Assembly (NCBI RefSeq): GCF_964204865.1
Contig: NC_135250.1
Span: 22,311,395-22,375,394, forward strand
Length of the DNA stretch: 64,000 bases
Direction: 5' to 3'
Origin: Styela clava
Lineage: Eukaryota > Chordata > Ascidiacea > Stolidobranchia > Styelidae
The number at the start of each line of letters is the position of its first letter. Positions within the stretch are counted from its first letter, which is position 1. The position numbers and the translations under genes were made by a program. Positions 1 to 64,000 of the stretch are shown in pieces. The notes beneath the pieces are model-generated. The model was not told the DNA's origin and searched no databases. It was given only the letters and a program-made list of their open reading frames with translations.

Positions 1-35
1 CCATATTTAATCAAATTTGGATATGAACATTCCAG

Positions 36-551
36 GTGGAAATATTGGTACCGGCATTTTGCAACAAGCTCCATTACCACTCATGAGTGACACAGATTGT
101 TACACCCTTTATCAGGAAGCGAATCTTGACACAACATCTGACATGCAATGCGCTGGAGGACAAGGAAAGGGGGCCTGTAATGTAAGTTACTTCATCCAGC
201 GAAAGGCTAAATAAATAAGGTAGTTAGTGACTAATACTAACTAGGAAATTGAAGCTGACCGCGGACCATTCGTATTTGCTTCATTGTGTACATATATTAG
301 TTGGCTGTATGTATGTATATTTTTGTCAGTATTTGTCAGTTCGTGAAAACATGTTTGTTTGAAATCTTCGTTTGTCTATATTCCAGGGTGACAGTGGCGG
401 ACCACTGAATTGCTATGTAAACAACAGATGGTACCACATGGGCATCGTTAGCTTCGGTGAAGCAAACTGTGACACGGACATCGCTTCAGTTTTTGCCAAA
501 GTGGCAGAGTTGCGAAGTTTCATCGACAGCACGATTGCGCAACATTCCTGA
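36..551 (+). CDS. Elastase/chymotrypsin-C-like serine protease, last two exons (5' part outside window)
   Basis: C-terminal part of a trypsin-fold (S1) secreted protease. Exon 36-181 follows an AG acceptor and ends at AAT|GTAAGT; exon 387-551 follows TTCCAG and ends in TGA at 549-551. The joined reading contains CAGGQGKGACN|GDSGGPL, so the catalytic Ser (GDSGGP) is present; the His and Asp of the triad lie upstream of the window. The residue six before the Ser (position 189, Asp in trypsin) is Gly, and the surrounding CAGG-G...ACNGDSGGPLNC resembles chymotrypsin C and pancreatic elastases, so trypsin-like Arg/Lys cleavage is unlikely. The tail ending in IAQHS is a normal family C-terminus. 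Likely a digestive or secreted zymogen; the family is sure, the subfamily less so. It is single copy here and lies outside the tandem array. Confidence 0.9.
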
Positions 552-2309
552 ATGAAGTGTAAATCCTAACGTAATGTCGATCTCAACAAAAATATGATCT
601 ATTGCTGAAATATTTAGTGTTTTATTTCTTGGTTGGTTTGGCATAGAAAAGGTACTTGTTTCGAGTCATTGTATTGTACTTGTTTGTAATAACAAGACGG
701 CAATACTCAAATAGAAGGGCACTAAGATCGGTATCAGTACGGCAACGCCAGAAAGTATCGAATTTGCCGAAAAGATCGGCTGGCAAGAAAACGACAGTTA
801 AAAAATTTTCTTCACTTTAGGCGCAATCTCTAGGCAATTATACACTTGGTTATTATCGTTTTATGTTGTCTACTGCCTTCTTGTTGTCTCGTCTATAATC
901 TCCTTTCCTGACTGGCAAGGTGTACTTCTACCATGGAGGAGGCGATCGAAAGTCAGTTTAATGCCAGAAGCCACGAAAAACAAAACAAATACCAACGTCG
1001 AAGACCCGCGAGTTGCAAAGAATTCTGCATCTGTTACAATAAAAGCAACAGCGTAGCGACATTTGTGTCCAATTGAATTCTGGAAGATTTGGGTGATAAA
1101 AGTGTATTAGAAATAAAATTAGAATTATTTGTTTGGGAAATTATATACCAATGTGAATAAATGTGGCCGGCATACAAAGAGACTGATTAGAGACAAGGTG
1201 TCACTATACAGTTGAGGTGGCCATTCTAGTGAAAACAGTCCTGGTCCAACGAGGATATTCATGCACGTTTATTATAGATTTTAACAATGGAAACAATCGC
1301 AATAAATACAAGATATATCGTTTCACATATTTTATTATCCAAGTAAAATGATTGAACATTAGAATGTGTCTCATTAAGAATAGCAGATGCATCGATAACA
1401 TTTGAACACTCAACATTACGAACTCTTTTGAAGGTTTAAGGAAAATCGTCGTTATGCGAGATGAACAAAAATTCAGCCATATGACGTTTTTATAATTTGG
1501 TTTCGCTAGTGAGGAACAATTGAAATATATTTGTAAGAAAAACACAAAATAAATGTGAAGAAATTGATAAGAAAATATGTTGTTTGACTTTTTTTGTGAA
1601 AATGCGTGAGTCATTGGTAGGTGTCGTTACGAGATTGTTATTGCCCACCACGATTCTTCGCGTCCGTAATCTTTAATTTTGTTTATCTTTATTTAGACTA
1701 AAACAGTGTTTCCCAACCCCGAGGCACGGATTAGATTACATGAATAAACGATTCCTTTGGTTGACTTATGTTCGCTGAATGATTTAACCGCAAATTGCCG
1801 AGGTGAAACTATTATCGTAGATAACTGCACGATCTGAGAATATTCAGAGACATGACGAATAATTCCCCAAAATTTTGTTATTCCTGATCAAAAATACTAC
1901 ATTGAAATAATCGGCGATCTACAGGAGTTCAATACTGAAAGTGGTCATGCGATACTGAATCAACAGCTAGGCTTCAAAAAGATTAGCAATTCAGGTAATT
2001 TACGCTTAGTCATACTGTTGATGGCTGCAGCCTGCAGGTCATTGTGAATGTAAATTGGTAAGACGAATGTAAATGAGCTTCTAAAGCTGTTGAGAAAACT
2101 TTTCCCAACCGTGTAGAAGTACCATTGCATCTGGTGTATTTTTACAAATATTATTCAGTTTTTAGTATTATTATATTCAATACGTAATTATCGATAATTC
2201 AAACTGTGTGTGTGCGAGTTGAAGTGCGAAGGATCCTTAACGATTGAGACAAACAGAAACAATGGAAACAATGTTTTTATGCGTAGTGTGGGAGGAACAA
2301 TGTAATCCT
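552..2309. other. Intergenic DNA between protease and array
   Basis: About 1.8 kb with no convincing exon. The only long open frame (1204-1614, - strand) matches no family I know and has no copy in the other units. A possible hAT-like non-autonomous element (1704-2353) is listed separately. Homology to the array units begins only near 2310, so this is the single-copy left flank. Confidence 0.6.
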
Positions 2310-2353
2310 AATAGGCATACCGTGAAATTTATCGAAAAGGTTGGGAATCACTG
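1704..2353. mobile_element. Candidate non-autonomous hAT-like element
   Basis: The left end CAGTGTTTCCCAACC (from 1704) is nearly the inverse complement of GGTTGGGAATCACTG (ending 2353), with 14 of 15 matching. This CAGTG-TTCCCAA type of end is usual for hAT elements. No clear 8-bp target duplication is visible, and the right end also resembles sequence kept in other units (near 19890), so the boundaries are uncertain. Confidence 0.35.
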
Positions 2354-2518
2354 TGTTATTACGGCATCGATGCGTAATAAGGTTTTACCGTGTACTCATG
2401 ACATTTTTCTGACATTAATATTTTAAAATATATTTATTGTTCCAATGCTAGATTAAGCGATTTAGTTGATATCAATTTCGGTATTATTAGTTCAATTTGC
2501 TTCAGTAATTATTCCAAT

Positions 2519-5500
2519 ATGGCGAAGTTCATGGTTGTATTACTATCTCTCACTTCAGTGGGTATGCTCGCCTCCTGTGACATACCGAATGTTTTCGAGT
2601 TTTGCACTGCTCTCATGTCTGACAGTCAGAAATCTTGCAATACGGCGACATGTCAAGGAAGGCCAGGCAAGAGAGGCCCAGTTGGCCCTCGAGGAAACAA
2701 AGGTGTAAAAGGTAACACTGGCGCAACAGGGACATCGGAAGCACTTGAAGCAAGAGTAAGACAATTAGAAGGTAAAAGTCGTATTTATCTTGAAGTACTT
2801 TTGAATTAAGAAAATTTTGGTAACTTTGTTTCTATGTAGCTGTGTTTAGTAAAAGAATTTACCAAATTTTTAATAATTATTGAAATAATACCAAACTGCA
2901 TTTGTTAGACACCTATTAAAATTGTATTATCTGAATTGCCATGTGTAGAAGTGAGATACAAAACAAAATTGAACCGGTTTCTACACAAAAAAACAGAACA
3001 ACCCATTTTTGCTTATTTTTTCTGAATATTGTAAATAAACGTTATTAAAAATGATTTATTCGAATTAGTCTTTTTTATTGCAACTATATGCTCTGTTTAA
3101 CAGATACAATTATCATAATGAAGAAAGTATTCACACCGAATCAGAAACGTAAGAATTTATATATTTATTCTAGCTAATTTAAGGGTATAATATATTACCC
3201 AGTGATTCCCAAAGTGGGCGATATCGCCCCCCAGTGGGCGAAAACGATACAGAGGGGGCGAAAAAGTCTTAGGGGGCGATAGGGGGGCGATTTTGCGAAA
3301 CCTGTTTTATGTTCGGCGCACTTAATTCTGTACTCTGTGTGCATTCGCAGGCTTGAATCACGTGGGCGATTATCACACGCGAAAGGATTTCTGGTCTCGT
3401 CTTCGCAGTAAGGCAAGGTAGTTTGCGTATCTCAGTGGTCGGCAAAATACGGCCGGAATAAAATAATCTGGCCCGGGACGATTCACTGAATGAACCTTTC
3501 CCTGACCTTTGACCGCGGAAAATTCTTCCCATACTTTACCATTTTAAAATTTTCGGTGCTTATTTTAAGAGTGGTTTCGCGAGTTGTTGCCTGTGAAATG
3601 GGGTATTTGTTTCAAACTATCATTCTAATACACACCATTTAACAATCTGTTTTTTAAAAGTACCGATAAAGAATTTTAGCCTAGTCTATCACAGCTATTT
3701 CTACACTAATTTTTGATTGCTGTATTTAAACTGAAACTCATAGTAAGACAAAGTATTCATTGACTTATTTGATTTATATTCAATTTCCGAAAAACAACTA
3801 AAAACTAACGAATATAATTCAAAAACGCGAAAATGAGGTAATGTTCACGACCACGCCTGAAAATCTGTCTGAGTGAGAGTGTCTGAGCGGATGCGAAAGG
3901 GGGCATTGTTACGTATTTTGCATCTTGCTGATTGGCCAATGTCACGAAGTAAACAAGGAAGTCTATGCCCGGGGAAATATCCAAACGGCGGTTTTGACGA
4001 TGAATTTTTTTTTATTCATAATCTACGCTCGAGGAGTAAATTACATTTTTTTACGTAACAGAATAAATCGCGAGACACGTTTATACCGAATTATACTATA
4101 TCCTAACAATTTAGTGAACAGCCACTCGTTTAACGAGCCTACAATTTAATTATAATTAGACAAATGGAAACACGCAGAAAAGTTGATGCTGAGTGCAGGG
4201 GTTCAATAGCGCAGTAAATATTCGAATATATTGCAAAGCAATAAGGAAATAAAATTCATATTCTATTCGAGAGATTGATCACTGCATAATTTTTGTAAGA
4301 ATGTATCTTCTTAAAGAAAATATTTATCAAAATTTCACAAATCATGCTGAAATATTCACTTCGATGTTTGGAAGTACGTATTTGTGCAAACCATTATTTT
4401 CGAAAATGAACATTACAAAGAACAAGCAAAGAAGTGGGTTTGGTGATGCCCATTTAGAAAATGTTTCAATCTTGGCGTCGTAAAGCTATCCAGCGTGATG
4501 CAGCAACAAGACAGTGTCACATTAAATGTCATTGTAATATTTTTTTAATAAGACGACTGAGTTGAGTTCACGAATTGTCGCAGTTTTTGCGCGCTGTTCC
4601 GTTTTTAACTTTCGAAAAATATATGCGATCCGCAAAATACTAGCAACCCTGAATTTGTCCTGCGAGCGACATAAAATTTGCCGACCCCTGGGCCGTAGCC
4701 GATAGTCAGTCACGTCTTCTTCCACATCCGAGTCTATGAATCAAAAACAAATGGCTGGTTAATTATGAACTGGTGATCGGACTGAAGGCCGTGATAGGAT
4801 GAGGAATCGGGAATGAATTTTTCCGAAGTTTTTTGGTGCAGGTCATCAGGCTGTACGAATGAATGAGATGTACGAAAATCATTATTATAAGTTTGGGAAA
4901 ATCAACTTTGGTTTTATTATTTTAATGTGAAATGGGGTGGATTTAGGAAGTGAAATGCTATAAGACAAGAGTACACGGCGATTTTTGAGGAAGTGGAACC
5001 TTGGATTTCCGACCTATTATATGGTAAAAAGGGGGGTTTTCAGCCCGGCTACTATTGCTATTAAAACAACGAAATCACCTTTCCATCAGTAAACGGGGTA
5101 ATTTTAGATATAATAAAAAAAACTCGCTGAAGAACACCAAGCTCATTTATCTCATTAAAAAACACTATAAACTATAATTTGTCTTCTTATTTGGTCTGTA
5201 ATATATTCGTTTCTGACTTTATATTTTTTTGTAGTACAGGGGGGCGATGAAGTTGTATAAACTACTTTAGGGGGGCGATGGTCAAAAAAGTTTGGGAAGC
5301 ACTGTATTACACTACTTATAATATATTACACTATAACACTATATTATTAAAAACGACTATACTAAGTCGTGAGAAAAACGTGATAGACAAAGATGGCTGT
5401 CGGCATTCACAAATTGGTTTAATGATAGGCATAAAAATCGATGTCAATATTTTGAAAGAATATCTTCTATAAATATGTTTTTGTGACGACCACTTACAAG

Positions 5501-7833
5501 TTCCAAAAACAACTCTAATGTGATAATCTGAATTTTCTTTCAAATTTCTAAAAAAAAAATTTATCAAAGCATTTCTTTTAAAATCCAAATTTTCGAGATG
5601 CAAAATTTGTTGAGATGCAAAAATGTTTAAAATAAAAACTGAGATTGATCACATCAAATTACTGACAATCGGAGTATTAATACAAATTCCTAAATGGTCT
5701 AATAATCGAGTAATACATCAAATGTTTCTCACAGTCGAATTTTGCGCAATGGGCATGAAGTCCAGAGACATTGCGGATGCAGATATTTCAACCTCTTCCG
5801 ATTGGGAAAGTTTTCATCATGGACAATATGGAAGATTAGATGAACAGCCTGCATCAAACCCAACTTCCTATGGAGCATGGATTTCTCGAAAACGTGAGTT
5901 TTAAAGTTTCTGAGTGAAATGCGATTATTATCGTGTCTTGATATTGCCAGATTATGCACTTCGTGGGTATCGATGCAGCATTTTTATGACAGAAGAGAGC
6001 AATGCTCAAATATATGGGACACGAAAACCAAAACGAAGTAGCCTAGTACTGGTATTAAATCTTTTTGATACGACTCCGTCTGACCACCAGATGGCTACGA
6101 TTTCTAACGCGGAACCGCCACAAATGCAATTTTTAATTTTGATGAGGTCATCACACAAAATCCAAATTGACAAGCAAATCCGATAGAGCTCACAGAAATT
6201 TTGCAAATAAATAAAAGTAACTGCCTTCATGCGATAACAACAGTCTCTAACCACTGCAATGTCAGTGCAATTAGTCTAGCTAGTAGTTGAAGAGAAAAGC
6301 GATTTTTTTCACGAAACGAATACTAAAAACAACAACAACATAACGAGAATATCGGTCAGAGACCGAAAACTTATCGATCGAAAGTTAGGGGATCCCCCAA
6401 AACAGAAACTGCGGTTTCGATTCGAAAAATTCTGCAAACCCGAACTGGATTGTTTTGATTAGTTTTCAGCCAATATCAGAAATGTAGGAAACAATACTAC
6501 TCGAGGAAATACTTTTATGAAGAATTCTGCAAATCCGAACTGGATTGTTTCGATTAGTTTCCAGCCAATAGCCTATTTCTGTATTTACTAATCCTATAGT
6601 TTGTGTCAAATACAACGGCGCTAACCCAGGTTGCGACGGCTATTCAAACACAGCCTAGCGATATTTTGGTGAGGAATTCTGCAACCCCGAACCTGATTTA
6701 GGGATATGGACATTGCTTAAACTTTAAGGAGTAATTATAAGTAACGAGATACGATCTCGCGGCGTGTATCCTTCGCTCTGACTCAATAGTGTGGAAAATT
6801 TCTCGAAGGAAACTTGCGCATCGCGACGACGTCAAAGTTACAAGAGAGATATGGACAAGGCTCAAAGATTAATCACGAGATACGATCTAGCGGTGTGTAT
6901 CCTTCGCTCTGACTCACTAGCGTGAAAACTTGCGCATCTGATACGCACACACACATTCAGCGCGTCTCGAAAATCTCTCGATTTGTGAAAATCCAGATAT
7001 CTTCATCACTAATTAATTAATAACTCGCTAATTATACGACATAATTCATCCAAAATCAATAGGCTTCTGGTCCGAGATATGATGAATGCACATGCAAAAT
7101 TTGGAGCAGATTCAACCACGCCTTCGTGAGATATCGCGTGCATCTAACAGACACACAGACAGACATACATACAGACATACAGACAAATACCTATCAATAT
7201 ACTTACCGATCTTAAGATCGATAAGTAATAACAAAACGATATATAGGTCCATATTGTGTCCAATAATATAAAAATATTAAATAAAATATATACCAATATA
7301 TTTTCGGGATGGTTTATAATACTTGAAATGTAAAAGAAAATCTCGCATCAATTTATACCAATTGTCAAATGATGTTTTTCTTTTTCGAACGCTAGATTGA
7401 AATTTTAGTTTTTCTTTGAACTCTTTTGTTTCAGCTCAAATCGGAGACTGGATTCAAATCGATTTAAAAATTCCTAAAGCAGTGTCTGGAGTTGTAACAC
7501 AAGGTAGGCCTAGTTATGATCAATGGGTGACTTCGTATAAAATCAAGTGCGGAAATTCTACAAACAGTTTCCAAATCATCATGGAAAATAATCAAGAGAA
7601 GGTAGGCACATTTTGTTGTAGGTTCAATTTAAACATCTAATTCTGTATTTAAGATTGTATTTAATATACTTTACCAGGTATTTCCGGGAAATAATGACCG
7701 AAATACTAAAGTCACAAATATATTTCCCAATCCAGTGGTTTGCCGCTACGTGCGACTCTATCCACAGCGTTGGCACGGACATTTGAGCATGAGAATGGAA
7801 ATACTTCGTGGAGAATGCTACGATTTCTACTGA
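2519..7833 (+). CDS. Secreted collagen-like / F5/8C (discoidin) domain protein, unit 1, intact (259 aa)
   Basis: Five exons: 2519-2771, 3104-3148, 5735-5893, 7435-7601, 7678-7833 (TGA 7831-7833), phases 1,1,1,0. The ATG opens a hydrophobic signal peptide (residues 1-20). A Cys-rich segment (C20, C29, C40, C45) precedes eight Gly-X-Y triplets (residues 47-71), then a short heptad-like helix (EALEARVRQLE, 74-84) that could act as a trimerising neck. Exons 3-5 encode one F5/8C domain, residues 103-255: CAMGM near its start, SYGAW, GDWIQIDL, VTQGR, DQWVTSYKI, RYVRLYP, and a final Cys in GECYDFY that would pair with Cys103. The plan resembles ficolins and collectins but with a discoidin head. Such domains bind phosphatidylserine or sugars in other proteins; the ligand here is unknown. 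It is the only intact one of four copies. Introns 2 and 3 carry large insertions. Confidence 0.85.
3200..5304. mobile_element. hAT-like element in intron 2 of discoidin copy 1
   Basis: Ends CAGTGATTCCCAAAGT (3200) and AGTTTGGGAAGCACTG (ending 5304) are inverted, followed inward by G-runs of the GGGGGGCGAT type on both sides. The same intron in units 2-4 lacks the 2.1 kb, giving three empty sites (for example near 20730). A target duplication around TATTAC is imperfect. No intact transposase frame is visible, and a second element appears nested inside. Confidence 0.7.
3433..4690. mobile_element. Second hAT-like element nested in the first
   Basis: The left end CAGTGGTCGGCAAAAT (3433) matches inverted TTTGCCGACCCCTG (ending 4690), and both are flanked by GGCC-rich sequence. 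An internal stretch at about 4163-4300 resembles, inverted, a stretch at about 22290-22440 in the element of discoidin copy 2, so the two are related. No clean 8-bp duplication is seen and no complete transposase is readable. Confidence 0.5.
6346..7228. repeat. Insertion with internal direct repeats in intron 3 of discoidin copy 1
   Basis: Units 2-4 join directly where unit 1 has this block (ACAACAACATAA ... TAATAACAAAACG). A 45-base motif beginning ATTCTGCAAA occurs at about 6430 and 6525, with a third partial copy at about 6675. A second motif around GTGTATCCTTCGCTCTGACT occurs at about 6760 and 6895. A simple ACAGACATAC-type run lies at about 7148-7190, with the palindrome CGATCTTAAGATCG near 7208. 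This looks like a transposon or satellite-derived insert; its family is not recognised. Confidence 0.55.
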
Positions 7834-8621
7834 GAAATCATTCAAGATTTTGAGTTGAATTTGATATTCAAATTAAAAAAAGTGTAAATTTTCGTTGTTA
7901 GAATTTTGTTGTTTCAATACTCTATGGCCAACTTTTGATCTTATTTTGACTTGTTGTGATGTCATGGGTACTGCTAGATAACCACTAAACTAGACTGAAA
8001 TGTCATAAACTTTTAAACCGTGAAGGAAAAAACTTAAAAACACAGCACAATACGAGACAATCGCAGCGGACTTGGGAGAAATAGAGAACCATGCGGACAG
8101 GAAGAAGCCCAAGGCAATTATGACATCATAACACCAAATCTAGTTACGGTTGACAACCGACGAATCGATGAGATTCAATAAAAATGTCTCATAAAACGCT
8201 AATTCTTCTGATAATTCCTATTAGAAATAAGATGACACGCAAAGTTTCTTGATTATAGACGCTTGCCATGAATGTTAACCATTTAAACCAGGGGTCGACA
8301 ATTACTTCTTAATCGCGAATAGGAAAGGGATTTCAAACTTTCGTGACCCAAACCTTCCGTTGGTTACTGGATGCAACAAAATTCACTGGTTTATGCTTCT
8401 TTAAACTTCATAGAATAAACTATGATATAATTTATCATACAACCGATCTATTTGAATAAAACAACTTCACTTAACCGATCATAATTGCTTCCATCTCTTC
8501 AAACGGCTTTTTACAACTATTGACATTTGGTGCGTTTTGTTATACTGCACTGAGCAACAGAACCAATTGTCGTTTGCATCATATTATTTATTATACGTTT
8601 CCATCCATGGAAAAATGCATT
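7834..8621. other. Convergent intergenic region, unit 1
   Basis: Lies between the stop of the discoidin gene (+) and the stop of the GMC gene (-). An AATTAAA at about 7869 may be the polyA signal of the first gene. On the minus strand AATAAA is present about 30 bases past the GMC stop (TTTATT near 8588). No other gene is seen. The region is kept in the other units. Confidence 0.5.
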
Positions 8622-11600
8622 TTATTCATTTATGTTCCAATCTTGTTTTATCATTTCTGATGCCTTCCGTCCAATCATGTAACAAGGAGCTTGTGTGTTA
8701 GATGACGTCACATGGGGCATGACTGATGCATCGACGACTCTTAGGCCCTCAACATGCCGGACCCTTCAAAACGAAATAAAGAGGTAAATAATGCGGACCG
8801 CTCCAACAAAAATACTAAACCATGTAGTAAATAAGGATTCTTTGTTTATTGGATTGATATAAAATTGTATAGAGACATATACAAGTTCAGTTATGATAAC
8901 TTTGTCATATAGTTTGATTGTAAATAACCAATATATATCAAAAGAAATGATTGACCTACCTAAGTCTTTCGTCAACAACTGCCATTTCATCATCTTCTTG
9001 TCCTATTTTAGCAGTACAACATGCGTGTGCTCCAAACCCAAAACTTTTCACGTAACATCGATAAAATTCATCGGGCCTTGAAAATAAATTTTTGTTAGGG
9101 TAGTGGTTTAGTGTCAGTAGATTTATTAATTGTTTGAAACATGGCACATGAATAACTAATTGTTAAATTCAGTTTTTCATTCATTCAGTAGTTATTTTAT
9201 AAAGAAAGTATGATGAACTTGGATTCAATATTTAATTGCAGTTTGCTGTCACGCTAATGTTTAAATTGTTCATCCATCCAATGCAAAACCAAGACGGTTT
9301 TTGCTTTTTACTGAATCGTCTTCTATAAAATTTTGTCATGCTTTACTCGCTGTTGCATAGATGTAAGTGGATGGATACTTCACAAAACCCTAAAAATTTT
9401 CAACAGCAGCAGGCGCAGATATTACGTGGGAGAAATATTACCTGGGAGGGTTAGTGTAGAGCGATCCATTGCATACTTCAGGTGCAACATCATCCTAAAT
9501 CCAATTTCTTTCATTGTTTTTGTCATTTCGAACTCTTCAAGCTTTCTAAATCCTAAAAAAGGATTTCTACGTTGGAACACCAGAAAGGCAAGATTTTATG
9601 CGTTTATTGCATGTATGCAAGAGATCCTAACTACTTCCTTTCTTGTTTCGCGCAATTTTGACTTGCAGGAAAATTTGCTCGTGATTGAGCGTGCCAAATT
9701 GTTGTTGCCAGACCCGAAAAATTCTTTTTATACTATACCATTGCAAAATTTTTGGTGCTTATTTTAAGAGCGGTTTCGCGGGTTGGGTTTCCTCCTTTCT
9801 TTTTTTTTTATCTGTGTTTAGCCTGCGATTAAATTGATTACTGCAATTAAATTAAAACTCCTACGAAAACGAAATGATCATTGAGTTCCTTATTCATACA
9901 TAAATTTCCGAAACAAAACTAAAAAATAACCAATGGCATGCAAAAAACATAATATGATAAAATGTTTACAACCATGCCTGAAAATATCTGAATGAATGAC
10001 AAAAGTTTTTCAGTATAGACTGGGGGATGCGATACGGCCTAATACATTTAGAGCCTCAACCTTAATTAATCCGACACAGCAAGTTGGGGAATAGTATTTC
10101 ACGCCATTGCCATCTACTGGGTAGTACGTACAGTATGAATATTATATTTGAAGAATAGTTTCATTATTTCAAATGGATAGATATATGAATGTATTGGTCT
10201 CGGAATAGATTTACCTTCTATGTGCATCTTTATATCATCTTCTTCCGACAGATAATTTGGATCAATAATAGGCTGATCTGAAGGATTCGTCGACTTTAAT
10301 CGAATTTCACCTTTTGATTTGGGATGCTGAACTCCTATTATCGAATAGGTATAAAACGTATGCTAAAAATAAAAGCAGTTGCAATATTAGATAAAATGTT
10401 ATGGTTGAACGGTGGTACTTCATACTTCGTGGAAGCACATATATATTCCTGAAATGCCAGATTCCTCCCTTTCTTCATGTTCGTAGTACAATCTTGATAT
10501 AAGTCCTTTACTGTACAAATTTCACATTTTGTCAATATCTCTCGTTTCATTGAATCAAATACAGTACATGAAGATCAATAATGAGTCATAAAACTGAAAG
10601 CAGGTTTGTACCATTTGCATCTAATATCGTCAACATTATAAATTTATAAACTTGATATTGGACTTTAAAATATTGTATTTGGCTGATTTCAATTCTTTTC
10701 AATAAAGACAAAAAGAGCAGTTCGAAGCATTGAAATTGAGAAATTGAAATCTGAAAAGCTCCCATATATAATAATGAATTTCTTACGTTTTCTTTAAACT
10801 TGAAAACCAAAGATAATTTTCCTGAGGCAAAAAGTACTTGAATACTAGGAAATGGCCGTTTTCTTAAAAAAAAAGGATGTTTATTTTACATATCAAAAGT
10901 TTTTATTTGTTTAATTTTGACAGATTGGCCCAAACGAAGCTCAACAAAAAACGCATCCATGTTTTAGCCTTTGCGCACAATAAACACATAAAAGCATTTT
11001 TTGTAAGTTATCGTATCCGCCATAGTTTATACATTGTGAATTGTTTTGTTCGTTAATTAATTTGAGTTTTTTGATCGGAAAACTTAGTAATGTATTAGGA
11101 AAGGGTTTCAAAATTTTGTATCTTGAATGCAAAATTATTCTGAGTTCTCTTATTAAAGAGTTATTCATGATCCAAATTATTATAGGCCTATTGACTAGTT
11201 TAAATTTTTTCAGCAACACAAATGCTGCGCAAAATATATAGAAATGGTAGCAATATTTGAATACATTTACAAAGCACATAGTTTTAAAAAATTCTTTTCA
11301 AGTTGCTTTGTAAAATATTTTGCTACAATTTGCTTACTTGCTGCTTAGAGTTACGTTAGTTCCAAAATATTTAGTCTTATGATGAAGAACTATACTGCCA
11401 CCCACGACTGCTGAGTTGTGTCCGGTACCGTCCATGACGTAGTCCGTGATAGATTCCGGTGTCTAAACATTGGTCTCAATTTAATTTGCGATATGTGACA
11501 TTGCTCCTCTCCCACAGATATCTAAACTGTAGTTATCAATTCCACAATATCTGCGAAATACTGCTTAACTTACCATATCTGTTGCAATCCGGCTGTCGTT

Positions 11601-14600
11601 TGTGGCGTGATAGACGAAGTGCCCAAAATGATCCTGAAAATTAGCTCCCACGCCTGGCATATCCCTCACAACTTCTATCTGGAAGGCAAAAACACTGCAG
11701 TCTGACATTGAAATGTGTGTCATGGTTTACGATTTTAAGGTATGTTTTACCAAAGTCTTGTGTTTACTTTTTAAAAAAATAGTCAAATATTCGTAGTGAA
11801 ATATTTGTAGATATTTTAGAGCTTAAGAATCTTTCGATATATAATCTATTGACACAACACGAATCTCCCACATGATTCTTTTACTCAGATATAAAAGATC
11901 AAGGTATCAGCGCTATTCTAAAAACGGCTTGAAGCTTAGAAAACTAAGTCAATAAAAACAAGTAAAAGTTTTTCGCTTAATTTTTTGAACAATTTTTCAC
12001 GAATATTGAAAACTATAGATAATACATGTATTACATTTTAATTCTTTTTCCGCAAATGTTATGAAAGTAAGAGTCTACCTCCATCTCTTCAAGGTGATTT
12101 TTCGGGCCGATCCCCGACAACATCAATATTTGTGGAGTTCTCAGTGCACCAGCTGATAAAATTATTTCTTTTCTGGCCCTAACGTTGCTTATTTTTCCAT
12201 TTTTTATGAAACTTACGCCTGTAGCTTTTTGTTTACCGCTTTTTCCAGTAACAAAGTGAATCTTGCTTACAAGTGCCTTTGTTACAATGTGCAAACTTCT
12301 TTGTCTATAAGAAATATATTCGGATTTTATACTCTGTGGCAATAATTTGCAAAATAAACACAAGCTTCAAGTTTTTAGTCCAAATCAATTTGCATTCAAA
12401 TATTTAAAGAAGTAAAATAATTAGATACCTGAAAAATACAAGTTTGTATCGAAATTGTGCGAGCAGATGCAGATTGAAAACTTGAAAGGGGTATTCACTC
12501 GTTACGGAATTTCGAATCGCGTTGGGTAAAATAAGCTAATCGAGTGAAATGAAATATTGGATACGTAAGGTATTTAAACGTAACTCAATGTGTCGTAACT
12601 CGATGTATATTTTTTATAGGATCTACACGTTTTACCGTTCTTTATATCCCGATCGCAAAAACGCGTCTGAGGACGATTGTCTTAGTCCCTTGTATCTGGT
12701 GCAAATAAGTGAAGATATACCATCAATTTCATCAACATAGTCAACTTCCTTTATACCTTTGTATATGAAAAAACGTAAATACATTTCCGAATTTTCCAAC
12801 ATCAAACTAGCTAACTTTATACATATTATTTAAAGATTAAATTCTAATTAGATACAGCTACTCATCTGTCTGTTTCATTTTTTCAATACGTCCTCACCGA
12901 TTTCTTTTGCCGCCGTCTTCAATTTTGCAGTAAAGAGACTTTCGTAAGAAATTCTGATATTTAGTAAACCTCCTCTTCCGACTTTTTCTGATATTTTGTC
13001 ATCGACGGCGTTTTCATTTTTCCTAAAAAAAGGCTCCACATCTTTCCAACTCCATCCCTTTGCTCCATGATCTTCCCAAGAATCATAATCATGTGAACTT
13101 CCTCTCAAGTAACACATGGCATTAATTGATGTTGATCCACCGAGAATTTTTCCTCCGCAATATTTTGAATTCTAACAAAAGACATACACTTCAGACATAC
13201 ATTTCAGTTATAAGCGCCTTTCAACTTACTACGTTTTGCATGCCGAACTGGAAATATTGATATTACGGTACTTTCAAAAACCTGCGGAATCCTATCCCGG
13301 TGCAAAGTGTAAAACACATAAAAAGAAGCATTTAAAGGGGGTAGTTGTTATTTTGTCTCTTTTTTGCATACGAACTTTCAGTGTGCCGGCAGGTGTGTGT
13401 ACATCATATACTTCGGAATTACCCCGCAGTGGAAGCTTACACAGAGCCTTGTTATGATTGGAGGGTTAAAAACAAAATGTATCTAATTTGATTACCTTTC
13501 CTATTTCAAGCAACGAATATTTTTGTTTGGCCATGTCGTAGTTCCAATTATAAGGAGATTGTTGCAACATGCCATATGTCATCGCACTGGGAACTAAAGG
13601 ATTGTTGTAATCTGAGTCACCCGCTTCCAATAACAACACTCTGAACACAATAAAGACCATTGATGAACAGAAAGTTATCTAGAACAACAATCATGGATTC
13701 CGTTTTACTCCGTATTCATATTAGATTCTATAGTAGAGCAGGTTAAAAAAATTGGAACAAGATATTATGGTACATATAGTATATACCAGGGTGGTCCAAA
13801 CCCAGGCCCGCGGGCCACTTTTGGCCCGCAGCTTCATTTCTGTGCCGCGCGTCGCATTCGCAGAGTAATCATTTTTGTGTTGTTTCGTCATAAAATTAAC
13901 CAGAAAAATCTTATGACATCTTGTTACAGCAATAATGTCACTGAAATTGACTAGTGTTATGGCTAGCTGAGGCAACTGACGAAGTTGAATGATGGGCTTG
14001 GCAGTCTAAATTGTTATCTGGCTTTATATCGTTTTGGTCAGGAATATATGCTAACAATTTTGGCATCATAGAAAACTTAAAATCGAATACGGATTCCATT
14101 AGCCTAGGTTGGCGCTATGCCTGATAACTAAATATTAATGTTATGGCCGAACAATATTAGGCCTTAACATTATGGTCTTACAATTCGTGCCTGGTGTTTT
14201 TATCAACCAGCCTAAATAGTATTACAAAAAATGTTGCCTATATATCAGAAAGTTTATTAATTACCATTCTGTACCTCACATTGTGTAATCAATCAATCTG
14301 TAGTTATATATAAGTCATTTCGTAAACATGAGTTTGAGAATGAAAACTGACGAATTCAAACAAATTTTTAACTGGATGTGGGAGGAAAAATATCACAATT
14401 CTTTCTTGATATGTCTGCAAGTTGTGTCGGTGAAAAAAACAATTGAATTTTAAACGGCATTTTAGAATCTTGTGAGCAATGAGAATTTTCCAAAGTTAGG
14501 ATTTTGCATTGAAAATCTATCGATGTTCGAAAGCACTTACATATGCGAAAGCATTTTTTTCCGTAATGAAGAGTTTGAAGATCATGCAATATAAGTAGGA

Positions 14601-15551
14601 GACTTTTGCAGGTTTTAGTTAATTTTTGTGGTGGTTTTTGCATGGGTTAGCTCTATAAATTCAATGTGTTTGCGCAATAAAAGTGTTTGTATTGTATTGC
14701 ACTGTTTAGCTATTCTTAGTACTATTGTGGCCCGCGAACAAAGCAAAAATAATTTTGTGGCCCGTGGAGCCGACAACCTTAGACCACCCTGGAATATATA
14801 CATTGTAAACATATGTATTGTACAGAGACACATCATCTTTGTTAGTTTTTGGTCCATGGTACATTTTTTTGTACGTGTAACAGAAGGACAGAGAATATTA
14901 ATTAACCGAACTCACATATTTAAAAAAATATATAAATGAGGCAAAATTTTGCGAGTATGCAGAACATACCGTTTTCATTTCACTCGTTTATTATTACATC
15001 TATATTCATAAATTGTTAGGAAATGTTGGATGCAAAAGCTCATTGAAAATATGCAATAAGTTGGGTAAAATATGGTAACTGATGGTTGTTTCTTGAAATA
15101 TTTTTTCCACAGTAATAAAACATTTAAGTTTCTTCCAATTCTCAATCATAATACAATGCTCACGTCATCCCAGTTTTGTCTGAGAGTCCTCTCGCAACCA
15201 CAGCTCCAGATGCACCTGCCCCAACTACAAAAAAAGAAGAAAATTCATTGGTTTCCAAGATGACTGAGTTATGCATGTAGTACTGTGTCTCTATAAAAAT
15301 TTTTGCAACTGACAAAGAGTTATTGAAGTCGTATACACGAATACTTGAGTAATGATAATAATACTAATCCTCAAGTCGCACCATATATTACTTTCGTGCC
15401 TGAACAAACGCTTTTTGTGCTTCAGATAAATCAATGATCACTCACCAACAATAAAATCGTATTCTTCCGATACATCGTTCGTTATCATCGGGTCGTACGA
15501 CTTCCGTGCTAGTAGAGTCAATAGCAGAGCGACTAATGTTGACTTGATCAT
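8622..15551 (-). pseudogene. GMC oxidoreductase, unit 1: 13 exons, +2 frameshift in exon 11
   Basis: FAD-dependent glucose-methanol-choline family. Exons (minus order): 15551-15446, 15224-15164, 13640-13496, 13171-12898, 12744-12636, 12304-12079, 11678-11574, 11462-11338, 10862-10787, 10362-10215, 9552-9442, 9076-8960, 8763-8622 (TAA). Phases join in every case except exon 11, which has two extra bases at about 9484-9488 relative to the other three copies, so the frame after GFRM is lost before the catalytic region. Otherwise the FAD motif GAGASG, both GMC signatures and the catalytic His exon are well kept. A cryptic GT (CTGAA|GTATGC) just past the lesion would restore frame while dropping about 11 residues, so a shortened product cannot be excluded. 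Intron 2 contains a hAT-like insert. It diverges from scramblase 1 by about 2.1 kb. Confidence 0.75.
13797..14791. mobile_element. Non-autonomous hAT-like element in GMC 1 intron 2
   Basis: Ends CAGGGTGGTCCAAACCC and AGACCACCCTG are inverted, with GGCCCGCGGGCC-type sequence just inside the left and GTGGCCCG at the right. The flank GTATATAC (left) reappears as ATATATAC two bases past the right end, consistent with an altered 8-bp target duplication. Units 3 and 4 show the uninterrupted site (AGTATATACATTG near 44930 and 60380). A 3'-truncated copy sits at the same place in unit 2. Confidence 0.75.
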
Positions 15552-17699
15552 TTTCAATAATTTGCCTAATTTTGCATAACTTTAGCGAAAAAAATTAAAC
15601 AAAATATTTTTACACGTTTATGATACAACTGTCAGTATCACAAATAGAGAAACGAAATTGTGCATTTTGGTGATTATGCCAATAATGTTAATCATTCTAT
15701 CATCTGTTTATCCCAATAAATTCGAAAATGAAATACATATCCAACATTTAATGATGCCAGACTTATAATGCGAGGATGATGTAGGAAGAATGTAGACAAG
15801 TATAGTGATTCTAGAGTCTTGCTGCACTTCTACCGTTCTAGCATTTAATTTATGCGCGCCTGGACTTCATCGCTATAGCATGTCTTTTTCTAACTTTTGT
15901 CGAGCATCGTCATGCACTCCTGATCAAATACACAAACATATTGCATTGCGCTACAACCTGTTATTTAGCGCTTAATTATATGCCTCGGGGTTTGATGCCT
16001 CTAAAACATCTCATCGGATAAGAATGGAATGAAAACACGCGACACTAAAGTTGCAAGTTACAAATTTCGTCATAGTCAAACCAATTATTTTTTGTAGATA
16101 AAAAATGATCTCCCAAGAATATATTTCGTTTAAGCCCACATTATATATATAGTTGTAATAATATTGATGTAATGGAGCAACTACTATATATGACAAATGT
16201 TTTTGAAGTTAACACAGGCTGTGGCTATTGTTCAAAGGATGGCATCCAATTAATTTTCTGCTTTGGATTCCCATAGTTCATGGATGATTTTCCATTCTAC
16301 ATAGTATTTCACGGTTCCCATTTATTTTCGAATACTATTTACCGTAAACAGCAATCTATTGAATTTTCTACTAACCCACATTATATTTTGCACACTAGCG
16401 CTATCCATTTTGGGTGAAGCAATAGAAAGTGAGTCACCATGTTTAAAGATTCTGATCGTGAATTGTCGAGTGCAAAGTGCGCGAAGTAGTATAATACCAA
16501 GCAGAAAAGTCGATAAAATGATGCGAAATATTCGCCATAAACAGCCACATATCCCGTTCATTGTAAGGATAATTAGTTGCTTCAAAACCAAATACATACA
16601 CAAATTTATAGTCTTTGTAATCCCCCAGGCAAAACAGACATAAACATGGAATAAAGTAAACTAAATGCACGTGTGTAAACGATACTAACGATTAACTGTT
16701 GAAAAAAAGCATCGGAATTTATGGATTACTAGATTATTATATTGAAATTCACAAACTGATATAGGCTGACAATCTTGTATTCGGATACACTTCATGAACA
16801 CAAAATAGTTTGAAATCATTATCCATCTCTATTTATTGGACACGTAATGGACCTAAGGATCGTTTTGATATTTTTTTTTAATTTTGTTTTTGTTGTTGAT
16901 CTTTTCTTTGTACCGTTATGGGAAAATCGCTTTTGTTTTTGATCACTGGACCAATTGTTTTTAACCAATTTCACTGGGTAAAGATTGTGTTATTCGCTAG
17001 AAGGCTATTACTTTTATTCATTCGTATGAATTCTATGAGACCTGATATTTCATCCAAAATTTCGCTATATTATTTTTATTCATGGGAACACGGTTTTTAG
17101 TCAGCGTGATGACTGGCTTTCCGTTTGAATTCTGCAAATTCTTGCTACCCGAAATTCGGACATTTTTTTAACGGTACCGGTACCGTTGCAGTGACTCAGG
17201 TCAGTTAGTATTCCAATTCACGTTGAAACTGAATCACGAAGAATGGATCTTTGTCACAGGTCCTTGGAAAGCTACGGCAGTTTACCTCCTAGCATCGTTA
17301 CCGATACCCTGTGTAGTCGAGTTGTCTATGAGATTTGTCCGTTTAATCGAGTTGTCCGTGTGGTGTAGCCGAGTTTTTCGGATTCCGATATGACTACTGG
17401 TAAGTTACGGCATATGATTTTAGGGGAATGGATGATAAAGTATTTAGTTTTGCATTCCGTGTCCACATATTTGAGCATAGCTCTCTTGTATTCATATACA
17501 TTCATTATATGCACCCAATTTCCTGTACCTTCCCAGTCTTTAGCAGAGCCTGTGCAAATGATACAATAAGTTTTTGCCCTTGAAAATATACGAACAAATT
17601 TGAAATAACCGCGAAATAATAATCTTTGTTGCGTCACAATAATTCGTATTGTATGTTAATTTAATGATATTATTTTGAAGCAAGTAGAAACAAGCGATC
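15552..17699. promoter_or_regulatory. Divergent intergenic region, GMC 1 / scramblase 1
   Basis: 2.1 kb between two head-to-head start codons, so it should hold both promoters. No sure TATA or initiator could be assigned. Parts (15552-16480) are kept in units 3 and 4. Unit 2 lacks 16092-17268. An open frame at 16359-16643 with a hydrophobic start is not kept in units 3 and 4 and is not called. Confidence 0.4.
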
Positions 17700-19127
17700 A
17701 TGGATGTCAGTTCGGTCCCGTCTCACGAAACTACAGTTGGTGAACTCCAAGAGTTCTTCGTTGTTCAAGAGTATGACAATGCTGGTGGCTGCAAGAGAGG
17801 TTTTTATCAGATATTAGATAGATATAACCGACATCACTATTCTGTTACGAGAGAGATTGATTCTGGCAAAACTCCAATCGTGATTCACCTGATAGATAAC
17901 AAGAATAACAATGTATTGAGAATGGAACCGAGGCTTAGGTAATTGAAAAAAAGGATTTAGTAAATAAATTAAACAATTTTAAAGTGAATAGTTTTACTAG
18001 GCATGACATATGCAAAACATGTCTTTAATCATTTTCACCTAATTCAGTTTTTCACTTTTAATCCAGATTTACCGGTATTCCGGAGTACCATGTGATTCAG
18101 AAATCAAATCGATTTTTCTAGTCGATCTGAATTCTCGAATACTTATTAATTAGTCATATTATATTTGTTTATTATCACTGATCCTTATAGCAATATACAT
18201 ACGACATTGAACAATGGAATATTACTGCTGGACACGAAATGGGCAGACAGATCGTTTTGATATTATGGTGCTTCAAAATTGCGCACCTAGTGGTTCCGCG
18301 TTCGCTACTGTCTAATCATCTATGGTCACTCGAAGTGGAGACGCCTACGATTCCGTACCACAACTATATATATATATTTCCACTTCAGTGTTCCGTACCG
18401 GTACTGTAAAAGATCAGATATCCGTACTACTTCGTTTTGACCTTCGGGCCCAAATATTTGGGCATTGCACTCTTGTATTATATCGAATTAAACTTCAAAA
18501 TGAGAAACGCCAAACCTCCATTTTTTTAATCATCAATGTTGACAAAGTAATTCTTACCTAACTGAAAACTCACTCTTTTGTGAGTTTGATATTTTCGTTG
18601 GCCTTTTTGTGACTGAAAATCCCCCTTTTTCCTATTTTTAATGAACTTTCTTATTTTTTTCCTATTTCAATGAACTTTATTTTTCCTTCTCGTAAACTTA
18701 CGTATTAAATTATATGTGCAATAGGCCGTGCCATGCATTTTGTTGTTGCTTGAAAGACTGCAGTCACAGTATGGAAGTTTCTGCTAACGGTGAGCTACTT
18801 GGAGTGATTCGTCATGGGGTGAACTGCTTCCTGCCAAAGCTATCTGTTGAAAAGTTCGGACAAACACTCTTTGTTATCAAGGAACCTGGTTGTCCGTGCT
18901 GTTGGATATGCAAGTGCGATGAATTAGTGTTCAACGTCTTTCTTTCGGATAATCCTCAACCTGTAGCATGTATTGTAAAACTGTTTGACACATGCATGTC
19001 AGAGATACCTATGTTCAAAGTGATGTTTCATAAACAAGATCTAGATTTGATTTCTAAATTTCTCATCTTTTCTGCTACATTTCTAATAACTATTTTGTTT
19101 TTTGAAACAGTTGATACGGGAATATAA
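17700..19127 (+). CDS. Phospholipid scramblase family protein, unit 1, intact (213 aa)
   Basis: Two exons: 17700-17938 (ends CTTAG|GTAATT, phase 2) and 18725-19127 (after GCAATAG; stop TAA 19125-19127). The protein follows the scramblase beta-barrel order: ELQEFFVVQEYDN, PIVIHLIDNKNN, LRMEPRLRPC, then a Cys cluster CHAFCCCLKDC (residues 82-92) like the palmitoylated CCxxCC of vertebrate scramblases, MEVSANGELLGVI, the CPCC segment, and a C-terminal hydrophobic helix (about 188-206) ending FFETVDTGI. The family moves lipids between membrane leaflets or acts in membrane signalling. At 213 aa it is shorter than human scramblase 1 (318 aa), lacking the Pro-rich N-terminus. The loop before the helix lacks most acidic residues of the family calcium motif. 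Family sure; activity uncertain. Confidence 0.88.
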
Positions 19128-20066
19128 CCTCTTTCATGATCATGCAGTATCACGTGCTGAAAGAGCAAAGGGTAAGGGTAGCAATGTATGCAAATTTGTA
19201 TCGAGAGTTTTCTGAAAAGCTGGCTCAGTTGAATATATTGTACTTATGCGCAACTCATCTAATAGTTCGTTGACTGGCAATTAAAATTTTCAATTCATTT
19301 CTAACTCGAACTAGATAATTACTATTTTTTTCATATTTTAAAACGTTATGGAGGTGTTTTTCTCGAATTTCACATTTTTGCATCAGTGGCGACGACTTTC
19401 TACAAAACCTCCTTATATTAACATAAGTTAAACAAAAGCAAAGAAAACAGACCAGAAATTTGGTGGTGGAACAATAATTAGATTTTAGCAAAATGTTACA
19501 TTCATTAAAAACGGTTTTCATTTCTTAGTTAAGATTCTAAAACAAAGAGTTCATATTTTAAAACGTTATGGAGGTGTTTTTCTCGAATTTCACATTTTTG
19601 CATCAGTGGCGACGACTTTCTACAAAACCTCCTTATATTAACATAAGTTAAACAAAAGCAAAGAAAACAGACCAGAAATTTGGTGGTAGAACAATAATTA
19701 GATTTTAGCAAAATGTTACATTCATTAAAAACGGTTTTCATTTCTTATGTAAGATTCTAAAACTCAAGAGTCGTTATTTTGTTTGATCCAATGAATAATA
19801 ATTCCGTCAAAGAATGAGATCGTAATCCCGAATCAATAGTTGGGTAGTTATATAGAGGAAATTATCGAATTTATCGAAAAAAGTGGGGATCACTGTGTTA
19901 AGGCATCGATGCATTATATGGTTTTACCGTGTACCGTGTTTACCGTGACATTTTTTTGATATTGAGATTTATCAAATATATTTATTGTTCCAATGCTAGA
20001 TTAAGCGATTTATTTGATATCAATTTCGGCAGTAATAGTTTAATATGCTTCATTAAGTATTCCAAT
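19128..20066. other. Spacer between scramblase 1 and discoidin copy 2
   Basis: Contains the 220-bp tandem pair and, from about 19862, sequence like the upstream region of discoidin copy 1 (2310-2518). The region after the scramblase stop has no clear AATAAA close by. Minus-strand frames here (19255-19521, 19529-19741) exist only because of the tandem repeat and resemble no known protein. Confidence 0.5.
19332..19763. repeat. 220-bp direct tandem duplication, first block
   Basis: CATATTTTAAAACGTTATGG starts at 19332 and again at 19552; each copy runs through AAGATTCTAAAAC. The two copies are almost identical. The sister block has the same pair at 34742; unit 3 (48645-48835) has only a single, 5'-shortened copy, so the duplication predates the block duplication but is not ancestral to all units. 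Confidence 0.85.
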
Positions 20067-23000
20067 ATGGCAAAGTTCGTGATTGTGTTAGTATCCCTCA
20101 CTTCAGTGGGAATGTTCGATTCTTGTGACAAACCCAATGTTTTCGAGTTTTCTACTGCTCTCGTCTCTGACAAACAAAATCTTGCAATACGGCAACATGT
20201 CAAGGAAGGCCAGGCAAGAGGGGCCCAGTTGGCTCTCAAGGAAACAAAGGTGTAAAAGTTGACACTGGCGCAACAGGGACATCGGTATCACTTGAAGCAA
20301 GAGTAAAACAATTAGAAGGTAAAAGTCATTTGTATCTTGAAGTACTTTTAAATTAAGAAATTTGTTATAACTTTATTTCTATGCAGCTGTGTTTAGTAAA
20401 AGAATTTACCAAATTTTTAATATTTATTGAAATAATACCAAACTGCATTTGTTAGACACCTATTAAAATTGTATTATATGAATTGCCATGTGTAGAAGTG
20501 AGATACAAAACAAAATTAAACCGGTTTATTCAGAAAAAACAGGAAAACCCATTTTTTTTCTGGTTGTTGTAAATAAACGTTATTAAAAATAATTAACTCG
20601 AATTAGTCTTTTTTATTGCACCTATATGCTCTGTTTTACAGATACAATTATCATGATGAAGAAAGTAATCACACCGAATCGGAAACGTAAGAATTTATAT
20701 ATTTATTCTAGCTATTTTAAGGGTACTTATACTATATTATTAAAAACGACTATACTAAGTCGTGAGCAAAATGTGATAGACAAAGATGGCTGCCGGCATT
20801 TACAAATTGGTTTAATGATAGGCATAAAAATTGATGTCAATATTTTGAATAGAATATCTTCTATAAATATGTTTTTGCGATGACCACTTACTTACAAGTT
20901 CCAAAAACATCTCTAATCAGAAAATCTGAATTTTCTTTAAAATTTCTAAAAAAGCAAATTCATCAAAGCATTTCTTTCAAAATCAAAATTTTCGAGATGC
21001 AAAATTTGTTGAAATGCAAAAATGTTTGAAAATGAAAACTGAAATAAATCACATCAAATTACTGACAATCGTAGTATTAATAAAAATTCCGAAATGGTCT
21101 GATGATCGCGTAATATATCAAATATTTCTCAAAGTCGAATTTTGCGCAATGGGCATGAAGTCAAGAGACATTGCGGATGCAGATATTTCAACCTCTTCCG
21201 ATTGGGAAAGTTTTCATCATGGACAATATGGAAGATTAAATGAACAGCCTGCATCAAACCCAACTTCTTATGGAGCATGGATTTCTCGAAAACGTGAGTT
21301 TTAAATTTTTCAATAAGTGAGTAAAATGCGATTATTATCCTGTCTTGATATCGCCAGAATATGCAGTCCTAGGCTTACCATAAATCTGAAACAAAAAACC
21401 GGGACGGTGCGATTTGGCAAACATTCGGTCGATTGCCAGTCTTAATAATATTGGAACGTCTGCCATGCCATTGCGGGTATATACGGCTGTGAATCTCTAC
21501 TGATCATTGAATTAGAAAAAACACAAAAAATTAGTTTTCATCATTCATTTAGACCAAAAGTATTAGTCCGCAGATCCGCCTTTCTCAAAAATTCTTGTTT
21601 TGATTTTGTCATAAAACTGATAACAAGAGACATCACCATTAAATTTGCAGGTTACGGAGTGGTTTTATACTTTCTTCTGGAATTCTGCACCTGCTTTCGG
21701 ACCAAAATTTTTTAACAATGGAAAAAATCCTTTCAACAGATGCCGATGTTCCGAAAAACAAAATCAACTCATTTGCTGCAAATTCGAAATGCTAATATTT
21801 CTGTTAGAAAAACGTTAAACATCTCTGTCCACTTAATTTCAACCGGCAAAGTAAGTCAAATTGCATTTGAACCATGCTCATATAAATATCTCTTCATCAG
21901 TATTCGTCGAAAAGTGCATCGCTATTCAAAACCTGATCAGCTAACCAAACATATCATTTATCAATTTTGCAGACCAAACACTTCAGTCCAGTTTATTTCA
22001 CTCTTCAAACTTGTCAATATGTGTGGCCTGGCAGCATTGTAGGCTTCATCGTGCAGCTCAATATACGATAGACATTTCTCGTAAAAATCGCAAACATTCT
22101 TTTTAAATACAAATTTTTTCCCTGCAAATTTAGCTTCACCTCCGACAGAATATTTGCAACATCTACGGCAGGGGTCGGCAACTTTTTGTCGCCCGCGGGC
22201 CAAAATTAAGGGTTGCGAGTCATTGGCTGGCCGCACATATTTTTAGAAAGTTGAAACTGAACGGATGATACTTTTTATATTAAAAACCAAGCAGTGATAC
22301 ATCCATCTCTCGAATAAAATATAGATTTATTTCCTGTCAAAAATGTCAAAACATTCCATTTGAATATTTTCAGCGCCATTGAACCCTTTGCACTTAGCAT
22401 CAACTTTTCTGCGTTTTGTTGCCATTCGAGCTTGAAGTAAATCATCATTAAATTCAGAGGAGAACAGCGGAGCAATGCACCAACTCTCATTTATTTCTGG
22501 CTAAACGTGCAAAATCAGCGAATCCGCTTATCAGACAGCGGACATCAGAAATTCTAACTGTGTATATTTACAAGTTAATGCAAATTTAGCCTCAAAAAAA
22601 TTTGAAATTAATTCAGAGGTGCAGTCAAAACTTTGGTCATGAAGAGCAGTGTGATAGGTAAATGTCGGCTGCCAACGACACAGAATCATCCGAATTTGTT
22701 ATCGCAAATTGGACAGTCGAGTCGATGCTCAATGTTTTGTGCTTCCTGCTTTGGATATGATCGTTGACATCTGAACGTCCGCCTTGACTAATAGAAAAAC
22801 AGATCTGCAATGCGTACAGTGTACATTTGAACCTTTCCTCCTTCAGTTTGCTTCAAATAAGGAAAATCTTTCTTCAACTCATCAGAAAACTTGTACTTTC
22901 TTTTTGGCATTTCGACAACTTAACGACATTGCAGTTAACGCCAGAAAACGCATTAAAACATATATATACCAATTGTGACAAAACAATAGAGCGATTTCTC

Positions 23001-23946
23001 TCTCTGAACTAGCAAAGTGTGTCGCAAAACAGTGGTAAATGGGCTGTCACCGTTAAAAAAAAAATTGTAATAAGGTTGAATTTGAATTTTTTACCCAAGA
23101 AAACCGTGCTGACAAACCGGGACATTTGAGTCAACCGGCCGGGACGCCGGGACAGCTTGTCAAAACCGGGACTGTCCCGGCTAAACCGGGACGTATGGTA
23201 AGCCTATGCAGTCCATGAGTATCGATGCAGTGTTTTTATGATAGAAGAGATCAATGCTTAAATATATGGGACACAAAAACCAAAATGAAGTAGCCTAGTA
23301 CGGGTAATAAATCTTTTACAGTACCGGCACCGTGTTTCGCGACTTCGACTGACCACCAGATCGCTACGATTTCCAACGCGGAACCGCCACAAACGCAATT
23401 TTTAATTTTGATGGCGTCATCACCCACAGGAATTTTGCAAATAAATAAAAGTAACTGCCTTCATGCGACAACAACAGTCTCTAACCACTGCAATGTCAGT
23501 GCAATTGGTCTAGCTAGTAGTTGAAGGGAAAAGCGATTTTTTTCACGAAACGAATACTAAAAACAACAACAACATAATAACAAAACGATATATAATACTT
23601 GAAATGTAAAAGAAAATCTCGCATCAATTTATACTAATTGTCGAATCATGTTTTTGTTTTTCGAACGCTGGGTTGAAAGTTATGATCAATGGGTGACTTC
23701 GTATAAAATCAAGTGTGGAAATTCTACAGACAGTCCAAACCATCATGGAAAATAATCAAGAGAAGGTAGGCACATTTTGTTGTAGGTTTAAACATCTAAT
23801 TCTGTATTTAACGTTGTATTTAATATACTTTACCAGGTATTTCCGGGAAATATTGACCGAAATACTAAAGTCACAAATATATTTCCCAATCCAGTGCTTT
23901 GCCGCTACGTGCGACTCTATCCACAGCGTTGGCATGTGCATTTGAG
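20067..23946 (+). pseudogene. Collagen/discoidin gene, unit 2, broken
   Basis: Relics of exon 1 (20067-20318), exon 2 (20642-20686), exon 3 (21135-21293), part of exon 4 (about 23679-23765) and part of exon 5 (23837-23946). Exon 1 lacks one base near 20180 relative to copy 1, so the frame runs out of the collagen part and stops at GTGTAA. Exon 4 has lost its acceptor and first 70-80 bases (including GDWIQIDL) and two more bases inside. Exon 5 lost its last 40-odd bases with the closing Cys and stop. A hAT element lies between exons 3 and 4. Copies 3 and 4 share the exon 4 and 5 deletions, so these arose before the copies multiplied. Confidence 0.85.
21370..23206. mobile_element. hAT-superfamily element with perfect 8-bp target duplication
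   Basis: Inverted ends TAGGCTTACCATA and TATGGTAAGCCTA, flanked by the direct repeat TGCAGTCC at 21362-21369 and 23207-23214. The sister block has the same site once and empty (ATGCAGTCCATGGG near 36753). The right end is rich in CCGGGAC / GTCCCGG. A minus-strand frame at 21961-22236 has a hAT-transposase flavour but is short, so the element is probably non-autonomous. A CAGGGGTCGGCAAC end at about 22168 suggests a nested second element. Confidence 0.85.
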
Positions 23947-24703
23947 CAGTAAATTTTCGTTGTTAGAATTTTGTTATTCCAATACTCTATGGCCAACTTT
24001 TGATCTTATCTTGACTTGTTGTGATGTCATGGGTACTGCTAGATAACCACTAGACTGAAATGTCATAAACCCTTATACCGTAAAGAGAAAAACTTAAGTT
24101 TAACACAGCACAGTACGAGACAAGCGCAGCGGAATCGAGAGAAATAGAGAACCATGCGGACAGGAAGAAGCCCAAGGCAATTATGAGAAAACAATTATGA
24201 CGTCATAAACCCAAATCTAGTTACGGTTGACAACCGACGAATCGATGAGAATCAATGAAAATGTTTCATGAAACGCTAATTCTCCTAATAATTCTTATTA
24301 AAAATAAGATGGCACGCAAAGACGCTTGATTATAGACGCTTGCCATGAATGTTAACCATTTAAACCAAGGGTCGACAATTACTTTTTAATCGCGACTCGG
24401 AAAGGAATTTCAAAATTTCGCGACCTAAACCTCCGTTGGTTACTGGATACAACAAAATTCACTGGTTTATGTTTATTGAACTTCATAGAATAAACTATGA
24501 TATAATTTATCATACAGCCAATCCATTTGAAAAAACAACTTTACTTTTTAACCAATCTATATTGCTTCCATCCCTTCAAACGGCTTTTTACAACTATTAC
24601 CATTTCGTGCGTTTTGTCATACTGAACCGCAAGAACAGAACCAACTGAATTATGCATCATATTATTTATTTATCATACGTTTCCATTCATGAAAAAATGC
24701 ATT
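23947..24703. other. Convergent intergenic region, unit 2
   Basis: Homologous to 7870-8621 of unit 1 and nearly identical to 37489-38244. It holds the decayed 3' flank of discoidin copy 2 and the 3' end region of GMC 2 (minus-strand AATAAA near 24665). No separate gene seen. Confidence 0.5.
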
Positions 24704-27700
24704 TCATTCATTTATGTTCCAATCTTGTTTTATCATGTCCGATGCCTTCCGTCCAATCATGTAACACGGAGCTTGGGTGTTAGATGACGTCACATGGGGC
24801 ATGACTGATGCATCGGCGACTCTTAGACCCTCAACATGCCGGACCCTTCACAACAAAATAAAGAGGTAAATAATGCGGACCGCTCCAACAAAAATACTAA
24901 ACCATGTAGTAAATAAGGACTCTGTGTTTATTGAATCGACATAAAATTGTATAGAGACATACACAAGTTCAGTTATGATAACTTTGTCATAGTTTGATTG
25001 TAAATAACCGATATATATCAAAAATAAATGATTGACCTACCTAAGTCTTTCGTCAACAACTGCCATTTCATCGTCTTCTTGTCCTATTTTAGCAGTACAA
25101 CATGCGTGTGCTGCATATCCAAAACTTTCAACGTAACATCGATAAAATTCATCGGGCCTTGAAAATAAATTTTTGTTAGGGTAGTGGTTTAGTGTCAGTA
25201 GATTTATTAATTGTTTGAAACATGGCACATGAATAACTAATTGTTAAATTCAGTTTTTCATTCATTCAGTAGTTATTTTATAAAGAAAGCATGATGAACT
25301 TGGATTCAATATTTACTTGCAGTTTGCTGTCACGCTAATATATTGTTCATCCATCCAATGCAAAACCAAGACGGTTTTTACTTTTTACTGAATCGTCTTC
25401 TATAAAATTTTGCCATGCTTTACTCGCTGTTGCATAGATGTAAGTGGATGGATACTTCACAAAACCCTAAAAATTTTCAACAGCAGCAGGCGCAGATATT
25501 ACGTGGGAGAAATATTACCTGGGAGGGTTAGTGTAGAGCGATCCATTGCATACTTCAGGTGTTATCATCCTAAATCCAATTTCTTTCATTGTTTTTGTCA
25601 TTTCGAACTCTTCAAGCTTTCTAAATCCTAAAAAAAGGATTTGATAAAAACTACGTTGAAACACCAGAAAGGCAAGATTTTATGCGTTTATTGCATGTAT
25701 GCAAGAGATCCTAACTACTTCATTTCTTGTTTCGCGCAATTTTGACTTGCAGGAAAATTTGCTCGTGATTGAGCGTGCCAAATTGTTGTTGCCAGACCCG
25801 AAAAATTCTTTTTATACTATACCATTGCAAAATTTTTGGTGCTTATTTTAAGAGCGGTTTCGCGGGTTGGGTTTCCTCCTTTTTTTTTTTTTATCTGTGT
25901 TGAGCCTGTGATTAAATTGATTACTGCAATTAAATTAAAACTCCTACGAAAACGAAATGATTGAGTTCTTAATTCATACATAAATTTCCGAAACAAAACT
26001 AAAAAATAACCAATGGCATGCAAAAAACATAATATGATGGAATGTTCACAACCATGCCTGAAAATATCTGAATGAATGACAAAAGTGTTTGAGCGGCTGC
26101 TAAAACATCTATTGTTATGTCACTTTTTGTATCTTTCTGATTAGCCAATGTTACGGCAGTCAATGATCAGGGTTAAATATTCATTGTTTTTCTTGTTAGT
26201 ATTGTACTTCTCTTTGTCGTAGTGAAAACATCGATTTTCTCATTACCTACTAAACTAATTACTTTGAAATTTTCAGTGGTGAAAGAATTACTTTCATTTA
26301 TTTCAAATATCTCTTTGGGCTCTATGTGATTTGTTATTCAACTCGAAATTTTATGTGGTGATTTCTTGAAAATTGATGAAATTATTTGTATCGGTTGTGA
26401 GACCTCTCTCGTGCTACTCTTAGCGGAAGTAGGAAGTTTTTCGACCGTAAAGTACAATGGACTAGGTAAGGTATTGCGTAGAGTAAGGCAGACTACTGCA
26501 GACTTTGGCTTCGTGGCCATTTAATTGAGCATCGTTCTCTTTGTCTTTTCTTTTTGGGAGATTTGGGAGATGTGACCACAAGGAACCAAGCTTGTCCAGT
26601 AATCCAAGTGTCAATTATGGTTTTTGCATTTGGAAATTAAAATACAGACATGCGAGTATTCATGCCATTTGTCAAATGGGCGTTTTATAATAGAGAGAGA
26701 GATTTACTTTTCGTCAATCAGAAATATGAGCATTGCAACAATTAAAAGATATACCACAACATACGCAAAGTTTTTCAGTATAGACTGGGGGATGCGATAC
26801 GGCCTAATACATTTAGAGCCTCAACCTTAATTAATCCGACACAGCAAGTTGGGGAACAGTATTTCACGCCATTGCCATCTACTGGGTAGTACGTACAGTA
26901 TAAATATTATATTTGAAGAATAGTTTCATTATTTCAAATAGATAGATATATGAATGTATTGGTCTCGGATTAGATTTACCTTCTATGTGCATCTTTATAT
27001 CATCTTCTTCCGACAGATAATTTGGATCAATAATAGGCTGATCAAAAGGATTCGTCGACTTTAATCGAATTTCACCTTTTGATTTGGGATGCTGAACTCC
27101 TATTATCGAATAGGTATAAAACGTATGCTAAAAATAAAAGCAGTTGCAATATAAGATAAAATGTTATGGTTGAACGGTGGTACTTCATACTCCGTGGAAG
27201 CACATATATATTCCTGAAATGCCAGATTCCTCCCTTTCTTCATGTTCGTAGTACAATCTTGATATAAGTCCTTTACTGTACAAATTTCAGATTTTGTCAA
27301 GATCTCTCGTTTTATTGAATCAAATACAGTACATGAAGATCAATAATGAGTCATAAAACTAAAAGCAGGTTTGTACCATTTGCATCTAATAACGTCAACA
27401 TTATGAATTTATAAACTTGATATTGGACTTTAAAATATTGTATTTGGCTGATTTCAATTTTTTTTAATAAAGACAGAAAGAGCAGTTCAAAGCATTGAAA
27501 TTGAGAAATTGAAATCTGAAAAGCTCTCATATATAATAATGAATTTCTTACGTTTTCTTTAAACTTGAAAACCAAAGATAATTTTCCTGAGGCGAAAAGT
27601 ACTTGAATACTAGGAAATGGCCGTTTTCTTAAAAAAAGGTATGTTTATTTTGCATATCAAAAGTTTTTATTTGTTTAATTTTGACAGATTGGCCCAAACG

Positions 27701-30700
27701 AAGCTCAACAAAAAACGCATCCATGTTTTAGCCCCTCGCACAATAAACACATAAAAGTATTTTTTGTAAGTTATCGTATCCGCCATAGTTTATACATTGT
27801 GAATTGTTATGTTCGTTAATTAATTTGAGTTTTTTGATCGGAAAACTTAGTAATGTATTAGGAAAGGGTTTCAAAATTTTGTATCTTGAATGCAAAATTA
27901 TTCTGAGTTCTCTTATTAAAAAGTTATTCATGATCCAAATTATTATAGGCCTATTGGCTAGTTTAAATTTTTTCAGCAACACAAATGATGCGCAAAATAT
28001 ATAGAAATGGTAGCAATATTTGAATACATTTACAAAGCACATAGTTTCTAAAAAATTCTTTTCAAGTTGCTTTGTAAAATATTTTGCTACAATTTGCTTA
28101 CTTGCTGCTTAGAGTTACGTTAGTTCCAAAATACTTAGTCTTATGATGAAGCACGATACTGCCACCCACGACTGCTGAGTTGTGTCCGGTACCGTTCATG
28201 ACGTATTCCGTGATAGATTCCGGTGTCTAAACATTGGTCTCAATTTAATTTGCGATATGTGACATTGCTCCTCTCCCACAGATATCTAAACTGTAGTTAT
28301 CAATTCCACAATATCTGCGAAATACTGCTTAACTTACCATATCTGTTGCAATCCGGCTGTCGTTTGTAGCGTGATAGACGAAGTGCCCAAAATGATCCTG
28401 AAAATTAGCTCCCACGCCTGGCAAATCCCTCACAACTTCTATCTGGAAGGCAAAAACACTGCAGTCTGACATTGAAATTTGTGTCATGGTTTACGATTTT
28501 AAGGTATGTTTTACCAAAGTCTTGTGTTTACTTTTTAAAAAAATAGTCAAATATTCGTAGTGAAATATTTGTAGATATTTCAGAGCTTAAGAATCTTTCG
28601 ATAAATAAGCTATTGACACAACACGAATCTCCCACATGATTCTTTTACACAGATATAAAAGATCAAGGTATCAGCGCTATTCTAAAAACAGCTTGAAGCT
28701 TAGAAAAATAAGTCAATAAAAACAATTAATTTTATGATAAACGCAAGCTGTCTCGGAGCGACCAAAATCTTTTGTTTCCATCTCCCATCTGAGCAAGCAT
28801 TTGTTTCATATATAAGTAAAAGTTTTTCGCTCAATTTTTTGAACAATTTTTCACGGATATTTAAAACTATAGATAAAACATATATTACATTTTAATTCTT
28901 TTTCCGCAAATGTTATGAAAGTAAGAGTCTACCTCCATCTCTTCAAGATGATTTTTCGGGCCGATCCCCGACAACATCAATATTTGTGGAGTTCTCAGTG
29001 CACCAGCTGATAAAATTATTTCCTTTCTGGCTCTAACGTTGCTTATTTTTTCATTTTTTATGAAACTTACGCCTGTAGCTTTTTGTTTACCGCTTTTTTC
29101 CAGTAACAAAGTGAATCTTGCTTACAAGTGCATTTGTTACAATGTGCAAACTTCTTTGTCTATAAGAAATATATTCGGATTTTATACTCTGTGCCAATAA
29201 TTTGCAAAATAAACACAAGCTTCAAGTATTTAGTCCAAATCAATTTGCATTCGAATATTTAAGAATTAAAATAATTAGATACCTAAAAAATACAAGTTTG
29301 TATCGAAATTGTGCGAGCTTTTTACGATCTTACAATAAAGCTGCTTTCTGAAAACTTAAAAATTGTATTCAGTCGTTACGGAATTTCAAATTGCGTTGGG
29401 TAAAATAAACTACCTGAGTGAAATGAAATATTGGATACGTAAGGTTTTTGAAAGTAACTCAATGTGTTGTAACTCGATGTATATTTTTTATACGATCTAC
29501 ACGTTTTACCGTTCTTTATATCCCGATCGCAAAAACGCGTCTGAGGACGATTGTCTTAGTCCCTTGTATATCTGGTGCAAATAAGTGAAGATATACCATC
29601 AATTTCATCAACATAGTCAACTTCCTTTATACCTTTGTATATGAAAAAACGTAAATACATTTCCGAATTTTCCAACTTTATACATATTATTTAAAGATTA
29701 AATCCTAATTAGATACAGCTGCTCATCTGTCTGTTTCATTTTTTTAATACGTCCTCACCGATTTCTTTTGCCGCCGTCTTCAATTTTGCAGTAAAGAGAT
29801 TTTCGTATGAAATGCTGATATTTAGTAAACCTCCTCTTCCGACTTTTTCTGATATTTTGTCATCGACGGCGTTTTCATTTTTTCTAAAAATAGGCTCGAC
29901 ATCTTTCCAACTCCATCCCTTTGCTCCATGATCTTCCCAAGAATCATAATCATGTGAACTTCCTCTCAAGTAACCCATGGCATTAATTGATGTTGATCCA
30001 CCGAGAATTTTTCCTCCGCCATATTTTGCATTCTAACAAAAGACATACACTTCAGACATACATTTTAGTTATAAGCGCGTTTCAACTTACTACGTTTTGG
30101 ATGCCGAACTGGAAATATTGATATTACGGTACTTTCAAAAACCTGCGGAATCCTATCCCGGTGCGAAGTGTAAAACACATAAAAAGAAGCAATTAAAGGA
30201 GGTAGTTGTTATTTTGCCTCTTTTTTGCATACGAACTTTCAGTGTGCCGGCAGGTGTGTGCACATCATATACCTCGGAATTACTCCGCAGTGGAAGCTTA
30301 CACAGAGCCTTGTTATGATTGGAAGGTTAAAAACAAAATGTATCTATCTTGATTACCTTTCCTATTTCAAGCAACGAATATTTTTGTTTGGCCATGTCGT
30401 AGTTCCAATTATAAGGAGATTGTTGCAACATGCCATATGTCATCGCACTGGGAACTAAAGGATTGTTGTAATCTGAGTCACCCGCTTCCAATATCAACAC
30501 TCTGAACACAATAAAAATTGTTGATGAATGGAAAGTTATCTAGAACAACACTCATGAATTCCGTTTTACTCCGTATTCATATTAGATTCTGTAGTAGAGC
30601 AAGTTAAAAAAATTGGAACAAGATATCATGGTACATATAGTATATACCAGGGTGGTCCAAACCCAGGCCCGCGGGCCACTTGTGGCCCGCAGCTTCATTT

Positions 30701-32155
30701 CTGTGGCCCGCGTCGCATTTGCAGAGTAATCATTATTGTGTTGTTTCGTCATAAAATTAACCAGAAAAATCTTATGACATCTTGTTACAGCAATAATGTC
30801 ACTGAAATTGACTAGTGTTATGGCTAGCTGAGGCAACTGACGAAGTTGAATGATGGGCTTGGCAGTCTAAATTGTTATCTGGCTTCATATCGTTTTGGTC
30901 AGGAATATATGCTAACAATTTTGGCATCATAGAAAACTTAAAATCGAATGCGGATTCTATAGGCCTAGGTTGGCGCTATGCCTGATAACTAAATATTAAT
31001 GTTATGGCCGAACAATATTAGGCCATAACATTATGGTCTTACAACTCATGCCTGGTGTTTTTTTCAACCAGCCTAAATAGTATTACAAAAAATGTTGTTT
31101 ATATATCTGAAAGTTTATCAATTACCATTTTGTACCTCACATTGTGTAATCAATCAATCTGTAGTTATAAATATATAAGTTATTTTGTAAACATGAGTTT
31201 GAGAATGAAATCTGACGAATTCAAACAAATTTTTAACTGGATGTGGGAGGAAAAATACCACAATTCTTTCTTGATATGTCTGCAAGTTGTGTCGGTGAAA
31301 AAAACAATTTAATTTTAAACGGCATTCTGAAATCTTGTGAGCAATGAGGATTTTCCAAAGTTAAGATTTTGCATTGAAAATCTATCGATGTTCGAAAGCA
31401 CGTACATATGCGAAAGCATTTTTTTCCGTAATGAAGAGTTTGAAATCATGCAATAAAAGTAGAAGACTTTTGCAGGTTTTAGTTAATTTTTGTGGTGGTT
31501 TTGCATGGGTTTTGCATAACCGAACTCACATATTTAAAAAAATATATAAATGAGGCAAAATTTTGCGAGTATGCAGAACATACCGTTTTCATTTCACTCG
31601 TTTATTATTACATCTATATTCATAAATTGTTAGGAAATGTTGGATGCAAAAGCTCATTGAAAATATGCAATAAGTTGAGTAAAAAATGGTTGTTTCTTGA
31701 AATATTTTCTCCACAGTAATGAAACATTTAAGTTTCTTTCAATTCTCAATCATAATACAATGCTTACGTCATCCCAGTTTTGTCTGAGAGTCCTCTCGCA
31801 ACCACAGCTCCAGATGCACCTGCCCCAACTACAAAAAAGGAAGAAAATTTATTGGTTTCCAAGATGACTGAGTTATGCATATTGTACTGTGTCTCTATAA
31901 AAAATTTTGCAACTGACAAAGAGTTATTGAAGTCGTATACACGAATACTTGAGTAATGATAATAATAATAATCCTCAAGCCCCACCATATATTACTCTCG
32001 TACCTGAACAAACGCTTTTTGTGCTTCAGATAAATCAATGATCACTCACCAACAATAAAATCGTATTCTTCCGATACATCGTTCGTTATCATCGGGTCGT
32101 ACGACTTCCGTGCTAGTAGAGTCAATAGCAGAGCGACTAATGTTGACTTGATCAT
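24704..32155 (-). pseudogene. GMC oxidoreductase, unit 2: frameshifts in exons 5 and 6
   Basis: Exons (minus order): 32155-32050, 31828-31768, 30501-30357, 30032-29759, 29620-29510, 29159-28933, 28442-28338, 28226-28102, 27627-27552, 27127-26980, 25627-25519, 25157-25041, 24845-24704 (TGA). Exon 5 has a 2-base AT insertion at about 29567-29571, giving an early TAA a few codons on. Exon 6 has one extra T in the run at 29094-29099. Although the two shifts add up to three, a stop lies between them. Exons 1-11 match unit 1; exons 12-13 (with GYAAHACC) match unit 3, so this copy is a recombinant. Exon 11 lacks the unit-1 lesion. Intron 2 keeps a truncated hAT element. Confidence 0.85.
30658..31510. 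mobile_element. 3'-truncated hAT-like element in GMC 2 intron 2
   Basis: Same insertion as 13797-14791: the left end CAGGGTGGTCCAAACCC follows GTATATAC. The right end is missing because about 257 bases corresponding to 14651-14907 of unit 1 are deleted. Shared insertion plus later deletion orders the events: insertion, block duplication, deletion. Confidence 0.7.
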
Positions 32156-33125
32156 TTTCAATAATTTGCCTAATTTTGCATAACTTTAGCGAAAAAAATT
32201 AAACAAAATATTTTTACACGTTTATGATACAACTGTCAGTATCACAAATAGAGAAACGAAATTGGGCATTTTGGTGATTATGCCAATAATGTTAATCATT
32301 CTATCATCTGTTTATCCCAATAAATTCGAAAATGAAATACATATCCAACATTTAATGATGCCAGACTTATAATGCGAGGATGATGTAGGAAGAATGTAGA
32401 CAAGTATAGTGATTCTAGAGTCTTGCTGCACTTCTACCGTTCTAGCATTTAATTTATGCGCGCCTGGACTTCATCGCTAGCATGCCTTTTCTAACTTTTG
32501 TCGAGCATCGTCATGCACTCCTGATCAAATAATACACACACATATTGCATTGCGCTACAACCTGTTATTTAGCGCTTAATTATATGCCTCGGGGTTTGAT
32601 GCCTCTAAAACATCTCATCGAATAAGAATGGAATGAAAACACGTGACACTAAAGTTGCAAGTTACAAATTTCGTCATAGTCAAACCAATTATTTTAAGCT
32701 ACGGCAGTTCACCTCCTAGCATCGTTACCGGTACCCTGTGTAGTCGAGTTGTCTATGAGATTTGTCCGTTTAATCGAGTTGTCCGTGTGGTGTAGCCGAG
32801 TTTTTCGGATTCCGATATGACTACTGGTAAGTTACGGCGTATGATTTTCGAAGAATGGATGATAAAGTATTTAGTTTTGCATTCCGTGTCCACATATTTG
32901 AGCATAGCTCTCTTGTATTCATATACATTCATTATATGCACCCAATTTCCTGTACCTTCCCAGTCTTTAGCAGAGCCTGTGCAAATGATACAATAAGTTT
33001 TTGCCTTGAAAATATACGAACAAATTTGGAATCACCGCGAAATAATAATCTTTGTTGCGTCAAAATGATTTGTATTGTATGTTAATTTAATGATATTATT
33101 TTGAAGCAAGTAGAAACAAGCGATC
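32156..33125. promoter_or_regulatory. Shortened divergent region, GMC 2 / scramblase 2
   Basis: Corresponds to 15552-17699 of unit 1 but lacks 1.18 kb; the join is at CAATTATTTT|AAGCTACGGC near 32695. Much of what could be promoter DNA for both neighbours is gone, which fits with both neighbours being broken. Confidence 0.45.
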
Positions 33126-34537
33126 ATGGATGTCAGTTAGGTCTCGTCTCACGAAACTACAGTTGGTGAACTCCAAGAGTTCTTCGTTGTTCAAGAGTAT
33201 GACAATGCTGGTGGCTGCAAGAGAGGTTTTTATCAGATATTGAATAGATATAACCGACATCACTATTCTGTTACGAGAGAGATTGATTCTGGCAAAACTC
33301 CAATCGTGATTCACCTGATAGATAACAAGAATAACAATGTATTGAGAATGGAACCGAGGCTTAGGTAATTGAAAAAAAGGATTTAGTAAATAAATTAAAC
33401 AATTTTAAAGTGAATAGTTTTACTAGGCATGACATATGCAAAACATGTCTTTAATCATTTTCACCTAATTCAGTTTTTCACTTTTAATCCAGATTTACCG
33501 GTATTCCGGAGTACCATGTGATTCAGAAATCAAATCGATTTTTCTAGTCGATCTGAATTCTCGAATACTTATTAATTAGTCATATTATATTTGTTTATTA
33601 TCACTGATCCTTATAGCAATATACATACGACATTGAACAATGGAATATTACTGCTGGACACGAAATGGGCAGACAGATCGTTTTGATATTATGGTGCTTC
33701 AAAATTGCGCACCTAGTGGTTCCGCGTTCGCTACTGTCTAATCATCTATGGTCACTCGAAGTGGAGACGCCTACGATTCCGTACCACAACTATATATATA
33801 TATTTCCACTTCAGTGTTCCGTACCGGTACTGTAAAAGATCAGATATCCGTACTACTTCGTTTTGACTTTCGGGCCCAAATATTTGGGCATTGCACTCTT
33901 GTATTATATCGAATTAAACTTCAAAATGAGAAACGCCAAACCTCCATTTTTTTAATCATCAATGTTGACAAAGTAATTCTTACCTAACTGAAAACTCACT
34001 CTTTTGTGAGTTTGATATTTGACTGAAAATCCCCCTTTTTCCTATTTTTAATGAACTTTCTTATTTTTTTCCTATTTCAATGAACTTTATTTTTCCTTCT
34101 CGTAAACTTACGTATTAAATTATATGTGCAATAGGCCGTGCCATGCATTTTGTTGTTGCTTGAAAGACTGCAGTCACAGTATGGAAGTTTCTGCTAACGG
34201 TGAGCTACTTGGAGTGATTCGTCATGGGGTGAACTGCTTCCTGCCAAAGCTATCTGTTGAAAAGTTCGGACAAACACTCTTTGTTATCAAGGAACCTGGT
34301 TGTCCGTGCTGTTGGATATGCAAGTGCGATGAATTAGTGTTCAACGTCTTTCTTTCGGATAATCCTCAACCTGTAGCATGTATTGTAAAACTGTTTGACA
34401 CATGCATGTCAGAGATACCTATGTTCAAAGTGATGTTTCATAAACAAGATCTAGATTTGATTTCTAAATTTCTCATCTTTTCTGCTACATTTCTAATAAC
34501 TATTTTGTTTTTTGAAACAGTTGATACGGGAATATAA
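33126..34537 (+). pseudogene. Scramblase, unit 2: stop at codon 5
   Basis: Exons 33126-33364 and 34135-34537 have the same splice sites as scramblase 1, and exon 2 encodes the same residues. Codon 5 reads TAG (33138-33140) where unit 1 has TCG. The next in-frame ATG is near the end of exon 1 (in LRMEP), which would remove the first barrel strands, so a working protein is unlikely. The upstream region has also lost about 1.18 kb. The lesion seems recent, given the otherwise near-perfect identity to unit 1. Confidence 0.85.
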
Positions 34538-34741
34538 CCTCTTTCATGACCATGCAGTATCACGTGCTGAAAGAGCAAAGGGTAAGGGTAGCAATGTATG
34601 CAAATTTGTATCGAGAGTTTTCTGAAAAGCTGGCTCAGTTGAATATAATGTACTTATGCGCAACTCATCTAATAGTTCGTTGACTGGCAATTAAAATTTT
34701 CAATTCATTTCTAACTCGAACTAGATAATTACTATTTTTTT

Positions 34742-35173
34742 CATATTTTAAAACGTTATGGAGGTGTTTTTCTCGAATTTCACATTTTTGCATCAGTGGC
34801 GACGACTTTCTACAAAACCTCCTTATATTAACATAAGTTAAACAAAAGCAAAGAAAACAGACCAGAAATTTGGTGGTAGAACAATAATTAGATTTTAGCA
34901 AAATGTTACATTCATTAAAAACGGTTTTCATTTTTTAGTTAAGATTCTAAAACAAAGAGTTCATATTTTAAAACGTTATGGAGGTGTTTTTCTCGAATTT
35001 CACATTTTTGCATCAGTGGCGACGACTTTCTACAAAACCTCCTTATATTAACATAAGTTAAACAAAAGCAAAGAAAACAGACCAGAAATTTGGTGGTAGA
35101 ACAATAATTAGATTTTAGCAAAATGTTACATTCATTAAAAAAGGTTTTCATTTCTTAGTTAAGATTCTAAAAC
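34742..35173. repeat. 220-bp direct tandem duplication, second block
   Basis: Copies start at 34742 and 34962, identical in layout to 19332-19763. It confirms that the pair already existed when the 14-16 kb block was duplicated. Confidence 0.85.
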
Positions 35174-35476
35174 TCAAGAGTCGTTATTTTGTTTGATCCA
35201 ATGAATAATAATTCCGTCAAAGAGTGAGATCGTAATCCCGAATCAATAGTTGGGTAGTTATATAGAGGAAATTATCGAATTTATCGAAAAAAGTGGGGAT
35301 CACTGTGTTAAGGCATCGATGCATTATATGGTTTTACCGTGTACCGTGTTTACCGTGACATTTTTTTGATATTGAGATTTATCAAATATATTTATTGTTC
35401 CAATGCTAGATTAAGCGATTTATTTGATATCAATTTCGGCAGTAATAGTTTAATATGCTTCATTAAGTATTCCAAT

Positions 35477-37488
35477 ATGGCAAAGTTCGTGATTGTGTTA
35501 GTATCCCTCACTTCAGTGGGAATGTTCGATTCTTGTGACAAACCCAATGTTTTCGAGTTTTCTACTGTTCTCGTCTCTGACAAACAAAATCTTGCAATAC
35601 GGCAACATGTCAAGGAAGGCCAGGCAAGAGGGGCCCAGTTGGCTCTCAAGGAAACAAAGGTGTAAAAGTTGACACTGGCGCAACAGGGACATCGGTATCA
35701 CTTGAAGCAAGAGTAAAACAATTAGAAGGTAAAAGTCATATTTATCTTGAAGTACTTTTAAATTAAGAAATTTGTTATAACTTTATTTCTATGCAGCTGT
35801 GTTTAGTAAAAGAATTTACCAAATTTTTAATATTTATTGAAATATTACCAAACTGCATTTGTTAGACACCTATTAAAATTGTATTATCTGAATTGCCATG
35901 TGTAGAAGTGGTATATTCAGAAAAAACAGAACAACCCATTTTTTTTCTGATTGTTGTAAATAAACGTTATTAAAAATAATTAACTCGAATTAGTCTTTTT
36001 TATTGCACCTATATGCTCTGTTTTACAGATACAATTATCATGATGAAGAAAGTAATCACACCGAATCGGAAACGTAAGAATTTATATATTTATTCTAGCT
36101 ATTTTAAGGGTACTTATACTATATTATTAAAAACGACTATACTAAGTCGTGAGCAAAATGTGATAGACAAAGATGGCTGCCGGCATTTACAAATTGGTTT
36201 AATGATAGGCATAAAAATTGATGTCAATATTTTGAATAGAATATCTTCTATAAATATGTTTTTGCGATGACCACTTACTTACAAGTTCCAAAAACATCTC
36301 TAATCAGAAAATCTGAATTTTCTTTAAAATTTCTAAAAAAGCAAATTCGTCAAAGCATTTCTTTCAAAATCAAAATTTTCGAGATGCAAAATTTGTTGAA
36401 ATGCAAAAATGTTTGAAAATGAAAACTGAAATAAATCACATCAAATTACTGACAATCGTAGTATTAATAAAAATTCCGAAATGGTCTGATGATCGCGTAA
36501 TATATCAAATATTTCTCAAAGTCGAATTTTGCGCAATGGGCATGAAGTCAAGAGACATTGCGGATGCAGATATTTCAACTTCTTCCGATTGGGAAAGTTT
36601 TCATCATGGACAATATGGAAGATTAAATGAACAGCCTGCATCAAACCCAACTTCTTATGGAGCATGGATTTCTCGAAAACGTGAGTTTTAAATTTTTCAA
36701 TAAGTGAGTAAAATGCGATTATTATCCTGTCTTGATATCGCCAGAATATGCAGTCCATGGGTATCGATGCAGTGTTTTTATGATAGAAGAGATCAATGCT
36801 TAAATATATAGGACACAAAAACCAAAATGAAGTAGCCTAGTACGGGTATTAAATCTTTTACAGTACCGGCACCGTGTTTCGCGACTTCGACTGACCACCA
36901 GATCGCTACGATTTCCAACGCGGAACCGCCACAAACGCAATTTTTAATTTTGATGGCGTCATCACCCACAGGAATTTTGCAAATAAATAAAAGTAACTGC
37001 CTTCATGCGACAACAACAGTCTCTAACCACTGCAATGTCAGTGCAATTGGTCTAGCTAGTAGTTGAAGGGAAAAGCGATTTTTTTCACGAAACGAATACT
37101 AAAAACAACAACAACATAATAACAAAACGATATATAATACTTGAAATGTAAAAGAAAATCTCGCATCAATTTATACTAATTGTCGAATCATGTTTTTGTT
37201 TTTCGAACGCTGGGTTGAAAGTTATGATCAATGGGTGACTTCGTATAAAATCAAGTGTGGAAATTCTACAGACAGTCCAAACCATCATGGAAAATAATCA
37301 AGAGAAGGTAGGCACATTTTGTTGTAGGTTTGAACATCTAATTCTGTATTTAACGTTGTATTTAATATACTTTACCAGGTATTTCCGGGAAATATTGACC
37401 GAAATACTAAAGTCACAAATATATTTCCCAATCCAGTGCTTTGCCGCTACGTGCGACTCTATCCACAGCGTTGGCATGTGCATTTGAG
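35477..37488 (+). pseudogene. Collagen/discoidin gene, unit 3, broken
   Basis: Relic exons 35477-35728, 36029-36073, 36522-36680, part of exon 4 (37222-37307) and part of exon 5 (37379-37488). The same one-base loss in exon 1 as copy 2, and the same deletions in exons 4 and 5. The hAT element of copy 2 is absent here (empty site near 36753). The 45-base exon 2 and the exon-3 start of the F5/8C domain (CAMGMKSRDIADAD) are still open. Confidence 0.85.
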
Positions 37489-38244
37489 CAGTAAATTTTC
37501 GTTGTTAGAATTTTGTTATTCCAATACTCTATGGCCAACTTTTGATCTTATCTTGACTTGTTGTGATGTCATGGGTACTGCTAGATAACCACTAGACTGA
37601 AATGTCATAAACCCTTATACCGTAAAGAGAAAAACTTAAGTTTAACACAGCACAGTACGAGACAATCGCAGCGGAATCGAGAGAAATAGAGAACCATGCG
37701 GACAGGAAGAAGCCCAAGGCAATTATGAGAAAACAATTATGACGTCATAAACCCAAATCTAGTTACGGTTGACAACCGACGAATCGATGAGAATCAATGA
37801 AAATGTTTCATGAAACGCTAATTCTCCTAATAATTCTTATTAAAAATAAGATGGCACGCAAAGACGCTTGATTATAGACGCTTGCCATGAATGTTAACCA
37901 TTTAAACCAAGGGTCGACAATTACTTTTTAATCGCGACTCGGAAAGGAATTTCAAAATTTCGCGACCTAAACCTCCGTTGGTTACTGGATACAACAAAAT
38001 TCACTGGTTTATGTTTATTGAACTTCATAGAATAAACTATGATATAATTTATCATACAGCCAATCCATTTGAAAAAACAACTTTACTTTTTAACCAATCT
38101 ATATTGCTTCCATCCCTTCAAACGGCTTTTTACAACTATTACCATTTCGTGCGTTTTGTCATACTGAACTGAACAACAGAACCAACTGAATTATGCATCA
38201 TATTATTTATTTATCATACGTTTCCATTCATGAAAAAATGCATT
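37489..38244. other. Convergent intergenic region, unit 3
   Basis: Nearly identical to 23947-24703. No gene of its own; it carries the 3' flank of GMC 3 on the minus strand. Confidence 0.5.
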
Positions 38245-41200
38245 TCATTCATTTATGTTCCAATCTTGTTTTATCATGTCCGATGCCTTCCGTCCAATCA
38301 TGTAACACGGAGCTTGGGTGTTAGATGACGTCACATGGGGCATGACTGATGCATCGGCGACTCTTAGACCCTCAACATGCCGGACCCTTCACAACAAAAT
38401 AAAGAGGTAAATAATGCGGACCGCTCCAACAAAAATACTAAACCATGTAGTAAATAAGGACTCTGTGTTTATTGAATCGACATAAAATTGTATAGAGACA
38501 TACACAAGTTCAGTTATGATAACTTTGTCATAGTTTGATTGTAAATAACCGATATATATCAAAAATAAATGATTGACCTACCTAAGTCTTTCGTCAACAA
38601 CTGCCATTTCATCGTCTTCTTGTCCTATTTTAGCAGTACAACATGCGTGTGCTGCATATCCAAAACTTTCAACGTAACATCGATAAAATTCATCGGGCCT
38701 TGAAAATAAAATTCCGATTATGATAGGGGTTTAGTGTAAGTAGATTTATTAATTGTTTGAAACATGGCACATGGCTATCTAATTGTTAATTTCTATATTT
38801 CATTCAGTCAGTAGGCATTTTTTAAAGAGAGCATGATGAACTTGGATTCAATATTTACTTGCAGTTTACTGTCAAGCTAAAGTTTATATTCTTCATCCAA
38901 TGCTTTTTACTAAATCGTCTTCTTTAGAATTTTAACATGCATTGCTTGCTGTTGCATGTCGTTAGATGTAAGTGGATGGATACTTCACGAAACCCTAAAT
39001 ATCTTTCGACAAAAGGCGGCAGATGTTGTACGAAATGTTTGCATGTCCATTTTATCGAACCTATTGTCCTTTAATTTAAGCACCGTCAAATTCGTCTCGC
39101 TTTATGATTTTATATTGCCACTTTTAGTGTGACGTAACAAGTCACTTCTTTTCCCGCGCTTTACAGCCTTTCTTACCACGATAGACGCTCGCTGTGTTTT
39201 GTAGATTAGGGAGAATGCTGTGCAAATATATATTTTAATAATGACGGGTTTTCCTATTTTGGGGGGTTAGACTTATTCCATGCGTTACATAATGATTAAC
39301 AGATGGGATTTTTTTACTTAGAATATTATTAGGTTCATTCATATATTATCGGATTAGGTTTTTGATGTATTCTTATACTGATCATTGTCTTATTTTGTAT
39401 CTTAGCACACTTGTGACTGTTCTTTGAGTCCTTGTCAAAAACAGTCAATTTATCATTAACACTATTACTGTACTACTAAGACTGTTAACACTGACGTCAA
39501 CATTAGCTGTGTTTATGCCTGACAATAAAGTTTCTATCAACACAAGTGTACGGGATTGTTGGTGTACAGATTGCAGTGTCTGTTAAGTTGTTCGTTTTTG
39601 GTGCATATATTGGAGACATTAATTTGGGGACACAAGGGACAGGACGCGACTTCAGTTACCCTGAAACTCAAAGTCGTAGTGGGAGACATTAAATTACTTA
39701 TTACCTACTTATCCCACATATATTACCTAGGAGGGTTAGTGTAGAGCGATCCATTGCATACTTCAGGTGTTATCAGCCTAAATCCAATTTCTTTCATCGC
39801 TTTTGTCATTTCGAACTCTTCAAGTTTTCTAAATCCTGGAAAATGAGTTCATAAAAACTACGTTGAAACACCAGAAAGGCAAGATTTTATGCGTTTATGA
39901 GCGCGTATGCAAGAGCTCCCAACTACTCCCTTCCTTGTTTCGCGGACTTTTGACTTGCAGGAAAATTTGCTTGTGATTGAGCGTACAAAATTGTTGTTGC
40001 CAGATGTATGATTTGATTTTGAAAATTACCAAAACCTTTTGATTTAAAAAAAATCTGTCTGTGACTTTTGAAAGCAAAATATAAATTTTGGATTTTTATC
40101 CGCAGAATATTTTGCTTTATGATGTATCCCCGACCTTTGACCCCCGAAAAATTCTTTTTATACATTACCAATGCAAAATTTTTGGTGCTCATTTTAGGAG
40201 TGGTTTCGCGGATCCCTCCTATAAATAGTTTTTTTTACCTGTTTTAAGCCATAATTCTAATTCAAAACATCCAACAACCTGTCATTTGAAAGTACCGGTA
40301 GAAAAGTTTAGCCTATTTTATTACAGTTTAGATTAGATAGATAGACTAGATTAATTTTTGATTAGTGCAATTGAATTATAAACTCCTACGAAGACGAAAT
40401 GATCATCGAGTTAATAATTCATTCTTAAATTTTCGACACAAAACTAAAAAATAACCAATGGCCTTCCAAAACCAGAATATAATATAATGTTCACAACCAT
40501 GCCTGAAAAAATTTAGAATGAGTGACAAAAGTGTCTGAGCGGCTGCTGAAACATCTATTGTTATGTCACTTTTTGCATCCTTCAGATTAGCCAATGTTAC
40601 GGTCAATGATCAAGAGGAAACATTCATTGGTTCTGGACTGCGTACATGAGAATAACGATGGCGCTTGGAACGGTTAGTTGGACACGAAATACACATATGG
40701 ACTGTTTCGTTATTACGGTATGTTGTTGTTCTTATTGGACACAAAATGTTCATATGAATCGTTTTTGTTATTATCATGTTGTTTTACTTGTTAGTATTTT
40801 TCTTCACTTTGTCGTAGTGAAAACATCGAATTTCTCGAGTGATTTATTCAAAATTGATGAAACTATTTGTAGCGGTTGTGAGACCTCTCTCGTGCTACTC
40901 TTAGCGGGAGTCGGACGTTTTTTGACCGTAACGTACAATGGACTGGGTAAAGTATTGTTATGGAGTAACGCAGACTACTGCAGACTTTGGTCTTCGTGGC
41001 CATATATTTGAGCATCGTGCTTTTTGTCTCAGCAAGTTAGGGAACGATATTTCACGCCATTGCCACTGGACAGTACGTTCAGTATAAATATGATTCTTGA
41101 AGAATAGTTTTAATATTTCAAATAGATAGATATATGAATGAATTGGTTCTCGGATTAAATTTACCTTCTATGTGCATCTTTATATCATCTTCCTCCGACA

Positions 41201-44200
41201 GATAATTTGGATCAATATTAGGCTGATCAGAAGGATTCGTCGACTTCAATCGAATTTCACCTCTTGATTTGGGATGCTGAACTGCTAGTATTGAATAGGT
41301 ATAAAATGCATGCTAAAAATAAAGCAGTTTCAGTATTAGGTAAAATATTATAGTTGAAAGGTGGAACTTTATACTCCGTGGAAGCACAGATACACGGCGG
41401 GCGTTAAAATATTTATCTGAAAGAAAGTTCTGTACATTTTCCTGAAAAGTCAGACTGCTGTCTTTTCTTCATATTTGTAACAGCACAACTAGATAAAAGT
41501 CCTTCAATATACAAAATTGTCGTAGTCTAGGTTCTTTCAGATGTTGTCAAGATCTCTCGTTTTCTGGAATCGAATACAGCATATGATGATCCATCATGAA
41601 TCATAAAATTAAAAACAAGTTCACAACATTTGCATCTAATAACTCCAACATTATAAATTTATAAACTTGATATTGGACTGTAAAAAAAAATGTATTTGGC
41701 TATTTTAATTCTTTTTAATAACGGCAAAAAGAGCAGTTCGAATCTTTAAAATTGAAAATCTGAAAAACTCTCAAATATATATTAATATTAAATTTCTTAC
41801 GTTTTCTTCTGACTTGAAAACCAAAGGTAATTTTCCTGAGGCAAAAAATGCTTGGATACTAGGGAATGGCCGTTTTCTAAAAAAAAAGTTATGTTATTTT
41901 ACATATCACAAGTTTTTATTTGTTCAATTTTGGCATATTGGCCCAAACGAAGCTTAACTAAAACGCATCAATGTTTAAGTCTCTGCACGCAATAAACACA
42001 TAACAGAAATTTTTGTAAGTTATCGTATCCATCATAGCTTCTACATAGTAAATTGTTAAATTCTTTAATTAATTTCGGTTTTTTGAGGTAAAACTTAGTA
42101 ATGTATTGGGAAATGGTTTCAAAAATTTGTATCTTGAATGCAAAATTATTCTGAGTGTTATTAAAACGTTATTCATGATTCAAATTATTATAGACCTATT
42201 AACTAGTTTAAATTTTATAAAAAAAAATAAATAGAAATGGTAGCAATATCTGAATACATTTACAAAGCACATAGTTTCCGAAAAATTCTTTTCAAGTTGC
42301 TTTGTAAAATATTTACTGATATTTGCTTACTTGCTGCTTAGAGTTACGTTAGTTCCAAAATATTTAGTCTTATGATGAAGAACGATACTGCCACCCGTGA
42401 CTGCTGAGTTGTGTCCGGTACCGTTTATGATGTATTCCGTGATAGATTCCGGTGTCTAAACATTAGTCCCAATTCAATTGGCGATATGTGACATTGCTCC
42501 TCTCACACAAATATCTAAAGTGTAGTTATGATTTCAACAAGATCTGCGAAATACTGCTTAACTTACCATATCTGATGCAATCCGGCTGTCGTTTGTGGCG
42601 TGATAGACGAAGTGCCCAAAATGATCTTGAAAATTAGCTCCCACGCCTGGCAAATCCCTCACAACATCTATCTGGAAGGCAAAAACACTGCAGTCTGACA
42701 TTGAAATGTGTGTCATGGTTTACGATTTTACGGTATGTTTTACCAAAGTCTTGTGTTTACTTTTTAAAGAAATAGTCAAATATTCGTAGTGAAATATATT
42801 GTTGTAGCTTAAGAATCTTTCGATATATAAGCTATTGACACAACACGAATCTCCCACATGATTCTTTTACTCAGCTATAAAACGTCAAGATATTAACCCT
42901 ATTCTAAAAACAACGGCATTAAGCTTAGAAAGATAAGTCAATAAAACAATTTATTCATGATAAGCACAAGCTGTCTCGACCAAACTCTTTTGTTTCCATC
43001 TAACCTCTGGGCAAGGCTAACCATTTGTTCCATGTATATATAAAAGTTTTCCGCTTATTTTCTTGAACAATTTTTCACGGATATTGAAAAATATAGATGT
43101 TATATAATACATTTTAATTCTTTTCCCGCAAATGTTATGAAAGTAAGAGTCTACCTCCATCTCTTCAAGATGATTTTTCGTACCGATCCCCGACAACATC
43201 AATATTTGTGGAGTTCTCAGTGCACCAGCTGATAAAATGATTTCCTTTCTGGCTTTAACGTTGCTTATTTTCCCATCTTTGATGTAACTTACGCCTGTCG
43301 CTTTTTGTTTACCGCTTGTCACAGTAACAAAGTGAATCTTGCTCACAAGTGCATTTGTTACAATGTGCAAACTTCTTTGTCTATAAGAAATATATTTGGA
43401 TTTTATACTCTGTGCCAATAATTTGCAAAATAAGCACAAAATAAGATTCAAGTTTCTAGTCCAAAGCAATTTGCATACAAATATTTTAACTCTGAAATAC
43501 AAAACCAGTGTTCTCTTTCTAGAATTAAAATGATTAGATACCTAAAAAATTCAAGTTTGTATCATGTATGTATCAGCGAAATTGTGCATTGAGTATTGAG
43601 TTGTGTATTGAGTATTGAGTTTTTTACGATCTTACAATAAAGCTGTTTTCTGAAAACTTAAAAATTGTATTCACTCGTTACGGAATTTCGAATTGCGTTG
43701 GGTAAAATAAACTACTCGAGTGAAATGAAATATTGGATACGTAAGGTTTTTGAACGTAACTCAATGTGTCCGTAACTCGATGAATATTTTTTATAGGATT
43801 CACACGTTTTACCGTTCTTTATATCCCGATCGCAAAAACGCTTCTGAGGACGATTGTCTTAGTCCTTTGTATCTGGTGCAAATAAGTGGAGATATTCCTT
43901 CAATTTCATCAATATAGTCAACTTCCTTTATACCTTTGTATATAAAAAAACATAAATGCATTTCCGAATTTTCCAACATCAAACTAGCTAACTTTATACA
44001 TATTATTTAAAGATGAAATCTTAATTAGATACAGCTGCTCATCTGTCTATTTCATTTTTTAATACGTCCTCACCGATTTCTTTTGCCGCCGTCTTCAATT
44101 TTGCAGTAAAGAGATTTTCGTATGAAATGCTGATATTTAGTACACCTCCTCTTCCGACTTTTTCTGATATTTTGTCATCGACAGCGTTTTCATTTTTTCT

Positions 44201-45541
44201 AAAAAATGGTTCGACATCTTTCCAACTCCATCCCTTTGCTCCATGATCTTCCCAAGAATCATAATCATGTGGACTTCCTCTCAAGTAAACCATTGCGTTT
44301 ATTGATGTTGATCCACCAAGAATTTTTCCTCCAGGATATTTCGCGTTCTAACAAAAGCCATACACTTCAGAAATATAGTTGATAGAGCGTTGTAACTTTT
44401 TTGGTGCCGAATAGAAAGTATTTATATTTTGGTAATTTTAAAAGCCTACAGAACCCTAAACCGGTGCACAGTGTAAAACCCCATGCAAAAAGAAGCATTC
44501 TTATTTTGCACCATTTTTGCATACGAACTGCAGTGTACAGGCAGATGTTTGCACATCATATATTTTTCAATTAGACTACTCAGTAATAGATGCTTGTACA
44601 AAGCCTTGTTAGGACTGATTAAAATTTCGTACAAAAAATATCTATCTTGAGTACCTTTCCCATTTCCAGCAATGAATATTTTTGTTTTGCAATGTCGTAG
44701 TTCCAATTATAAAAAGATTGTTGCAACTTGCCATATTTGATCGCACTAGGAACTAAAGGATTGTTGTAATCTGAGTCACCCGCTTCCAATAACAACACCC
44801 TGAACACAATAAAGACCATTGATGAACAGAAAGTTATCTAGAACAACACTCATGGATTACGTTTTACTCCGTATTTATATTAGATTCTGTAATAGAGCAG
44901 GCTGGAATAAAATATTATGCTACATTTAGTATATACATTGTAATCATATGTATGGTACAGGGACACATTGTTTCTTGAAATATTTTTTCCACATTAATGA
45001 AACCAATTAAAGTTTCTTTCAATTCTCAATCCTAGAGCAACAATGCAATGCTCATAACATATGCTCACGTCATCCCAGTTTTGTCTGAGAGTCCTCTTGC
45101 AACCACAGCTCCAGATGCACCTGCCCCAACTACAAAAAAAGTGAAGAAAGTTCAGTGATTTCAAAGGGGGACTGAGGTATGCATATAGTACTGTGTCTCT
45201 TTAAAATTTTGTGCAACTGACAGGGAGTTATTGAAACGAGAAAGTATACATTTTTGAAAAGAGTTATAGCAACAAATTTGTTTTAAACAGATTCGTATTT
45301 TCAACACATTTGTTAGAAACAAAATCTCAGAAATCGTTTACACGAATACTTGAGTGATGATAATAGTACTAATCCTCAAGTCCTACCATATATTACTTTC
45401 GTATAAACGCTCAGATAAAATCAATGATCACTCACCAACAATAAAATCGTATTCTTCCGATACATCGTTCGTTATCATTGGGTCGTACGACTTCCGTGCT
45501 AGTAGAGTCAATAGCAGAGCGACTAGTGTTGACTTGACCAT
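38245..45541 (-). CDS. Secreted GMC oxidoreductase (FAD), unit 3, intact (580 aa)
   Basis: Thirteen exons (minus order): 45541-45436, 45129-45069, 44799-44655, 44347-44074, 43921-43813, 43380-43155, 42671-42567, 42455-42331, 41876-41801, 41312-41165, 39835-39727, 38698-38582, 38386-38245 (TGA). All junction phases agree and no stop interrupts the frame. The ATG at 45541 opens a hydrophobic signal sequence ([19 protein letters not shown]). FAD site: [15 protein letters not shown] with Glu61 in LLLEAG. GMC signature 1 is [14 protein letters not shown] (115-128); signature 2 is [17 protein letters not shown] (282-298). The likely active pair is His512 ([11 protein letters not shown]) and Asn556 (SSNTQAP). 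The closest known types are choline dehydrogenase-like and insect glucose dehydrogenase-like enzymes; substrate unknown, oxidase or dehydrogenase not decidable. Intron 11 holds a unique insert. Confidence 0.88.
39020..39720. other. Unique insertion in intron 11 of GMC 3
   Basis: Units 1, 2 and 4 join across this place (CAGCAGGCGCAGATATTAC), whereas unit 3 has about 700 extra bases from GGCGGCAGATGTTG to CCACATATATTACC. No inverted ends, target duplication or coding signal could be assigned. An AATAAAG sits near 39524. Origin unknown. Confidence 0.45.
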
Positions 45542-47091
45542 TTTTAATAATTTGCCTAGTAGCACAAATAGAGAAACGAAATTGGGGATTTTGATGATTA
45601 TGCCAATAATGTTAATCACTCTATCATCTGTTTATCCTAATAAATTCGAAAATGAAATACATAATCAACATTTAATGATGTCAGACCTATATTGCGAGGA
45701 TGATGTAGAAAGAATGTAGACAAGTATAGTAATTTTGGAGTCTTGCTGCACTACTACTGTCCTAGCATTTACTTTTGCGCGCCTGGACTTCATCGCTAGC
45801 ATGTCCTTTTTTAACTTTTGTCGAGCATCGTCATGCACTCCTGATCAAATACACACACATATTGCATTGCGCTACAACCTGTTATATAGCGCTTAATTAT
45901 ATGCCTCGGGGTTTGAGGTAGGTTTAAGCCGATATTGACATGACTTCGATGGGTGTCAGTGTAGAAAATCGTGTTTCCATGAAAAAATCGAAAATTTTTT
46001 TTTTTTCAAAAAACATTGAAAATTTTTCATCCTTAAAAAAATATATAGAATTTCAAACAAAAATATCATAAATCAATTATCATTTGTTTGCAGTATAAAA
46101 TGGCGTATAATATAGCAACGTCCGAGAGAACCCGAGAAAAAACGACATGCCTCTAACTAAAACATCTCATCCAATATGAATGGATTGAAAACACGCTACA
46201 ACAAAGCTGCCAGTTACAAATTAAACCATAGTCAAACCAATAATTTTTTGTATGGGAAAAATGATCTCCCAGAAATATATAAGATATCGTTTAATTAAGC
46301 CCACATTATATAGTTATTTTAATATTGATGTAATGGAGCAACTACTATATATCAAATGTTTTTCAAGTTAACCCGGACTGTTGTAGCTATTGTTCAAGGG
46401 ATGGCATCCAACTAATTTCAGATTTAATTTTCTGCTTTGGTAATTCTACATAGTATTTTACGGTTCCCATTCATTTTTGACTAACATTTACCACAAACAG
46501 TCATTTATTGAATTTAATTAATACTAACCCAAATCATATTTACAAACTAGCACTATCAATATTGGGTAAAGCAATCAAAAGTGGGGCATCATGTATCGAG
46601 ATTATAATCTTGAATTGTAGGATGTCATAATGCGAGAAGTAGTATAATACCAAGAAAAAAATGGATAAAAATGATACGAAATATTCGTCATAAACGGCCA
46701 CATATTCCTCATTGTAAGTATGATTAGTTGAAATTCAAGAGTCCCGCTGCACACTAACACAAATATATGTCTGTAACATTGTTGTAAACTGTTTGTCTGA
46801 CGAAGTCTGATTTTGTTCAGATGAAACGTCATAGAAATATATTTGTGTTAGTGTGCAGCAGGACTCTTGCATTGCATATTACGGTATTTTTATTCCTGCT
46901 ACAACATCCTTGCATTATACGCATACGGATCAACTAGCGCAAAGGCATTGATAAAGGACTGGGAGGTAATCACACGCAACTACTGATAGGTAAATTTGGA
47001 ATACCCGTGAAATAATAATCTTTGTTGCGTCACAATGATTTGTATTGTATGTTAATTTAATAATGTTATTTTGAAGCACATAGAAACAGCG
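45542..47091. promoter_or_regulatory. Divergent intergenic region, GMC 3 / scramblase 3
   Basis: Head-to-head spacer. 45542-46700 is kept in unit 4. It contains a T-run near 45990 and a hairpin MITE (46736-46869). No core promoter motif can be assigned with confidence. Confidence 0.4.
46736..46869. mobile_element. Hairpin MITE, unit 3
   Basis: Ends CAAGAGTCCCGCTGCACACT and AGTGTGCAGCAGGACTCTTG are inverted over about 31 bases with one mismatch, and a 70-base centre contains CTGACGAAGTCTGATTTTGTTCAGATG. No coding potential. The same element is at the same place in unit 4; the matching part of unit 1 (near 16580) lacks it. Confidence 0.75.
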
Positions 47092-48518
47092 ATGGTGGAT
47101 GCCAGTTCGTTCTCGTCACACGAAACCACAGTTAGTGAATCCGAGTTTTTCGTTGTTCAAGAGTATGACAATGCTGGTGGCTGCAAGAGAGGTTTTTATC
47201 AGATATTAGATAGATATAACCGACATCACTATTCTGTTACGAGGGAGATTGATTCTGGCAAAACTCCAATCGTGATTCACCTCATAGATAACAAGAATAA
47301 CGAAGTATTGAGAATGGAACCGAGGCTTAGGTAATTGAAAAATAATATTTAGTAAATAAATTAGAAAATTTCAATGTGAATACTTTTACTAGGCATGACA
47401 TATGCAAAACATGTCTTCAATCATTTTCACCTAATTCAAATTTTCACTTTTAATCCAGATTTACCGGTATTCCGGAGCACCATGTACTTTAGAAATCAAA
47501 TCGATTTTTCTAGTCGATCCGAATTCTCGAATACTTATTAATTGGTGATATTATATTTGTTTATTATCACTGATCCATATAACAGTGTACATACAACATT
47601 AAACAATGGAATATTACTGTTGGACATGAAATGGGCATACATATTATGGTGTTTCAAACTTGCGCACCTAGTGGTTCCACGTTCTCGTTCGTTACTGTCT
47701 AATGTCAGTCGAAGTTGGGACGCCTACGGTTCCGTGCCACAGATATATATATTTCCACTTCAGTGTTCCGTACCGGTAGATCAGATTCCCGTAATACTTC
47801 GTTTTGGCTTTCGGGACCAAATATTTGGGCATTGCACTCTTGTATTATATCGAATTGAACTTCAAAATGAGAAACGCCAAACCTCCATTTTTTTTTAATC
47901 ATCAAGCTTGACAAAGTAATTCTTACCTAAATGAAAACTCACTCACTTGTAAGTTTGATATTTTTGTTGGCCTTCTTGTGATTGAAAATCCCCCTTTTTC
48001 CTATTTTTAATAAACTTTTTTGTCCTATTTAAACGAACTTTCTTATTTTTTTCCTATTTTAATGAACTTTATTTCTCCTTCTCGTGAACTTACGGTTAAA
48101 TTATATTTGCAATAGGCCGTGCCATGGATTTTGTTGTTGCTTGAAAGACTGCAGTCACAGTATGGAAGTTTCTGCTAACGGTGAGCTACTTGGAGTGATT
48201 CGTCATGGGGTGAACTGCTTCCTGCCAAATCTATCTGTTGAAAAGTTCGGACAAACACTCTTTGTTATCAAGGAACCTGGTTGTCCGTGCTGTTGGACAT
48301 GCAAGTGCGATGAATTAGTGTTCAACGTCTTTCTTTCGGATAATCCTCAACCTGTAGCATGTATTGTAAAACTGTTTGACACATGCATGTCAGAGATACC
48401 TATGTTTAAAGTGATGTTTCATAAACAAGATCTAGATTTAATTTCTAAATTTCTCATCTTTTCTGCTACATTTCTAATAACTATTTTGTTTTTTGAAACA
48501 GTTGATACGGGAATATAA
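47092..48518 (+). CDS. Phospholipid scramblase family protein, unit 3, intact (213 aa)
   Basis: Exons 47092-47330 (phase 2) and 48116-48518 (TAA). The ATG at 47092 is chosen because it sits at the same place as in unit 1 and gives the same exon length; the N-terminus reads MVDASSF where unit 1 has MDVSSV, one residue gained and one lost further on. The rest follows unit 1 with few changes (CHGFCCCLKDC, CPCCWTCKCDE, LPNLSVEK). Ends in the same hydrophobic helix and FFETVDTGI. Same short form without a Pro-rich N-terminus. It diverges from intact GMC 3, making unit 3 the best candidate for a working GMC/scramblase pair. Confidence 0.88.
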
Positions 48519-49139
48519 CCTCGTTCATGATCATGCAGTATCACGTGCTGAAAGAGCAAAGGGTAAGGGTAGCAATGTATGCAAATTTGTATCGAGAGTT
48601 TTCTGAAAAGCTGGCTCAGTTGAATATATTGTACTTATGCGCAAGAGGTGTTTCTCTCGAATTTCACATTTTTGCATCAGTGGCGACGACTTTCTACAAA
48701 ACCTCCTTATATTAACATAAGTTGAACAAAAGCAAAGAAAACAGACCAGAAATTTGGTGGTAGAACAATAATAAGATTTTAGCAAAATGTTACATTCATT
48801 AAAAACGGTTTTCATTTCTTAGTTAAGATTCTAAAACTCAAGAGTCGTTATTTTGATTGATCCAATGAATTATAATTCCGTCAAAGAGTGAGATCGTAAT
48901 CCCGAATCAATAGTTGGGTATTTATATAGATGAAATTATCGAATTTATCGAAAAAAGTGGGTTTCACTGTGTTAAGGCATCGATGCATTATAAGGTTTTA
49001 CCGTGTACCGTGTTTACCGTGACATTTTTTTGATATTGAGATTTTTAAATATATTTATTGTTTCAATGCTAGATTAAGCGATTTAGTTGATATCAATTTC
49101 GGCAGTAATAGTTTAATATGCTTCATTAGGTATTCCAAT

Positions 49140-51446
49140 ATGGAAAAGTTCGTGATTGTGTTAGTATCCCTCACTTCAGTGGGAATGTTCGATTCTTGTG
49201 ACAAACCCAATGTTTTCGAGTTTTCTACTGCTCTCGTCTCTGACAAACAAAACTTTTGCAATACGGCAACATGTAAAGGAAGGCCAGGCAAGAGAGGTCC
49301 AGTTGGCGAGGAAACAAAGATGTAAAAGGTAACACTGGCGCAACAGGGACATCGGAAGCACTTGAAGCAAGAGTAAGACGATTAGAAGGTAAAAGTCGTA
49401 TTTATCTTGAAGTACTTTTAAATTAAGAAATTTGTTATAACTTTATTTTTATGTAGCTGTGTTTAGTAAAAGAATTTACCAAATTTTTATTATTTATTGA
49501 AATAATACCAAACTGCATTTGTTAGACACCTATTAAAATTGTATTATCTGAATTGCCATGTGTAGAAGTGAGATACAAAACAAAATTAAACCGGTTTATT
49601 CACAAAAAACAGAACAACCCATTTTTTTCATATTTTTTCTGATTGTTGTAAATAAACGTTATTAAAAATAATTAACTCGAATGAGTCTTTTTTATTGCAC
49701 CTGTATGCTCTGTTTTACAGATACAATTATCATGATGAAGAAAGTATTCACACCGAATCAGAAACGTAAGAATTTATATATTTATTCTAGCTAATTTAAG
49801 GGTACTTATACTATATTATTAAAAACGACTATACTAAGTCGTGAGCAAAATATGATAGACAAAGATGGCTGCCGGCATTTACAAATTGGTTTAATGATAG
49901 GCATAAAAATTGATGTCAATATTTTGAATAGAATATCTTCTATAAATATGTTTTTGCGATGACCACTTACTTACAAGTTCCAAAAACAACTCTAATGAAA
50001 AAATCTGAATTTTCTTTAAAATTTCTAAAAAAGCAAATTCATCAAAGAATTTTTTTCAAAATCAAAATTTTCGAGATGCAAAATTTGTTAAATGCAAAAA
50101 TGTTTAAAAATGAGCAAAATGTGATAGACAAAGATGGCTGCCGGCATTTACAAATTGGTTTAATGATAGGCATAAAAATTGATGTCAATATTTTGAATAG
50201 AATATCTTCTATAAATATGTTTTTGCGATGACCACTTACTTACGAGTTCCAAAAACAACTCTAATGAAAAAATCTGAATTTTCTTTAAAATTTCTAAAAA
50301 AGCAAATTCATCAAAGCATTTTTTTCAAAATCAAAATTTTCGAGATGCAAAATTTGTTAAATGCAAAAATGTTTAAAAATGAGCAAAATGTGATAGACAA
50401 AGATGGCTGCCGGCATTTACAAATTGGTTTAATGATAGGCATAAAAATTGATGTCAATATTTTGAATAGAATATCTTCTATAAATATGTTTTTGCGATGA
50501 CCACATACTTACAAGTTCCAAAAACAACTCTAATGAAAAAATCTGAATTTTCTTTAAAATTTCTAAAAAAGCAAATTCATCGAAGCATTTTTTTCAAAAT
50601 CAAAATTTTCGAGATGCAAAATTTGTTAAATGCAAAAATGTTTAAAAATGAAAACTGAAATTAATCACATCAAATTACTGACAATCGTAGTATTAATAAA
50701 AATTCCTAAATGGTCTGATGATCGCGTAATATATCAAATATTTCTCAAAGTCGAATTTTGCGCAATGGGCATGAAGTCAAGAGACATTGCGGATGCAGAT
50801 ATTTCAACCTCTTCCGATTGGGAAAGTTTTCATCATGGACAATATGGAAGATTAGATGAACAGCCTGCATCAAACCCAACTTCTTATGGAGCATGGATTT
50901 CACGAAAACGTGAGTTTTAAATTTTTCAATCAAGTGAGTAAAATGCGATTATTATCCTGTCTTGATATCGCGATGATATGCAGTCAATGGGTATTGATGC
51001 AGTGTTTTTATGATGGAAGAGATCAATGCTTAAATATATGGGACACAAAAACCAAAATGAAGTAGCCTAGTACATAATAACAAAACGATATATAATACTT
51101 GAAATGTAAAAGGAAATCTCGCATCAATTTATACTAATTGTCGAATCATGTTTTTGTTTTTCGAACGCTGGGTTGAAAGTTATGATCAATGGGTGTCTTC
51201 GTATAAAATCAAGTGTGGAAATTCTACAGACAGTCCAAACCATCATGGAAAATAATCAAGAGAAGGTAGGCACATTTTGTTTTAGGTTTAAACATCTAAT
51301 TCTGTATTTAACGTTATATTTAATATACTTTACCAGGTATTTCCGGGAAATAATGACCGAAATACTAAAGTCACAAATATATTTCCCAATCCAGTGCTTT
51401 GCCGCTACGTGCGACTCTATCCACAGCGTTGGCATGTGCATTTGAG
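49140..51446 (+). pseudogene. Collagen/discoidin gene, unit 4, broken
   Basis: Relic exons 49140-49388, 49721-49765, 50751-50909, part of exon 4 (about 51181-51265) and part of exon 5 (51337-51446). It lacks the one-base loss of copies 2 and 3 (FCNTATCKGRPGKRGPVG is in frame) but has its own 4-base loss near 49304, ending at GATGTAA. It shares the exon 4 and 5 deletions with copies 2 and 3. Intron 2 holds a 269-bp triplication. Confidence 0.85.
49843..50650. repeat. Three tandem copies of a 269-bp unit
   Basis: GAGCAAAATRTGATAGACAA starts at 49843, 50112 and 50381, with a constant period of 269. The other units have one copy (for example 20764-21030). The near identity of the three copies suggests recent slippage or unequal exchange. 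The two 90-residue open frames here come from the repeat, not from a gene. Confidence 0.9.
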
Positions 51447-51681
51447 CAGTAAATTTTCGTTGTTAGAATTTTGTTATTCCAATACTCTATGGCCAACTTT
51501 TGATCTTATATTGACTTGTTGTGATGTCATGGGTACTGCTAGATAACCACTAGACTGATATGTCATAAACCCTTGTACCGTAAAGAGAAAAACTTAAGTT
51601 TAACACAGCACAACACGAGACAATCGCAGCGGAATCGAGAGAAATAGAGAACCATGCGGACAGGAAGAAGCCCAAGGCAAT

Positions 51682-54149
51682 AGACCTTATTCATTGAAAA
51701 CCCATCCTACGCGCAAAAAGAAAGGTGATGTAAAAAAAACAATTTTAACATTAGCTCTTATGGGGAATGTGATCACCAGAGCAGAAATTTGCATTTTTTG
51801 TAATTTTCTAGGTATCTTTCATTGTGTACGTGAGCAGTTTTGAAGATAGAATATTTTTTACATCTTTTTTGATATTTTTATCATGATAAACATGGTCAAG
51901 ATTTTTGATAATCGTTCATTGAAATTTTAATGAGCGCGGTGTTTCCGATGACGTCATTCTCACCAGACCACGAGATTCTGCCAACGCGTCGTGCTCTGTG
52001 GGATATGCGTTCCAACTGCTTGTGATAACAGAATACTGAATACCGGTACCGGGACCACAACTGGCGTTCAACGAAAGACCTATTTTGGTTTTCATTGGAT
52101 GTTATATATTTCATGAATTCCATGTAACTATGTACATTTCTGGTACACCTTTCAAAATCCAATGGCCTAACTCAGTTCATATGTTGACACCATGTACCTA
52201 TCCTAAAATTGGTGATGTTCAGGGCTGGATTTTAGACCATGAGAAACCCCTTCATATTTTGGATCTCGGAATTTTTCTCTAAACAACACCACATTTAATT
52301 TCTTAAAATTTAAAAATATGAGTGCATTAAACTTTTCATTCTCCCCATTCATGGGTGTGAATTTTTAATTAAAAGAATAAAAATTTACTTGAGGCAGTTT
52401 GCTTTCAATTTCTTTGATCAAACAACCGCTACAGTCATACTTTAACCAATGACAATGTCATTGCTTTAACATAGAAACTTCCAGCAGAATGCGCATAATA
52501 ATAATTTCCCTTATTATGATGCAAACGACGCAATAATGGCTGTTTACAATGTGGTTGAAACCAGTTGTGTACAGAATTTTCTATTCTGAAATGCTTGATA
52601 TATATATATACTAAGTATTCAAAAGAATTAAAAACTTCGAAACCGAATTTCGAGGCTCTAGGTTTCAGCCTGCCTGGCCTATTGGTAAATCCAGCCATGG
52701 TGATGGTCCCTACAGCAAATTTCTGGCCCTAATCACTCAGCAGATTGAAATAAATGGTTTTCAGCATTTATTAGCAAAGATAGATATTTTAATTAAACAT
52801 ATATTTCAACTTAAAGCCTGTATAATGATATTATAAATATATGTCCCATTATTACTGCAATGTGAGAAGGCTTTCCACACTATCAAGTCTATGAGGTTTT
52901 AGCGTCTTCCAATGTCTCAGATGGAAACTTCAGTCTTCATTTCGCATATTCTTTTCATTAATGCCGTTAGCATTTGAAGCTTGACTGATTCCAATGTACC
53001 TTTTCCATTGTTGTTTAATGTAATATCCTAAACGCGACTTTAAATTTTTTTCTCACTTCAATCATCACATGTTTGAATACGCGAGCTGTCTTCTACTGAT
53101 TTGTTATTAATTTACAATTTTTTTATTATAAATTAACTGTCGTACTTGCTAAGTGTCCACTATGTGAAAATCTACAAAAAAAAGCAGTGGTTTAATAATG
53201 GACTACATTTTTAACCGAATCCAAAAATGTTCCGTAACTTAGTCAACCCTTCCTCCAAGGAGTTTTTGTTAAATTGTTCAAACATCTTAAGTAACTGTTA
53301 ATCTTGATAGCGAACATGGGGGGCAGGGGGAGCTGACTGTGATGGTCGTATCGCTCCCCAGTCTATACCGAATAACTGTGTGTTTTGTATACAATTTTTA
53401 TTGATACAATGCTTGTATTCTGGTTGACAAAATAAATCTCTCACTCGTATTCAGTCATGTTTTTTAACCTAGTTAGGAGACCGGTATTGTACCATAATAG
53501 GTTGGAGATATTCATCTTTTTTGTATACCGGTACCGTACAACTTATCCTGCCTATTGGCAGGATGGCCAACATTTTTGTTCGTAGGCCTATTTCAGTATT
53601 TACTAAATAATTTAGTTTTCACCTCTTGCAGCCTTGGTACGGTACCAGTAGTTTAAATAACACGTCAGCATGCCTTCAGTAAATGATTGCTAGCTGTACA
53701 GGTATAAATGCGTAAAACCAGTAAAAAACGTGATAGAAATGGTATGGGTTATAGATTGTCAATGTTAAACGCTTCCAGTACCGGTACCGTACCCAAAGCG
53801 ACATTAGCGCTGCATTTGGAGCGCATATCCCACAGAGTACGGCGCGTTGGCAGAATCTCATGGTCTAGTGAGAATGACGTCATCGGAAACACCGCGCTCA
53901 TTAAAATTTCAATGAACGATTATCAAAAATCTTGACCATGTTTATCATGATAAAAATATCAAAAAAGATGTAAAAAATATTCTATCTTCAAAACTGCTCA
54001 CGTACACAATGAAAGATACCTAGAAAATTACAAAAAATGCAAATTTCTGCTCTGGTGATCACATTCCCCATAAGAGCTAATGTTAAAAAAAAAATTTTTA
54101 CATCACTTTTCTTTTTGCGCGTAGAATGGGTTTTTAATGAATAAGGTCT
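51682..54149. mobile_element. 2.47-kb foldback-type element with about 340-bp terminal inverted repeats
   Basis: The left arm (51682-52020) begins AGACCTTATTCATTGAAAAC and the right arm (53811-54149) ends GAATAAGGTCT; they are inverted copies with scattered differences. In units 2 and 3 the site is uninterrupted (CAAGGCAATTATGAG), so the insertion is specific to unit 4 and consistent with a 2-bp AT duplication. The central 1.8 kb has no recognised transposase; open frames at 52085-52282 and 52435-52698 resemble nothing known. Probably non-autonomous; superfamily not assigned. Confidence 0.85.
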
Positions 54150-54672
54150 ATTATGAGAAAACAATTATGACGTCATAACCTCAAATCTAGTTACGGTTGA
54201 CAACCGACGAATCGATGAGAATCAATGAAAATGTTTCATGAAACGCTAATTCTCCTAATAATTCTTATTAGAAATAAGATGGCACGCAAAGACGCTTGAT
54301 TATAGACGCTTGCCATGAATGTTAAACATTTACACCAAGGGTCGACAATTACTTCTCAATCGCGAATCGGAAAGGGATTTCAAACTTTCGTGGCCCAAAC
54401 CTTCCGTTGGTTACTGGATGCAACAAAATTTACTGGTTTATGCTTCTTTAAACTTCATAGAATAAACTATGATATAATTTATCATACAACCGATCTATTT
54501 GAATAAAACAACTTTACTTAACCGATCAATATTGCTTCCATCTCTTCAAACGGCTTTTTACAACTATTGACATTTGGTGCGTTTTGTTATACTGCACTGA
54601 GCAACAGAACCAATTGTCGTATGCATCATATTATTTATTTATTATACGTTTCCATCCATGGAAAAATGCATT
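54150..54672. other. Convergent intergenic region, unit 4 (remaining part)
   Basis: Follows the foldback element and corresponds to about 8110-8621 of unit 1, which it matches better than it does units 2 and 3 (CTTCCGTTGGTTACTGGATG near 54402). Minus-strand AATAAA lies near 54635. No gene seen. Confidence 0.5.
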
Positions 54673-57600
54673 TCATTCATTTATGTTCCAATCTTGTTTT
54701 ATCATTTCTGATGCCTTCCGTCCAATCATGTAACAAGGAGCTTGTGTGTTAGATGACGTCACATGGGGCATGACTGATGCATCGGCGACTCTTAGGCCCT
54801 CAATATGCCGGACCCTTCAAAACGAAATAAAGAGGTAAATAATGCGGACCGCTGCAATAAAAATACTAACCCATGTAGTAAATAAGGATTCTGTGTTTAT
54901 TAGAAAATTGTCATAAAATTGTATAGAGACATATACAAGTTCAGTTATGATAACTTTGCCATAGTTTGATTGTAAATAACCAATATATATCGAAAAGAAA
55001 TGATTGACCTACCTAAGTCTTTCGTCAACAACTGCCATTTCATCGTCTTCTTGTCCTATTTTAGCAGTACAGCATGCGTGTGCTGCATACCCAAAATTTT
55101 TCACGTAACATCGATAAAAATCATCGGGCCTTAAAAATAAAATTCCGGTTAGGTTAGTGGTTTAGTGTAATTAGATTTATTAATTGTTTGAAACATGGCA
55201 CATGGATATCTAATTGTTAAGTCCAGTTTTTCATTCAGTCAGTAGGTATTTGATAAAGAAAGCATGATGAACTTGGATTCAATATTTACTTGCAGTTTGC
55301 TGTCACGCTAATGTTTATATTGTTCATCCATCCAATGCAAACCAAGACGGTTTTTGCTTTTTACTGAATCGTCTCCTATAAAATTTTGCCATGCTTTATT
55401 TGCTGTTGCATAGATGTAAGTGGATGGATACTTTACAAAACCCTAAAAATCTTCAACAACAGCAGGCGCAGATATTACCTGGGAGGGTTAGTGTAGAGCG
55501 ATCCATTGCATACTTCAGGTGTTATCAGCCTAAATCCAATTTCTTTCATGACTTTTGTCATTTCGAACTCTTCAAGCTTTCTAAATCCTAGAAAATGAGT
55601 TGATAAAAATTGCTTTTATACCTTACCTTTGCAAAATTTTAGATGCTTATTTTAATAGTGGTTTCGCGGGCCGGGTTTATCTGTTTCAAGCCATAATTCT
55701 AATTCAAAACGTCCAACAACCTGTCATTCAAAAGTACCGATAGAAAAGTTGGCGCTCCCGAAGTATGTACACCATGATGGCGCACAACCTGAATCCTAAC
55801 CTGCTACAACTACTATGTTCAGGTTGTGCGCCATCTTGGTGCACATACTTCTGGACGTCGAAAATGTTTAGCCTATTTTATCATAGTTCTAGATTAATTT
55901 CTGATTACTGCACTTAAACTATAAACTCCTACGAAGACGAAATGATCATTGAGTTATTAATTCATTCTTAAATTTACGAAACAAAACTAAAAAATAACCA
56001 ATGGCATGCAAAAACCAGAATATAATATAATGTCCACAACCATGCCTGAAAAAAATCTGAATGAGTGACGATAGTGTCTGGGCGGCTGCTAAAACATCTA
56101 TTGTTATGTCACTTTTTGCATCTTTTTGATTAGCCACTGTTACAGAAGTCAATGATCAGGAGGAAACATTCATTGGTTCTGGACTGCGTACATGAGAATA
56201 TCGATGTCGCTTGGAACGGTTAGTTGCACACGAAATACACAAATTGATTGTTTCGTTATTATGTTGTTGTTCTTGTTGGACACGAAATGTACATATGAAT
56301 CGTTTTTGTTATTATTATGTTGTTTTTCTTGTTAGTATTTTTATTCTCTTTGTCGTAGTAAAGACATCGATTTCCTCATTACCTACCAAACTACGTGCTT
56401 TGAAATTTTCAGTGGTGAAAATTCGTATTTTTCGCTAAGAGGCTATTAGTTTTATTATTTCAAATATCTCTTTGAGCTCTATGTGATTCGTTTTTCAACT
56501 CAAAGTTTTATGTGGTGACCTCTTCAAAATTGATGAAATTATTTGTAGCGGTTATGAGACCTCTCTCGTGCTACTCCTAGCAGAAGTCGGAAGTTTTTTG
56601 ACCGTAACTGGGTAAAGTATTGTTATGGAGTAACGCACAATACTGCAGACTTTGGTTTTCGTGGCCATATATTTGAGCATCGTTCTCTTTGTCTCAGCAA
56701 GTAGGGGAACGATATTTCACGCCATTGCCACCGGGCAGTACGAACAGTATAAATATTATTCTCGAAGAATAGTTTTATTATTTCAAATAGATAGATATAT
56801 GAATGTATTGGTTCTCGAATTAAATTTACCTTCTATGTGCATCTTTATATCATCTTCTTCCGACAGATAATTTGGATCAATGATAGGTAGGTCAGTCGGA
56901 TTCGTCGACTCTAACCGAATTTCACCTTTTGATTTAGGATGCTGAACTGATAGTATCGAATAGGTATAAAACGCATGCTAAAAATAAAAGCAGTTTCAGT
57001 ATTATTTAAAATATTATAGTTGAAAAGTGGAACTTCATACTCCGTGGAAGCACATATTCACGACGGGCGTTAGAATATTTATCCGAAAGAAAGTTCTGTA
57101 CATTTTCCTGAAATGTCAGATTCCTGTCTTTTCTTCATATTTATAACAACACAACTAGATATAAGTCTTTCATTGTACAAAATTGTCGTAGTCTAGTTCT
57201 TTCAGATGTTGTCAAGATCTCTCGTTTTCTTGAATCGAATACAGCATATGATGATCAATCATGGATCATAAAAATTAAAAACGAGTTTTCAACATCTGCA
57301 TCTAATAACGCCAACATTATAAATTTATAAACTTGATATTGAACTATATAAAATATTGTATTTGGCTATGTTAATTCTTTTTAATAACGACAAAAAGAGC
57401 AGTTTCAATCATCGAAAATCTGAAAACTCTTACATATATATCAATACTAAATTTCTTACGTTTTCTTCTGACTTGAAAACCAAAGGTAATTTTCCTGAGG
57501 CAAAAAATGCTTGGATACTAGGGAATGGCCGTTTTCTAAAAAAAAAGTTATGTTATTTTACATATCACAAGTTTTTATTTGTTTAATTTTGGCATATTGG

Positions 57601-60600
57601 CCCAAACGAAACTTAACTAAAACGCATACAAGTTTAAGTCTCTGCACACAATAAACACATAACAGTAATTTTTGCAAGTTATCGTATCCATCATAGTTTA
57701 TACATTGTGAATTGTTGAGTTCTTTAATTAATTTGGGTTTTTTGAGATAAAACTTAGTAATGTACTAGGAAATGGTTTCAAAACCTTGTATCTTGAATGC
57801 AAAATTATTCTGAGTGTTCTTATTAAAAAGTTATTCATGATCCAAATTATTATGGACCTATTGACTAGTTTAAATTTTATAAAAAATATATAGAAATTGT
57901 AGCAATATTTGAATACATTTACAAAGCACATAGTTTCTAAGAAATTCTTTTCAAGTTGCTTTGTAAAATATTTACTGATATTTGCTTACTTGCTGCTTAG
58001 AGTTACGTTAGTTCCAAAATATTTAGTCTTATGATGAAGAACGATACTGCCACCCGTGACTGCTGAGTTGTGTCCGGTACCGTTTATGATGTATTCCGTG
58101 ATAGATTCCGGTGTCTAAACATTAGTCCCAATTCAATTTGTGATATGTGACATTGCTCCTCTCACACAAATATCTAAACTGTAGTTATCATTTCCACAAT
58201 ATCTGCGAAATACTGCTTAACTTACCATATCTGATGTAATCCGGCTGTCGTTTGTGGCGTGATAGACGAAGTGCCCAAAATGATCTTGAAAATTAGCTCC
58301 CACGCCTGGCAAATCCCTCACAACGTCTATCTGGAAGTTGAAAACACTGCAGTCTGACATTGAAATGTGTGGCATGGTTTACGATTTTACGGTATGTTTT
58401 ACCAAAGTCTTGTGTTTACTTTTTGAAGAAATAGTCAAATATTCGTAGTGAAATATTTGTAGATATTTTAGAGCTTAAGAATCTTTCGATATATAAGCTA
58501 TTGACACAACACGAATCTCGCACATGATTCTATTACTCAGCTATAAAATGTCAAGGTATCAGCCCTATTCTAAAAAAAACAACGGCATTAAGCTTAGAAA
58601 AATAAGTCAATAAAAACAATTTATTCAAGCACAAGCTGTCTCGGAGCGACCAAAATCTTTTGTTTCCATGTAACCACTGGGCAAGACTAAGCTTTTGTTC
58701 CATGTATATATAAAAGTGGTCCGCTTATTTGCTTGAACAATCTTTCATGAATATTGAAAAATATAGATGTTATATAATACATTTTAATTCTTTTCCCGCA
58801 AATGTTATGAAAGTAAGAGTCTACCTCCATCTCTTGAAGATGATTTTTCGGACCGATCCCCGACAACATCAATATTTGTGGAGTTCTCAGTGCACCAGCT
58901 GATAAAATGATTTCCTTTCTGGCTTTAACGTTGCATATTTTCCCATCTTTGATGAAACTTACGCCTGTCGCTTTTTGTTTACCGCTTGTCCCAGTAACAA
59001 AGTGAATCTTACTCACAAGTGCCTTTGTTACAATGTGCAAACTTTTTTGTCTATAAGCAATATATTTGGATTTTATACTCTGTGACAATAATTTGCAAAA
59101 TAAGCACAAAATAAGATTCAAGTTTTTAGTCCAAAGCAATTTGCATTCAAATAATTTTACTCTGAAATACAAAACCAGTGTTCTCTTTCAAGAATTAAAA
59201 TGATTAGATACCTAAAAAATTCAGGTTTGTATCATGTATGTATCAGTGAAATTGTGCGAGTTTTTCACGATCTTACAATTAAGCTGCATTCTGAAAACTT
59301 GAAAATTGTGTTCACTCGTTACGAAATTTCGAATTGCGTTGGGTAAAATAAACTACTCCAGTGAAATAAAATCGTGGATACGTAAGTTTTTTGAACGTAA
59401 CTCAATGTGTCGTAACTCGATGTATATTTTTTATAGGTTCTACACGTTTTACCGTTTTTTATATCCCGATCGCAAAAACGCGTCTGAGGACGATTGTCTT
59501 AGTCCCTTGTATCTGGTGCAAATAAGTGGAGATATTCCTTCAATTTCATCAATATAGTCAACTTCCTTTATACCTTTGTATATAAAAAACATAAATACAT
59601 TTCCGAACTTTCCAACATCAAACTAGCTAACTTTATACATATTATTTGAAGATGAAATCTTAATTAGATACAGCTGCTCATCTGTCTGTTTAATTTTTTT
59701 AATACGTCCTCACCGATTTCTCCTGCCGCCGTCTTCAATTTTGCAGTAAAAAGATTTTCGTATGAAATGCTAATATTTAGTAAACCTCCTCTTCCGACTT
59801 TTTCTGATATTTTGTCATCGACAGCGTTTTCATTTTTTCTAAAAAATGGTTCGACATCTTTCCAACTCCATCCCTTTGCTCCATGATCTTCCCAAGAATC
59901 ATAATCATGTGGACTTCCTCTCAAGTAAACCATTGCGTTTATTGATGTTGATCCACCAAGAATTTTTCCTCCAGGATATTTCGCGTTCTAACAAAAGGCA
60001 AAAGGCACATCATATTTTTCAATTAGACTACTCAGTAATAGATGCTTGTACAAAGCCTTGTTAGGACTGATTAAAATTTTGTACAAAAAATATCTATCTT
60101 GAGTACCTTTCCCATTTCCAGCAATGAATATTTTTGTTTTGCCATGTCGTAGTTCCAATTATAAGAAGATTGTTGCAACTTGCCATATTTGATCGCACTA
60201 GGAACTAAAGGATTGTTATAATCTGATTCACCCGCTTCCAATAACAACACCCTGAACACAATAAAGACCATTGATGAACAGAAAGTTATCTAGAACAACA
60301 GTCATGGATTCCGTTTTACTCCGTATTTATATTAGATTCTGTAATAGAGCAGGCTGGAATAAAATATTATGCTACATTTAGTATATACATTGTAATCATA
60401 TGTATGGTACAGGGACACATTGTTTCTTGAAATATTTTTTCCACATTAATGAAACCAATTAAAGTTTCTTTCAATTCCCAATCATAGAGCAACAATGCAA
60501 TGCTCATAACATATGCTCACGTCATCCCAGTTATGTCTGAGAGTCCTCTTGCAACCACAGCTCCAGATGCACCTGCCCCAACTACAAAAAAAGAGAAGAA

Positions 60601-60993
60601 AATCTAGTGATTTCAAAGGGGGACTGAGGTATGCATATAGTACTGTGTCTCTTTAAAATTTTGTGCAACTGACAGGGAGTTATTGAAACGAGAAAGTATA
60701 CATTTTTGAAAAGAGTTATAGCAACAAGTTTGTTTTAAACAGATTCGTATTTTCAACACATTTGTTAGATACAAAATCTCAGAAATCGTTTACACGAATA
60801 GTTGAGTGATGATAATAATACAAATCCTCAAGTCCCACCATATATTACTTTCGTACAACCGCTCAGATAAAACCAATGATCACTCACCAACAATAAAATC
60901 GTATTCTTCCAATACATCGTTCGTTATCATCGGGTCGTACGACTTCCGTGCTAGTAGAGTCAATAGCAGAGCGACTAGTGTTGACTTGACCAT
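54673..60993 (-). CDS. Secreted GMC oxidoreductase (FAD), unit 4, intact (580 aa)
   Basis: Thirteen exons (minus order): 60993-60888, 60581-60521, 60251-60107, 59987-59714, 59561-59453, 59050-58825, 58330-58226, 58114-57990, 57535-57460, 56977-56830, 55587-55479, 55129-55013, 54814-54673 (TGA). Exon lengths and phases equal those of unit 3 and the frame is open throughout. It has the same signal sequence, GAGASG FAD loop, [24 protein letters not shown] and [11 protein letters not shown] motifs. Differences from unit 3 include LSDIT for LSDKT after the FAD loop, TGTSG for VTVTSG, KICNVKARKE, NHLQEME and STNPTDLPII. No additional TM segment or anchor is visible, so the product is probably secreted or lumenal. 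It diverges from a broken scramblase. Confidence 0.88.
55761..55850. mobile_element. Short perfect-type hairpin (MITE-like) in GMC 4 intron 10
   Basis: AAGTATGTACACCATGATGG and CCATCTTGGTGCACATACTT are inverted arms of about 35 bases around a 20-base loop. The hairpin is missing at this place in units 1-3 (unit 3 reads GAAAAGTTTAGCC near 40300). It contains no gene. Confidence 0.65.
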
Positions 60994-62786
60994 TTTTAAT
61001 AATTTGCCTAGTATCACAAATAGAGAAACGAAATTGGGGATTTTGATGATTATACCAATAATGTTAATCAATCTATCATCTGTTTATCCTAATAAATTCG
61101 AAAATGGAATATATACCCAACATTTAATGATGCCAGACTTATAATGCGAGAATGATGTAGAAAGAATGTAGACAAGTATAGGAATTCTAGAGTCTTGCTG
61201 CACTTCTACTGTTCTAGCATTTAATTTGTGCGCGCCTGGACATCATCGCTAGTTTGTCCTTTTCTAACTTTCGTTCAGTATCGTCATGCACTCCTGATCA
61301 AATACACACACATATTGCATTGCGCTACAACCTGTTATATAGCGCTTAATTATATGCCTCGGGGTTTGAGGTAGGTTTAAGCCGATATTGAAATGACTTC
61401 GATGGGTGTCAGTGTAGAAAATCGTGTTTCCATAAAAAAATCGTAAAGATACGAGACATAAGGTAAATTGATAGGCATTCTGATTTTTCTTAAAATTCTA
61501 AAATTTTAGAAACAGCTTGTGCTGTCGCGCCATTTACAAAATTCATTTGTTTGTCTATGTAACTTCGTGGAGTACCAAGAATTCGTGTCAACAAAAGAAC
61601 ATCACAAAAATATAGTATAGTTGAAAACATTCAATTCAAACGTAAAATTCACGGGTAAATAAAGTGTGAGTTACTCTATAGTTGACAAAGAATCAAAATT
61701 TTTTTTTCAAAAAACATTGGAAATTTTTCATCCTATATATAGAATTTCAAACAAAAATATCATAAATCAATTATCATTTGTTTGCAGTATAAAATGGCGT
61801 ATAATATAGCAACGTCCGAGAGAACCCGAGAAAAAGCGACATGCCTCTAACTAAAACATCTCATTCAATATGAATGGATTGAAAACACGCGACAACAAAG
61901 CTGCCAGTTACAAATTTAATCATAGTCAAACCAATAATTTTTTGTATGGGAAAAATGATCTCCCAGAAATATATAAGATATCGTTTAATTTGGCCCACAT
62001 TATATAGTTATTTAAATATTGATGTAATGGAGCAACAACTATACATCAAATGTTTTTCAAGTTAACCCGGACTGTTGTAGCTATTGTTCAAGGGATGGCA
62101 TCCAACTAATTTCAGATTTAATTTTCTGCTTTGGTAATTCTACATAGTATTTTACGGTTCCCATTCATTTTTGACTAACATTTACCACAAACAGTCATTT
62201 ATTGAATTTAATTAATACTAACCCAAATCATATTTACAAACTAGCACTATCAATATTGGGTAAAGCAATCAAAAGTGGGGCATCATGTATCGAGATTATA
62301 ATCTTGAATTGTAGGATGTCATAATGCGAGAAGTAGTATAATACCAAGAAAAAAATGGATAAAAATGATACGAAATATTCGTCATAAACGGCCACATATT
62401 CCTCATTGTAAGTATGATTAGTTGCAATTCAAGAGTCCCGCTGCACACTAACACAAATATATGTCTTTAACATAGTTGTAAACTGCTTGTCTGACGAAAT
62501 CTGATTTAGGTCAGATGAAACGTCACAGAAATATATTTGTGTTAGTGTGCAGCAGGTATCTTGAATTGCATACGGTATTTTATTCCTGCTACAGCATTTT
62601 TGCATTATACCCAGGGATCCACTAGCGCAAAAGCATTGAGAAAGGACTGGGAGTTAATTTCGCGCAACATCTACTGATAGGTATATTTGAATTACCCGCT
62701 AGATAATAATCTTTGTTGCGTCACAATGATTTGTATTGTACGCTAATTTATTATTATTATTTTGGAGCAAGTAGAAACAAGCTATC
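60994..62786. promoter_or_regulatory. Divergent intergenic region, GMC 4 / scramblase 4
   Basis: Follows unit 3 closely, but with about 245 extra bases at 61445-61690 (from TAAAGATACGAG to AAAGAATC) and the shared hairpin MITE. No core promoter element is assigned. Confidence 0.4.
62430..62563. mobile_element. Hairpin MITE, unit 4
   Basis: Same element and site as 46736-46869. Ends CAAGAGTCCCGCTGCACACT and AGTGTGCAGCAGGTATCTTG; flanked on both sides by AATT (GCAATT left, AATTGCA right), a possible 4-base target duplication. Confidence 0.7.
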
Positions 62787-64000
62787 ATGGATGCCAGTTC
62801 GTTATCATCTCACGAAACCACAGTTGGTGAACTCCAAGAGTTTTTTGTTGTTCAAGAGTATGACAGTGCTGGTGGCTGCAAGAGAGGTTTTTATCAGATA
62901 TTAGATAGATATAACCGACATCACTATTCTGTTACGAGGGAGATTGATTCTGGCAAAACTCCAATCGTGATTCACCTGATAGATAACAAGAATAACGAAG
63001 TATTGAGAATGGAACCGAGGCTTAGGTAATTGAAAAATAATATTTAGTAAATAAATTAGAAAATTTCAAAGTGAATACTTTTACTAGACATGACACATGC
63101 AAAACATGTCTTTAATCTTAATCACCAATTCAGTTTTTTACTTTAAATCCAGATTTACTGGTATTCTGGAGTACCCTGTGAATTAGAAATCAAATCGATT
63201 TTCGATCCGAATTCTCGAATACTTAAATTGATGATATTATGTTTGTTTATTATCACTGATCCTTATATCAGTATACATACGACATTGAACAAGGGAATAT
63301 TAATGTTGGGCACGAAATGGGCAGACAGATCGTTTTGATATTATGGTGCTACAAAATAGCGCACCTAGTGGTTCCGCGTTCGCGTTCGTTACTATCTAAT
63401 GGTCAGTCGAAGTTGAGACGCCTACGATTCCGTGCAACAGATATATATTTCCACTTCAGTGTTCTGTACCGGTACTGTGAAAGATCAGATATCCGTACTA
63501 CTTCGTTTTGACTTTCGGGCCCAAATATTTAGGCATTGCACTCTTGAATTATAACGAATTGAACTCAAAAGGAGAAACGCCCAGCCCCCATTTTTTTCTC
63601 ATCAAAGTTGACAAAGTATTTCTTACCTAAATGAAGACTTACTCATTTGTGAGTTTGATATTTTCGTTGGCTTTCTTGTGATCAAAATTCCCCCCTTTTC
63701 TAGTTTCGATGAACTTTTTTGATAATGAATTTCTTATTTGTTTCCTATTTTTAATGAACTTTATTTCCCTTTCTCGTGAACTTACGTATTGATTTTTTTC
63801 TCAATAGGCCTTGCCATGGATTTTGTTGTTGCTTCAAAGACTGCAGTCACAGTATGGAAGTTTCTGCTAACGGTGAGCTACTTGGAGTGATTCGTCAGGG
63901 GGTGAACTGCTTTCTGCCAAAGCTATCTGTTGAAAAGTCCGGACAAACATTCTTTATTATTAAGGAACCTGGTTGTCCGTGCTGTTGGGTGCGATGAATT
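62787..64000 (+). pseudogene. Scramblase, unit 4: 8-base deletion in exon 2 (cut by window end)
   Basis: Exon 1 62787-63025 is intact (MDASSLSSHETT...), and exon 2 starts at 63808 after CTCAATAG. It reads like the other copies up to GCPCCW, then lacks 8 bases near 63987, so TGCTGTTGG runs into GTGCGATGA and stops about 50 residues early relative to the helix end. The C-terminal membrane helix would be missing. The end of the exon lies past the window, so a compensating change downstream cannot be ruled out, but the stop follows at once. Confidence 0.75.

Follow-up and report, generated by a model that had tools for sequence, protein, structure and literature searches.

Three unrelated gene families, encoding discoidin-collagen proteins, GMC oxidoreductases and scramblases, recur in close succession within the window, the whole 64,000-nucleotide stretch of DNA analyzed here (C1:22311395-22375394). 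This arrangement raises the question of whether the three genes constitute a cassette that was amplified as a functional set, or whether their repeated order is the passive outcome of duplication.

Four direct units and a fifth, inverted unit

A self-blastn comparison of the window resolved four head-to-tail DNA units that start near positions 2326, 19868, 35278 and 48942, with the strongest match (4101 bp, 98.2% identity, bit score 7081) lying far beyond chance. Gene models were built with a custom spliced aligner; the GMC model was refined by comparing five copies, and lesions were examined at the DNA level for the collagen exons and a number of GMC positions. In all four units, these models place a discoidin-collagen gene on the forward strand, followed by a GMC oxidoreductase gene on the reverse strand and a scramblase gene on the forward strand (Table 1). 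The starts of the GMC and scramblase genes face each other head-to-head, at a spacing of about 1.0–2.1 kb. The fourfold direct array and the common order and orientation that the original prediction had proposed are thereby confirmed, and the segmental co-duplication is borne out by the self-alignment of the DNA. While the four units are real, the description of four cassette copies does not extend to whole genes in every copy, as many of them are broken.

The array also continues beyond the four units to which it had been assigned. Alignment of 100 kb of flank located a fifth unit, inverted, at window-equivalent positions 97135–116474, about 33 kb outside the window. Relative to the direct units it is more diverged, at 76–85% identity in matches of at least 850 bases and about 71–94% in shorter ones. 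Spliced models of the inverted unit comprise two intact collagen copies, an intact GMC gene and a scramblase represented by a frameshifted first exon only. The window has a GC content near 35%, its genes are intron-rich, and no Rfam family was matched in it at gathering scores. The gene families present suggest an animal host.

Table 1. Positions of genes and other features of the array (window coordinates unless a contig is named).
Feature	Position	Strand	Description	Basis
Unit 1 discoidin-collagen	2519..7830	+	4 exons, 246 aa, intact	spliced model, Pfam, alignments, hydropathy
Unit 1 discoidin-collagen exons	2519-2777, 5735-5893, 7435-7601, 7678-7830		splice ends approximate	
Unit 1 GMC oxidoreductase	8625..15551	-	13 exons; exon 11 frameshift near 9493	spliced models, five-copy comparison
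Unit 1 scramblase	17700..19124	+	2 exons (17700-17938, 18725-19124), about 213 aa, intact	spliced model, Pfam, hydropathy
Unit 2 discoidin-collagen copy	20067..23980	+	broken	spliced model, alignments
Unit 2 GMC copy	24707..32155	-	frameshifts 29573, 29101	spliced models, site kinship
Unit 2 scramblase copy	33126..34534	+	stop at codon 5 (33138)	spliced model
Unit 3 discoidin-collagen copy	35477..37522	+	broken, unit 2 lesions repeated	spliced model, alignments
Unit 3 GMC gene	38248..45541	-	13 exons, 584 aa, intact	spliced model, Pfam, PDB
Unit 3 scramblase	47092..48515	+	intact; ATG directly before 47095	spliced model, DNA
Unit 4 discoidin-collagen copy	49140..51480	+	broken	spliced model, alignments
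Unit 4 GMC gene	54676..60993	-	13 exons, 584 aa, intact	spliced model
Unit 4 scramblase copy	62787..64000	+	reaches window-equivalent 64199; frameshift near 63989	spliced model
Putative newest duplicated block	9089..25169	.	16.1-kb, GMC1 exon 12 to GMC2 exon 12; copy follows from about 25170	
Putative crossover interval	25131..25169	.	39-bp tract without differences among units 1-3; lies at GMC2 exon 12 (25157-25041)	
Unit-4-only insertion	51680..54151	.	2.47-kb, 341-bp terminal inverted repeats, 2-bp target duplication	
GMC matches outside the array	C1:21.03-21.06 Mb, C18, C16, C13, C2, C8		3, 3, 1, 6, 3 and 1 matches, respectively	

Predicted products of the three families

The discoidin-collagen product of unit 1 possesses a hydrophobic, signal-like N-terminus, about eight G-X-Y triplets and one F5/8 type C domain. 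The domain is recognized by Pfam F5_F8_type_C (PF00754) at 6.4e-26 and 91.4 bits against a cut-off of 28.2, and the best relatives of the discoidin part in the PDB are neuropilin and factor VIII, with neuropilin-1 at 1.1e-31. Since the Pfam Collagen family (PF01391) scored 20.8 bits, below its cut-off of 27.2, and the triplets number only about eight, we refer to a ‘collagen-like stalk’. The product is probably a secreted protein that combines the F5/8C domain with a short stalk of this kind and would bind carbohydrate or membranes.

GMC enzymes are marked by a G-x-G-x-x-G motif for FAD and by a catalytic histidine with a later histidine or asparagine. The GMC gene models contain GAGASG at the former position; in three PDB alignments, a histidine aligns with the catalytic histidine and the asparagine of SSNTQAP with histidine or asparagine. 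Both the FAD and the substrate domain score above cut-off (GMC_oxred_N, PF00732, 7.1e-41; GMC_oxred_C, PF05199, 1.4e-32), and the top PDB matches belong to alcohol oxidases and other GMC enzymes, the alcohol oxidase 8rpf aligning at 2.6e-75 with residues 29–579 of 584. The product, whose N-terminus is signal-like, is probably an alcohol/choline-type oxidoreductase that depends on FAD. An assignment to choline dehydrogenase proper (BetA, TIGR01810) was rejected, at 328.1 bits against a curated cut-off of 732.1.

Phospholipid scramblases are characterized by a C-terminal transmembrane helix and Ca2+-dependent lipid scrambling. The scramblase models have two exons, with an additional upstream exon possible, and reach 63.9 bits for Pfam Scramblase (PF03803; 1.7e-17, cut-off 25.4) over profile positions 62–220 of 221; comparison with PDB sequences gave no match up to an E value of 1. 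A C-terminal hydrophobic stretch, LISKFLIFSATFLITILFF (mean hydropathy 2.2), is predicted from sequence alone to form a transmembrane helix, and the product is probably a membrane phospholipid scramblase. Intact proteins of the three families probably act independently; the evidence shows no new biology of the families themselves.

Integrity of the genes and selection

All three genes are intact together in none of the five units, the inverted unit included, as judged from spliced models in this assembly. Intact copies (three of six collagen, three of five GMC and, counting the inverted remnant, two of five scramblase) are spread over different units. Within the window, the discoidin-collagen gene is intact in one of the four units, with frameshifts and lost exon parts in units 2–4; the GMC gene is intact in two, units 1 and 2 being frameshifted, and the scramblase gene likewise in two, units 1 and 3. 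The unit 2 collagen copy carries frameshifts in exon 1 (20175) and at 23735, an altered 3′ end, and a non-homologous 5′ half of exon 3; the unit 4 copy lacks four bases of exon 1 near 49308 and shows the unit 2-type exon 3 lesion and a frameshift at 51235. The exon 3 lesion recurs in units 2–4, which makes a read error an improbable cause. Single-base lesions could in part be errors, as for one of the unit 2 GMC frameshifts, which lies at a homopolymer, and for the unit 4 scramblase frameshift. Discounting both suspect frameshifts would leave the collagen gene broken in units 2 and 4, and unit 2 would in addition retain its other GMC frameshift and the scramblase stop.

Pairwise dN/dS values (Nei-Gojobori) were below 1 in 10/10 GMC pairs (0.27–0.40, broken copies included), in 6/6 scramblase pairs (0.38–0.53, the unit 1/2 value resting on three changes) and in 3/3 pairs of intact collagen genes (0.18–0.28). 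For broken collagen copies, the values rose to 1.4 between units 2 and 4 (18 changes) and 1.1 between units 3 and 4 (20 changes). Left out of the selection argument were nine broken/intact collagen pairs (0.60–0.76), which contain non-homologous stretches, and the unit 2/unit 3 collagen pair, which holds two changes only. The values below 1 for GMC and scramblase imply that some copies probably work, and point to constraint on some copies, now or until lately. As pairs with frameshifted GMC copies have values as low as intact pairs, the loss, if real, would be recent.

The dN/dS values below 1 for the GMC and scramblase pairs and for pairs of intact collagen genes are in keeping with a functional cassette, in which the three products would act together, for instance in surface defense or in mucus or matrix cross-linking, and would have been amplified for dosage. 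The order and orientation fixed in 4/4 window units and the close head-to-head placement of GMC and scramblase genes could be read in the same way; however, any segmental duplication yields a fixed order, and the trio has been kept in 0/5 units.

A kinship switch within a GMC exon

Windowed identity showed unit 2 to match unit 1 (mostly 96–100%, one window 91%) across some 16 kb that start near GMC exon 12 and take in the scramblase gene, and to match unit 3 (mostly 98–100%) between the collagen gene and roughly GMC exon 12. At positions 23600–25130 of unit 2, 102 of 106 informative sites group this unit with unit 3; at 25131–26000, 103 of 119 group it with unit 1, the change falling within a 39-bp tract that is the same in units 1–3. 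The unit 2 GMC gene is a hybrid, its 5′ part being GMC1-type and its 3′ part GMC3-type, as would follow from crossing-over between GMC1 and GMC3. So sharp a switch in kinship is the product expected of an unequal crossing-over between these two genes, for which the 39-bp tract in Table 1 is the candidate interval. A newest breakpoint that splits a GMC gene speaks against the three genes having been amplified as a functional set. Inside the duplicated block, dS between units 1 and 2 is uneven (GMC 0.053, scramblase 0.008), which suggests gene conversion or a history more complex than one clean event.

At the 3′ end of the unit 4 GMC gene (54300–55500), units 1 and 4 are alike at many sites, with a transition that is not sharp. 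An older exchange near the GMC 3′ exons of unit 4 is visible there, though not sharply.

The likeness of units 1 and 2 across the duplicated block would also fit an assembly artefact, with at least one unit being an allele or repeat wrongly joined in tandem, so that one of the two could be an allele duplicate or the copy number wrong. The exact recurrence of three discoidin-collagen copies elsewhere (C2:17572214, 17584475 and 17596736, spaced by 12,261 bases twice) lends the artefact some plausibility, those copies reflecting either a very recent duplication or an assembly artefact. By self-blastn, units 1 or 2 share ~84–86% identity with units 3 or 4 in the longest GMC-block matches (a difference of about 14–16%), and unit 3 shares 90–96% with unit 4 (a difference of 4–10%); alleles joined in tandem, the danger named in the original prediction, are unlikely for either comparison and possible for units 1 and 2, at 94–98% identity in the duplicated block. 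Private insertions are present in the units, the 164-kb stretch of window plus 100 kb of flank contains zero N, and the switch in unit 2 matches what reciprocal exchange predicts; we thus regard an artefact as unlikely.

Linkage of the three families elsewhere

The genome was searched over 376,610,584 bases in 379 contigs, with the resulting match lists being lower bounds. GMC exon 4 returned at least 22 matches, of which 17 map to six loci other than the array. Among those listed, the closest relatives form a separate three-copy array about 1.25 Mb away (79–86% over one exon), in which the searches for scramblase and collagen gave no match. Beyond the array, scramblase matches map to C9, C16:4.64 Mb and C8:19.43 Mb; among the 21 listed, none falls inside the six outside GMC clusters, and no second genomic place with GMC and scramblase genes together was found among the matches listed. 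With 150 of 198 candidates scored, collagen exons gave at least 120 matches with E values of 0.01 or less, none of them inside the six GMC clusters and the nearest about 183 kb away, on C2; further collagen arrays exist elsewhere in the genome.

That GMC genes multiply alone at six other places argues against a cassette, as does the single place of linkage among the matches listed. Of the cassette originally read into this locus, the co-duplication stands; the set as a cassette does not, given the lack of any intact trio in five units, its detection at one place only among the matches listed and the breakpoint within GMC, and joint action of the three products is very unlikely. Also very unlikely is a lineage-specific surface-defense or matrix locus whose three products once functioned jointly and which is now being dismantled unit by unit, each unit keeping a different subset.

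Tandem arrays arising from unequal crossing-over with birth-and-death are a general process, and direct repeats, a junction hybrid gene, mosaic kinship and broken copies are all common to such arrays and to this one. In contrast to the usual single-family tandem arrays, the repeat unit here consists of three unrelated families, which is less usual. The excerpts of the literature on the trio or its parts, among the matches listed, describe no cluster of these families, in agreement with the original prediction. In the silkworm, GMC is among the families in segmental duplications and is expanded, according to PMC3735471; the GMC genes described here are likewise segmentally duplicated, but in a different host and with scramblase and discoidin-collagen genes carried along.

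A model for the array

The array is very probably a partly decayed, passive tandem segmental duplication, shaped by birth-and-death of its genes and, in its newest event, by unequal crossing-over. An ancestral locus would by chance have held discoidin-collagen, GMC oxidoreductase and scramblase genes side by side, and would have been copied both in inverted form and, several times, in direct tandem. At least the newest of these duplications most likely resulted from an unequal crossover in exon 12 of two GMC copies, which added the 16.1-kb block with collagen and scramblase genes as presumed passengers. The copies would then have undergone birth-and-death gene by gene, the order and age of these events being those that we infer. 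The array illustrates how a fixed gene order can mimic a functional cassette while probably being passive; gene-by-gene integrity and a kinship switch narrowed to 39 bp at a coding exon are reasons for care when gene clusters are called in animal genomes.

Further features of the array and its flanks

The insertion found in unit 4 alone contains no open reading frame of 120 aa or more and is likely a non-autonomous DNA transposon. At the end of unit 1 (19330–19771) and again at that of unit 2 (34740–35181), a 220-bp internal tandem repeat is present in two copies; unit 4 has a 269-bp one in three copies (49842–50651). At window positions 1–550 are exons that we take, from their motifs, to be those of a trypsin-like serine protease, with GDSGGPL near 390; a presumably CUB-like exon, named on the same grounds, lies about 2.6–3.0 kb upstream of the window. 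Open reading frames in the flanks, at window-equivalent 70506–72385 (L014) and 122515–124139 (L019, L020), resemble retroelement polyprotein or reverse transcriptase, an assignment that we likewise presume from motifs.
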